A stretch of DNA of 64,000 nucleotides from Ceratodon purpureus (Eukaryota > Streptophyta > Bryopsida > Pseudoditrichales > Ditrichaceae). Both the position numbers and the translations under genes were made by a program. Where the stretch lies: NCBI GenBank assembly GCA_014871385.1, contig CM026427.1, forward strand, positions 864,068 through 928,067. The letters run 5' to 3'. A model generated the notes under the pieces. It was not told where the DNA came from. It did not search any database and saw only the letters and a list, made by a program, of their open reading frames with translations. This document shows positions 1-64,000 of this stretch, piece after piece (positions within the stretch are counted from its first letter, which is position 1; every line of letters begins with the position of its first letter).

Positions 1-88
1 AGTGCTCAATATAAGCTATATGATCGAGGTTTCATCAACAAAATTCACCAACCGAGATACTAAGATGTCAATACGAAGGAGCAGGCAC

Positions 89-1190
89 CTTCATTTGCTG
101 CCAGTTTCGTAACATCTATTTGAATAGTGAGGTGAAATCCGGACTCTGGGGGTTCGATGACTTGAATGAGAGATCCATATGCCGCTTTCACAGCCTCCAA
201 TGCACCAAAAGGAAGACCTCTATCAAAAACGGTTTCAGGCGGTGGGGGAGGTACTGCTATTGAGAGGAGTATGTGCTGGGGATCCTTTGCTGAGGCCTGC
301 ATACAAGTACCCTCCAACCTCTTATTCTTTACGAAGAGATAGAAGAAATTTATCAACTCGACAGACAAAAAGAAGTCCGACTACAAAGCTGGAGCATCAA
401 GTTCATCTCCAAATCGTTAATGCAGAATCGTTATGAACCGGTCAATGTAAACCTACTTAGGAAAATAAGAAAATCAAAGCTATTGCATGGTTTAAAGAAA
501 CTTGAATCTCTGCTTAACACACTGAATTACTGCGGGAAAATACATTTCTGTAGCTCTAAAGTGCTTAGTCATTATATATGCAATTCAGGGATCCATGTTT
601 GAAGGCATTCAAATTACCCACCTGAATGTGAAATCGAATATCATCGAATTCTATGAGATGGAAATCGACCTCTGCCGGCTTCTCCATACTACAATGAACA
701 ACACATAATGTCACTGGAAGTAATTCATGACAAGACATACGTCTGTAAGTCGAAGCTCATCAAATGAGACACAACAAGCAACTCCTTCAAACCGCCAGAA
801 CCTCCACATCCTGCTCAAAAGCTGAAGAAACACATCGCAAATCTTTTCACTCGTCACCTACTATTGCTAATTAAGCGCCCAAAGTTTACAGACATTTTGT
901 ATTTTGTATTTCGAAACTCCATACCCATGTCCACTCCGGTCAGCACAAAACAGCAACACCCCCAGATCCGATCACGAAAGAGAGAAACGCCAACAGCATT
1001 ACGCTGGCGATCTGAACAAAACCTACAACCGATCCTCACAGATCCAACCCCTCACACCCTCCCCACAAGCCCTAATCAAAACCATCAAACAGCAAAAAAT
1101 CACACCATCTCCACAAAACAGCACTCACTTCTTAAGACGATTCTGAAAGATTTGTTGCAGGACCCGCGAGGGCCCTTCCAGAAGAATCAT
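89..1190 (-). CDS. ARPC2: ARPC2, Arp2/3 complex subunit 2 (5' exons, partial)
   Basis: This is the p34 subunit of the Arp2/3 complex, which nucleates branched actin filaments. Three minus-strand exons join in frame. Exon 1 is 1190-1129 and starts MILLEGPSRVLQ, the conserved MILL start of the family. Exon 2 is 688-622 (MEKPAEVDFHLIEFDDIRF). Exon 3 is 296-89 (DPQHILLSIAVPPPPP, then LPFGALEAVKAAYG). The introns have GT-AG ends, and exons 1 and 2 share a split AA|T codon that restores the Asn expected before MEKP. Together the exons give about 112 residues matching the N-terminal third of Arabidopsis ARPC2. The remaining exons lie beyond the left edge. Exon 3 ends at a GAAG|GTGCC donor. The identification rests on remembered family sequence and is strong. 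The exact borders are read by eye. Confidence 0.93.
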
Positions 1191-1590
1191 CCCTCCAGCT
1201 CCAACCCAACCCCCAAATCCTTCCTGGCCGTCCTCTCTCCTCCGTTACCCACTACTCACAAACCCACAGACACAAAACCACCGTATCTACTCTTCACAAC
1301 GTCTAAAACTCTCCTGAAACCCCCAAAACCTGTTCTAAACAGTTTATGAGACAAGTGTAAGCATGCTTTCAATTCCTGCAAGCCCAGCTCCTCAATCTTG
1401 CTCCTTCTCTGTCAAAACTTCTGCACTCTCTCGGTCTCGCTCTTGCTCTTGCAGTGATGATATCCGGTGAGGAACATACCCGGGCTAAAATTAAGGTTTG
1501 AAGGAGGAAGACGAGGGCGATGAGCGCATCATCGTTGTGTTTGAGGAGAAAGAGAGAGTGAGAGAGTTAGAGAGCTGGTGATCTCTTGCG
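1191..1590. promoter_or_regulatory. Shared head-to-head promoter region of ARPC2 and PFD5
   Basis: About 400 bp separate the ARPC2 start codon (minus, 1190) from the PFD5 start codon (plus, 1591). The stretch holds both 5' UTRs and a likely bidirectional promoter. One half is C-rich on the plus strand (about 1195-1330). The half next to PFD5 is GA-rich, with a run of GAGAGA near 1550-1575 just before the ATG. I see no clear TATA box. The bidirectional role is inferred from spacing only. Confidence 0.55.
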
Positions 1591-3034
1591 ATGGCGACCC
1601 CGGAGGCAATGGTGGAGGAGATCAGCAAGCTGAGCGTCGACCAGCTGCGTCAAGTGAAGGAGCAGGTCGATGGGGAGGTGTCCGTTTTGCAGGACAGTCT
1701 CACGAATATCCGCACTGCTGCCAATCGGTTCGAGATGGCGAACAAGGCTCTCAAAATGCTGTCTCAGCAGCCTCCCGGTAAGGAGTTTGGGTTCCTTGTT
1801 TGGTGGATGATTGGTGTTCGATCGGAAATCTTGTTTTTGTTGTTGTAATGTGGTTTATGCTCGGTGTGGGTCTCGTGATGATTATTCTGGGGCTTGGGTT
1901 TTGGGCGATTAGGTGTGAGGCGAGGTGGAGTGATGGACTTGGGGCCACTTTTGTGAAATTTGTTTCGTTTGGAGTGTTGTTTGTTTGAAGGTCTGTGAGT
2001 AAGTTGATCGATGATTTGCCTTTGGAGAAGAAGGTTTTGTGAGGTGTTACTGTTTTGATGGCTATGAACATCTGAGAGACGGACCCTAACAATTATGTAG
2101 GCGAACCAGTTTAGGGTTTTGTGGTGACTACAGTGATGACTGAATCGGGAGGAATTTGTATTGATTTTTTTGTGAAAGTGGTGTTTTGTGAGAGGATGAA
2201 TCTTCAGCTCGTTGGATATATCCTGGTCGCAAGAGAAGACGCGTGCCTGATTTTTGCTATTTGATACACACAGCAATTGTTTTAGAGAACGTCCTGATGA
2301 AGAGATTGGATTGTGAAATGGATCAGTTTTTTAGGGCATGAAGGGTGACTATTACGTGCAAGGTTTAGGGTTTATTAGCTTACCAGCATCGTCCTGTATC
2401 AAAGCTTTGTGATGTTGAGAACTGAATGTGGTCGTGTTGATTTGGTGTTTTTGCAGGAAAGAAAATGTTGGTCCCCTTGACAGCTTCACTGTATGCATCA
2501 GGGACTCTGGCAAACACTGACAACGTATTGGTAGATGTAGGGACCGGCTACTTTATTGAGGTAAGTTGAACAATCTCAATTACCAGACATATGTTTTGTT
2601 GCTAATTAAGATTATGCAGTGGATGTTGCCCATCTGTTGAATACCAAGCATGGAACATTAAGATGAAGAAACCGGAGCCTGATAGACTTTCACATGATGA
2701 CAGAAAAGCTTGCCTGATGGGAAGGACTACTGTGAGCGGAAGATCACATTTTTGAAAGAGAATCACCAGAAACTAGTGGAGGTGGGTAACTTCTAATCTT
2801 TTATTCACACAAATGTAGATTTATTTGCTTGTGTACCCTCAATGCCATTGTCATTGAAAAATATGTCTATTTGAAGCTGGTGTATATTAAATTAGGCCGA
2901 CTTTACAGGTCTGTGTTAATGTGGTTTTACTTGAACTGTAGGTGGCCAATGGGAAACAAAATGCGGCAGAGCAGATTAATATGGTTTTGCAGGCTAAGAT
3001 GCGAGCAGCAGGTGCCCAGGCTCAACGGACTTGA
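1591..3034 (+). CDS. PFD5: Prefoldin subunit 5
   Basis: This is an alpha-class subunit of the hexameric prefoldin co-chaperone, which passes nascent actin and tubulin to the CCT chaperonin in the cytosol. Four exons join cleanly: 1591-1777, 2457-2560, 2704-2781 and 2942-3034. They encode 153 residues, close to the roughly 150 usual for the family. The N-terminal helix (VEEISKLSVDQLRQVKEQVD) and C-terminal helix (AEQINMVLQAKMRAA) form the expected coiled-coil tentacle. The middle part (MLVPLTASLYASGTL, then VLVDVGTGYFIE) is the conserved beta-hairpin core. All introns are GT-AG, and the first carries a split G|GA codon. It lies head to head with ARPC2, which is interesting because prefoldin clients include actin. 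Confidence 0.95.
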
Positions 3035-4470
3035 AATCACTAGGTAGTCTCATTTTGTAACCTTGTCCAAAACTTGTTACTCCTACTATGAGGGAAGGGG
3101 TAGAGTGCGTGTCATTAGTAGAGATATGTTGTACCACAGTAGTAGACACTTCAACATACAGAGAAAAACACAAAAGACCAACACTGTACCCACAACATGG
3201 AAAGAAGTTAGATAGTGCTGATTAGCCCATCCATTATGAGTAATACATTATTTTGCATCCAAAAATATGTGTATTTTGCAAGTCTTTTCTGAACATTGCT
3301 GTAATGTACTGCTATTTAGCCTCCTGTGGATGGTTCTATTCTCTAGCTTGGTTTGGTAGCCAAGTTTTGGATTACAGATACTCTATGATTTGATGGGATT
3401 GGTCTTTGATCGTTTTCTGTTACCTTCGAGGATTAAAACAGACAACACTGTTGCTTCAATGAGGTGCCTGCCTCCACCAACACATTGAAATAGCTCATTT
3501 CAACAATTCCTTATCTCTTCTATATAGAAACATAACTCCCAAAATTGTAAGTTGTTTGTTACGAAGCACCTAGCATGCCGAGCATGTAACTTAGTGTGAG
3601 CAGAATGACCTTGAAGCCTTGTTACAAGGGAATCTATACATGTTTACTTCAATACTATCTCAATTGAAAGTTAGGAAGATATTTGACACCATCCATAGGC
3701 AATTTTGGCCTATTTGCATCAAGGAACTTTAAGGATTAATCAATGACTTTAGACTTTAAATGTTGTCATTTGTCTAAAATTAATGTAAATTTGGCTTATT
3801 CAAAAAAATTGCATACTTCCAAAATTTCCCATCTATCTCATATTTTTATGTCGTCTATCATAAACAATATTCCATTTACGAGGCGTTTTTGTATTTGAAG
3901 TGTTGATGAAGAATTCTCAAGACATGTATCACTTCAATTGTAGAAGTATCATATATAGATGAAAGAAGAAAACCTATTATCTCTTTACAAAAGAATTGGC
4001 ATGAATTAAACGTATGTTTCTGAAGCATCTAACATCTATGTCTACAGAACAATAGACTCAAAAATAATAATAAAACTATACATTGGACTTTGTAATGAAA
4101 AGATCAAGATAGGAAGAGAAAAAGAATGAAGAAGATAATCAACACAAAGTACAAGTAGTTTTAACAGATACTTCTTCATCTCATTATTTTTGAATATATT
4201 CAAATATGCTAATTTCTACATATAAATATGAATATAAAATAAATCTTTACATCTATATTATGATTATTTAAATATTTTTTATTATTTAATTTAGATTCAA
4301 ACCCAGTAATTTACTACATTCTTTCACTCCAAAGTTCATACGAAATTTCCTGCTAATTAATTAATGCAAACTCTAAAGTGCACAAAAAGTTAAAGTTACG
4401 TTTCTAGGAGCCACGGACGAATCGAACGACGAGATTCATCTATCCGAGCAGGACTCAGAGACGGAGGGTT
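3035..4470. other. Intergenic, AT-rich, no gene seen
   Basis: This covers the PFD5 3' region and AT-rich spacer up to the RPL36 promoter. No ORF of recognisable content and no clear repeat structure were seen. Confidence 0.6.
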
Positions 4471-4618
4471 TCATCCGGTTAGGGCACGAAGGTGGGAGCC
4501 GGGGAGAACAAAGGTTAGGGCAGAGGACGCAGACACTCTTTTGGGTTCTGGAGGAGCGAGCTTCGCCACATCGCGCAGGGGAGGCACCGGAGTCCATACA
4601 CACAGCTCACTCGCAGCG
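4471..4618 (+). promoter_or_regulatory. RPL36 upstream region with GGTTAGGG boxes
   Basis: Two copies of GGTTAGGG (about 4479-4486 and 4512-4519) and a nearby GAGGGTTT lie within 150 bp of the RPL36 start. They resemble partial telo-boxes (AAACCCTA on the other strand), which are known in promoters of plant ribosomal-protein genes. Their role here is inferred from position and motif only. Confidence 0.4.
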
Positions 4619-4951
4619 ATGGCGCCGTCCGTGGTCAGCAACGGCATTGCGGTGGGGCTCCACAGGGGCCACCAGGTCACCAAGCGCGACATCGCCAAGC
4701 GCCCGTCCGCCAACAAGGGCAAGCTCGGCAAGCGCACCTCCATGGTCCGCAAGCTCATCCGCGAGGTCGCGGGATTCGCTCCCTACGAGAAGCGTATCAC
4801 GGAGTTGCTCAAGGTCGGCAAGGACAAGCGTGCTTTGAAGGTCGCCAAGAGGAAACTCGGCACTCACTTGCGTGCCAAGCGCAAGAGAGAGGAGATGACC
4901 GGCGTTCTGCGCAAGATGCGTGCCACCGGGGGAGCGGAGAAGAAGAAGTAA
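4619..4951 (+). CDS. RPL36: 60S ribosomal protein L36 (eL36)
   Basis: This is a component of the large cytosolic ribosomal subunit. The single uninterrupted frame gives 110 residues, the usual length. It has the family signature [12 protein letters not shown], then [25 protein letters not shown] and a very basic C-terminal half ([23 protein letters not shown]). The start at 4619 is chosen because MAPS begins the conserved region; an in-frame extension to 4541 reads through probable 5' UTR. The coding part has no intron, whereas plant eL36 genes often have introns, so a retrocopy origin is possible. The sequence looks fully intact, and I see no poly-A tract or direct repeats to prove it. Confidence 0.95.
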
Positions 4952-6443
4952 GGTGGTCACTGGGAGTTCCCATTTTGCTTGTTTCGGGGTAGTTATCGGG
5001 ACTTTCGATCCGAGGATGGAGTTCTTTTGTTGCTATGCCTTTGAGGTGCTGCAAGACAATAAAGGACTCGTTTCATTTTCACGGAAACCTTGTCGCGGTT
5101 CTTTTTAGGGTTTTTTGGCGTTGGAAGTCTAGGGTTCTAATATCTTGCTGGGTTTTATCCTCTGCTCTTTCACTGTGAGGTTCTGTGTCTCCCTCTCGAT
5201 GTTTCCTTTGTTTGCCCTATATTCGCTGAGCTGAGTGCTGTTCATCTATCGTTATGAGCTTCGAAGAATCAAATGTCCGCTTTTTGTTTTAGATCATTGA
5301 CAGGTCTCAGTTTATTTCAGCTACAGTGGCACGTTCACTACAGCACGAGTCGATATTTGAAATTTATCAATTGCACGGGGATGGTATTATGTGCAAGTTC
5401 TGGAACTGGCTGGAGAGTGAAGCAGATGATTCTGTACATGTTTGTACGCATGGTCGGCTGTTTTTTGGGACATGAGTTTTGAAAATTCATAATGTGACAG
5501 ATAATTCATGGCGTGCTGCCTTAAATCTCTGTTTTGTGAATCTTGGACTTCATCTTGTTGGGGCTCCGGGTTTGTCGACTCCTTCATATTGATCCTCCTG
5601 CTTCGAGATGTTTTTCTGGTGGTGTTGCAAATAGTGAGGACTCAGGAGCTTCGTTTTTAGGGTTGACTGCACAGGTGCACTTCGTTCGTAATCATGTGGA
5701 CAATGTTTTCTGAAAATTCTATCATTTCCAGATACATCCACTCACGAGAGTGCCCATCAACGAGGTTATACGTATGTCACATTTTAGGAGAAGCTGCTGA
5801 TGATTTAATTCACGAACAGTATAATGCTTGCTATTATATTCAGTATGCCGCGTGCTGTGTTCTCTAATATTTCTATATGTTGAAACCAGTCATTGAATAG
5901 ATCTACTAACTCCATGATAGCCATCTTACATGTTTGAAATATGTGAATTGATGCATGTACAGAACAGTCGTGCACATCAGTGTCATGTACAGTACAAGGT
6001 CCACCGTGCTGATAACAATAAAAAAAATTCTGAATCATTAGGTAACAAGAATACAATAACTTTCAGAATTAACGGTTTTTATATTATATCATACTAGACA
6101 TACATATCATTTGGCTTTATACACATCATTTATGAAAGCAGTCAATTGAGCACAACAGAAAGGTGTATGAGGTGGGCTGTCCCATGCCCACTGTGGTGTG
6201 TATTCCTCCCACTCTCAATTTAGCTGTAATTTGTACTTACTTTGGACTTCGTGAGTCTTTTAACATACATGTATTGATACAAATATTATTCGAATCACTC
6301 TAAAAATTTCAACCTCCATTATTGATGAATTCTATACTATGTAATAAATTATTATATTTAATTCATTTGGTTTTATATACATTAATTACAAAATATAACT
6401 ACGTAGGCATTACTTGATGAATGTCATTGTTACAATTTATTTT
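4952..6443. other. Intergenic, no gene seen
   Basis: This holds the 3' UTR of RPL36 followed by mixed then AT-rich spacer. Short open frames are present on both strands, but none has recognisable domains. Confidence 0.55.
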
Positions 6444-6752
6444 TCAACCGTCAAATACCCTCATAAATTTTTTTTTACTAGAGCTATCTAATGGTTCATC
6501 ACTTGAAGAAGTTCTTCCTTCAGTTTCTTCAATATTGGAGTACACTGCGATCATATGCTTATTATTATTAATTGATAAGACGGTAGACTTGCAAGTTGGG
6601 CAACATTTTGGTCCATCCTTTAGCCACGTATAAAGACATGGCCAACAAAATAAATGACCACAGGTAGTACAAATTGGGTTTTTCAATCCATTCAGACATA
6701 TCTTGCACTCCCACTCACTAGAAACCTCCAAATTCTGATTCTCCGTCTCCAT
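6444..6752 (-). CDS. Short RMA/RNF5-like RING-HC protein
   Basis: This is a 102-residue protein whose centre is a C3HC4 RING finger: C16-x2-C19, C31-x-H33, C36-x2-C39 and C51-x2-C54. The string CGHLFCWPCLYTWL is typical of the RMA/RNF5 class of membrane-bound E3 ubiquitin ligases that act at the ER. Those proteins usually run to 180-250 residues and end in a hydrophobic anchor. This one stops after a Ser/Lys-rich tail (SSSDEPLDSSSKKKFMRVF) with no membrane segment, so it is either a soluble short form or lacks a spliced last exon. The start at 6752 is the only ATG before the RING. The surroundings are AT-rich and show no obvious partner gene. Confidence 0.7.
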   Translation of the reverse strand: METENQNLEVSSEWECKICLNGLKNPICTTCGHLFCWPCLYTWLKDGPKCCPTCKSTVLSINNNKHMIAVYSNIEETEGRTSSSDEPLDSSSKKKFMRVFDG

Positions 6753-8230
6753 TGAATCAAAATGACACTCTTACTTTTTGACTTATAACACACAGTATCA
6801 ACAAGATAGAAAATTCTTAAAAATGGTGAAAGAATCAATAATAAACTTTAATTCCACAAACAATATGTATATACTGAGAACACAATAATGAAATCACAGT
6901 ATATATAAACTGAGAACTGATTTTACTTTAGTATCACTGATTTTACTTTATAATTACTTTTGCATTTAAAGTTGTAATGAGGCGTGAAAGTGAACGTCAT
7001 TGAGTGAGACCCATAAGTAAGGCACTACCCGGTGACCGCCTTGCCTACACTTATTCCATATGATTTAAATCTATTGCATTTTGACCCATGTTTAATAAAT
7101 CTATGATCCCAATGTTCATGATGTAGATATCTAGAGAACGTTTTGACACTCTACTTAATCTGAAAATGTAGAATGATTTCAATACCGGTACCTCTTGATT
7201 CCAATATTTCACCAAGTATCAAGTCGCCATCAACAAAATGGAAGAAAACCGCATAAAAAAAGATAAATTATATCAACTTATCCAGTGCCACACAGACAGA
7301 AGATGAAGATGAAGATGACGACTTGGACAACTACGAGACTGAAGAGATGATTGCTAAGCGCAAAGAGATGATAGGCTAAGTGCAAGGGGAAGAAGATGAA
7401 ACACTAAAGAGGTATGTAAATAAGCAAAACTGAATTGAATTTGTTGAATGACCTGATCGGAATAGTCTTCCGTGTGTGTCTTTCAAGTAGTTAGCTTTAA
7501 GGTTACATTTAAGCAGATAGTGAGGCTTTGATAATTTGATGAACTTGTTGAATCATTTTAATTGAGTTCATTGTATTACTAAGTGCATCACTTGGCTGTG
7601 AATGCTTTGCTCAAGACCAGCCAGATCAATGAGCTAGAGGGGCGTGCACTGTTAGGCTTCAACAGAATCTCAGGATACAGCTACTTTTGGAGTTGGGCGA
7701 TTGAACTATGTACGTTAAAAGAGCGAAATCATTTTTAACAACTGCTAAGACTCAGATTCAAATAGATTGCCATTCCTGAAAACTCAATTCTGACACTGAA
7801 TATTTTGAATTCCAACTGTTTACTCCGGTGTAGTCTTTAGTTTCATTACTACTCCATTTTGTTTAGAAGCAACGTTTAGCAATGTTGTTCTTGAACATTT
7901 CCAACACTGAGGTGTTGCCATTATGGTTTTTTGTTTTGTCATTCTCTTCTGGAATGTGAGAGGAAACAACTTGTTTTGTGTGCTTGCTTGCGAGGTATGA
8001 TCAACTAGTTTGCACGGAATCTAATGAGGGTTACTTGAATTTGTTGAATGGGTTTGAATGTGTGAATATCAAAATGCACTGGATCGGCAGGACTTAATAG
8101 ACCAAGTGCAAAATTAAAATAAATTAATTCCTCAAAAAACACAAATTAACGTCACACACCAAAACACAGGAACCGGAACAACAGGTAGCAAAAAGTGGAC
8201 CAGTTGTCCGCGAAACCGGCCCTCCCGGCA
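6753..8230. other. Intergenic; one possible coding relic near 7286-7378
   Basis: AT-rich spacer. Around 7286-7378 a short open stretch reads TEDEDEDDDLDNYETEEM then IAKRKEMIG and a stop. It looks like a stray exon of an acidic nuclear protein, but I could not assign it or find flanking exons. Nothing else stands out. Confidence 0.35.
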
Positions 8231-8396
8231 ACTACGTCCGATATTGGTCGCGAGGTCCACTAGTACTGCCACCGGTGGTAGCGGGTCGACCTCGCGCCGT
8301 CGCCCGCTATGCGGCTCCGCCATGCGCTCCGCCATGCAAGGTCTCCCCGCTACCACTGGTAGCAGGGGACCTCGCGACCAATATCTAGTACGTATT
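8231..8396. repeat. GC-rich inverted-repeat element, full copy
   Basis: Arms of about 60 bp face each other. The best part is 8240-8258 against 8367-8385 (19 bp perfect, containing TTGGTCGCGAGGTCC and its complement). The arms continue outward through ACGT and inward through CCACCGGTGGTAGCGGG. The middle carries a short tandem GCTCCGCCATGC. The element is far more GC-rich than its surroundings. The right half recurs at 22037-22110. No transposase is present; a foldback or MITE-like element is the simplest reading. Confidence 0.6.
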
Positions 8397-9967
8397 TGGT
8401 GTATACTGAGGTGCGCTTTTTGGGGCACCTGTGGCAGCCGCAGGTGCATACCGTGCAGACGCACTCTCGTCGCTCCTGAAGGGAATAGAAGGGTAATGTA
8501 GTTGTCAGTCCGGAAGCTGCAAATTCATTTTGCATTTCTGATAAGTGGAGTCGATCTCCACTTGACATGCGACGACCATGATAAGAATTGATGTGAGAAG
8601 AGTGACTATTCAATGGGCAATGTAACACTCTAAATTCGGTTGTACAAGAGATTTCAGTATATGGGAGGAGGTCTAAGTGAAATTGAACGAACCAAAGACA
8701 AGTCATCACTTACACCGGATCTAGGAGAGCAGGCCGGCTCTGGTCTTCTTTGAGCCATTTAAGACATGGAGACTTGCTTCAACTCTGCGCTTATTTGCTG
8801 TAAAAAACGCATACAAGTTAAAGAGCAACAGAGGGTGGTCATATCTTACACAATACTGTATCTTACAATCACCTCGTCTAGTATAGCCTTAGCGGGTGCC
8901 GATGCAGGGACTTGCGATATTTTCAGGATTGGCCATTTCAGCTAGACTGCAAAGATCAGATCTAACAGTGTTTCTTACGACTAAACGTTTACTCGGTTGG
9001 TCGATCATCTAGTGAGTCACTATGAGTTGATACAACGTGATTCTTAAAAGGATTGATCAAATGCCAAATCTCTATAACTTGATCGAACTGGAAGTCTGCT
9101 TTTAGTCTATGACCAAAAGTTAAGTAAATGCTCAGCTGGTGCGATAGTAGAGCATTTAGTAGAGTAAACGTCGACAGTCTAAACCGAGACCTAAATTTGG
9201 GACTGAGCTACAAAATATAATTCGTGTAAAAAAACACTTGCAGCAAAACCCTAGTACGTGATTTCTGCAATAAAACCTCAATGAAATTGTTCAGAAGAGT
9301 ACCTCGTCTCCAGTGATTGTGTGAGCATACCTGATGGCCTACTGCACTCAGTCCAACCGACTGGAACGTGATATTCAGGTGGTCGATGAAAAGTTCTGTA
9401 GCGCGTCCAGGCGCAACTCTTGATGTAACTGCTCAAACACGACGGTTGCAACTCTCGTTTTGCCTCCATACACCCTTCCATTTGGCCGTCGTTCCATTCT
9501 GAAAGGAAAAGACTACACATACCTCTGGAAACAAGCAATCCCCTCTAATATGTCTAGCAACTGGGAGGTTACATTTAAATGTCAATTTCCATATTAATCT
9601 GTAGCAAATCAGGATACGAGATCTGCTCAAAGACTGGGTAAAGTACATACCGCAACCAGGTATTTGCCATTTCAAAGTAGCAATTTACAACAAAGCATTT
9701 GCTCAAGTGTAACAAGACAACTCACACTCTACTAGATAGAAGAAAGAACTCCAAACCTATTTTAAGGCTAACGGTCATTCATTCAACCTATTCTTGGATA
9801 TATGCCCAAAAGTCATAACACCAATGATGAGACTACTAACCCCTCCTAAGCTATGCTATAAGTACTAAACACATACTTTTTTGGTTGCAAAGACAAACAT
9901 CTCCCAAGTAGAGTACTTTCATACCGTCATACACTCCTAAACAAACATTTTATTGACACCAACCTCA
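8397..9967. other. Intergenic, no gene seen
   Basis: This is the 3' flank of the epoxide hydrolase gene. A small hairpin (GCACCTG / CAGGTGC) lies at about 8426-8448, next to the inverted-repeat element. No convincing ORF. Confidence 0.5.
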
Positions 9968-11863
9968 CTATGCAGTGTGATCCAAGAAGAAGGCAATGAG
10001 AACCTTGTTCAGCTGGTCTCCCTGCTCTTGCTGGATGAAATGGCCACCATCCAGAACCACAATGTCTTTCAGATTGGGAACATACGTTTTGAGGTCTTTG
10101 TAGACGTAGTCCTTCAAAGAGGGGAACTTCATCACGAGGTCCTCGGATCCTGCAACGAACAGAGCTGTGGTAGTAAGCTTAGCTTTCAGCCATGGCGCTT
10201 TGAGCTCGTGAGTCTTGTCCTTGTTCCTGTAGTAGTTCAAGCCCCCTGTCCACCCGCTTCTTTCCAACTCCTTGGTGTAGTAATCGATGTCGAAATCTGT
10301 TATCCATGATGGCTGTGAGGGGGGTGGTGCAATTGATTCCATTAGTTCTTGGTGGGGTGGAGCAATGAAGATTTCTCGTGCTCCTGCGTACAGGAACTTC
10401 ATCAGTGACATCTTCGTTCCTGTTTTGGCGAAGTCTCTCTCTGCTCGACCTGGCTCCTGAAACCTGCACAATCGATCTCAACTACATAAAATACATAGGA
10501 AGTAGTTTGCCTTCGTACTCGGCACACTTTCTACATCATCTGCAATTGAGGTTCACCAGACAGATTAATCACATCCTCAATTTTATGACAAAATGTACAG
10601 CCCTCATTAAGCAGACCATGAGTGAGATTAGTTGCACTTGATCTCTACGCTAATTCAGCTTCACTCAAACCATAAGATGCATAAGTTATAGTAGTTTTGC
10701 CTTTGTGTGCACACTTTCTACTCCGTTCACCATCTTTCCTTTGTTCATACATGCATTGTCATTTACAAAATTGAGGTTCAACCGATAGAAGAATCGCATT
10801 CATTTCTATCTACTGTATGACAAAGTGTACAACCGTCATCAAGCAGAGTAAGATAGGTTGCACTTTTAATTCTATGCCAAATTTCAGTCATTCTACTTCA
10901 CTTTTGACATGAGATGCAAAAAACATACTAGTCTTCTTTATCTGCACACAGTCGACTCTAAGTTTCACCATCTTTCCTTCAATGTTTATACATCACTATG
11001 TAACAATACTGAGCTTCAATAGAAAGAAAAATCACATGGCATTGCTCATTTCTACATACTGTGGACAAGCTTCTTCGTGACAATAACAAACTGGAGAGCC
11101 ATCGCTAAGTACTCAACCTGCTCTGCAAACTCGCTTACAGGAGCAACAAAAAGACACTCCTTAACGATGCAAGTGTAATATGCGCTTGTAAAGAATGAGA
11201 TCGACCTTTATGTGAAATCTGTGAGTGTTGAAGGATAGAGAATTGATCAATCGACTCTTCGGGGTACTATATTTGGGAAGCATTACACTATAATCTTAAT
11301 TAAGAGTTGATTGCATGATTTGGAAGCATTTAATGCGGACGATGGATCACTGGATAAGGAGATGTGGTAGGAAGAAAATTGTACCTGTTTGGGTAGAAGC
11401 CTTCTCCGAGTTGCTCCGTGTGGAATTGGGTGGAGCTAGGCCCAGGCATGGTAGGCGCATAGGGAACTGAAATTCCAACAATGGCCTTAACGCGATCAGG
11501 GCGGAACAAGCAGAGGTCCCAGCCAATAACGCCCCCCCAGTCATGGGCGACAACAAACACGGGCTTCGTCTCTCCCAGGGCATCCAGCATCCCAACCACG
11601 TCCCCGACGATATGCAGCGTCGTGTACAAACTCTGATCCTTCGGCGCGTCCGTCTCCCCGTAGCCTCGCAGATCGGGCGCCACGACATGAAACCCCGCGT
11701 CCGCTAACGCTGGGATCTGGTACCGCCATGAATACCAAAACTCCGGAAAGCCGTGCAGGAGTAGCACCGTTGGCCCCGTGCCTAGCTCCACTACGTGCAT
11801 GTTTATGCCGTTCGTCTCCACTGTCTTGTGCGTCACCTTCGACATCCACCCCGGCGCCTCCAT
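9968..11863 (-). CDS. Soluble epoxide hydrolase (alpha/beta hydrolase)
   Basis: This enzyme hydrolyses epoxides, in plants mainly fatty-acid epoxides of cutin and oxylipin metabolism, to vicinal diols. Exons 11863-11385 and 10463-9968 join at an AG|G codon to give 324 residues, the normal plant length. Visible motifs are the oxyanion HGFPE (37-41), the nucleophile in VAHDWGG (Asp108), the acid Asp in AGSED (about 268) and the catalytic His in GGHFIQQE (about 301). RFQEPGRAERDF sits exactly across the splice, as expected for the family. The lid region carries Tyr-rich segments. No targeting peptide is seen, so it is probably cytosolic. The intron (10464-11384) is 921 bp. A piece of exon 2 plus intron is duplicated at 21.4-22.0 kb. 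A TATA-like TAATATAG lies near 11920 on the minus strand. Confidence 0.93.
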
Positions 11864-12202
11864 CGCTGCTAGCTAGCTCAATTGCAGCTCAATTGCTCAA
11901 CTGCGATCGATGAGGCTCTATATTAGATTGCTCGATCAGGATCACAAGCAAACCTCCGCCGCTTGTAAAATGGCCGTACAGCACGAAGCTTCGATCGTTG
12001 TTAATAAAAGGTAGGTTGATTAACTGACGATTGCCATGATCGATGCCGCAGCTGTCTGTTGAATTTGCTGCGATGATCGATCGTACAAGACTGAAGCACG
12101 AGAGACGACCTCAATGCGAGAGACGACCGAATGGATGAATGATAATTTCCTCGTTACACTCTGCACCCTTTATTGTCACATTCTGGATTATCACATAAGG
12201 TA

Positions 12203-12537
12203 GAGATGGGTATTTCCGTCAGTTTAAGCCATTCAGCATATATGAGATTGAGAAAATTATTGGCATAAAATTTATACAAATAGATGTTAGGTCGTAAATC
12301 ACAAATCTGATTTTTAATTTTTTTTTCAGAAATTTATCAAAATTTCATGAATATTTGAAGTGCAACATCGTAGACCACTATTTCCGTCAGTAGGCATATG
12401 CAATACAAAGATTCTTGCATGGAGAACATGATGGGTTCTTATGAAATCTGCTAAGTGTGGTAGTGAGGTGCTGTCTGCTCGGATATTGGTGCTCTGATAG
12501 GCCACGGAGTTAGAACCCTGACGGAAATACCCATCTC
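12203..12537. mobile_element. TA-flanked MITE (Tc1/mariner type)
   Basis: A 335-bp non-coding element. Its ends are perfect 20-bp inverted repeats (12203-12222 GAGATGGGTATTTCCGTCAG, and 12518-12537 its complement), flanked on both sides by TA. TA target duplication is the mark of the Tc1/mariner (Stowaway-like) group. Part of the repeat (TATTTCCGTCAG) occurs again inside, near 12379. The inside has no transposase. Matching ends suggest modest age. Confidence 0.75.
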
Positions 12538-13810
12538 TACTTTTCTCTGTAATATCACTAAACCCTAGGGAACAGATGTGCATGGTGCAAAACTCCTCCA
12601 CTATTGTCACTATCACTTCCCATAATGTGTACCTTCGAAGGAGTCGAAAATTGTAACATGCTGGCTTGGATTTCCGTGTCCTTGCTTTTGTTGAGTTGCA
12701 GCTCGTCATCCACTCTAGTGTCGAAATTCTTCTGCACTAGAAGAGATTATGTTATCGCTAGGTTTGAGTGAGTGTTGCAAGTAAGCTGTGATATCTTGTT
12801 CGATTCTGTGGACAAGCCTTGAATAGAAATGTAATACCCAAATTGATCATTTTCATTTCTGAGTGTTTAGACTCACTTGATCTGTTCTGCTAACCAACAT
12901 TCAGATGAATTGTCAGTGAGCATGATGAGAAGATGGAGCTCGAAATCTAGCTCATAGTATGTAACTGGAGAAGGTATGGAGCAACCGAGACCACGGATGG
13001 CGTTCACAGGAGATGCTCTGCTCATTCGAATTAGTTGTGGTCGCACGGACTAATTTCAGGTGAGATGTCATTTTTTTAGTATTTGTTAGAATCTCTGTCT
13101 GCAATTCAGAATATGTTCAAGCTCACCACATCATGCTGATATGAGGGTTCTGAGCATAATTGGAGCTGCCCCTGAGCTCAGAGCATGATCGCTTGGTTCG
13201 CAGACCATGTGGATTATATAGGTAAGTGTGTAGCTAAAGCCCCTCAATTACACCCTAGGTCGACGCCTGTGCCTTGATTTCTCTGATACGGTGGTGAGGG
13301 GTTTGAGGCTTTATTTCAACTTGTTTGTGGGAGAGTTTGTTGCGAATCAAGTATGCGCCGAGGCCAGATACGTCATGCTTTGCTTCCTGATGAATTTAGA
13401 TGGTCTGGTGTTTCTGTTCCTCAGCTCAGTAATGTGTCGTTATGTGGGTCACTAATATGCACGAATGAAGTGGTGAAACGTGTAACTATGATGCATTGTG
13501 AATATATATGTAATTGTAGCATGAGTTCATGCGTTCTCCCTGACTTTTAAATTTCCATGTGTGATTTGTTGAATATAAGGGACGAGGAGATGCAAGCCAG
13601 CTCTACAGCGGACAAGATTTCTAGCATTTGAAGTGGCAGGATTTGAACAAGTACCAAACGTCGACGCTGGGTTTTGCATGCATTGAATGGAAGGAGTTTG
13701 TGATGCTGCAGATTGTTGGAGGACATTGGAATGAGCAGCTGAAGAGCGAAGATGTTTGGTATGATTACTGCAGAGAAACTGGAGTTGTCTACTAAGGCTG
13801 GTAATCTGAA
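12538..13810. other. Intergenic between MITE and copia element
   Basis: No confident gene. A short open stretch close to the copia insertion (about 13748-13813) reads FGMITAEKLELSTKAGNLNA and could be an exon remnant of an unidentified gene. It does not match the allantoinase exons found on the other side of the insertion. Confidence 0.4.
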
Positions 13811-13815
13811 TGCTT

Positions 13816-14115
13816 TGTTGGATGTATAGAAACATTCGTTACTCTTCTCTGTTGACTGGGGTTTCATCCTATGGCCATGGCCGGGTACATCTTTGTTCTC
13901 GTGTAGTTTAGTTTTGTCTTTGTCGTTACGAGTTACCGGTGTAGGGAGTGCATGGGAGCAGCTGCCGAAGGTATACTGTATGAGCGAGAAGATCAGGGAG
14001 TGCATGAACATGCACAGTGTATTAGCAGACATTCAATAAATACATCAAGCTTCTGTTCTCGCTGACATGAGTGTGTATATGTGCAATACTCTGTTTTACT
14101 TCAAGTAACTTCTTA
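13816..14115 (+). repeat. 5' LTR of the copia element
   Basis: 300 bp, starting TGTTGGATG and ending ACTTCTTA, preceded by the target duplication TGCTT. It is near-identical to 19634-19933. It contains AATAAA near 14034, a possible polyadenylation signal. Confidence 0.95.
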
Positions 14116-14147
14116 GGTTATGGGCCCACACCCGCTTGAAGCTGCGC
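14116..14147 (+). other. Copia primer-binding site for a half initiator-tRNA-Met
   Basis: Directly after the 5' LTR the sequence GGTTATGGGCCCAC is complementary to the anticodon arm of plant initiator tRNA-Met (GUGGGCCCAUAACC). Weaker complementarity to the D-arm side follows (GCTT and GCTGCGC). Ty5 and Drosophila copia prime from an internal fragment of this tRNA rather than from its 3' end, and this site fits that mode. Confidence 0.75.
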
Positions 14148-15035
14148 GGTTTGAAGTGATCGGAGTACTGGAGCATACGGCGCATATCAACCGAGAATAC
14201 GAGGTTTAGAATTAGTTTGTGAATATACAAGGAAGCTAGAGTCGAGAGAGATTTTTCTTGATCTGCTAGGGTTTTTTCCAAGAAGTGTACATTGTAGATA
14301 AATTTTTGATCTAGTCTACAGTCGTTTGTAGTTTCTTTTAGACCAGATAGAACGATGCCGTGCCGTTGCTGTGAGCGAAACAATAATGCGCGAAGCTGTT
14401 CTGGTCAGAAAATTTTTCCTGCTAGGGTTTCTGTTTCTACTATCATCAAGCGGCTCAATGCTTTTTGGCATTATAGACCGCATATCCCTATGTTCGATGA
14501 TCTTGTGCGACCTTGGAGGGAGGCTATGCACACGGGAGTATGGACAGAAGAATGTCAGAGGAATCTGATTGTCTTGACAGAAATTGTTAAGCAATACAGA
14601 AGCCAAAACTAGTTTTGCTGCGGTAGAGATTAGTTTAAGGAGGCTTAGGAGGCTTTACGGAGATTTTTAAACTTCATCGGCATAGTGTACAGATAGTGTA
14701 CAGATAGTATCATAATCTTTTGAGAAGGTTTATAGGGATTTTTGTAAGAAGAATTAGCGTTGTTTCAAGGCGTCATTGAAGGGCGTTGAAGGTGTTGAGA
14801 CAATAGAGATGCTGGTGATGGTACTGTTGGAGAAGCGAGTTCAATTTCAACGAATCTTGGTACATTTGATAAGCAAATTGATCGGCTGAGTGCAAGTGTC
14901 GAAGGTTGCTCTCGTCGGCAGGCTTCAGTGACAGCTGCAGGTTGTCAATTGTTTGGACGTAGGTTTGTAATCTTGCGTAGAGAAGCTCCGTCTCCCGAGC
15001 CTGTGGAGGAGCAGGAGACTGCGATCTAAGAGATA

Positions 15036-15126
15036 GAGACGTGCTGTGAAGATTTGCTGTGAAGACGTGCTGTGAAGATTTGCTGTGAAGACGTGCTGTG
15101 AAGATTTGCTGTGAAGACGTGCTGTG
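15036..15126 (+). repeat. 28-bp tandem repeat in the copia leader
   Basis: Just over three tandem units alternate GACGTGCTGTGAAGATTT and GCTGTGAA. They lie in the untranslated leader about 90 bp upstream of the gag-pol start. The role is unknown. It may be slippage-derived length variation of the family. Confidence 0.7.
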
Positions 15127-15213
15127 TCATTTAGTATCAGTTTTGAAGAAGAACAATTGCCTGCGGAAGCGTGGTAGAGTACAACACAAGCAGCGGAAAC
15201 GTGGTGGATCAAG

Positions 15214-18200
15214 ATGGATTCTAAGAGTGAAAGGACACACGTGAAGGTGTTTGACATTGGAGGAAGATTCCCGGTATGGAAATACGGGATGGAGATTATT
15301 TTCAGAGTCAAGAAGCTTAAGGGAATTGTAGACGGTTCAATTCCTTGTCCAAAGCGATGTGATGGAGCAACACCGCATCAGATCGATGAGTGGATCGAGA
15401 AAGATGAACAGGCTCAGATGATCTTATATGAAGCACTTTCCATGCGAGCTATGGAAACGTTGACACAACAGAAGACCTCAGCTGCGATGTGGAGGAAGCT
15501 TTGTGCCGTTCATCAACAGAAGACAGAGGAGAATATTCTTATCCTACAGACAGAATTCTTTGATTACAAGATGCGGAAGGGTGACACAATCAATCATCAT
15601 ATTGATAAACTCTGTGAGATGGCTCAAACTTTGCGTGATTTAGGGGAGCAAATCAGCGATCGGTCAATCATGAACAAGATAGTAGGTAGCCTACCTCCTT
15701 CATACAACAGTGTGCTATCTGCCTGGGCGAATGTGGAGACTAATAAACAGACGATGGAAAATTTATCCTCAAGGCTGTTTCGGCATGAGTTGCTGCTGAA
15801 GATGCAAGGCGGTGAATCTAACACCGAGGATTCAGCATTCTTCACCAGAAATTCTCGTTTTCATGTGCAATCGTCTTCATCAGGCAAGATGAACAAAGCA
15901 CATCAGAAGGAGCGCGATGAAGAGTACATACGTGAATTGAAGCTGAGAACGAAGTGTTTTAACTGCAAACGTAAGGGTCATTGGTCAATAGATTGTCCTG
16001 AACCGATCAAGACTACACTGCAGAGAGGTGGAAATCTGCAGAAAGGTGACCGAAGCTCAGCTAATATCGTTGAAGACGTTACCAATCTGAAGATTTCATA
16101 CTCAAGCTCCGATGATGATGATGATGATTGCTGTGCTTTCATGGTAACATCACATGCATTAATTGCAAAATGTGAAAACGATACTTGGTATGCTGATAGT
16201 GGGGCATCGGAGCACATGACAGATCGCAGAGACTGGTTTTCTACATATTCACCAATTGAACCTGGTATTCATTCGGTCATGGTAGCAGATGATCGTAGCC
16301 TACCTGTTTATGGTAAAGGTGATATTTACATTAAACGGATGGTGAAAGGAATACAGAAAACTGGTGTGCTTAAGGGAGTATTGTATATTCCAGAGCTGAA
16401 ACGCAATCTATTTTCCATCGGACAAGCAACTGAGAATGGCTTAGCGTTTTTCAGCACAAGAGACAGGTGCGAGTTGAGAACTGATGCAGACAATGGAAAA
16501 GTCGTTATGGAAGGCAAGCGGACTGGGAAACTCTATTCGCTTCTGATACACGTTGATCCAGTTGTGCAGTCTTATGTGAACAATGTTCACACAGAGGTCA
16601 AGACAATTCAGAAAATACCATTGAAAGTTTGGCATGCGAGGATGGCGCACGTAAACGAAGCAACTATCAAGTCGATGAAGGATGCTGACTGTTTGAGGCA
16701 CTTTGAAGTATCTGATGCGAAGGATCACACACACAAGGTGTGCTCTGGCTGCATGTTGGGAAAACAGCATCAGAAGTCCTACACTGTTAATCCAGACAAG
16801 ATGCGATCGCAGATTCCCGGTGAATTTGTGCATGGAGATATTTGCGATGCTGGACAGAAGTCTATTGGAGGTGCTCGGTATTTTCTGCTTTTCAAAGATG
16901 ACTGCACAGGGTACCGGTATGTTTACTTTCTCAAGAAGAAGTCCGAGGCATTGCAGCATTTCCGACATCTAGTTTTAACCATTGAACGCGACACTGGAAA
17001 TAAGCTGATGAAGTTCAGAAGCGACAGAGGAGGAGAATTCATGAGCAGTGACTTTGAGACATTTTTGCTTGAACAAAAGATTGCACGACAGACAAGTGCA
17101 CCTTACACTCCACAGCAAAATGGTTTCATTGAGAGAGATAATCGTACAGTGGTAGAAGCAGCAAGGAGTATGCTTCATGCAAAAGATCTACCCCTGCGTT
17201 TATGGGCGGAGGCAGTTAACTGGGCAGTGCATGTTCTGAACAGGACAGTCAATTCACGGTGCAAGGATAAAACGCCGTTTGAACGCATCTTTGGTATGAA
17301 ACCATCAGTGGATCACTATCGTATTTTTGGATGCAAAGCATATTTGTTTGTCCGTGATGGTGTGAGAAGTAAAATGGACGCTAAAAGCAAAGAGACAATT
17401 TTTGTTGGATATAGCAACAGCAGTAAAGCCTACCGACTCTGGGAACCGCAAACGAACAAGGTTCGAGAAAGCAGCGACGTTGTGTTTGATGAAGGGGCAA
17501 GTATTGATTTCACACATATTACAGAAGAGGAGACTGAATCGACAATTACTCTGAGTGATCATTTATTTGGAGCAGTGGCTGAACAATTACCTATTGAAGC
17601 AGAGCAATTGAATGTGGATGCGAGATCACCTGCTGATGGCATCCAAGTTGTAAATTCAGCTCATGAGACTTCGGAGTCTATACCTGATCAGCACGACGAC
17701 TATGTTTCTGTTGGTCGTGAACATGAGATCAGTGGGAGTCATACAGATTGTGAGCAATTATCAGTGGGAGATAATGAGATTGATAATATGCTCAGTGATA
17801 CAGTTTCAGTACATTCTGATGATAGTAATCAAAGTGAACCTTTGAATCCAAAGTTTCGAATGCTGACAGAGTTATATGCGATGACTGGACAATTGACAGA
17901 CGATGATGTTGAAAGAGACACTGTTCATTCACAGGCATATAGCGTAAGCACCGATGAAACAAGGATTAAACAGGAACCAACGACATACACTGAGGCGATG
18001 AATTTACCTGATGCAGATAGATGGAAAAAGGCAATGGATCAAGAGTTCGAATCACTAATCAAGAATGGAACGTGGGATGTAGTGAGGTTACCGAAGGGAA
18101 GAACTGCCGTTAAGTGTAAGTGGGTGTATAAGATAAAATATCAGCCAAATGGAGAAATAGAGAGATACAAAGCAAGGCTGGTAGCTAAGGGGTACTCGCA

Positions 18201-19524
18201 GAAAGCAGGGATTGACTACGAGGAGACATATGCACCGGTGATTAAGCATGATTCTGTGAGAAGCATGTTTGCAATTGCAGCAGCTTATAAAATGCACATA
18301 GTGCAGTTTGATATTGCAACAGCTTTTCTAAATGGAAATTTGGATGAAGAGATTTACATGCAACAAGCTGAAGGATATGAGAAAGAAGGTGATCTGGTGT
18401 ATAAGTTGAAGAAAAGCCTGTATGGTTTAAAGCAAGCTGCTCGAAAATGGAACGAGAAGTTTGATCAGTTTCTGCGAATGTACAATCTTCTGGTGAGTTC
18501 AGCAGATGCGTGTGTTTACTACACAGCTGGAAATACAAAAACCATAGTTGGGATACATGTGGATGATGGCATGGCATGCTCTGTTGACAAGATGGAGCTG
18601 AGTAGGATTATACATCATCTGGAGAAGGAATTCGAAGTCAAGACTGGGAAGATGGATTACTATGTGGGTTTTCAGGTAAAATTGAGTGACTCAAGAGACC
18701 GGATTTTTATCAACCAGTCAAGATATATAATCGATATTCTCGAGAGGTTTGGAATGTCAGATTGCCACCCGGTAGCTACACCTGCAGACCCAGGCAAACT
18801 ATTGGTTGAGCAAGATGGAGAAGATGATATTGACGTTGAGGTAACTGTGCCATACAGTAACGCAGTTGGATCTCTCATGTATGCAAGTGTAATATCAAGG
18901 CCAGATATTTCTTTTGCAGTAAGTGACACTGCACGATGGAATAAGAGACCTCGAAGATCTCACTGGACAGCAGTCAAAAGAATTTTTCGTTACCTGAAGG
19001 GGACAATTCATCTGGGGATACTTTACTACGGTGATCCAAGGAAAGACTTGAAGATTGTTGGATACAGCGATGCAGATTTTGGAAACGATATCAAAGACAG
19101 AAAGTCAAGAACAGGGTATGTTTTCATCATGGGTCACGGTGCAATCGCTTGGGTTTCAGGAAGACAACCATGTTTGGCTCAATCTACGACAGAATCAGAG
19201 TTGATTGCAGCGAATGAAGCCAGTCGTGAGGTAGTTTGGCTGAAGCGTTTGCTCAACAGCATTGGAATTCCACAGAAGGGGCCTACTACTATCCACTGTG
19301 ACAATCAGTCAACAATACGGTTTATCAAAAACCCTGTTGATCACAAAAGAACAAAGCATGTTGACATTCGTTTCCTGTATGTGCGGGAGCGTGTTGAAGC
19401 GAAGGATGTTGAAGTCAGTTACGTTCACACACGTCATCAAATTGCCGACCTTTTGACAAAAGGAGTACCGAGGGACACCAACATCAGGCTGCGGGGTCTC
19501 ATGGGAATGACTACTGGATTCTGA
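15214..19524 (+). CDS. Copia gag-pol polyprotein
   Basis: One frame of 1,436 residues. In order: a Gag region (about 1-240), a zinc knuckle CFNCKRKGHWSIDC (about 248-261), an aspartic protease with WYADSGASEHM (about 324), an integrase with its HHCC part (WHARMAH ... CSGCMLGKQH) and DDE core after GEFVHGDICDAG (about 535 onward), a reverse transcriptase with FDIATAFLNGNLDEEIYM (about 1032) and HVDDG, and an RNase H with GYSDADFGND (about 1284) and ESELIAANEA. The domain order is that of Ty1/copia. The frame is uninterrupted, and codon use differs from the neighbouring host genes as expected for an inserted element. Confidence 0.97.
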   Translation: MDSKSERTHVKVFDIGGRFPVWKYGMEIIFRVKKLKGIVDGSIPCPKRCDGATPHQIDEWIEKDEQAQMILYEALSMRAMETLTQQKTSAAMWRKLCAVHQQKTEENILILQTEFFDYKMRKGDTINHHIDKLCEMAQTLRDLGEQISDRSIMNKIVGSLPPSYNSVLSAWANVETNKQTMENLSSRLFRHELLLKMQGGESNTEDSAFFTRNSRFHVQSSSSGKMNKAHQKERDEEYIRELKLRTKCFNCKRKGHWSIDCPEPIKTTLQRGGNLQKGDRSSANIVEDVTNLKISYSSSDDDDDDCCAFMVTSHALIAKCENDTWYADSGASEHMTDRRDWFSTYSPIEPGIHSVMVADDRSLPVYGKGDIYIKRMVKGIQKTGVLKGVLYIPELKRNLFSIGQATENGLAFFSTRDRCELRTDADNGKVVMEGKRTGKLYSLLIHVDPVVQSYVNNVHTEVKTIQKIPLKVWHARMAHVNEATIKSMKDADCLRHFEVSDAKDHTHKVCSGCMLGKQHQKSYTVNPDKMRSQIPGEFVHGDICDAGQKSIGGARYFLLFKDDCTGYRYVYFLKKKSEALQHFRHLVLTIERDTGNKLMKFRSDRGGEFMSSDFETFLLEQKIARQTSAPYTPQQNGFIERDNRTVVEAARSMLHAKDLPLRLWAEAVNWAVHVLNRTVNSRCKDKTPFERIFGMKPSVDHYRIFGCKAYLFVRDGVRSKMDAKSKETIFVGYSNSSKAYRLWEPQTNKVRESSDVVFDEGASIDFTHITEEETESTITLSDHLFGAVAEQLPIEAEQLNVDARSPADGIQVVNSAHETSESIPDQHDDYVSVGREHEISGSHTDCEQLSVGDNEIDNMLSDTVSVHSDDSNQSEPLNPKFRMLTELYAMTGQLTDDDVERDTVHSQAYSVSTDETRIKQEPTTYTEAMNLPDADRWKKAMDQEFESLIKNGTWDVVRLPKGRTAVKCKWVYKIKYQPNGEIERYKARLVAKGYSQKAGIDYEETYAPVIKHDSVRSMFAIAAAYKMHIVQFDIATAFLNGNLDEEIYMQQAEGYEKEGDLVYKLKKSLYGLKQAARKWNEKFDQFLRMYNLLVSSADACVYYTAGNTKTIVGIHVDDGMACSVDKMELSRIIHHLEKEFEVKTGKMDYYVGFQVKLSDSRDRIFINQSRYIIDILERFGMSDCHPVATPADPGKLLVEQDGEDDIDVEVTVPYSNAVGSLMYASVISRPDISFAVSDTARWNKRPRRSHWTAVKRIFRYLKGTIHLGILYYGDPRKDLKIVGYSDADFGNDIKDRKSRTGYVFIMGHGAIAWVSGRQPCLAQSTTESELIAANEASREVVWLKRLLNSIGIPQKGPTTIHCDNQSTIRFIKNPVDHKRTKHVDIRFLYVRERVEAKDVEVSYVHTRHQIADLLTKGVPRDTNIRLRGLMGMTTGF

Positions 19525-19633
19525 TCGTTTGAAGAGAATTCTACCAGTACATGACTTCGAAGGGAGTCTGAGACTTTGAGTGATACAATTAGTTTAGTTT
19601 TTCAGTTTTATCGTAACTCATGTTTAGTGGGAG

Positions 19634-19933
19634 TGTTGGATGTATAGAAACATTCGTTACTCTTCTCTGTTGACTGGGGTTTCATCCTATGGCCATGGCC
19701 GGGTACATCTTCGTTCTCGTGTAGTTTAGTTTTGTCTTTGTCGTTACGAGTTACCGGTGTAGGGAGTGCATGGGAGCAGCTGCCGAAGGTATACTGTATG
19801 AGCGAGAAGATCAGGGAGTGCATGAACATGCACAGTGTATTAGCAGACATTCAATAAATACATCAAGCTTCTGTTCTCGCTGACATGAGTGTGTATATGT
19901 GCAATACTCTGTTTTACTTCAAGTAACTTCTTA
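19634..19933 (+). repeat. 3' LTR of the copia element
   Basis: 300 bp, near-identical to the 5' LTR, followed by the second TGCTT target duplication. It is preceded by a short purine-rich tract that would prime plus-strand synthesis. Confidence 0.95.
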
Positions 19934-20032
19934 TGCTTGAGCATGTCAAGTAGCTAATGGGCAGTGTAGAGGTATGTGTTGTTATTAAATGATTCACGTA
20001 TATCTAACTTATACTGTTCGATGCTTTCATAG

Positions 20033-20573
20033 GAAGCTAAAGCAGATGGATAGTGCGACTGTGGAGACATGTGCACATTACCTTGCGTTTGCTGCCGAAG
20101 ATTTACCAGAAGGTGCCACTCAATATAAATGTGGACCACCACTACGAGAAGCTCACTACCGAGAACTGCTATGGAAAGCCTTGATGGTGTGATGCGACAT
20201 TGATCCAGAAGTTTTCTGCTTTTGGATGTTGCATGATTTGAAGCATGTTCTCGCCAATCCGTTGTATAGCAATCTGGGCTGGAAAAGTTGAATTCTAGAT
20301 TGATTGCCTCTGGTATTAGGCAGACAATGACGTTACTTATTGTTAGAACATTGTCAATTCTTGAGTAACTCTTAAGTATGTGTTGACACGAATTTGGGAA
20401 AGGGCAGACTATCTGATGAGTTTCAACTCGTTTGATTCTTTCGTTTGATTCTTTGTGTGTAGGGCGGGGATATTGACATGATTACAACCGATCACTCACC
20501 CTCAACTATAGATTTGAAACTTCTAGAGGAGGGTGATTTTCTGAAGGCGCGGGGAGGTATTTCTGGCATTCAG
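20033..20573 (+). pseudogene. Allantoinase gene fragment (two exons)
   Basis: Two exon-like pieces with splice borders match plant allantoinase, which opens the allantoin ring in ureide breakdown. Piece 1 (20033-20186) reads DSATVETCAHYLAFAAEDLP then EGATQYKCGPPLREAHYREL and ends LLWKALM|GT. Piece 2 (20463-20573) reads [20 protein letters not shown] then [19 protein letters not shown], including the metal-ligand region TDHSP. The first bases of piece 1 (EAKADG in another frame) are out of frame with the rest, as if 2 bp were missing. I find neither the upstream exons nor the C-terminal part (about 100 residues) within the window. It is therefore a non-functional fragment retaining its intron, a DNA-level copy rather than a retrocopy. 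The copia element ends 100 bp upstream. Confidence 0.8.
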
Positions 20574-21439
20574 GTGAAGTTAACACGTCTCTCAGAGGAA
20601 AAGCGATTACCATCGTAGGATTACGTGTATCTTGAGTCTGGTTCACTTTGGAGAAAATTAATATCATGGTATGTCTAGGATAGAGATGGATAAGGTTGGA
20701 GCCTGGAGGTATGTAACCATGCAGACTCCCAGATCTTCTTTTGTCGGAGTTGAACTCTAGGATTTTTTTCTCTCTGTGATTCACAAGATGGAAGAAAGCA
20801 ACTCATAAGTACTTTAGCTATCATTCCTTGCATCTTGCTTTTAATAAAAAAAAAAACCGGCTGGTCAAGTTTCGTGGCACGGTTATCACGAGTGCGTCAG
20901 GGTCAAGCGTTGACCACAGCCTGACGTCTGCCATGTGCAACTCATAAACATATGCAAAAAATCAAGAAAACGACATGGTGTATCCAAAGCCCATATTCTC
21001 AAACCAGCTCTAGATATTAACTAATTAACCTTTTCCTCTGTTACGATTCTATGACATCATCCTACAATATCAGAACATTGCTGTCAACATAAATACGTTC
21101 AATGCCACATGAACCTGAAACTTTAGCAACTCTTCTCTTGTTGAAACAATCTGGCAACACAAGACAGTCCCAGAGAGCACTGCGAGTTGCGATCGATGGA
21201 CTCAACATGGATACTTGTACGCCTCTGTCCACTCCCTACTTCTCTCGTAGCTGTCGTTTATGTCCTGGGATGCATTTTCAACCAGTTTCAAAGGCCAAAG
21301 ATGTTCCAAACCTCCAGCTTAGTTCCTTTCTGCAAGCAGAAGAGAACCTACCTGTCAAACTACTAATTATCATTACTTGAGAATTTTCGACCTCCGTTTG
21401 AGTGAAGTGTTAAGTTGTCAAGTTGTCTAAGTTAACTTA
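20574..21439. other. Spacer between gene fragments, nothing recognised
   Basis: There is no ORF with recognisable content. A short A-run lies near 20846-20856. Confidence 0.4.
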
Positions 21440-22036
21440 GCATGAGCTCGTGAGTCTTGTCCATGTTCCTGTAGTAGTTCAAGCCCCCTGTCCACCCGCT
21501 TCTTTCCAACTCCTTGGTGTAGTAATCGATGTCGAAATCGATTGGTGCAATTGATTCCATTAGTTCTTGGTGGGGTGGAGCAATGAAGATTTCTCGTGCT
21601 CCTGCGTACAGGAACTTCATCAGTGACATCTTCGTTCCTGTTTTGGCGAAGTCTCTCTCTGCTCGACCTGGCTCCTGAAACCTGCACAATCGATCTCAAC
21701 TACATAAAATACATAGGGAGTATTTTGCCTTCGTCGGCACACTTTCTACATCATCTGCGATTGAGGTGGATCACCAGACAGATTAATCACATCCTCAATT
21801 TTATGACAAAATGTACAGCCCTCATTAAGCAGATCATGAGTGAGATTAGTTGCACTTGATCTCTACGCTAATTCAGCTTCACTCGAACCATAAGATGCAT
21901 AAGTTATAGTAGTTTTGCCTTTGTGTGCACACTTTCTACTCCGTTCACCAACTTCCCTTTGTTCATACATGCATTGTCATTTACAAAATTGAGGTTCAAC
22001 CGATAGAAGAAGAATCGCACACTCATTTCTATCTAC
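21440..22036 (-). pseudogene. Truncated duplicate of the epoxide hydrolase gene
   Basis: This is a direct-orientation copy of about 10202-10811: part of exon 2, the 3' splice site and about 350 bp of the intron. It reads FQEPGRAERDFAKTGTKM, then MKFLYAGAREIFIAPPHQEL, with an internal deletion removing PPPSQPSWIT. Both the nucleophile exon and the catalytic-His end are missing. Sequence identity to the parent is very high, including intron sequence, so the copy is recent and was made at the DNA level. At its right end it joins a copy of the inverted-repeat element normally found at 8.3 kb. Confidence 0.9.
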
Positions 22037-22110
22037 GCGGCTCCGCCATGCGAGGTCTCCCCGCTACCACCGGTAGCAGGGGACCTCGCGACCAATATCT
22101 AGTACGTATT
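22037..22110 (+). repeat. Second, partial copy of the GC-rich inverted-repeat element
   Basis: It matches 8311-8396 apart from one missing copy of a 12-bp tandem and one base. Only the right arm and centre are present. It abuts the duplicated epoxide hydrolase segment without spacer. Confidence 0.85.
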
Positions 22111-22217
22111 CTCATGCCCTCTTTTTATCAATCACATTATGCAATATATGATCACAATCATGGCTCGGAACTCATGCACATGATCCTAAGATAGATGAAC
22201 CCCATAAGATGTGAGAA

Positions 22218-22338
22218 GTATGGATTGGGATTGACCTTCTGGGTGCAGTTTCTAGCGGAGGAAGGACTTGGGTACACCGTCATTGCGGCAATGGGTGACG
22301 AGGCCATCACTTGGTTCAATAAACATCTTCGACCAGGT
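22218..22338 (+). pseudogene. Possible exon fragment of an unidentified gene
   Basis: A short open stretch of balanced composition reads YGLGLTFWVQFLAEEGLGYT then VIAAMGDEAITWFNKHLRP and ends at a CAG|GTTAGG donor-like site. I do not recognise the family. It follows fragments of two other genes in the same 2.3 kb, which makes a captured exon plausible, but it could equally be chance. Confidence 0.35.
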
Positions 22339-24190
22339 TAGGATACACTCAATCAATCCTCAATTGTTCTATTTTCCATCTGCCTAATGTTTTGTAGTGA
22401 GAATTGAATGTTGTTAATTATTCTGTGTTGTGAGTGCAGAGTCTACTCTTTAAAAGTGCGAGGCTCCCTGCATTTGAGGTCTAGTGGTGAACTGAAATAA
22501 ACGAAGAATAGACGCCCAGGGATCTCCAGGTATCACCAAAGCACAGCGAAAGAATGTTAAACGTTATGTACCGAGCGGGTTGGATAATAAAACCTTCCTG
22601 GCCCCCGAGCGGTTCCTTCTCTTCATGATCTTATGTGCCACACTTGCCGAGATGTACTTCACTTACCGCCTTTGTTTTGCTCCTTTCCATTCGTTGCAAA
22701 GACACTGCAAGAAAAGCTGCTTTTTTCCTCAGAGTTTGTGCCAAGTCTTGAAATAAATTACCAAAAATGTGCAATTTTACATGTTCGATCCTGTTCACAG
22801 AAAGAAACGTGAACGGAGATAAAGAGACGAGTAAAAGAAAGAAAGTTGCTGAAGAAATCTTTCTCCAGTGAAAAGTAGCAGAACTAGCCTGAGGGCAGAA
22901 GAGCCAGCCTTTAGGGCAACGGAGCTAACGAAAACGTCACCTCAGCTGCCATTTTTCATCCGAGAGCAGAGCTGCACATTTGGTATTCCACATTTTTCTG
23001 ATGTCCATTATGATGCTGAAATAAAAAGGCTACTCCCTGGAGTGTGGACCTGTTTGTGTTTTCTTATAGCCCTCTGACAGCTTCATTTTGATCACCATGT
23101 TCTGTGCGTCCACAAGTTCGTAACAATCGTTGAGGAGGCCCCCTTTTTGTTTTGCTGAAACATACCAACAGTCCGAGTTATTTGTATCGGGAACGCTGGA
23201 CGTACAAGCTCATGCAATATCCTCTTTTGGTTAGACCAAAGAGGTGTAGAGATGGGACCATTTCAGACCTCGATGGCTTCCTGCGAGTCGAAGACACTGG
23301 CATATAATTTCAAAGCATAGTACTATAGTACATTGAACCTGGAGGTTATGTACCACTAAAAATTGGCAACTACAGCTGGGGAAAGAGCCGACGCATGATA
23401 TTGCTTTCTCAGTAAAAGTTATCCATTCGCCGAGCTCGGAGAAAATGTGCCCAGATTGCAGTGAGGTCATTGTCAGTAAGTACAGTAGTCGGTACACGAC
23501 TCAAAAATATCAGCCACTCGCCGTTCCTGCCCGGCGCTCACGCGTGCCGGATTGTCAGCTCAAATCATGAGTGCGATCTGGTTTATTACTGTCATAAGCG
23601 TCTGTTCTTCATACGACAATCCCATCACAAAATATCAATCTACTAGACTTAATGTGCTGCGCCTATCAGTAAACTGAAGTGCGCTGCTTTCAACGTGTCA
23701 TAGAACCTGTCTCCATCGCCCTCTTGAAAAAGATCAAGTTTGTATTCTGCATGCAGCGGTTGCAAGCAATCACCTCGGTTACATAAATTGGAGGTACTTT
23801 GGAGGATCAGGAGAGTGCTTAATGACATCGAGCTTCAACAATGAATTGCTAAGACTTAAAAGTTTGAAATAATTTGAAAGTCAAAAATAGTTGCTACTGC
23901 AAGAACACAGAATGTCGTCGTTTTGTGTGAATATAAAGTCTTGATTGAAATTAATGTCACCACGGTGGTCACGGTTATATTAATAGCAACAGCATTGTTA
24001 CCACGACACGTATTACGTTGGTCTCCAGCCTCAGCCTAGGATATTAATCGAATTACTTATATTAGCCACTGCACGAACTTGGTGATGTGGTTTCTATCTG
24101 TTCCGGATAGTCGTGATGGAAGCTCACCTTCAAAGCCACCTCCCATGATACAACATTCCGACCCACTGCGCAAGTGCGTTGAATAAGTGA
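22339..24190. other. Intergenic, no gene seen
   Basis: Mixed-composition spacer with no convincing ORF, RNA gene or repeat. Confidence 0.5.
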
Positions 24191-24202
24191 TGTGTATATA
24201 AG
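24191..24202 (+). promoter_or_regulatory. TATA box of the small secreted-protein gene
   Basis: TGTATATAAGG lies about 165 bp before the ATG at 24361, leaving room for a 5' UTR of about 135 nt. It is a strong TATA match on the coding strand. Confidence 0.65.
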
Positions 24203-24360
24203 GAGGCCCGTCCACCTTACAAATCCAAGCTGAGCCATATACTTCACTCATTAATCCTGCCTCCGTTTCCATCGCAGCACTCCAGTCGCTAGCCTTGTAA
24301 TTCCGAGTAATCGATATCCATCAAGTCGAGCACATTTCGTGTCACGCGCAGCTCAGTGGT

Positions 24361-24687
24361 ATGACGATGACTATGGCCATCTCGCGTGCTCTATGTGTGC
24401 TGTTGCTGCTGGGCGTTGCAGCAGTGAGCACTGAAGCGGTCAAGATCGAGACATTCAACGATCGTGGCTGCACAGGTGGTGCCACTAACACCTTCTATGT
24501 CGGCCGTAATCAGTGCCAGACGTTCATCGACCAGGGCTCCGTTCGCGTCACCGAAATTGGCCCCGACGTTCGAGTTTCGTTTCACAACCAACGGAACTGT
24601 CAAGGAGCAAGCAGCGTCGGACAAGGGTACGGGTCCCTTTGTATGAACCAAGGTGCAACGAAGCTCCGCGCCGTTTACGTTGCATGA
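24361..24687 (+). CDS. Small secreted protein with a beta/gamma-crystallin (AMP1-like) pattern
   Basis: A 108-residue intronless protein. Residues 1-26 form a clear signal peptide (a hydrophobic core ALCVLLLLGVAAV ending STEA). The mature part of about 82 residues shows an internal repeat: IETFNDRGCTGGATNTFYVG with a later Cys, and VRVSFHNQRNCQGASSVGQG with a later Cys. Four cysteines are present, two per half. The F-x3-x2-C-x-G pattern and the two-motif layout resemble beta/gamma-crystallin Greek keys and the plant AMP1 (MiAMP1) antimicrobial family, but identity is low and I infer the fold. An apoplastic defence or structural role is possible. The start could also be at 24367 or 24373 (MTMTM). 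Confidence 0.75.
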   Translation: MTMTMAISRALCVLLLLGVAAVSTEAVKIETFNDRGCTGGATNTFYVGRNQCQTFIDQGSVRVTEIGPDVRVSFHNQRNCQGASSVGQGYGSLCMNQGATKLRAVYVA

Positions 24688-27600
24688 TTCCATAAACATC
24701 ATCCCACAGACTGCCGCGTTGTGGTGAAGGTGCAGTCCCCTCTCCCCTGACTTGTTTGCCTTGCAGCTAGTTGCCGGTACGTAATGAATCACAGTTGATC
24801 GACAGGCCTTATCGTGAATTATCAGTTAAACTCTGAATCCTTCAAGCTGTCCACCGATTAGATACTCATGAGTCACTCGTATGTTGCATGTCTTGTTGAT
24901 AAACGAGCTTGCCCTCTCATGGACTGATCGACCACGTGCCAGTCCCTTTCATATGTGGTATCTCCAAGCGTATAATCGTTTCACTTACTTGCATGCTGCA
25001 GGCTGCACAGCTGGGATCACCTGACCACCACAAGTGAAGACAAGACGTACGATGCATGCAGGGCATGCAGCGCAGGATGAAGAACACTCTCGTGTTCCGA
25101 GTAGCCTCCAGTGTCCTTTTTAAATTAATTTGTTGTTCGCGAATAATGAAGGTTATGATGAGATCTGCAAGTCCGAGTTCGTTCCGACAACCAGAAGGCC
25201 TCCCGATCGAGGTCTCTTGAGGCGTCCGATCTAGCTTGGGTAGAGTGATAAGGGGGCAGTTCTATAAGCTCAAATTTCAATGCCAGTCAGGGTCACCCTG
25301 CCCGGGTTGATATGTTTATGTCTGGGAATAAGTGTGAGGCTAGACTAATGTGTTGATGTACTATTTTGTGTGTTTAATGATAATGGAGTTATGATTTTTA
25401 TACTGTGCAAATCTGAGATTATATTGTAACTGTATGAGTATGGTTTGACGTTGACACTGGTGGTGGAACTACAAGGTTTTGCACTACTGTAATTTGAGAC
25501 TCTGGATTGAGGGCGAGTTTTATTCTGAAATTCCCTTTGCACTAATATGGGGAGTATGGCAACATTTGAAACTGTTGAAGGTGGGCGCCTCACAAAATAT
25601 TGTGTATGTTCCTACAACACTATAGCAGGTTCGCCACCTGGGGAACATATGTTTGTTTTTATTATTTTTAAATAAGGTATACCTGAAACCTCTTAAAAAC
25701 TGGGTTTCTTGAGTTTTGTGTTTAAGCAAAAAAAAATCAGTAACGATGACTTTAAATGACTTAAAAATAACAAAATATTGTAGAAGTAATGCATTTTAAC
25801 TTTGAGCTTTTTTTATTTTCACAATTTTCTGATTTTTATGTTTTTTTTTTTTATATTCTTTTTAGGCAAACCTGCTGTGGTACTATGATAATGGATGTGA
25901 AAGAAGTGGATGTTTATGAAATAGTTCCTGAATTTAACATTCTTGTTTTTGTAATCAGATGCTTACCATTTTTTAAAAATGAAGAAGAAAAGTGCACTAT
26001 TCCTTCCATTTCTAATCAACAAATTGTCTTAGATTACTTTTCTCTGTTTTCTAAGCGTTTGAGTATATCTACAACCTCTTCACCCTACGATATAATTTGA
26101 CTATAGTAAAATTATGAAATATAGAGGTGTTTTTAAGATATTTAAAAAAATTCATGCTTCAAAACAAAATGATGAATGTAAATTAAGAAGCACATTCTAC
26201 AAAGACATATGTAACATTGTATAATAAGATACATTGATTAAAAACATTTACATAGATATGAAAATGCATACTATTTTGTAGATGTAGATGTATATATATA
26301 TATATATTTAATATCCAAAATATGTGAAATGATATATGTAAAAATATCATAAGTTATAACAACATAGATTTATATTTAGTATAAAATTGACGACTATGGA
26401 AAAAACCAAAAACCATATGGACTAATGTAAAAATGTCTTTAATAATATTTTCAAAAATGTGGCAAGGCGGTTTTTTTCCTTCAAGCATTTAAAAGTATAG
26501 AATACACTGTCCAGTCTACAAAAGCTTCTTATTAATTTGATACACTGATGATCACTCATTCCCATGATAAGATTCTTGGAAAGAAAATGATTCCTATACA
26601 AGATTTGTCTTTGAAATCACAATACAAGGCTATAATTTGCAATGAAGCAAAGATAGTAATAATAACCACATACACAAAAAATTATTTTAATTTGTAACAA
26701 TATAAACTTGAGCTTTGGCTATTCAATCATTTCTGAATGATTATTTTTAAAGTTTGAAAACTCTATGATGAGAGTACTTGGCTTGATTTTTAAAGTTAAA
26801 AAGCCTCAAGGAGTTCTTTATAAATGTTGGATTTGTGTCAAAGATACAAAAATGTCAAATTAATATTCTGAAATTAGAAAAAATGTGCAAGACAGAAACT
26901 AAGAAGAATTTGAATAAACATGACGAGTATACAAACAATCAAAGAAGTTGGGCTAGTACTCTAAGGAATGTGTTGTCAAGATTAATTTAGATCTCTTCGG
27001 CTTCAATTCGTGCATATGTTTTTAACACTATGAAGCTTCTGAATGTACTTCTAACAACTATTAGAGCTAAAACCCTTCTTAAAGACATCAACCAACTACA
27101 ACTTTTTATAAGACTTTTAGAGGGTTCTAAAGAATTACTCTTAGAATGATCAAAAGGTTTGTTCTAAAGACTTGGGCCTTTTTAAAGGTTTGCAATGACT
27201 CCTTTAATTCTACAGTTCTCTATGATTAAGTAGTGGAAAAATTTATAATGACATCTATCTTGAATTTTAAACTTTCAGTCATATTAATTTTCTTGACTTC
27301 CAACCATTCCAATAAAATGAAAGAAAATATTCTACAAAAAGAAAAAAATTGGCATGGAAGAGGGTATTTTGCTACTTCTAAAATACCTCCAAGAAAAGGA
27401 GTAATATTTCCTTCTTCTATGATTACTCTCTCCGCAAAGAATAAGACTTCTTAGATATAGATCTATATTAACCGCTAAAGAACAATCATCCACATTTGGG
27501 CTTTTTTGGAATTTGGGCATGTACCTATGAATGCATTTTACATCGGGATTTTCTGAAATTTTTATTGAAGGTGGGCCGTTTGGAAATCCTCGTGTCGGTA

Positions 27601-28534
27601 TTTTTTTTTTAATTTTCCGATGTTCGGGTGAGAAGTTATGGAGGTCTGAGCGTTAAATGCTCGACGAGGGGCAGCTTTTGAAAATGCATTGTCCAATGGG
27701 AATGGATTAGGATAATTGACTTCTGGGTGGGCAGCCGCATTGTTGTACCGTATGGCACCTCAAACTCTGGGATTTAGTGAGAAAAGAATAAAGAGGGAGT
27801 CAAGGAAAGGGAAAAGTTGGAATGAAAAAATTCCTTGTGTCAGGCAATTGAGGCCGAGACAACGAGGGTGGGTGGCAGGGTGCGGTCTGCGAGGGAGGGC
27901 GGTTCAGCAGATTTCTAATTTGGGTCCGCGTGGGAGGGCGGGGTTGGTTGCTGCAGAAGGGCATGGCATAGCGGTTCAGGGGGGATGGCATGGGGGGGAT
28001 ATGGCATGGCATGGCATGCCATGGAGCATTGATGGCGGGGAAGGGGATTGTGAGCTGGACTGGAGGCTGGGAATCACTGACTCTGCGAGGTCACTAGCTG
28101 GCTGTGGGCTGGGAATGTGCACAGACTTGGCCAGGCTCCTGTCAACCTCCCCTTGCTCTGTATGCAGCCCTTTTGTGGAGGACAGCTTCCCACAGTGCGT
28201 CCTTCAGAGTGCGTGGGTCTACATATAGGCCGATTCTGTAGGCACATAGACCACAAGGTACCACAACCAGAATAACGCGTCAGGCAAGACTGCCATGTCA
28301 GTGATGAAACTATGAGTGCGTATTCAAGAAACATCCATCCCCGCGAATTGTATACCCAGACACATGCCGATGAAAATACGACGATTATACACACTACGGA
28401 ATACGGCATACACAATACGACATACCAAGAAAATACTTCATCCAAGTCGACATGTTACATCCTGCGTATACTTTACCACTACGTATTCGAGATTGTGTTT
28501 CAGTACGTGCCATAATGTATGCGTATAACTAAAT
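24688..28534. other. Long gene-poor stretch, AT-rich, with a GC-rich patch
   Basis: From 25.3 to 27.6 kb the DNA is strongly AT-rich without supported genes. From about 27,640 to 28,240 it turns GC-rich, with a GGCATGGCATGGCATGCC stretch near 28,000. The open frame there (27716-28228) has no recognisable domain and unlikely composition, so I do not call a gene. Confidence 0.5.
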
Positions 28535-29628
28535 TTAACCCCTAAAGCATTTGGCCATAAAATCCCAAATTCTGCCTCAATTCAGCCCTGTTTTAGTTCA
28601 AGGTAGAATTATGCAAACTTGAACGTATATAGGAGAATCTAACTGCAGGATCTAGTACCTAACTTGTACATGTATGTGTGCACAAAATTTTAGACTGTAA
28701 CTCTTCACCGTTTGGAAGATCATAAGGTTTGAACTTGAGTGAAAAGTTTTTTTTGGTCCTGCCCGGCAGGGACAGCCACACTTCAGAGAGTAAAACAGTC
28801 CATTTTTGAAGATCGCATGGGTGAAGGCTCTTCAGTTTTCAATTCTAAAGTGAGTTGGGAGTATGCTCAAAAAATTTGAAGGCAATACAACACACAGAAG
28901 CATTGGAAAACCACATTTCCAGCGACAAGAGTCAAATGAAATGCATATACATTGGCTCTTTTTCCACACTACAAATGCCTAAGAAGATCATCAATTTTTG
29001 GGAATCCGAACGGTGTATACATGCATTTGTATGGAAAAGAAATTGTAGAGGAAAGAAATCTAAAAAATAAATAAATCCAAAATAGATATGAATTTTACAG
29101 CATATACTGTGGTTTAGGAGGAGAAAATGGTGAAGGAAAAATGGGTGATGAAGGTGACCCGATCACTGTTGATCTGTCTTGACAGTTTTTATAAAACTTG
29201 AAACTTTGACTGAGTATATCTCAAGATCCGTACGGTCAAAGTTTACAAAACTTGGTACGTAGACTAATTGGATGGCTCTGAACAAGATCTCACGGTTGGA
29301 TTTTTCAAAATCAAGTTTAATAAAACATTGTAAAACGATTTCAGAAAGGATCATTTGGAAGTCACTGTAGACTTTCACAGATTTGGTACACCACTCCCAT
29401 CGACCACAAACCTGCCCGAACTGCCCTGAATTGAATTTTGATCTTTAAACACCAATTATTTCTTAACTACGGGCCCGATGGAAGTAAAATTTGGTCTTGC
29501 TAGAAAGATATGTCAATTTCCCATGCTGTGCCAAAGTTACAGCCACATCCGATAAAATTTGACTCATAGGAAGCCTGACCGGACCCTAAATCATACCAAA
29601 AGTGTTGAGTTGATGCTTTAGGGGTTAA
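28535..29628. mobile_element. Candidate 1.1-kb element with 16-bp terminal inverted repeats
   Basis: TTAACCCCTAAAGCAT at 28535-28550 is matched exactly by its complement at 29613-29628. A perfect 16-bp inverted pair 1.1 kb apart in non-repetitive DNA is unlikely by chance. There is no ORF of transposase type inside and no clear target duplication (TAAAT against CAAAT at best), so the class is unknown. The GC palindrome cluster begins only 24 bp beyond its right end. Confidence 0.5.
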
Positions 29629-29651
29629 CAAATGAATGCAACATGTACTCA

Positions 29652-30594
29652 CATATGGCGCCGGCGCCATATGCTCTACATTACGCTAAGAAGATTTCAA
29701 AATAATAAGAAGCAAAATTGAATCGATTCAAATAATCCGCAAGCATATGGCGCCAGCGCCATCTGCACAGGCAACCCGTCAAGCATACGTAGCGAATCTC
29801 ACAGCATTCCCAGAGTATAAATTACCGACCATCCCGAGGACTCAGAACTAAAAGAAATCAATATCCAAACCAATGTGAAACACGAGACCCAAATGTAAAG
29901 ATTGCTGGTATGGTCTACAAAGATCAAATCAAGCCCTTGGAAACTACGAGGCCAGGATATGGCGCCCGCGCCATGTGCACAGGGATATCGTTAACCACCT
30001 GTGACGTTTAAATAGGCATTCACAGAAGTCCATTAAAATTCCCTATTTGCGACTCGGTTAAGCTTCCGTTGAAATGAACCGTCAGATGTAACGTAACTGG
30101 TTTCAGAGCTCATCAGTTTCAAGTAATCGATAGAAAATTCACAACCCCCATATTTGAAAATTCACAAATCACTACCGGAGGGTAAAACCGCAGTCATGCC
30201 TCGTGAAAATTGATTTTTTAAACAACGAGATTTAAATGTAGACATGCCGCCAGCGCCAAGTGCAGCCCACCAATGCAACGGTAAAACACGAATTTCCAGT
30301 ATTTATGATGACCAAAACGAAGCATAGATACACAAGCCAAACTGAGTATCTTCAGATTCATTCAACAAAGTAAATCCGGCTACAAATAAAGAGAATAGTG
30401 TGCCAAAGGTTCTAGAGAATTTCTCGCCCGACTATCACGTAAACTGAAGGACCAGGCTTGTAAACAATCGCTACTATGTTATACCACAGAGTCCGACTCC
30501 ACAATTGTGACGAAAGTCCACCACACACGCACCCAAAAATTTGTAGGTTCATTAAACAATATAGTCAAGTGCATAGCTAATGGCGCTGGCGCCA
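29652..30594. promoter_or_regulatory. Palindrome cluster A (five copies)
   Basis: Copies of the TGGCGCCGGCGCCA palindrome core start at 29656, 29748, 29960, 30245 (degenerate) and 30581. The first sits inside a perfect 22-bp palindrome (29652-29673) extended by CATA/TATG. The cluster lies 3' of the RING-like gene at 30.8-32.3 kb. No gene was recognised to its left. No ORF spans it. Function unknown; see the findings. Confidence 0.8.
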
Positions 30595-30834
30595 ATCAAG
30601 CTGGATAAAATGATGATGGATAACCAAAACAACCACAAGTCCAGTTGCCTTACCATATATAAGTCCAGTGGCATGATGGACCAGTAAAACGACAACTATC
30701 GATCAACATCGCTCCGAAATGAACGGCAGAATGGAACACACGCGATCCAGATCATTGCGAGACATTTTAACTTTGAAATGCACACTAACATTTACACCCA
30801 TCGATCAAACCGGTAAAAGCAGGGATCCACCTTC

Positions 30835-32303
30835 CTACTTCGTCTTTCTGCGGGGTGTAGTGGACTTTTCCTTCTTCACATAGTTCAGGCCTCCAATATC
30901 AGAGTTCAGATGTCGTCGTTTCTTATCAGAGTCTCCACCTTGCATGGAACAGCCAGCTTTCATTGAATCTGCAATTAAAATATGCAAATAATGGTTAATA
31001 ACAGCTAATCATCTACAACATATGCAAAGAGAGGTGAATTTCAAGTCACACGAATGTTCGTTCAAGCTATTCAGTAACAAATCTGTACACATACAGAATC
31101 CGGATAAACCTATAAAGAGCCACATGAGAAGAAAAACATCCCATACGAGAATGCTTAGGAAGCAGAACCTTCAACTTTGAAAAATCCGAAGCTCAACAGC
31201 CAAAGCTCGGGGAAGCCTTGGTTGCATCCTGGATTAGCACAAGTCCCGGAACATGAACTCCGCATAGCCGCACACCAAGGGTGATACATACAGGAGCATG
31301 CCGCTAGAATCACGTCCAGCTCTGGAAAGTCCTGCAAACAAAGAGCACATGAACTTATCGTAAAAGTCTTACCTTCGTTGACGGACGGCGAGGACGATGC
31401 GATATGCGGGTTAGGAGCCCTCGTCAGCGTCATCGATGAGTTTTCCGAAATTGCTTTGAGGTCATTCTTGATCAGGGTTGCCCCTTCTCGATGCATCCGA
31501 ATACCCTCTGCGAGTGATTTCAGGTCCTCAACGGCAGTCTGAAGCTCAGACACGCTCGCAGAAAGACGCTCTTCATTGTGCATAATATCCGCCTTCAATA
31601 ACAGAATCGCCTGTTCCTCCCGCTGGAATTCCTTCTTATACCACTCAGATAGGTCTTCATCACCACTGTTCTGTACAAGATTCTTCACATGTTGCCACTT
31701 TGACAGACCCAACTCGGAGGTAATCAACTTCTCCCTCATTCCCCTCAGCTTGGTCTCAACCTCACGACGCTCCAAATCACCAACCACAGGCAGCTTCTCC
31801 TTGAGCATTGATACACGATCACTGGCGGAACGGTGCGCCGACAGTGCTGCATCGGTTTCCTTCTCAGCACACTCACGGTCCGCCTCGAGGCGCTCCACGA
31901 TAACCTGCAAATAGGTCTTCCTCTCATCAGGGTCGCAGTAAACGACAAGCGGATCATCAACACCATCAACTTTTTTCCCACGCCATCGGTCTTCGGCATA
32001 CTTGGCCCAGTTCATTGGGAGGTGATGGCTGACCTCGAAAACAATGGCTCGAGCGAAACTCTCAGGTATATGACTCTCGGGAACCTCAACGCACTGGAAT
32101 ACCGCGGGATAGAGCTCCGAGACACGAGCCTTCACTTTCTCCGACTTTGCTGATTTGTAGCAATATCCTCTATGACTTTCCCTCTCCCCAAACATGAGTC
32201 TAAGCTCGTCGTCCGAGACATGGTGACAATCCTTGCTGGGATCAAGACCCACATTCGGCAACCCGACCCTGCTAACATCTAACTCCCGTCTTCCATCAGC
32301 CAT
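30835..32303 (-). CDS. Orphan RING-like zinc protein, copy 1 (two exons)
   Basis: Exons 32303-31169 and 30968-30835 give 422 residues. The N-terminal part contains LDPSKDCHHVSDDELRLMFG, VPESHIPESFARAIVFEV and PMNWAKYAEDRWRG. The middle (about 150-290) is charged and heptad-rich, a likely coiled coil. A C-terminal zinc motif (about 319-360) has C-x2-C-x13-C-x-C-x2-H-x2-C-x10-C-x4-C, followed by W-x2-SFGF. The last exon encodes a basic tail with KKRRHLNSDIGG and PRRKTK, a probable nuclear signal. The splice is supported by the same phase-1 junction and HLNSDIGG tail in copy 2, although the donor here (GTTCTG) is weak; unspliced, the protein would end VEGSAS at 382. The zinc motif resembles RING variants, so E3 ligase activity is possible but inferred. 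Confidence 0.8.
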
Positions 32304-32789
32304 TTCCGAAAACGCACACAGCTCTCACAGACTTCCAACCTCTCAGAGTACTCTTCCACTGCGCTCTCCACATACAATCGCAATAGACGACCCTGAGAGA
32401 ATGAATCGACGCGGAAAACCAAGGTGATCATAGGTGAGTTTGCCTTTCTAGTGTTAATTGTCTTTCTAGTGTTAATTGACGCCTTGAGTTGTGTGCGTAA
32501 GGTGTCAATTCTACATAATTGCATACAGACTCATGAAGACATGGACGCTAAGTAACAACGCCCAGTGGCTCATGCAATCATTACAACAAACATTGAAGTT
32601 CTAAACGGTCATTTCAGATTGAATAAACAGTGATTGCGCAGTCATGGGAATCATCATCGTATGGTGGCAAGCAAATCCGGATAAATTTGAACTGCATCGA
32701 TCTTGATTTTTCATAATTTCAAAATATTAGTAGATATCAAATCATACCGAATACCAGTTTAAGAAGTCTTATAATCAAATTTGTTTCTT

Positions 32790-32870
32790 TTGTATATTTT
32801 CATTGGTAATAGAAGTGCCATTTGTCCAAGACAAAAAAAAAAAAAAAAAAACAAAAAAAAATTGAACAAA
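32790..32870 (+). mobile_element. Short poly-A-tailed retroposon end
   Basis: TTTCATTGGTAATAGAAGTG followed by CCATTTGTCC and a long A-run is closely similar to the insert at 45617-45692. It is read as the 3' end of a truncated LINE or SINE. No clear target duplication was found. Confidence 0.5.
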
Positions 32871-35800
32871 TATATGTATGCGTTTCATGTACCAAAGGTA
32901 GGGATATCAAGAAACAAATTAAAAATGAAGGAAAGAGAGACGAACAGAAGAAGAGAACCATTTAATGGAATATAAGAAATAAAATAATAAATTTAAAGTT
33001 ATGGAGGATATCAGAATTAAGAAATAAATTAGAAATAAATCATAGTCGAGAAGAAGTAAAAACCTAGAAATGAACAAGAAAAATAAAGAAAGATGAAAAG
33101 AATTAAGAGTCTGTAGAGATTAAAGATGGAAGGAAAACGAAAAATGAGAAGGAATGCAAAGTTGAGTAAATAAGAACGACGTAATTTATATTACTTAATG
33201 ATAAGTGAAAAAAAAGGAAGCTTAAACGAAAGAAAGTGGAGAAAACATGTTAAAGGCAAAGGTAACAATAAATGACTGTTTCGTTTTAAAATTGATAATT
33301 AAAAACCATTTTTTCTACTCAAGGATCTTCTCAATTTCATACTTCTTAGTGAACTCTTTCACCCATGATCACGTTTTTGGTTAAATAAGTGGGACGAATG
33401 GACCTCTTTCCATATTAGGAGTTAACAAAACACCAATGTAGACTGAGTTTATCAAAGAAGTCAGCAGGCAGCTGCTTATAAAGATTAACGTAAAATAAAC
33501 TCAAACTTTGAACCACGACGTAGAATAATTTAGTAGCCGAAGTTGTACCTAGGATGAATCTATGATTATGTACTCATGCTGCAGCTTCTCTAGTTTGTCT
33601 CAATTCTATATTTAATATTTACAAGATTCACGTAATCTATTGTATCATTTTTTTATTTTTTTTTGAAACAAGAGAGTGAAATCTCATCGTAATGAAGTGG
33701 AAACAAAGACCGCAAAAACCCGACGAGACGTAATCTATTGTTTCTATAAACTTCTTAAGGTCCTTGGTGCTTTTGAAGACACAATCTAGGAACCGTCTTT
33801 ATTAATTTTTAAATAGTCTTGAATAATTTTATCTAAGTGATTTCTAGATTAAAGTGTTTAAATAATTTTATTTTTAAATAAATAAATAAATAAAAAATTT
33901 GATATTGATGAATTTGACTAATTAAAGCAGTTGAATATTCTTCAAATAAATAAAAATTGTTATTTTGTGCATCGTTTTTTTAAGGCCTAAAAATCATTGA
34001 TTTGATTGAATTCTAAGATACTCAATGGACAACGAATGCTATAGTTAATTTAATGAGAATTTTTCAAATAATTCAATGGGAAATATGTAATCCATTTTCA
34101 AAACCGTATTTTTATATATAAAATTTGTTTTTATTAATTTTTATATATGAAATTTGTTTTTATTAATTTCAAACTTTTTGACAAAAGATGCCGAAGAAAT
34201 TTTTAATTTGCACTCGTTTTTTCTTCATTTGATCCCTACAAATTCCGTCTTTATCTCTTTAGATTAATGGAACGGAAAGGTTGAAAATGATTGGTAGAAA
34301 AGAAGTCATATGGAAATCTTTAAATAATAGTATCATAATCAAAATTTGGTGTCAAGGTGCCCGTTATTGCAGCAGCCTAAATATCCTACACGTATGATTT
34401 CAACTTTTCACTTCAAATAATTATAATTATTCAATACCAGAAACAAAATCACATAATTATTTGCATTCAACACGAACAACATGATTCTATAGATAAAAAT
34501 CTTCTTCAAATAATATACATTAAACAAAAATGTTGAAATCTTTAAATTATTGTTTGAATGGTAGCCTTATTAGGTTCATTAGAGTGCAAAAGAAACGTCC
34601 TCTGACATTGAAGGCGAGTTATACCTTAACCAAATTAGGCATAAACACATACTGTAAATGACATTGTTGCTCTCAATCAAAAGTATACAAATTTGTTAAA
34701 GCCTTGTAAATCAAAGCTCTTCATATCATTGCCAATGTTACATACTTTACATTCAACGACTCGCACTCTCCACTACGTGAGCTAAATTCAATATCTTAAA
34801 ATCACAGTAAGGTATCTCTTTTTGCTAGAATTTCAAATATTAGTTTTTTTACTAGAACTTCAAATATCTTTTTACAAAAGTCTACACGCACAGCGAAGCG
34901 CGCAATCTACAAAATTATCCCCTCTAATGTAAATTGTATGTTTTAGAAATAATGATGCATTTTAATTAATCTTTAAAAAACAAGTTTAAAGCTTCATTCT
35001 ATTTTCGCGTGCATAACTGTATTTTACAAATGTATTTGAGAATAATCATATTATACACTTAAAAAATATGATATAAAAACTTAAGAAAAATTAAATAACT
35101 TAAAAAAAACATTTAAATAAAGATATGTGCTTGCGAAAAAAATAATTAACAATAAAGAAAAACTTAAGAAATTAATTCTTCCATTTCGCTAACAATTGTA
35201 ATCATCAACAAATGAACTAGAACAAATAATAAAAAATATCATATCGATATTGATATTCTAATTTGTCTCATCTGCTTTGAGCTATTGATTTTGCTTTACA
35301 ACTAAAGCGGTATGAATCTTGATTTAAAATAAAACCGCTATTTCTAAGATGATTTTTTTAACTCTTGAAAGTCCAATCTGTATATCAATTTTTTTCAAAA
35401 TGAACATTGTTGAAGTAATTGATAAGGTAAACGTTACCTTCATATTTTAACGCAGCTGTATTTCAGAGTCTTTGTTATATCTTTGTTATGCTCTTTACGT
35501 TGTATTTCTTCTAGTTATTGTTTTTGTATATATATTTAACAATTCTCATAAAAAACATACTGAAAAATTTATTGCTAAATGCGTAAAAATTTTATTGCTA
35601 AAAATTGGTAAAAATTTCCTTAACATTTTATATATATCTTCAATATATTAGATCTAACTGTAGGCTGAAGTATAAAAAAATAAAAAAAATCTTAATTAAC
35701 TTAAGCACGTGAAGTGAAATACACATTTATTTCATTGTTAATTTCATTCTATAAATATTCTTGACATTTCAATATTTTTTATTAGCGCTTTGAAAATTTT

Positions 35801-38697
35801 AATTGCACATTAAAAGAGATAAAATTAATCAAATTTATGGTTATCTTAGATTAAGAATACATTTAAATCTATGTAAATATATTCAATGGCTTTCTTTTAA
35901 AAGTGCATTGCACTATCAAAACATTGTATTGCGATTTCTAAATGATTAGAGATTTCAAAAAAGAAGTAAAGCTTAGTATGAATTCTGGACAGTTTGCGCG
36001 TTAATCGCGTTGCATCGTAGCACTCAATTGAGGATGCCAACCTTTGTCGGCAAGGTAATTGCTTTATGACAATCAGTGTCATTGAAATTCAACTTATACT
36101 TTTATTTCTTCATTTTTCATTTCATCAAAGAGCAATGAATCTTATGCTCTTACAAGCATTAACTTTATGGTATTCATTAATAATGTAATATGATATTTTA
36201 TAAACACAAATTAATTTTTATAGAAACGTTACTAATAGTTTTATTTATTGATCATTACATAAATCAATTTATATTGTGATTTTCGTAAAATTTATCAAAT
36301 GCTTTTTGATATTGAAGTTTTTCGTTTGACTATTCGAAAGTTACTTAGACCTCAATTTTTTTACTTTAACTTTATACATAACTTTTAAGACTTGAATTAA
36401 AATCCGATAATAAAATAAAACCTAAAAAATTTAGAAGTTTTTATGGCTAAAATTTAAATAAATTCAAGCAACAATTTGTTATTCATCTATATTTTTTTAA
36501 GTTGTTGATAATTATATTAATTACTTTATAAATGTATCTTTGAATACTTATATGATGAAATTTGCTTATTTAATAAAATCTTCTGTAGAATATGTAAATA
36601 ATATCTCTAGCTTAGATTTTTCTGAAAAACTTAATAACTTAGTTTGAATTTTTATTAATATAAGATTAAGAGCTTAATAAAATAAAATTGAAATTTGCAT
36701 TTAACATTATTTACATCGTTACGTAGGTGCACGTGCAAATATATATTTAATGATTAAATAATAACTTTTTATAATCTATTTTCAAATATTGTCTCTTCTT
36801 TGATGTCCAATCCAAAACACAGTTTATCGCCGTGCGTCACTTGTAGTGCGCGTATAATCTCTCAGAGCCAGGTAGTCGACCATTGTTCACTAAATCAAAA
36901 GAATGAAGACATTTTACAATTTTAAAACCAAATAAAATAAACAATCTGACTATATATTGTTATCGCCTTTTAGAATAAATAATCAAAAAAATTAATTTAG
37001 TAATAAGATCAATCTTTATAAATAAACAATGAATTGTAATAATAAAGATTTAAGCAACTTGAAGCTAACTAATTGAGCAATTCGAGAAGCATTAAACTAT
37101 GGACAACAAGCCCGTTAGAACTCGTTGTTCGTGACGTCTTAGAGTTATATCAACAATGATTGCAGACTAGCAAGCGATGATCTTTTTAAATTTTGGCTTA
37201 TATAGCCACTTTATCCGCCCAAATAATATTTCAAATAAATGAGATTCAAAATTATTTGAAGAAAAATCATAAATGTAATAATTTTAAAGAAAAATATTTA
37301 TATTTATTATTCTTATTAATTTTTGGTTACAAATCAACTTATTAAATTATTCAATTTATATTAAAAAGAAACATAAAAATGACTAAGTTTCAATACTTTT
37401 GCTGTAATATGGGAGTTTGGCACCCCATTCATCGAAGGAGTATAGTCAATTTTGATTCAGTCTGCCTATTTTTTTACAATATGAGTCAGTGATTCAACTT
37501 GATAAGGCTATGCTCACTGCGAAGGACGCACCGTGAGAATACTTACTCTAAAATAATATACTTCTTTTCAAGAAAACGTATATAATAAATGTCAAGATGA
37601 ATCAATAACATCTAGTTGTAAGTTGCTATATGTTTATGGTATTTTGGTAAATGCATAAATAACAATAAAAATAAAATGATAATGATCAAGAGTTTTTGAA
37701 ATAATCATAAGAATTAGCTAAGTATATTCATCGACATTTACATTCATTATATAAGTTGAATTAAAAAAATAACCTAGAGAATAATGATTTTTGAATTACA
37801 ACAACGTATATACATGGTTGCAAAATCTTAAAAGAAGAATGAAATGCATGTCAAATTTTGTTGTGATAAAAAAATTAATTTAGAATCTCTAGCTCTGAAT
37901 CAATCATATGCTGAATGGTACAATCGAGGTCCATCACATTTTCAAAATTCTAAAAAAAAGACATTATAGATTATTATTATTATTATCATTACTATTATTT
38001 TAAGCAAATTAGGATTCTATGATCGGTTGTTGTTGATTTAGAAACATTCTACCATATATATAGTAGTTTAAACTGTGAGCACTGATGGCCCTTCGAAAAT
38101 ATGTTGTGCAACGTAAACCACATAAGTAGCGAGATTGGTGCACCACAAGTGTTTTGATTGTACATAGAATATGGATGGTTCTACTATTGCTAGGTTTCTT
38201 TCTTCGCATTGAAATTCTAACAATGTCTCAGTTCATCTCACTTTATACCGTAATTACCAATGTCAAAATGTATTTATTGCCTACTTAAATGATTCTTATA
38301 CTTTCACGTCAGAATCTATTAAGCAAATAAGCTTTGTGCCCTGGATCGCGGCTCTCCTTTGCTATATCGATCTGTTTGAAAGATTTATACGTGTCCAAGA
38401 CATTCGTGATGTCGTTGATGGACGCATTTCCAGGTCATCCAAATATTCAATATAGTATATCCGGAGTTTCTCCATATGCCGTCTCAGAGACGCGATTTCT
38501 TATTTCGTGTCAGCAGTGTCCTTCATTTTTAAGTGAATCTGATTGCATTCGATATGTGTGCTGTGATGGCCTCAAATTGTCAATGACTTGATAGTATTAA
38601 CTTCAGGAGTTCAAACTTAAAGCCAGCTTGGAACTACCACCATCCGCACATGGGTAGATTCGACTTACGCTAGGGAGCTGCCTCCCGAGTTAGTATA
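32871..38697. other. AT-rich gene desert
   Basis: Nearly 6 kb of very AT-rich DNA. From 32.9 to 33.25 kb it is purine-rich on the plus strand (GAAAGAGAGACGAACAG and similar). No supported gene. One stretch at 38.3-38.6 kb keeps open pieces on both strands that might be a coding relic, but I cannot assign it. Confidence 0.55.
33644..33727 (-). mobile_element. Truncated retroposon with 14-bp target duplication
   Basis: An 84-bp insert beginning with a T-run, so it lies on the minus strand with its poly-A tail at the left. It is flanked by ACGTAATCTATTGT at 33630-33643 and 33728-33741. The body (complement of GAGTGAAATCTCATCGTAAT) resembles LINE or SINE 3' ends. Confidence 0.7.
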
Positions 38698-38705
38698 GCT
38701 GGTTT

Positions 38706-38982
38706 CAGCGTTTTTTTTAGTGGCTATATTTCGCCAGATTTCTCTACAAAATATGGCATTTCTCTTTTGTTAAGGAAAAAATTGAGAAAAAATTGACTTT
38801 TTTCGCCATATTTTCTCTACATTTTTTGTGAAGATAGCCAGATTTTGTGAAGAAGACCACCAAAATATTAAGAAATTCTATTAAAACATGATTGTAAGCT
38901 TGAGATTTCGCCAAATATTCTTTCCCAATATTTTTCAAGTCGCCAGTTAGGCTTCAAGGAAAAAAACATAAAAAAAACACTG
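38706..38982. mobile_element. hAT-type MITE with 8-bp target duplication
   Basis: A 277-bp AT-rich element with imperfect terminal inverted repeats (CAGCGTTTTTTTTAG at the left; CAGTGTTTTTTTTATG read from the right). It is flanked by exact 8-bp repeats GCTGGTTT at 38698-38705 and 38983-38990. Eight-base target duplication and CAG-type ends are the marks of the hAT superfamily. The element has no coding capacity. Confidence 0.82.
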
Positions 38983-39029
38983 GCTGGTTTAGTTTACGTT
39001 CGTACTTATTCGAAAATTCTTAAAAAATA

Positions 39030-39137
39030 CATATAGGTTTCCCGTTGGTTTCCTAGGAAGCGTGTGGTTTTTTAGGTTGTGCTGCGGTGTGTTTGTTCTG
39101 TGTCCTTTGGCTGTGGAATAAAGGAATAAAAAAAAAC
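39030..39137 (+). mobile_element. Retroposon 3' end, GCTGTGGAATAAAG family
   Basis: GGCTGTGGAATAAAGGAATA followed by an A-run recurs in opposite orientation at 44539-44600. The upstream part is G/T-rich (GGTTGTGCTGCGGTGTG). It is probably the 3' end of a truncated LINE. The left border is unclear. Confidence 0.45.
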
Positions 39138-39828
39138 TTAATGTACCTATGTGCTCGACTCCCACCTTCATACAGAGTTAAGGTGATATAGCTCCGGTGC
39201 TAAGCGAGCTGAGTGACTGATTTCAAAATAAAGACCCGGACTTTTCGTAATATTAGCGAGATTGTTCGGATTCCTGTCATACTATTTCCAATGAAGACAA
39301 TAAAATTAAGAATTATATTGGGACCTTGAAAACATACTTACAGCACATTCAGCACATTACACATCACCAATGCTTACTCATAGTACAGCTGAAAATATCG
39401 TTAATTGGGAAGTACGTAGTATTGAATCACTTTGAGACTCTGATCAAGAAGTTTGTATCTGTAGGTTTCCTCAGGCAGAAAAGTTAGAATAACTTGGACA
39501 TGTGAACGGGTTTAGTAACTGGTGGTCTAAACTGCCTAACTGCCGAATGGTCTGAACTGCCTAACTGCCGACTATACCCCTCCCGCTAGTGGGATCTTAG
39601 CTCGATTTTCGCATAATCAGCCTCGCATAATAGCTCGTATTCCCATTTCATTCTGCACATACAATCACATTGCAGATTCAGTCGTGGTTAACCTCGCAGG
39701 TATCCCTCTCTTACATCGTCGACCGATTTGCAGCGAATTCTTTAATTATCCACTTAATTATCAAGTTCAGGAGCAACAAGCAAAAATCGTTGATCTCTGA
39801 TAAAACGAAGCCAAATATATATCATGGA
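39138..39828. other. Spacer 3' of RING-like copy 2
   Basis: No gene seen. A short direct duplication (GGTCTAAACTGCCTAACTGC and GGTCTGAACTGCCTAACTGC, about 39522-39570) is the only structure noticed. Confidence 0.5.
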
Positions 39829-41331
39829 TCATTTACCTTCCTCCGATTCTGATTTCGGCTTCAGCTTGTTCTTCTTCGTGCATGATCTCTTCTCCTTGAT
39901 AGAAGTCGCCCCTCCTGTATCTGAGTTTAAGTGCGATCCCCTTTCCTCTGATTCCGATTCCACCTTGATCTTTTTCTTTTTCGAAGATCTCGGCGACTTT
40001 ATGAAACTCGCCCCTCCGATGTCCGAGTTTAAGTGTCCCCTTTTTCCACGGGGTTGTCCAGCATTCCGTGGCACACCAGGGAGAAGGTCGTCTACATAAT
40101 GATCGAGTTAGACCAAGGCCATAGAACAAAAAATCCAGATCTCGGCAAAAATGAACTTGAAGTACTTGTAATTACCTTCGATCTGGAAGAAGCCGAAGCT
40201 TTTCCGCCATGCTTCTGAAATGTGTTTGTTACAGGTCGGGTCGGCACAATTGTCTTGAAGCAAACACTGGACCGCTGCACACCATCGATGATATCCGCAA
40301 GAGCAGGGTGCTACGATGATGTTGAGGTGTGAAAATCCTGAACCACACAATGCGCATTCCCCAATTTTGATGACGATTATCTCCTCAGCAGACGTCTGAA
40401 TGCGAGCATCGTCCTCAGCAAAGGAGCTCGGAGCAGATATCATCGGACTCGGGCAATTTTCTTCGAGCCACTTCAGAGCACGCCCTAATCGGTCAGCCTT
40501 TACTCTTGTAGCCCTCTCTTCGGCCTCCAGCTTCTTCTCTTCCTCGGCATGTCGAGCGATGTCGATACTTGAGGCTTCCAGACGCTCTTCCTTCCTGCAA
40601 ATCAGCTGTTTGACAGCAGCGATCCCAGTCTCTTCGCTCTGTATTTCTTCCTCGTGGGAGGTCACGTCGGCTGAGCTCCCGCGCTCAACAATTATTGACT
40701 TGAGCTCCCGCTTGAGGTCTTCAAGCTGATTGATAGAGGACTCCAGCACTTCTCTCAGCCGTTTCAGCTCCGCGTTGGCCCTGTCCCTCTGTGATCCCGT
40801 GAGTGGGCGTCGTTGCGACGCAACTAGTGTGCTGTGAAGCTCCCTAGCGCGACCATGGGCTACAAGTGCTGCATCGTGTTCCACCACTGACGCTTGAAGA
40901 TCTCCTTGATACCTCTTCAGAATCATTTCGAAGTACCCATGACCTCGAGCAGGGCCTTCATAGAGAATTGGTGGAGTCTGTCCAGGCTCTGGCCTCTGCC
41001 CATTCCAGCGGTCCTCGGCGTATCTAGCCCAGTTCATTGGGAAATTGTAGCAGACCTCGGAGACAACACCGCGGGCAAAGCTCTCGGGAACAAAGGATTT
41101 CACTGGCATCTGCGTCGTCTGCCATATAGGCAGGTACACCTCCTTGCAGCGTTCCCTAACTCTCACTGATCTCGAGTTTCTATAGTTGTATCCCTTATGA
41201 TACTTCTTCTCTCCGAATATAAACTTTAGAAATTCGTCACTAACGTGGTTGCAATCCCTACCAGGGTCCAGACCTGCGCTTGGGAGCCCAATCACTCTGG
41301 CAAAGTACCCATCGCCCCCATTCGAAGCCAT
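39829..41331 (-). CDS. Orphan RING-like zinc protein, copy 2 (two exons)
   Basis: Exons 41331-40176 and 40091-39829 join at a phase-1 GAAG|GTAATT ... TAG|AC junction to give 472 residues. It is a paralog of the gene at 30.8-32.3 kb. Shared N-terminal strings are LDPGRDCNHVSDEFLKFIFG, VPESFARGVVSEVCYNF and PMNWARYAEDRWNG. A charged coiled-coil middle follows. The zinc motif (about 326-367) has exactly the same spacing (CALC ... CSCGYHRWC ... CADPTC) and the same W-x2-SFGF ending. The last exon is Lys-rich, with two related blocks (GHLNSDIGGASFIKS and SHLNSDTGGATSIKE), an internal duplication, and basic strings KKKKIK and KKNKLK. It is a likely nuclear protein and possibly an E3 ligase; both points are inferred. 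A palindrome lies about 470 bp upstream. Confidence 0.85.
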
Positions 41332-43006
41332 ATCCCTTCAGTCCTACAACGCACACACTATTGACTTAATCCCTCTTGCGAGGCAGTCTACTCTCCCATT
41401 CCTCTCCTCCAGCATCTAAATCCCCTTAAATCTCCAACACTCGTACCAGTTTCTCAGGCATCACAGAAAACAATCTGCCTTCGCAAACGCCTCGCAAGGG
41501 TGTGCGTGAAGGTGTAATTGGCCCGCGCAACCCCAGGTGATGTCTGGCTAATGATGTGCATAGTAAAGGAGCTAACTCAAATCATCATTTTCATTTAGAG
41601 AATAGGAGGCCATCATGGAGAATTGACTGTTAAGGGCAAATTGATGAATTATTACTCCCGGCTCGTTTCATTTGTCATGAGTACTGTGAGTGGTGAACAT
41701 TTTTAATTTACTCCTTGCCTATAATCCTTCTTCAAAAGCTTGTTATATCGGATTAGGAATGATCAACCAATTCGCTTGCTGTTTGTATAGTTCGATACAG
41801 GTGGCGCTGGCGCCACTAGCTGTTTGAATTAAACATCGGATACAATATCTGATTCCCGTGGTTACATGATAGTGGAGTAAAGTTGGTTACATCCCATGCT
41901 GCACTAGGATGAACTGGGCCAACGTGTCCCTGTTCTCGTATTAGTTTCCACTTGTATCCAGTCGACTTCGCTCTCAACATGATCAGGATAGCTTGTTAGA
42001 ATAAAAATCGATGCAGGATTTTCGTTTGCTGGTTCACGTGACGCCGGCCCCGGCCGACGATGCTCCCCGTCAATTCTTAGACACTCGAAGTTGAGGCCCT
42101 TAAAATTCTGAATTATCTAGTAATTTATCAGAAAACTTGCCAGAGAGAGTCAAGTATACCAAACAAGAAGTAGCTATCACTCCAATCTCCAAATGGCATC
42201 AAAGTCCAGCTTCTTTTCGGAACCCTTCCTAGCTGTTCTTACCGTTTGTAATAATACAACCATAGGACGTGTCTTAAATTAAAAAAAAGGAAGTTCATCT
42301 TCTGAATAGCACTTTTATAATCCATAAACGAGCCTGAATGGATTTATGATCTCTAAACTCATTTTCATACAAATATACGATCTTGATGCTACTGGGATAT
42401 GGAATTGTTAGAAAGCTATCATAGGTTTATATGCTAGGCCTAAACTGAATGACAAACTTTGAAGAAAATAAACACAAATGGATCGACTCATATGACTAAA
42501 ATTATCTACTAGTAAGAAATGGACCTCTTAAACTATAGTTCTAAGAGCTTGTCCTAAATTTAGTTTACAGCATCCTTAAAGCGAACGAATGACTACTTTT
42601 AAAACGAGTTTGTTGTGCCTATTATTAGACTTCATATTATTTAGAGTTTATTTAACAATAAGAAGCAATCTCGTCTTATGGATTCTATGTGCAGCGTCTG
42701 TTCATCCTCAACCAAGTAAACACTCAAATGGTTCTTATTGTAATTACTCTAATAATATTAATAGAGGTTTTGAATTCACTAAAAGCAATGTAGATGGAAG
42801 GTTTATGTCACTTTAGGATAGTTAACCTGGTCGTCACCAATGTGTATAATGAGCTGATTGCAAGTACTTCCTGACTCTGTTGAAATCTACAGAAAAATGA
42901 GCGAGAGACAGAAAAATATACACCATGAACATTGATAAACTCGAGGATGATTTTAAAATTGAAATTTGAAAAAATGCACGACATATTGCTCTTGCTCGCC
43001 AGCACT
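41332..43006. other. Upstream spacer with one palindrome, no gene
   Basis: 5' flank of RING-like copy 2 with a palindrome at 41802-41815. A possible degenerate one (ACGCCGGCCCCGGCC) lies near 42040. The remainder is AT-rich with no supported gene. Confidence 0.5.
41802..41815. promoter_or_regulatory. GC palindrome TGGCGCTGGCGCCA
   Basis: A single copy about 470 bp upstream of the RING-like copy 2 start codon. It has the one-base-off centre (CTGG) seen in several copies. Confidence 0.75.
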
Positions 43007-43106
43007 TGGCGCCAGCGCCATGAGCACATGCCCGAGTACAAGCGCCATGAGTCGATAGCTCTTGCACGCATGCACTTGGCGCCAGCGCCATGAGCCCATG
43101 GCCGAC
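42990..43106. repeat. 70-bp direct duplication carrying the palindrome
   Basis: Two units offset by 70 bp each contain GCACTTGGCGCCAGCGCC followed by ATGAGC and CATG, with a partial AGCGCCATGAG between them. The pattern shows local duplication of a palindrome-bearing segment. Confidence 0.75.
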
Positions 43107-43746
43107 AACTTTTTTTTTACTTTTTTTTTCCTTGAAGCAAAATTCATTGCGGTAAGAGAAAATACATTTCCTCGTCGATGGAGACCCAGGGCAGGAGAGT
43201 TACCAGAAAATCACTAGACGGTTAGCAGGGATGGACTTCCAAGCAAAAGCAATTCCATTCCTAAAACAAAGAATGTCATTCTGAGTCTAATGTTTTCTGA
43301 GCCCATGGCCGACAACTTTGGCCAGCGCCATTAACCAATGGCCGACGACATGACCCTGGAAATAATCTGATCTATATCAGATTGATCTTTCATATGGCGC
43401 CAGCGCCAAATCCCCTTGTTACATTTCCGAGCTTCACATACAAGTGGAGAGACCAAAATAATGGTGTCTTAACTAATATTCACAAATAATGGTATGTGGC
43501 GCCGGCGCCATATGCTATGGAATGAATTCAAAACTGCTGTCTCCATAAAGTTTCATGAATGATCATCATCACTGCTTTATGAACTGAAATTGAAACCTTG
43601 TTCTGCCCTTTCCCACAATTCGCGCCGGTTATTGTTACTGTGACGCCGAAATCCTGACCCAATAAGCAAGAGAGCCAGCCATCGACGGCGACCTAGCTTT
43701 ACCCGGATGACCATGCCGCTGAATGCAGCATTTGGCGCCGGCGCCA
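43007..43746. promoter_or_regulatory. Palindrome cluster B (six copies)
   Basis: Cores start at 43007, 43077, 43317 (degenerate GGCCAGCGCCA), 43395, 43497 and 43733. This is the densest group in the window. It lies upstream of the coiled-coil gene remnant at 43954, the last copy being 208 bp before its start. The group was split by a retroposon at 43113-43297. Confidence 0.8.
43113..43297 (-). mobile_element. Retroposon insertion inside palindrome cluster B
   Basis: A 185-bp insert starting with a T-run (minus strand, poly-A at the left), flanked by perfect 22-bp direct repeats at 43091-43112 and 43298-43319. The 3' end (complement of TTGAAGCAAAATTCATTGCG) resembles the other short retroposon ends in the window. 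Long target duplications with an A-tail are typical of LINE-driven retroposition. Confidence 0.82.
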
Positions 43747-43839
43747 TTGCTAAGTCTGCCAGATGAAGTCAAAAGAGCGAAAAAGGTTACTGGTCAGGGT
43801 ACGATTAAATGAGTCGCGTGATTGAAGTGCCTGTAGAAA

Positions 43840-43852
43840 GTAGTATTTAAAA
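43840..43852 (+). promoter_or_regulatory. TATA-like box before the coiled-coil gene remnant
   Basis: GTATTTAAAAG about 105 bp before the ATG at 43954, on the coding strand and downstream of the last palindrome of cluster B. Confidence 0.5.
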
Positions 43853-43953
43853 GGTGCGACGGCTCAGAATCATGCTCTGAAATATGCATATATGCCTTTC
43901 ACGATACATTTTCAGCATTTATAGCATTTCAATATACTCTAGGTGCATTTATA

Positions 43954-44351
43954 ATGGCTGGAAGCAGCTCTAAGAGGGCTAGGAAGAATAGTCGATCTCC
44001 GTGCGATTTGTGTTTCTCTGATGACGCTGTGAGGGTTGCTCTAGAAGAACAAATCCAGACTCTTGAAAACTCTCTGCGGGATAGGGAAAGGAGTATACGG
44101 CACTTCGACATGAAAGGGATGAAGCTGTTTCATTACGTAACATCAAAAACAGGGATTTGGACATAATTCGAAACGATTTCCGTAAAAGTCAAGCCTCGCA
44201 TAGACGATTAATTCATAGTTGGATTGCATTGACCTTCGACGTCAACGATAATTTCCAACCTCATCACCCACTATTTTCTGTGTGGTCAGCTCGCAACTGG
44301 AAACGCGGAAGTGTTCGTCAACTTGTGGATATTATTGAAGGCATTCGATGA
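43954..44351 (+). pseudogene. Coiled-coil orphan gene, broken copy
   Basis: The frame starts MAGSSSKRARKNSRSP and DDAVRVALEEQIQTLENSL, then stops at 44166. From about 44092 another frame continues the same protein type (YTALRHERDEAVSLRNI, then LDIIRNDFRKSQ) to a stop at 44351. A single-base frameshift near 44090-44100 explains this. The combined layout matches the intact paralog at 44947-45336: a basic Ser-rich start, NDAVRDALEERIQRLE, an ERD-centred coiled coil and a Pro-containing end. It has a TATA-like box and palindrome cluster B upstream. Function unknown. Confidence 0.7.
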
Positions 44352-44538
44352 ATAAGTTAGGATGATTAACGTCAAGTGATATCCCAATTAATATTTTATT
44401 TAGAGCAGTTCGCATTTTCTGAAGGCGGATTTAATACGCAATTTCCAATGAGAAACATTACAGTTCAATAAAAAAAATATGTTTAAAATTAAAAAGTTTG
44501 AATTCAGTAAATATAAATCGTATGTTTTCTTTTGAACT

Positions 44539-44640
44539 TTTTTTTTTTTTTTTTTTATTCAAATGTTGACTTTATTCCACAGCAAAACCAAAAAAAATGT
44601 AACCATCGCACAACATGAAAAGCCAAGAGCCCCTGGCTCT
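44539..44640 (-). mobile_element. Retroposon 3' end, GCTGTGGAATAAAG family, reverse copy
   Basis: A long T-run followed by TATTCAAATGTTGACTTTAT and TCCACAGC is the complement of the 3' end seen at about 39110-39137. The right border is uncertain. Confidence 0.45.
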
Positions 44641-44698
44641 TGTTACCTTACTCATCGTAAACTGTCCAATGATTATGTTTCTTATGTTATTGGGCATT

Positions 44699-44712
44699 TG
44701 GCGCCGGCGCCG
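44699..44712. promoter_or_regulatory. GC palindrome upstream of the intact coiled-coil gene
   Basis: TGGCGCCGGCGCCG, 235 bp upstream of the start at 44947 and 350 bp downstream of the broken paralog. Confidence 0.75.
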
Positions 44713-44946
44713 TCACCGAGATCCGCTTCAATCTGTGATGAACCAGTATCAGAAACGAGACGACGAATGAGTAATGAAGGAGCAATCAAAATGAAGAAGG
44801 GTCGTCCTCGAAAGGTCATGGGTGATAATTGGTGTGAGAAAGGTGCAACCCCTCGGCAAATGTGACAAATGAAGGGTCACTTGAAATCCAAGAAGTATAT
44901 GCGTTAGTTTCTTTTGTAATCACTTTGCATTTCATTTAGAGCAAAA

Positions 44947-45336
44947 ATGTCAGCTAGTTCAGGAAGAAGAAAAAAAAGATCCAGTAGCGGATCTCCCACA
45001 CTTGTGGATTGCAATGACGCAGTTAGAGATGCTCTGGAGGAGAGAATACAAAGATTGGAGATAAGCATTGATGACGCTGATCGAACAGCAGCTGTTTTAA
45101 CACAGGAGAGAGACCTAGCAGTGCAACAAAAACAGCAAATAGAGCAAAACACTGAGAATATCCGGGTCGAGTTGCGCAGAAATCAAGAGTTGAGGCTTGA
45201 TATCACATTAAGATATACTGATATCGTGTGCAGAGTTCAAAATATTGATCCAGATTGGCCGATTCCACCACGTCCAGGTCGGAATGCGCAAGATCCGACA
45301 AATGCAGAAATGCTGCGATTTCTGGGGATTCCCTGA
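44947..45336 (+). CDS. Coiled-coil orphan protein, intact copy
   Basis: A 129-residue protein that I do not recognise. It starts MSASSGRRKKRSSSGSP (a basic, Ser-rich stretch that could be a nuclear signal). A long amphipathic stretch follows (about 25-90: NDAVRDALEERIQRLEISID and the Q-rich AVQQKQQIEQNTENI), predicted by eye as a coiled coil. The end is Pro-rich (DPDWPIPPRPGRNAQDP, then EMLRFLGIP). It is the tandem paralog of the broken gene 0.6 kb upstream, same strand. Conservation of the reading frame in one copy against decay in the other suggests recent selection on this one, but that is inference. Confidence 0.65.
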   Translation: MSASSGRRKKRSSSGSPTLVDCNDAVRDALEERIQRLEISIDDADRTAAVLTQERDLAVQQKQQIEQNTENIRVELRRNQELRLDITLRYTDIVCRVQNIDPDWPIPPRPGRNAQDPTNAEMLRFLGIP

Positions 45337-45567
45337 GGGGATTTCTGGGGATTCATACGCTGCCGGCTCCATAATATCAATTAAGATGAGGATTCATAAT
45401 AACAACTGAGTAATATTTTATTGAATGAAACTGAATGGATTGTGCAATCCGACCTGGTCCAGAAAGCTATTTGCATGGGATCTGGGTGTCGTTTCCGATT
45501 GGGTGAACAGCAGTAAAAAATGAGACTTTTGTTGAAAAATGAGACGCAAAGTGTCATACTCTTCAAA

Positions 45568-45581
45568 TGGCGCCGGCGTCA
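45568..45581. promoter_or_regulatory. GC palindrome, slightly degenerate
   Basis: TGGCGCCGGCGTCA, about 230 bp 3' of the intact coiled-coil gene. One arm carries a CG-to-TG type change. Confidence 0.7.
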
Positions 45582-45616
45582 TAACATATATGTCTGCCTT
45601 GAAAGGTCACATTTTT

Positions 45617-45692
45617 GTACTGTTGTTTCTTGTGTTTTTCTTCATTGGTAATAAAGGTACCATTTTGTCCAAAAAAAAAGTAAAAAAAAAAA
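45617..45692 (+). mobile_element. Short retroposon end with target duplication
   Basis: TTCATTGGTAATAAAGGTAC and CCATTTTGTCC followed by A-runs, flanked by GTCACATTTTT at 45606-45616 and 45693-45703 (matching slightly further with one mismatch). Same family as 32790-32870. Confidence 0.65.
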
Positions 45693-45699
45693 GTCACAT

Positions 45700-46319
45700 T
45701 TTTCGTATCTTGACACGATACAAATATTTGCATTTGGAACAGACTTAACTTTCGAGATTGGACTTCGGAAATCATATACATCTGGAACTGCTAATGCTGT
45801 TGCACAACCTTATGCGAACAAAAATGGTCCAAATCATTAATTTAGAACTGGTGATAGTTTTATGTTTGTGGTATGCTTGACATTTGCGGAATGTCTTATA
45901 TCTGCGGATTTTCAGTTATAATTCCATATACGGTGCATCAATGGGGTTTTCAGCAAAAGCTAGCAAAATGATCAAAGTTATCCTTATTGATAAAATTAAA
46001 ATGTCATAGATATAGTGTAGCTATGAAGTTTGCGTTCGAGACTTCATACAGTCTGTCAGTGAGATTTGGAGAATTTTATGAGCACCTGAACTCACTATCG
46101 ACGTAAGATCTCAAAGCTTGATCATTGACTCAACCAAAAAAACATATCTGAGTCAAGCAAAAAGGCAAATCTGACTCAACCAAAATCAATGTTTCATTTC
46201 TGTTGTTGAGGTTCCAACATAAGACTACCACCTTATCATACGATTATATGGCAATACGGCTTCTATTGTATGATTCCATTGATTTAGTTCTTGTTGATTA
46301 TGTTTTGCTCATTGGCATT
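45700..46319. other. Spacer, no gene seen
   Basis: AT-rich DNA with a short internal repeat (GAGTCAAGC / GACTCAACC near 46128-46190). No palindrome and no supported ORF. Confidence 0.5.
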
Positions 46320-46889
46320 CTACACGCTGGCGTCGCTTTCCTCGCTTTCTGAGCTGTATGGTTCATATTCAGAGGCCGAGACCTCGTAGTTATCCCCACG
46401 AAGTTCCCCTCCCATCATTTCATACAACATGTGGGCAATTTGACGACCTTGTTCGTCGACGCCACAGCCATAATGTATCCGAACCGGTCTACCAGTGTTT
46501 GGGCACTGAAGTGGCACTCCGCATTCTACTCCTTTGTGTCTTTCATTGCAGCGACAAGGCAGAGACCTCACTATACATCGATTAAATCCCATAGTGATTC
46601 GCTTCTGACGCCGTGCCCTTCGAATCCTTCGTCGCATGTTTTCTTCTTCTCGATTTTCCTCCGAATCTTTAGCCCAGACCTTTGGAGGATCCCAACGCCT
46701 ATATATATTATTGAGAATTTCTTCTGGAAGTGGAGGAAACAGCTCTACGATGTCAGCCCACAACATTCCGGGTTCGACGTACACTTGAATTAATCGTGGC
46801 CTACGGCGATTTTGGCATACATATGTCGGATAAATTGCTCGTCGTCTGGTTGGAATACGGCGACGACGCCTCCCATCCCTGGATGGCAT
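46320..46889 (-). CDS. Orphan basic protein with a cysteine cluster
   Basis: A single-exon frame of 189 residues with three zones. The N-terminal end is extremely Arg-rich (DGRRRRRIPTRRRA). A middle zone carries MLWADIVELFPPLPEEILNN followed by a second basic run (RRRIRRARRQKR). A cysteine cluster (CIVRSLPCRCNERHKGVEC, then CPNTGRPVRIHYGCG) could bind zinc. The C-terminal tail is acidic and Ser/Glu-rich (YEPYSSESEESDA). I recognise no family. The charge layout suggests nucleic-acid binding. A TATA-like ATTATATAA lies about 130 bp upstream on the coding strand. It has no GC palindrome within 1.3 kb of its start. Confidence 0.6.
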   Translation of the reverse strand: MPSRDGRRRRRIPTRRRAIYPTYVCQNRRRPRLIQVYVEPGMLWADIVELFPPLPEEILNNIYRRWDPPKVWAKDSEENREEENMRRRIRRARRQKRITMGFNRCIVRSLPCRCNERHKGVECGVPLQCPNTGRPVRIHYGCGVDEQGRQIAHMLYEMMGGELRGDNYEVSASEYEPYSSESEESDASV

Positions 46890-47434
46890 TATAATGTCCT
46901 GTTTAAATTCAATTACAATATGATCGTATCAATGAGAACATAATGAAACTAATAATAATTTTACTTTAAATTATGTTGGCATCATTGTCGCGAATTCAAA
47001 AAACCAATACAAAATCAAATATTATGTTATATAATAAACCGCAATTCAAACCAACATTCATTGACGCTATTAAACAAATGTATCATACTTTCTTCTCTCC
47101 CTCAAATGTTAAGCACTACAATCGGATGTGGCACCGGTGCTCTTCGCAGTTGACAATCACACTGCTCTCTACGAAATTTGCAGAATTAAAGATAACATAC
47201 CATATATATTGCTCTCAATGTAGGTCTCATGTACAACTGGTCTAACTAAGGCATCATAATACTGCATAGGTAACATCAAGAACTGATGTCTTGATCAGGT
47301 GAGTCTCCAAGTAGCACTAGTCACTCCTGAACACACTATTACACATTTCGTATAATCGAACCGTTGTAAGCTCTACTTGTTTTCTCACATTGAGCTCAAA
47401 TTGTAAACTAATGTTGACTCTACATAACCGACTG
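46890..47434. other. Spacer between two minus-strand orphan genes
   Basis: No gene called. An open frame at 46973-47245 has no recognisable content and lies in the promoter region of the gene to its left. Confidence 0.45.
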
Positions 47435-47893
47435 CTATGTTGAAATGGAGAGTCGACTAAAGGCACCAAAATCCTTGTCCAGTTTAGCTGCAGAGGAAAC
47501 CGAGCCGGGACTACCGGTCGCCTCTTGAAGCGGAAATCGAAATGGACTCTTTTCGGCACTGTCCTCTGGGAGCAGGCATCTTTTCAGCTTGGAGTTTTTC
47601 ATCGCCATGATTGACTTCCGAAATCTGATAAACTGACAAAGAGACGCAAGCTCTACGAAATCTTTCTCAGTCGGCAATAAATAATCGGAACCTGCATTGG
47701 TCATCTGCTGAGCTTCGGTATCAGAATTCGGTGCTGTGAATCGTGCTGCTTCCATCTTCACAACAACTAAGCGACTGCGACTCTTATAACCAATTGTTCT
47801 GGTCAGTGGCCTCATTGTGTCCGCTATGGTATTCTTCCCACCACGGCAACAAATACTGCACACAGTTCTTACAGGTCGATCACAAGAAAGCAT
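47435..47893 (-). CDS. Orphan protein, unknown function
   Basis: A 152-residue single-exon frame. Near the start two Cys pairs occur (SCDRPVRTVCSICCRGG), then a basic stretch (GYKSRSRLVVVKM), a middle part with DFVELASLCQFIRFRKSIMA and a Ser/Pro-containing end. A good TATA box (TATATAA, about 47950, minus strand) lies about 55 bp before the ATG, which supports transcription and this start. No family recognised. Whether it is spliced is unclear. Confidence 0.5.
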   Translation of the reverse strand: MLSCDRPVRTVCSICCRGGKNTIADTMRPLTRTIGYKSRSRLVVVKMEAARFTAPNSDTEAQQMTNAGSDYLLPTEKDFVELASLCQFIRFRKSIMAMKNSKLKRCLLPEDSAEKSPFRFPLQEATGSPGSVSSAAKLDKDFGAFSRLSIST

Positions 47894-47947
47894 TTCACGT
47901 AATGCTCGTCAATTCAGAATGACTATAAGGGGACAAGCATTCGTATA

Positions 47948-47955
47948 TAAACCTT
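47948..47955 (-). promoter_or_regulatory. TATA box of the 47.4-47.9 kb orphan gene
   Basis: TTATATAC on the minus strand, about 55 bp upstream of the ATG at 47893. Confidence 0.55.
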
Positions 47956-48213
47956 TTCAGCTGATAGCCGTTTCTTGACATTGTTCAGTCACCCAATACA
48001 GTCGTTTCTACGGCTCGTTTAGCTCAACTATTCCATTACTGCTCATCAATATAAACTATGTTTAAGGTAACCGCCTACGTAGTTGTAATGAATTTCCATC
48101 TTGGCCCACATAATTACAAGATTTTTGAAACTGCAGGAATGTGATACAAGATCTGTTGATCCTGTCTAGCCTGGGGCCATCTCTACAAAAACTTAAATAA
48201 TTCAAAAACTAAA

Positions 48214-48732
48214 TTACCGCTGAACAGTCTTTCCTGGTAGGGTCGGTGATGGCTCCACAAAGTCACTGTTCACCTGCTCTGGTTCATCACCATGACATTC
48301 ACCGTTATCGCACCAGCCGTTGTGTTCCGCTATGTTGATGCTGACGTCAGATGAGTCATGTTGATTGCCCTCGGTGGATTTCGCATAGTATTCGGAGAAA
48401 TTCTCAACGATCGTCGAACTAGTCCGTGTTCTGAGCGCCATCACGTTTCGCCGAAATCCACAATTCTCCGGTAAAAGTCGAACTCTTGGAGAGATCAATG
48501 GAAGTCGTGAAGAACTGCACCTACTAGCTAATGACATCTTTAGATCTTGGTAGGATCGACTACGAGAGGCTTCTTGCAGTGACACTTTCCCATATCCACC
48601 AGCGGAGTTTTCCGTGTCAGGTTCATTTTCGAATTTCTCCAGGTTCGCTAGAATATGGACAACCTCTCTCTCAGCCTCGGATAGGCTATCCGAATGGCTG
48701 ATTCCACCACTTGGATCGCCTATGGTACACAT
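48214..48732 (-). CDS. Orphan Ser-rich acidic protein, unknown function
   Basis: A 172-residue frame that I do not recognise. It has a helical start (SLSEAEREVVHILANLEKFE), a Ser/Arg-rich centre (EASRSRSYQDLKMSLASRCS) and an acidic tail (HNGWCDNGECHGDEPEQVNS). The frame ends just after a CAGCG|GTAATT donor-like site. An acceptor TGCAG near 48131 would add about 30 residues (FKNLVIMWAKMEIHYNYV ...), so a second exon is possible. The palindrome at 48982-48995 lies 250 bp upstream. Start and splicing are uncertain. Confidence 0.45.
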   Translation of the reverse strand: MCTIGDPSGGISHSDSLSEAEREVVHILANLEKFENEPDTENSAGGYGKVSLQEASRSRSYQDLKMSLASRCSSSRLPLISPRVRLLPENCGFRRNVMALRTRTSSTIVENFSEYYAKSTEGNQHDSSDVSINIAEHNGWCDNGECHGDEPEQVNSDFVEPSPTLPGKTVQR

Positions 48733-48981
48733 TTCACGCAGCTAAACAATAGAATACAGCGCGTTACTAGTGAAATTGAAATGGCGGGTTTGTTCAACGT
48801 GTATTGCGAGGTGGAAGTAGTTGATGTTATGCCTGTTGATTTGTTCTTTACTAGACATCGTGAACTGTCCATTTAAATTCTGCAACGAATGGATTCGTCA
48901 ATTTTCTCGGGTTTGATTCGATTGGGAATGATCCATGGGGAGGTACAAGGATGAAGGGCGTTCATCCTTGATGTGATGGGT

Positions 48982-48995
48982 TGGCGCCGGCGCCA
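48982..48995. promoter_or_regulatory. GC palindrome upstream of the 48.2-48.7 kb gene
   Basis: A perfect TGGCGCCGGCGCCA core with TT..AA flanks, 250 bp upstream of the minus-strand ATG at 48732, and also 128 bp 3' of the F-box-like gene. Confidence 0.78.
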
Positions 48996-49122
48996 AGAGC
49001 GAGAACAAGATCTGCATGTCCTGGGCTTAGAACAGACTTAATCGAAATTTGTTGCGAATGCCATAGTTTGCCAAGAAAGTACTGCTGCAAAACTAGCTGC
49101 GAGTACTCAAAATGTAACTTTA

Positions 49123-49770
49123 TTAATCAAGACGATCAATTGGCGTCACCCAGGTTTGTCCAGTGGACGCCCTGTTTATTGCTATCATAGACTTTGTCAG
49201 GACGTCGCGAATGCGGCGAAGCTCTGAAATGGTCAATGTGTGCATTGGCGCTTCCAGTTCTCTTGGCGTCAACTTGTCATGTCGCTTGCAATGAACCCAT
49301 ATTGGTTTAGAACGAGCAAAGGCGTTGAAGTTTGTCCTGAAGTTCTCAAGCGCGTCCGACTTGCCATAGAGGGGGTGCCTCGCATCGATGTGGAGAATGA
49401 TTTGATCTGCAACAAATCAATGGACGAGTTTTAGTGACTTTGGTGGACATCCTCAACAAACATATTGATAGACTAAAAAAAACATGACCATACCCGGTCC
49501 AGAAGATTCGACATGGTACTCATCGGCCTCCCATCGAGCCAATCGCCAGGCAGCCCACTCAACGGTCTCTTCGATGGCCGTTTTCCACCTTAATGACACT
49601 GCCCAGCAACATCGAAGTCTCGTCAGAATTTCCTTTAGCTTAGCCATGTCACAATCGCACTCGCGTCTACGATTGAACGGAACTCGCAGCTTGGGAAGCA
49701 ACGTTCTTACAACGACATCATCGGGGAGATCCGATATGAATGCCATCCTAACAATTGGACCCGATGACAT
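49123..49770 (-). CDS. F-box-like protein (two exons)
   Basis: Exons 49770-49494 and 49406-49123 join at GGACCGG|GTATGG ... TTGCAG|AT to give 186 residues. The N-terminal stretch FISDLPDDVVVRTLLPKL reads like the first helices of an F-box, and LTRLRCCWAVSLRWKTAIEE looks like its second half (usually V-x-R-x-W-R). If real, it would bind Skp1 and present substrates to an SCF ubiquitin ligase. The second exon (IILHIDARHPLYGKSDALEN, then PIWVHCKRHDKLTPREL) carries no repeat domain I know. A TATA box (CTATATAAG, about 49822-49830 minus) lies 55 bp before the ATG, and a GC palindrome lies just upstream of that. The 186-residue length is short for an F-box protein, so the substrate part is small. 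Confidence 0.65.
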
Positions 49771-49820
49771 ACAGTTGCAATGCAGATGAAAGACTGGGAA
49801 TCAATCGGACCCTGGAGGTG

Positions 49821-49830
49821 CTTATATAGT
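49821..49830 (-). promoter_or_regulatory. TATA box of the F-box-like gene
   Basis: ACTATATAAG on the minus strand, about 50 bp upstream of the ATG at 49770 and 15 bp downstream of the GC palindrome at 49845-49858. This is the clearest palindrome-TATA-start arrangement in the window. Confidence 0.7.
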
Positions 49831-49844
49831 TCTCAGCTAGCCGA

Positions 49845-49858
49845 TGGCGCTGGCGCCA
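49845..49858. promoter_or_regulatory. GC palindrome at the F-box-like promoter
   Basis: TGGCGCTGGCGCCA, 75 bp upstream of the ATG and immediately upstream of the TATA box. Confidence 0.78.
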
Positions 49859-50301
49859 AACGGTCTTTCCAATTCTCGGATATCTAGTTCAGATTCCAAG
49901 ATGAATGGGACATCTCCGTTTCTTGAAATCTGGTAATCCGCAATTATTTCATTAGCCGTCAATGACGAGAAGTTATGAATTATAGTACTTATTCTCCAAT
50001 TAAGGACGGTTAAACTTGACGGCGTGAACGGATTGCTTAATTACTATCTATTATCCTCAAATACAATCATGGATGCAAAGCTTCAGTTCCAAGTTTTCCT
50101 GTTCGTGTCCTAGAACTATATAGTTGTATCGGTTCGTCCCATGCGGGCATATATGAGAGAATTATGCATCAGTATACTTAGGAGTGTTTGCTTTTCATGG
50201 TTCTCATTGTCGTGTGTTGCTCATAAATTGACGGTTGTACTCGGTTTTCAGAATTAGAGTTGGTATCGGATTCTAGCGTGCTCCTTATAGTTCTGCATCC
50301 A

Positions 50302-50958
50302 ATGGCGTCAATGTATGTGACTCACTCGTCGCTACAGTTTCGTCTTGACGTTGATAACCCCACAGAGCCTCGCGTCGGGGACATTATCCTTCGGAAGGTC
50401 ACACCCCAGTCTAGCGTTGAATTCTCTCTATATGAGTCTGACGAGCAGTGGTGTCTAAACTCGAAAACATGGCTTTTGAAACTATTCAAGTGCACTGTGA
50501 AGTTCGAAGAAGGTCGAGTTCCTCCAACCGGGTGTCCTTTGAGGATGATTTGTATGATTCTCCTCGTCTGGGAAAACCTCCGCGGATTCACCAAGGTGCC
50601 TGATGGAGCGATTATTGCGCCCGAATCACCACAGACGGCATCAAATGGTAACTTAGGCCTCGGACTTGGTGGAGATAAGCCTAACACTAACAGTATCGTT
50701 TTGGCGTTTGTGCAACCAAATCCTCCATTTGGACCAACATATCTTCGTGTTGATTTTTGGAAGGATACTTACTTACAGCCGGAATTCGCCAAGCTTATGA
50801 TACTCTCGGTTGTGGATACGCCGATTTTACCCATAGGTGCCTTACGAACAATGTCATCTTGGAGGAAACAGGGGATGTCATGGAACTGCATGGGTGCTTA
50901 TACTGGAGCTAAGGTGTTGGACGATGGATACTCTGTGCATCTAATAGTGGACAAGTAA
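50302..50958 (+). CDS. Orphan protein with beta-rich appearance
   Basis: A 218-residue frame from the first ATG (MASMYVTHSS). The frame is open further upstream to about 50260 but lacks an ATG there. Alternating hydrophobic strands dominate (LQFRLDVDNPTEPRVGDIIL; SVEFSLYESDEQWC; NSIVLAFVQPNPPFGPTYLR; KVLDDGYSVHLIVDK), suggesting a beta-sandwich. I do not recognise the family. A TATA box (CTATATAG, about 50116-50123) lies about 180 bp upstream, and a TTTTCAG acceptor-like site at 50244-50250 suggests a 5' UTR intron. It lies divergent from the F-box-like gene, with one palindrome between them and another 425 bp 3'. Confidence 0.55.
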   Translation: MASMYVTHSSLQFRLDVDNPTEPRVGDIILRKVTPQSSVEFSLYESDEQWCLNSKTWLLKLFKCTVKFEEGRVPPTGCPLRMICMILLVWENLRGFTKVPDGAIIAPESPQTASNGNLGLGLGGDKPNTNSIVLAFVQPNPPFGPTYLRVDFWKDTYLQPEFAKLMILSVVDTPILPIGALRTMSSWRKQGMSWNCMGAYTGAKVLDDGYSVHLIVDK

Positions 50959-51382
50959 GCAGTCATCGTGATTGATTCCTATTATGACGGCTTTTTGGCA
51001 CCGCAAGGTTGGTTCGAAACGGGGCTATGTAACACTCTATTTTGAATACTGAGGCAGCCTGTATATAAATCCTGTGAGAGTTTTCAGGTAGTTACGTTTT
51101 AACAGCTGCTAGCGCTTCTATTAATGCTATGCTATACCATGTTGGACATTAAGTTTTTGTGTATCCATTTTTCAATATTCATATCACTATCATATTCATG
51201 GGTATTCTTCTGAACAAGACAATTGTGTTGTCGACCTACGCAAATTAGGGCAATCGCTTTCATCTCAAACTACTTTGGCTCACACCATATCTGAATCGAC
51301 AGACACTTGTGTATGAAGCTTAGTAATTTGTTATCATCAGCGTGTAGGATAGCTTAATAATTAAGACTGACTCGGTAGCTTA

Positions 51383-51396
51383 TGGCGCCAGCGCCA
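51383..51396. promoter_or_regulatory. GC palindrome TGGCGCCAGCGCCA
   Basis: An isolated copy 425 bp 3' of the beta-rich orphan gene. It is the last copy before an 11-kb gap without any. Confidence 0.75.
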
Positions 51397-54300
51397 TCTC
51401 CTCAACCTGTGAATTATTGGATCCTAGCCAGCTGATACGTGAGTCACCAAAAGAATGCAGAATGAAATCGTGCTTCTCTGCGATCATGGCACAGAACTCC
51501 CCTTTTCAGTAACTAAGCATGCTTGAGTAATTAAGAATGCTTGCGCCAAAGAGGTGTCAACAGTATTCCATTAAAGGTCCTTTTCCTTGAAGATTTTAGG
51601 AAATGGATAGACGATCTTAATTCTAAAGTTTAACGATAACAGCAGTTGGATGAAGTGTTCTCGGACGAGCTTTCAGGATAATATACATGGAGCTGAACTC
51701 AGAACATTTTCTATCCATGAAAAACCAAACTGGTTGATAAAAGTATGTTGAACTTTTATGATAAATTATTCGTAAATTCATTTCAACGCGTAGGCTTTAA
51801 ATTTTTGTGATAGTGTCCTAAATGTCTATTATAATCTCGAATGGATTTCCACCAAACTGCTGAAGATGAAATAGGTTGAGACTAATGACTGGACGACAAG
51901 TGCGCTTCAATATAAGAAAAGTAGAATTTCTTTAATGGATGTGTTAAGGCTTCCAATGGAAAAATCACAGAACACAAATGTAGAAAGAAAACAAAATTGC
52001 TGTAAGTGGAATAATCAAACAAGCTTCGATGGATTTGAATTCCTTATAAATTACATACGTTATCCTTTTTTAGTTTTATAGACACGCAAACTTCATTACG
52101 TGTTGCAAACGTAGAAATTGCTTCTCATTTTCATACTTAATAGGATTTCTCAAATTCATCATAATCATTTTATGCTAGAACCGCCTTTCAACTTTGCAAG
52201 TTTCATTCTTTTTTTTGGAATAAAGATAAGCCTTGAGAAGAACTTAAAACTTGTCTCAAGTATGAGAGAAGTTTTTTGTTCATACGTTGAGGAATGGTAC
52301 TAATACAAAGAAAATCATTTAGTCTTTCGCATTTGATATTCACATATACGGATTTAAAATCATGTATGTGATTGCATTTTGGACTTGAGAAATCTAAATT
52401 TCTAATTACTATAAAAGAATTAATATTCCACCTAGCGTCATAAGCAATCTATCATTGCGATCAGGATTTTTGTTCCTACACATGTTGATAACATATTATA
52501 GGTAGTTTGTTTCAATTTCCTAGTAAGGCCCAGAATGACTTTAATTTGCTTTCATAGTCTCTAATGAGTAAAAATTGGAGTGTTAAGATCTAAAAAATAA
52601 CTTTCCTAGGTATTCATATGTAGCTATAGTCAACATACGTAGGAAAGACAATTAACTTACGTAGCAATTTTATTTAGAAAAATACGTGGAAATGAATTTT
52701 AATGACTTTAAGAAGAAATCTTATGAACTTCATTCCAAAGATGATACGCAAGAAATATTAAGTAAAGTCTCCTTCTGCATATAGCATATACAAATGATAA
52801 TATATGATAGCTGGCTTGGTATACAATCTAAAGTACGCGAGACAGTAGATTATAAAATTAGGAACCTAAATTTCTAGATTTAATGGATGATAAGTAAAAC
52901 AGTATAGAAGTTTAAAGTGATTTGATTGTCATTAGATAATCTCTCAGTTTTGTTTTTTCGTGTAGTGTAGCATATTTTTACAGCTTTTACCAAAATTCGT
53001 GAAATTGTTGTCATATAATATTTAAATCATGTAGATAATTGTCATTAAAATACAAACAAACAAAAGTAGACAATCCAAGTCGCTTTGGAATAAATGAAGT
53101 CAACAATTACTTAGAGAATTGGTTCGCAATAAGTGATTATGTACGTGCTCTTGATTTCTGTGATTATGTACGTGCATTAATACAAAAATTGGTCATAATG
53201 ATCTTTACTTTCAAAATATACCCAAATGTGTAGAAGAGTTTTAAAAATTGATTTAATCTATTGAAGTATGAAAATTTCATAGCCTTATCAAATAGTATTA
53301 TTTTCGTTTCAATTAATTCTTATGTTAATTAACAAAAAACATAATAAAAATTCTAGTTACATCTATAAGGTTTAGGATCTTAAAACGATAAAGACCCTTC
53401 TTATCCTTATGTTGACATTGATTTCCAATTTAGATGTTCATTTCTCAAAATGACAAAAACTACGGTGAAATTTTAAATGAACAGGACTTTTTGGCGCGTT
53501 CATACTGACACTTATTTATATAGATGTTGGATTCAGAGTATGACAAAATATGTGCTAGAATTCTATATGCATATGTATAAGTTACTTATTATAGCTTATA
53601 AGAGCGGAATTACTATGAAGTGTTATGAAAGATATTTTGCGATGATGCTTTTGATTTCACTACTCTGAATCAAACAACATTTCAGTACAAATTACCGTTA
53701 CAAAAACCAAATAAGTACTTTCATAGCTCATTGGATTTAATCATGCGATTGCCAAAAGAATATCACTTTAGAACTGAACCACAGTGAATAAATAGAATAA
53801 TATAAATGAATGAATTTCTTAAAAGGACAAAGATGTCATAGTAGACAAATTTTAAAATACTATACGTAAATTGTTTCTAATAATAAAATAAGTAATACAT
53901 TATCATGACATAATCAACAAATTTTAAAGCACAAAAAAAAAACATCAAAGAATTATAAAACACTCTATGTTTTATAAGAAATATTTATCACGGAGATAGT
54001 TAAGTTATATGAACAGATCTACGTAGTATGTGGCAACTTGTTGTTATTGGAGGAAAAAAACAAACGCTACAGACATATTAGTTATTAGAAACAAACATTG
54101 TAATGAAGAATAGAATTTTTTTGTCTATGCAGCATTACAGCAAATTCCCTTAAGTCAAAGAGTTATGACATAATTGGGATGAATAGCATAATAAGAATAG
54201 AGAAGGTATGAAAATTGAAATCAATGAAGTAGTAAATGACAAAATGTGGCAGAATAGCAGAATATAAATAAGAAAGAAAGAAAAGATAGATGTTAATCTA

Positions 54301-55440
54301 AAAATATCCATCATGAAATCACAACAAAACTTCCCACCAATATCTTGTCATGAAGACAATTAGTTTTTTCCAACTTTTGACGTTATTTTGCAATTTCAAC
54401 TATAAGATCTTACACAAGCCTTACGAATAAATTATTTTCCAAATTAAACTCTTAAAAACAACACCAAAGGTAGTATCAAATTTGTTTAAGGACATAAAAC
54501 AAATTCTTTTTCTTCCTTCAAAATGGTGAATTCGCATCTTCAATGAAACGATACAACATCATGTCGTATATAACAATAAACTTTTTCTATTTTTAATTAA
54601 GGAAAATCATTGAAATTGGATTTGAACAAGCCACATATCATGACTTGTCCTATCTTTTACATCACTTATTGAATTGGACTAATTTAAGGCATCTTATCCA
54701 AAAAAAATCTCTACAAAGTGATGATTTTTCAAATTATTATTTAGAAGCACATATGAAAAGATTTGCTCACTGCCGGCATTGAGATATTTGACCTTCAACT
54801 ATTCATAATTTTTCCATTGCATAATCAAATCTGGTGATTGAGAAGCTTAGGCTGTACATAATGACCTGAAGATACACATACAATATCAAGAACAAGAAAC
54901 ACGAGTCCATGTTCATTAATAGACATTTCATTTCAATCATAGATAATTGACTCTTACTCAAGTAAATGTATAACGATGCATAACAATGTCGATTAAAATA
55001 CAACAAAATGTTAGTTCATTACAATATGGAACTAGGATGCTAAGATGTTATCACTATTAAAAGCAAAAACACCATTGAAGATGAATAAGATGCGGTGATA
55101 TACAAAGTCAATTCACAGATCGATTACAAACATTTCAGCACCGTACGAATATAATAAATTATTCACTTAGTTTTCATATATTAGTGTTATTTTTAACACG
55201 ATGAAGAAACGATAAAATGATCTGTTCAATTGTAATAATTAAGAAGATGTGAACTAAGCATATAGAGGCGATGACACATGTACCGTTTAATTGATGGAAA
55301 TCACTTAATTTACTTAAATTGATAAGATTTCAGTTTGTGTTGACAATTCAAAATAGTACTTAGGGTAATGAGGAGAATGAAAAAGATTCATTGTGAAATT
55401 ATAGTATACGTTAAAGTAAAAAATTGAATAAAGTGATGGT
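51397..55440. other. AT-rich gene desert
   Basis: Four kilobases of AT-rich DNA without supported genes or palindromes. Short ORFs here are AT-biased and featureless. Confidence 0.55.
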
Positions 55441-56005
55441 TTAGGGGGAGTCGGAATTGTGAGTGGGGGCGCTGGGGGAGAAGGGTCGGGTCGGAGGAGA
55501 GGAGGACGGGGGAGAGGAGGTCGGAGGAGAGGAGGTCGAGGGAGAGAGACGGGGTCGGGTTGGGTGCGGGGGGTCAGGAGAGAGGGTCGGGGAGAGAGGG
55601 TCGGGGGAGAGAGGGTCGGGGGAGAGAGCGAGGGTCGGGGGAGGGAGAGAGGGTCGGGGGAGGGAGAGAGGGTCGGGGGAGGGAGAGAGGGTCGGGGGAG
55701 GGAGAGAGGGTCGCGGGAGGAGGAGAGGGTCGGGAGAGTGACGGTCGAGTGAGAGGGAGATGGGGGAGAGGAGAGGGAGTCTGGGGAGAGGGGTGGGGAG
55801 GCGGGAGAGAGGCAGTTGGAAAGCAGTCGAGAGAGGGTGAGACGGGGGGAGGGAGAGGGGCAGTCGAGGGAGAAGGGTGTCGGGAGAGGGGTGTCGGGAG
55901 AGGGGGTGACCGGAGAGGGGATGTTCGGAGAGGGTGTCGATAAAGGGGGTGTTGGTGGGGGTAGGGGGAGAGAGTTGGGTGAGAGGAGGCGGAACCAGAG
56001 ACAAG
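55441..56005 (+). repeat. GA-rich minisatellite
   Basis: About 560 bp almost without pyrimidines on the plus strand apart from regular TCG. The core tandem unit is 19 bp (GGTCGGGGGAGGGAGAGAG), repeated several times near 55630-55720, with looser variants on both sides. It is sharply bounded by AT-rich DNA. ORFs on both strands here (for example 441-1004 bases into this block on the minus strand) are artefacts of the repeat. Confidence 0.85.
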
Positions 56006-59000
56006 GACGACAGATAAATTATTAGAATTTACAACGTAGCGACAAAAAAAATATTGTATTTATTTTATAATTTGTGCTTTTGGTATTTCTTAACTATACT
56101 ACAAACAATTCTAAATCTCAATGCAAATTGTTTCAAGAAGCTCTACCTTCTTTTAGTGATAATAAATAAAAAACAAGAAAACAGTTATTTATTTTTATAC
56201 AATGCATATATTAAATTACTAAGGAGCATATTGTATTAAGATTCCTATTTGACAAAATTAATAAAATAAGATTCACTACTACTAAATAGAAAGTGTGTAT
56301 AATGGTTCCAAATCATATACTGTCTAGTTTATTAACTAATATTATAAAAAAAATGTTTATGATATATGTAGTTAAAACAATAACACAGTTATATGCTATA
56401 GATGTAGTTTTAAAAAGAATTATTTACTAATATCTACTAATATCATAAAAAAAAATATCATAATTTACCAATATAATTAAAACTAATTAGGAATATTTAC
56501 CAATATTTAATAATATTTACTAGAATAACTTAAAAAAACGTTCATGATATTTTCAAATTAAATATATAATACAGGTATATGATTTTTTAAATGAAGATTT
56601 TAATACATTATTTGAAATTTTTTTAAATGAACATTAATACATTTTTTTTTAAATACCTAGGAAGTGGCAATGGATTTTATAAAATACAGCTTTTACTAAA
56701 GTTACTTATTGGAATAAAATAAAAACAAATAGTAACTCTCTAAAATTTTGTAAAAGTTTGAGAATTATTTTGATTGTATTGATATTTATTACAATTCAAT
56801 TCATTATTAAATTCAAGTTATCTACTACTCGGTTTTCGAAAAAGACAAATTTATACTATTCTTTAAATAATTATAAATTAGCGAGATGATAGGCACTTTT
56901 AATAAATTCATAATTATTTTTTCGTGCTCTAAATTAGCAAATATGAACGACTCTAAGTTGGAAGTTGAGATTAAAGATGGAACCTTGAATCTAAACATGG
57001 TATTACGTATGACATCTAGATCCGAAGGCCGCTTTTAACAACAAATTCTACATTGGTTCATTCAATTAAGTTTCATCATTTTTTCATATTTGGAGCAGGA
57101 ACTTCCATTATCCGCAACAGTATTCGGAATTATGTCCGTAATTATTTTTAATACAAATTCATATGCTAACCTATTCTTTTGCCCTCAGAAAATTTAGAAA
57201 GTTTATAAAGTACTTCATGGATATCCTTATAAAAGAAAAATGCAATAACATAAAAATACAACGAAAAAGTAAGAATACAGATGAAAAACATTTTTATACT
57301 TTAGATTTTTATACTTTAACAAAGCAATCGCTTTGCATCTTCATACAAACAGGATATTCAAAAAGATTTAGCTTATTTTTAAAGGACTGTTGATAAGATT
57401 ATTGATAATCCTACAGTTGTAACTCTTTATTTTTTAATCTTTTCATCTTTCATCATTTTTGATTGTTCGCACTAATTTATTATTTTTAAGTAAACGAATT
57501 TTGCATAACATTCACAAAACCTATATCTTCAATTATGATGTATTTGAAAGAAGGAATTGATGGTTTTAAATGATTTTAAAGATTATGACAAAAATAAAAT
57601 ATTTTTTACAAATTTAAATTATGCTTTCAATTTTTAAATTTTCTTCAAATAAGTATCAAATTTATCAAAATCAAGAAGTTATGATGCAGAAAAGCGTTTA
57701 TACAAAATTTACCATAAATTATTCACTTGACTCATTCAATCATAATAGTTTTTGAACATTAGAAAATCTCAAATATAATACTGAAATTTATACAAGCATA
57801 TCTTATTATGGCATTACTAACTTAATTTTTCAACATATAGTTATAGAACGATTGATAAAATAAGTGAATTCCAAGGTTTTAGCTTTGCTGTACCAGTTTC
57901 ATCAGCCGTTTATCTGATGTGTATAGCCCCTCTTAGAATAGATCAGTAAGGCGGTGTCGAAACACTATTAGCGTGTTGCTCTCGAAAAGAATGACCTTGG
58001 ATTACGCCTTTATGCACTGCAGAATATAAACTCTTATTAATTTACTTTGTCATACTCAAGATTATCCAACACTACAATTTAAAAACTTATAGATGAGTTA
58101 TTACTAAATTGACATCTATGTGATAAATCCTATGCAAGTACATATTTTTATTTTCTAATTTTAATTGTGTTGGTGAAACGTAATAAAAATAAAATAAAAT
58201 TATTAAATGTAGAGCAGTAATACATTATACTTAAATTGTCTATCGATAAATTGTTGATGCTTATAGCATCTAACAGTCACTCTCTAGTTTTCATTGACTT
58301 AAATTTAGCAATACAATAAAAAATAGAACAATTAAATAAAGATGTTCATGCTTATTGATACTCAATTTTTTCTTTAAGAGACCTAAAGTATACTTGATTT
58401 TGTAGTTTAAACCTTCTTCTTGATTATGTTTAATTAAGAACATAAATCTCTGTAACATGTTATCTTTAATCTTTTTTAAACTTCGAATTACGTTGTTCTA
58501 CCACTTATTCATCTATTTCTTATTATTGTGTTTCCATTCTACTTTATTTCCTCTAATATTCTTCATTTCATTTCTCTTAAATCCTATCAATAGTCATTCA
58601 TTTCACTTAATTTCAATAGTCATTCCTTTCACTTGAATTCAATAGTCTTTATCTATTATCGTTTTTTTTTTTTTTTTTTTTTGGTATAACTATGCTCTCC
58701 TTCACTTTTGTTTAATCTCTTTTGTTTAATCAATGCAATTCACATTCTTTCTTCTACATTCCATTTCTCATCACCTTTCTTTCTTCTCCACAACCAAATT
58801 TCCTTCATTTCACATTCTTGTCCTCACCTCTCATATTCATTGTCTTCAACTCACTTTACTCTCTCTTTCTTTGTGTATTTGATGCGTGAATATCGCTATG
58901 AGATTAGTGATTGCTTACTCAAACATTTGTTCACCACATCTATTTTTATTCTGTCATTAATTTTATATATATACATGTATCTTAACATTTTAATTAACTT

Positions 59001-61489
59001 GTTATGCGCTACGTACATTATTATATGTTGACTTCTTTTTTTGTACTTATATTTTCCATGATCAAATCTTGTTCTTCTCTTGTTATTTCTTTATTATCTT
59101 ACAACAATTTTAAGCAATGTTTTTTTTCCAGTACAATAAAGAGTTTTCTTTTGGGGGTTGAATATTATGGGAAGTGATGAAATAGCCAATCTATATTTGA
59201 GTTACTTAATTGCATTTATCAAAAATTGTCATTACGTCTTAAACTGCATGAACTCATATTGCATTAAGCGGCCATTTGCAATTTGAGTGAAGAAGCAATA
59301 TTGAGAAGTTTTAGAAATGGGCATCTAAGATGAGGTTGCAACGAAAGCTTAAAGCTCGGTTCATTGTAGAGATAGAATATGTTTGCGTGTTTAAGATCGA
59401 AGTTTGAATGTGATATATATTCAAAAAGTGTCGAAAACCTCTAAATTTATATTTTAAACAATTAATGGTTTTTTTTACATTTTGCACAACTTATTTTGTA
59501 TTGCCATTCCAGTTCTTTAATTAAGCTCACTACCTTATTTTTATTCAATTCAGTACCATTGATTAATTTATTCCTTTATAATTTACTTCTTTATTTGCTT
59601 TTTATTCTAACATTCATTTTGTCTTTATCATTTTGTTTTCTTCCCTTACTCTTACCTTTTAATCCCGGACTTTGTTTATGCTATTCATTTTTTTCCCTTC
59701 ATTATCATCGATTGACTCACCCATGCAATTAATTTTAATTTCTAGAAATTTTATATGAGTTTTATACTCCAATCTGGTGTTTTTTAATTTGTAGTTTTTT
59801 ATCCTAAAAATTATTTAAATTATTTTTAGCGCTGATGTTTGTATATTATTTGCATTTTGTTGTAAAAGAATTAAACAATAATTAAATTTTTAAACTTTTA
59901 GAGTTCAACTCAAATTATTTTTCTTTTATTTGTCTACGCACAACATGTTATAGGAGACTCATCTTTACAATGCTTTTCATCCTTTTTAGTGTACTCCAAA
60001 TAAATTACTTTTCCGGAATGACGTCATTCTATTAAAGCTAGTTTTTAATCCTTTTAATCTTCATTTACATATAATATTATTTTACTTGTTTATTTGATTC
60101 TGTTCTATCCCTTTCACACTGTAGCGTAACTTTAATTCTTTTCGAATAAATCGTTTGCCTTGAATTCCATTTGGTTCATCTAACTACTTTTCTGTCATCT
60201 TTCATTTGTCCTCACATCAATTCTTATTACTTTAGAATAACTTTTATCGTGAAATTGTCGTTACATTCTGATTCCATGTTCTATTTCTTATACGAATTCA
60301 GCTAATCACTATAATTTTTTTTACTTCACCTTTTATTCTTGTTGTCTTCTTATTATCCTTCGCGTCAAAAGTAATTTTCTATTATTTGTTTTATTCCTTT
60401 TTACTTTAAGAATTTGTTTCTAATTGGTCACTTCTTGATTTTTAATTTTTTTATTACATCTCTTTTGTTTTTATGTCCTCCCTTTCTTCTTTCTTTTATC
60501 GATTATACCTTCTGACTGTATACTCGACCTCTGTCTATTTAATATTCATCTTTCTTCGCTCATATCACCACTGTTTCTATAAAATTTAATTTCTAATCTT
60601 TTGGAATCAACAAAAACCTTTTATTCCAATGAAATTAGTTAAAGAGACACATCGCCACCACGAAGATCAAGAATCGCGAAGCAATTTACAGGACTATAAT
60701 TAGTTTTAATATATTCTGACATGTTTTAATTTTTTTCTTACTAAAACTAACCTCTTTTAATTTCCTACAGCTTGTCTTATTTCTTACAATCCTATTTGAA
60801 TCATTTTTTTTGTGTAATACTTCATATTGTCATATATCAGTATTTCTCGGTCATGTTTGATATCTGTCTTTTTTTCCATTTAGGGTTATTCTCGTTTTGC
60901 GGATTTGGAGGTCTCAAGCACCTAGATTTTCAAAGCCTTGTTACGTAATCAGCTGTGCCTAAATACAAGATTATGATCAACGGGGAGGAAAAAGCATAAA
61001 ATAGAACTTCCTAAGCTCCTTGCGTCGGCGGATCTGATTACTTCACGGGACAAGGTCGCGCTAAATTTTGATGAACGTAGTCGAAACTTCCAATCGATAA
61101 ATTTAAATACTCTAAACTTCAAGTCTTAGCACTCAAAACTTCAATTTTTAAACAGTCCACTTGCCACAGATTCATTCAACGTTGTCATACTCTTCCAGCT
61201 GGAGGCCTTATCACTCGTACCAGATTTTGGTATTGTGGAAAATGATACTGAATGCGGAAGAAATATCCAACGAGAATAATTCGTAACGTTTTATATTATC
61301 AATGTGAACGATCAGGCCTTACAATAGAATAGGACAGAGTGATATAGCCGCTGAATTCCAATATCTAGGCTACGATGAGATGATAATTCGATCGCAGTTA
61401 AAACGGAAAAGTGCGTTCGAGCACGAACAACTATCAAAACGACTGCTGGTAAAGCTTCGGAGTTGTAGACAACTGCACTTCATCAGAGA
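56006..61489. other. AT-rich gene desert with a pyrimidine-rich tract
   Basis: No supported gene. From about 58,440 to 60,640 the plus strand is strongly T/C-rich over some 2.2 kb, including a run of about 20 T at 58663-58682. No GC palindrome occurs in this stretch. Confidence 0.55.
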
Positions 61490-62547
61490 CTACTCTAGTC
61501 TGTGCCGCTTGTGGACGGGTGTTGGCGGTGAAAGACCACCATTGCCGTGCTGTGTCGAATGAAAATTGATGTCCTCACCGTTGTTATTGTCTGCGAGATT
61601 GAGAGATAATGTAAGTACATCAGCGTGACCGAGGAAGTAAAACAAACTGCACTGATTGATTAAAATAATAAATCTCAAACCCTACCATTGATGCTATCGT
61701 CGTCCGACGATGATGTTCCTTCCACGCTCTCGGTCTCTGTCTCCGAATCCCGAACAGCTGGAAACCCGTAACTCAGCATCCAGCGTGCCGGAAATGGTTC
61801 GCGGCAGCCTTGCCGGCAGCACGCGGGGTACATGGCCACTCGAATTGCCAGACAAAAGATGTGATACAGGTGACCACATGGAGAGATTTCTACCTCGTGT
61901 GCTGGGAAGCCTATCCCGCACATCTCGCACCTTCGAGTCTCGTCCGTATTCGAGTTCCTTGGACTTATAGTCCTACTAGACAGCCTCAGCGTGGTGTGAT
62001 CACGATACGATCGCAGGGTAGCAACTGCGAGGTCGTGCTCGGTCTTGAGCTCTTCGAGGTCTTTCCGAAATGTGTCAATGTCGCGCTCGGCTTCCAACAG
62101 TTCCAATAGAACGGACCGTCCCAAGCCGTACCCAGCATGATTTCGGAGTTCGGATTCCGCGCGGGCTCGCTGGCATTTCAGTTGGAACAACTTCTCCTTC
62201 AGCTCAAGCAGGTTGAGGCGCGTCTCTTCGCGTACCGCAGGGTCAGACGTTGTTGCATCAATCTGCGAAGTCTGAAGTGTGGCATCCTCGACCGACTTGG
62301 CACAACGCAGATACCTGTTGTGAATGTCGCGCAACTCTCCTTCCACTTCCATGTAATCGTCCGCTGCAACCCCCTCTTCAGGCAACATGGGTACTTCGGC
62401 GTGGAACTCCGCTGTAAGCATTCGCTCACGGACCTCGGCGAGTCCAAGTCTCCTGCCTGCATCGGACGACAGACGAAACTTGTGTGTTAGGATATCTGAA
62501 ATTCGGGAAGGACGAGGAGAAGACGGACGGGCCACGGAACTCGGCAT
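61490..62547 (-). CDS. Orphan RING-like zinc protein, copy 3 (two exons)
   Basis: Exons 62547-61686 and 61590-61490 join at a phase-1 AATG|GTAGGG ... CGCAG|AC junction to give 320 residues. It lacks the N-terminal region shared by copies 1 and 2 but has the same plan: a charged coiled-coil middle (about 65-200) and a zinc motif with identical spacing (CEMC ... CGHLYHIFC ... CCRQGC, where the fourth ligand is His as in a true RING). It then has W-x2-SYGF, a Ser/Asp-rich linker and a short last exon with basic HKRHR. The start MPSSVARPSS is chosen because a TATA box (TATATA, about 62640) lies inside the longer frame that opens at 62676. MPIYRN at 62619 is an alternative. A palindrome sits 215 bp upstream. 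Confidence 0.82.
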
Positions 62548-62637
62548 TTCTCTAAACTGTAGACTGGAATTTGCTAGTGTAGGAAATAGGCTTGAAACAA
62601 GATTACGATAGATGGGCATATGACTAGTTAAGCAGCG

Positions 62638-62648
62638 AAATATATAGT
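62638..62648 (-). promoter_or_regulatory. TATA box deciding the start of RING-like copy 3
   Basis: ACTATATATTT on the minus strand, about 95 bp upstream of the MPSS start and inside the longer frame. This argues against the longer N-terminus. Confidence 0.55.
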
Positions 62649-62762
62649 ACAGCCAGCGAGTTCCATAAACCGTCATTTAAGTCATCAGTGGCGCAAAGTT
62701 AATATGGGTTTTGGCGGCCAAATTAGATAACCCATAACTTCTGAATGTCAGCTCATTCCAAA

Positions 62763-63346
62763 CGGCGCCGGCGCCATATCCCATCCTGGTCACCTTATTT
62801 TTATGGCTGGTTGCACTGCATATTTGAGAACCGGCCCTGGCGAAACCCGAGGATAACTTGATAGGACTTAGAATGGCTAATATGCGGGAGTTTAGGCAAG
62901 GGAATTTACTGCACTGCCATCTGGAGCTCCATCCGCCACAGGGGTCTAAGGTAACTCAGTATAGGATCAGTCAATTGTTGAGAAGTTCTTTGACACCCTG
63001 ATTTTCAGAGAGATGACGGTTGTATTTTACTGTGATGCAATGAATTTTCGTTCTTTTGGAGAAGAAATATAATAAATAGGAATGAAGCAGAAAATGAAGG
63101 GGGGAGCAAAAGAGAAAATTGAATAAAATGATAGCAAAAACAAAAGAGAAATAAAGTAAAACTGAATGGCGCGAGCGCCATCTGATGCGTACGAAGTAAT
63201 TGCGCCACAAGCTGGCAAGTCGACCACAAAGATGTAATTCTTGTAAAGATTATTTATTAACAATCTCCAAGGGACAGCTAATATTCTATATCATGGTATC
63301 CAGAGTATATTAGAAAGTAAATCCAAACCACTTGGCGCCGGCGCCA
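62763..63346. promoter_or_regulatory. Palindrome cluster C (three copies)
   Basis: Cores start at 62763 (CGGCGCCGGCGCCA), 63167 (TGGCGCGAGCGCCA) and 63333 (perfect). They occupy the interval between the 3' end of the SWIM gene and the promoter of RING-like copy 3. Confidence 0.78.
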
Positions 63347-63391
63347 TCTTCCCTGATTCGAGAATTTAATTCACATTAATGTTCTAGAGTA

Positions 63392-64000
63392 CTACAATGC
63401 CGGCATCCATGCTTGGATGATGTCTTGAACGTCAGCTCTACTTAGTGTCGCTTGGTGGGGTCTGTCGTCATCCAAAGGTAGCCCAAGTACTTTGTGGTAA
63501 ACGTGATACATATGCTTGCACGTCTTGAAGAAGTGTCCTGCCTTATTCGCCGAAACACTGTTGACTAGAAACGCACAGGTGCATGAAGGCATTTCGCTTA
63601 TGGTGACAATATATTGCACCGGCTTGTTAGTGGTGGTCGATACGGTGGCTAACTGAAACGAGAAAGATGCAATCTCTGGGTTACTGTCAACAATTCGAAC
63701 TTGGGCACACATCCTTAAGCCTTCGTTCCTTCTACTGCAGCCTGAGTCGGTTAATGTTCGCCTATTGACACGCTTGCCAGCGCGCCAGATGGGTCTGCGA
63801 CTGGGATCCGCCGATGATTGGTTTGGTGATCGTATATTTTCGGAGTGCTCCCGGTCCAATGCACGACGCGCAATATCCTCGGTGAATCTGTTGACCAAAA
63901 CAAACCCTGCATCTGCGAGCGAGTTTGCCTCTAACATGCTTAACTTCGTCCCCATTTCAACCGGCCAAACATTCGGCAAAGGAGGCGGTCTACCACCCTG
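63392..64000 (-). CDS. SWIM zinc-finger protein, C-terminal part (runs off the right edge)
   Basis: The frame is open to the window edge (202 residues seen, stop at 63392), so the N-terminus lies beyond 64000. The C-terminal 70 residues hold a SWIM motif: C-x-C in PSCTCAFLVNSV, then C-x-H in FFKTCKHMYHVYHKVLGL. SWIM fingers occur in MuDR/FAR1-type proteins and in ZSWIM ubiquitin-ligase adaptors, and mediate DNA or protein contacts. Upstream is a basic region (RRPIWRAGKRVNRRTL) and a likely beta-rich segment before the finger. Given the RING-like and F-box-like neighbours, a ubiquitin-related role is tempting but unproven; a transposase-derived origin is the other option. I see no transposase core in the part present. 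Confidence 0.75.
   Translation of the reverse strand, partial: QGGRPPPLPNVWPVEMGTKLSMLEANSLADAGFVLVNRFTEDIARRALDREHSENIRSPNQSSADPSRRPIWRAGKRVNRRTLTDSGCSRRNEGLRMCAQVRIVDSNPEIASFSFQLATVSTTTNKPVQYIVTISEMPSCTCAFLVNSVSANKAGHFFKTCKHMYHVYHKVLGLPLDDDRPHQATLSRADVQDIIQAWMPAL

Follow-up and report, generated by a model that had tools for sequence, protein, structure and literature searches.

In animals, the NFI family recognizes TTGGC-N5-GCCAA, a site that has TGGC/GCCA inverted arms in common with the palindrome described here. In architecture, the nearest analogue of the palindrome is the site of NRF1, also from animals, in which GC-only inverted half-sites (GCGCNTGCGC) are separated by a 2-bp spacer and bound by a homodimer; the CG-centred form ATGCGCCGGCGCAT is also bound, about 3-fold more weakly (PMC10810270). 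The LBD/AS2 (LOB domain) proteins of plants are described (PMC10118128) as forming dimers that discriminate palindromic DNA and as recognizing the core GCGGCG. E2F sites, for their part, have T- and A-rich flanks (PMC3734150).

The window, that is, the whole 64,000-nucleotide stretch of Ceratodon purpureus DNA analyzed here, carries 19 copies of a palindrome with the general form TGGCGC-NN-GCGCCA. GCGC half-sites and a 2-bp spacer are found in both this palindrome and the NRF1 site, while the half-site itself differs (TGGCGC versus TGCGC in NRF1); YGCGCAYGCGCR is absent from the window, and we know of no plant NRF1. For NFI, the window contains no exact N5 match and one N6 match. The LBD/AS2 core GCGGCG is present at 0/19 sites, with one GCGGCG and one CGCCGC elsewhere in the window. 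Readings as VOZ, FHY3/FAR1 (CACGCGC), GCC-box or tRNA primer-binding sites were rejected by comparison with their motifs, and the GCC-box hexamer occurs at just one site, at 30246. Overlapping E-boxes were rejected as well: CANNTG is found at 16/38 arms, with both arms carrying it in 2/19 sites, so that it does not define the motif.

The first-pass annotation had pointed to a resemblance to E2F sites. TGGCGCC is common to the palindrome and the E2F/DP site (TTTSSCGC, TGGCGCCA) and resembles the E2F core, and TGGCGCCA, under the name E2F, is abundant upstream of Cryptosporidium parvum genes (PMC3734150). However, the T-run occurs at chance level, with TTTSSCGC in 4/38 half-sites against 3.5 expected; CA is favoured at -4/-3 in its place, TTTGGCGCCAAA is not found in the window, and the palindrome differs further in its two half-sites with a 2-bp gap and its outer GCA arms. 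The E2F reading is thus not supported, and we regard E2F/DP sites as a very unlikely identity. None of the binding-site families tested (E2F, NRF1, LBD, NFI, VOZ, FHY3/FAR1, GCC-box) matched the palindrome.

Copies and anatomy of the palindrome

Twenty copies had been annotated, of which 19 were recovered in a window scan as matches to TGGCGCCGGCGCCA with 0-2 mismatches, spanning positions 29656-63346. The remaining one (43317-43330, TTTGGCCAGCGCCA) was dropped as a non-member, having 4 mismatches to TGGCGCCGGCGCCA and a matrix score of 3.9, compared with 23.9-38.7 for the 19 sites, from which the scoring matrix was itself derived. As annotated, the first 29.6 kb are free of copies, none with 2 or fewer mismatches being found in the window 5' of 29656, and the excess over chance is clear: 21 matches to TGGCGCCGGCGCCA occur at up to 3 mismatches, while dinucleotide shuffles gave a mean of 0.31 and at most 2. 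The two extra 3-mismatch matches, at 8292 and 42039, resemble background. The window has a G+C content of 39% and is therefore less AT-rich than had been implied. Since 43007 and 43077 lie within a tandem duplication of about 70 bp, about 18 copies are independent. Exact palindromes 10 or 12 bp long that recur three or more times in the window are limited to the TGGCGCCGGCGCCA type, TA/AT runs and AAATTAATTT (4 copies versus 0.6 expected).

After the 19 sites, the next-best matrix score in the window is 11.2, and the best in 20 simulated windows is 12.6, leaving hardly any intermediates. Scanning with the matrix and scanning at up to 3 mismatches are both able to show moderately decayed copies, and almost none were found in the window. 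The 14-mer and its CCAG/CTGG variants were not found printed in the literature searched, in which GGCGCCGGCGCC does occur, and the motif is apparently undescribed.

The conserved unit is longer than the annotated 14-bp core, about 24 bp: the aligned and symmetrised consensus is gCAnaTGGCGC-CG-GCGCCAtnTGc (one of the two consensus alignments still contained 43317). Counted over the 19 sites, in which neither the two arms of a site nor duplicated copies are independent observations, mismatches amount to 4/228 at the 12 arm positions, 12/38 in the 2-bp centre and 41/114 in the outer arms; for the 12 mismatches to TGGCGCCGGCGCCA in the centre columns versus 4 in the other 12 columns, P was 7e-8. 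The centres comprise CCGG (8), CCAG (6), CTGG (3), CCCG (1) and CGAG (1). The central CpG has been lost in 11/19 copies and the arm CpGs in 0/38; thus, the arms are preserved and the CpG separating them is free to change. At -5, -4 and -3, the outer bases G, C and A are found in 24, 25 and 24 of 38 half-sites, respectively. Moreover, 17 inverted TGGCGC..GCGCCA pairs lie no more than 60 bp apart in the window, and the gap is exactly 2 bp in 15 of them and 29 bp in the other two (43007/43042 and 63167/63202). Sequence, symmetry, spacing and position-specific constraint are all direct observations on the palindrome.

Flanking DNA, mobility and occurrence elsewhere

Near-identical cores amid unrelated flanks, together with the local tandem duplication at 43007/43077, might suggest a palindromic element of very small size, mobile or copied, now decaying after its spread across the island; mitochondrial GC clusters are an example of such tiny elements. 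However, uniform decay would be expected of it, and the mismatches are instead graded between arms, centre and outer arms, a pattern that a site for a dimeric protein would fit better than decaying copies. In addition, target-site duplications of at least 5 bp were absent, both for pairs at offsets 0-5 and for single copies at offsets 0-7; four-base matches number 6 among 1026 pair/offset combinations, with 4.0 expected, and four-base repeats flank 3/19 single copies. An element of this kind is, therefore, quite improbable.

The 200-bp flanks were compared in 157 of 171 pairs, pairs less than 430 bp apart being dropped. Unmasked flanks scored 20.9 on average and 42 at best, versus 19.8 and 33 in controls; when the six best pairs were re-aligned, four proved to be other palindrome copies in the flank, one a poly-T/A run and one a short match near 44699/48982. 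Once palindromes were masked along with A/T runs of at least 9, the mean was 19.5 versus 19.8 and the best score 32 versus 28 in controls. Masked flanks at control level and the lack of a duplication of 5 bp or more thus argue against one dispersed transposon family with alignable flanks, in agreement with the annotation.

Palindromes can serve as recombination sites, and a recombination, replication or gene-amplification signal might be suspected from the related genes in the window (A/B/C and D/E, see below) and from the duplication across sites 7 and 8. Nevertheless, at the score cut-off applied, the upstream regions of related genes have just the palindrome or A/T runs in common, and the flanks of the copies stand at control level, which makes such a signal highly improbable.

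Outside the window, the exact 14-mer occurs in at least 120 stretches of viral_contigs; no second copy was present at the 120 loci among the matches listed, and the motif was inspected in place in the ten of these with the lowest G+C. Two copies 54-84 bp apart were found in one viral stretch (a short-unit repeat) and in two bacterial MAG stretches, one of which is a tandem array of four. A giant-virus insertion has been reported in the moss Physcomitrium (PMC12344493). Here, five island queries (the A/B/C alignment, the SWIM-like protein, E, H and the 46-kb ORF) found no relatives in viral_contigs and several genes look spliced, so nothing favours an insertion of this type.

Sites and genes of the island

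The gene models are rough and hand-made from ORFs, a codon score and trial splice junctions, w​ithout RNA data, and comprise 10 coding units on the right of the window; the sites were defined by mismatch scan and matrix score. Five sites cluster near 30 kb: site 1 (29656-29669, CCGG centre), site 2 (29748-29761, CCAG, top matrix score of 38.7), site 3 (29960-29973, CCCG), site 4 (30245-30258, CCAG, one arm mismatch) and site 5 (30581-30594, CTGG). This cluster (29656-30581) is not upstream of any modelled gene. The RING-like coiled-coil gene A (30849-32303, minus strand, approximate edges, from ORFs and codon score, with exon 2 read by eye from visible splice signals) has its start at 32303; copies lie downstream of the gene, and its upstream kilobase lacks them. 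The gene-poor stretch 32304-39834 contains 0 sites. RING-like coiled-coil gene B (39835-41331, minus strand, approximate edges, codon score and splice trial) has two putative exons and 472 aa, and site 6 (41802-41815, CTGG) lies 471 bp upstream of its ATG.

Another five sites cluster at 43.0-43.8 kb, namely the tandemly duplicated sites 7 (43007-43020, CCAG) and 8 (43077-43090, CCAG), site 9 (43395-43408, CCAG), site 10 (43497-43510, CCGG) and site 11 (43733-43746, CCGG), the last being 221 bp upstream of the ATG of gene D (43954-44351, plus strand, by eye). The start of gene D resembles gene E and its reading frame is apparently broken. Gene E (44947-45335, plus strand, ORFs and codon score) encodes a small, probably coiled-coil protein, with site 12 (44699-44712, CCGG, final arm base deviant) 248 bp upstream of its ATG and site 13 (45568-45581, CCGG, one arm mismatch) downstream. 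An unfamiliar ORF (46323-46889, minus strand) has no site in the intergenic DNA upstream. An unfamiliar gene, two ORFs read by eye as two exons (47441-48732, minus strand; both this and the preceding ORF from ORFs and codon score), has site 14 (48982-48995, CCGG) 250 bp upstream of its ATG at 48732. Site 15 (49845-49858, CTGG) adjoins a TATA-like box 99 bp upstream of a gene labelled F-box-like in the annotation (49150-49746, minus strand, approximate edges, two putative exons by splice trial, no Pfam match), and it is also upstream of the unfamiliar gene H (50302-50957, plus strand, codon score, no Pfam match), downstream of which lies site 16 (51383-51396, CCAG), the single site within 50958-61505. 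RING-like coiled-coil gene C (61506-62547, minus strand, approximate edges, two putative exons and 320 aa by codon score and splice trial) has site 17 (62763-62776, CCGG, initial arm base deviant) 216 bp upstream. Sites 18 (63167-63180, CGAG) and 19 (63333-63346, CCGG) lie between gene C and an ORF in which a SWIM-like CxC..CxH pattern is visible by eye (63396-64000, minus strand, cut at the window end, no Pfam match).

Coiled coils are predicted for the products of A, B and C, which have a C-terminal CxxC..C..YHxxC zinc-like pattern in common, those of A and B being 37% identical, while D and E form a second seemingly related pair by eye. Pfam gave nothing above cut-offs for the island proteins tested, the RING models for A and C reaching E 0.16 or worse, and no relatives of the gene B product were found in genome_contigs. 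The structure predicted for A from a 3-row alignment has long helices and a mean pLDDT of 56, with the first 130 residues below 50; against PDB it had no match at E <= 0.001 among 678 listed up to E 10, and RING chains are among the weak matches shown. The window also encodes eL36 (Pfam E 6.6e-41), whose best-scoring solved chains we take to be from plant ribosomes, which places the host among streptophytes. A copia-type retrotransposon ORF occupies 15214-19521, and neither Rfam nor a tRNA search gave any match in the window.

None of the sites (0/19) lies inside coding sequence, and this intergenic placement is likewise observed directly. Of the 19 sites, 12 lie no more than 1 kb upstream of any of 9 starts, versus a circular-shift mean of 3.24 (P 0.004), although the P values of these comparisons overstate independence because the sites cluster. 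The excess persisted with the duplicate copy removed (11/18, P 0.004) and against G+C-matched positions (12/19 versus 33%, P 0.007), but not against the G+C-matched control at 300 bp (P 0.11) or 500 bp (P 0.10); with gene D left out, it dropped to 7/19 (P 0.044). The distance to gene starts within the window, which had been proposed as a check, thus gives an upstream excess at 1 kb that is lost nearer the start, and promoter placement of the sites is suggestive at most. The downstream kilobase contains 10/19 sites versus a circular-shift mean of 4.02 (P 0.034), with no enrichment after G+C matching (P 0.87). For all 19 sites a coding edge is no more than 1250 bp away, as it also is for 88.5% of non-coding positions matched in G+C (P 0.10); general nearness to genes is therefore explained by G+C. 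No second motif was found around the sites (74 7-mers tested, best P 0.002, not significant once corrected), nor a fixed TATA spacing, a loose TATA-like pattern occurring within 300 bp upstream in 5/7 starts checked and never at a constant distance. Co-regulation of the gene set, as the annotation suggested, draws weak support from the 1-kb enrichment, set against its loss at shorter distances and a gene A without an upstream copy.

The palindrome might instead be a chromatin mark, an element at which silencing or insulation of the gene island is nucleated or bounded, read by a symmetric protein but without acting on genes one at a time. The confinement of the sites to the right part of the window, the cluster near 30 kb upstream of no modelled gene, the near-invariant arms and the scarcity of weak sites would all agree with this, and the same sequence pattern is expected of such a mark as of a dimer regulatory site. 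On the other hand, the marks flank the island unevenly, because 32304-39834 is empty and 50958-61505 holds only 51383, and the CpG observed/expected ratio, 0.95 on the right and 0.72 on the left, speaks against long-standing dense CpG methylation on the right. We consider a chromatin mark rather unlikely.

A candidate dimer-binding regulatory site

The palindrome is a real, strongly constrained DNA motif and, judged from its sequence, of a known kind, a putative dimer site. The 19 sites, set amid unrelated flanks, combine two-fold symmetry and a fixed spacing of the half-sites with arms that hardly vary, a centre that tolerates change and outer arms under looser constraint. These features point to a dimeric DNA-binding protein, and the dimer-binding site offered in the annotation is the best-supported reading. 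The palindrome would then be a stringent putative site of about 24 bp for a two-fold symmetric, probably homodimeric nuclear protein, each subunit of which may recognize GCAnaTGGCGC, the 2-bp centre serving mainly as a spacer. The palindrome would most likely act as a cis-regulatory element for the adjoining lineage-specific genes; we infer binding, by a single protein, and control of transcription, and assign a probability of about 0.5 to a cis-regulatory site read by a dimeric protein. Ordinary transcription-factor sites are usually accompanied by a series of weaker matches. Such weak sites are almost lacking here, which suggests that the reader would be unusually stringent, and this scarcity, unusual for a transcription-factor motif, calls for explanation.

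We tentatively raise, as an unlikely idea, that the 24-bp palindrome, together with its dimeric reader, makes up a lineage-specific code, regulatory or silencing, for a rapidly evolving island of orphan genes in an early-diverging lineage of plants, the reader perhaps being a product of the island itself (e.g., the coiled-coil RING-like proteins with basic tails). If the palindrome is a regulatory site, a 24-bp probe would provide a precise handle on a protein governing plant genes without a recognised domain, and a genome count could reveal the rest of the gene set.

Sequences accompanying the palindromes

A 16-base stretch, CATCGT(A/G)AACTGTCCA, is present at 44653-44668 and 48856-48871, and both copies lie at most 130 bp from one of the two-fold symmetric palindromes (arms TGGCGC and GCGCCA); no further copy was found elsewhere in the window when both strands were searched with up to 3 mismatches. 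In addition, two palindromes carry an additional GCGCCA half-site (43007/43042 and 63167/63202), which is separated from the left arm by the same gap of 29 bp in both cases.

Genes of the island

The C-terminal tails of the RING-like genes A and B, at 30849-30976 and 39835-40100 respectively, have a basic HLNSD(I/T)GG repeat in common, which occurs twice in the tail of gene B and was read by eye in that of gene A. A stretch of 70 nt upstream of gene A (32781-32850) shares 79% identity with one downstream of the small gene E (45623-45692). Gene D (43954-44351) appears to be a duplicate of gene E with a frame that is disrupted partway through; five palindromes and one remnant are nevertheless located in the kilobase upstream of gene D.

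Base composition, tandem repeats and a copia-type element

The CpG observed/expected ratio is 0.95 in the right part of the window (29001-64000) versus 0.72 in the left. The right part also contains a minisatellite of the GGGAGAGAGGGTCGG type, purine-rich on the + strand, at 55488-55952. A 26-bp tandem repeat in 3.5 perfect copies (15037-15126) is situated shortly ahead of a copia-type gag-pol ORF (15214-19521, 1436 aa), which is long and uninterrupted and therefore suggests a recent insertion.
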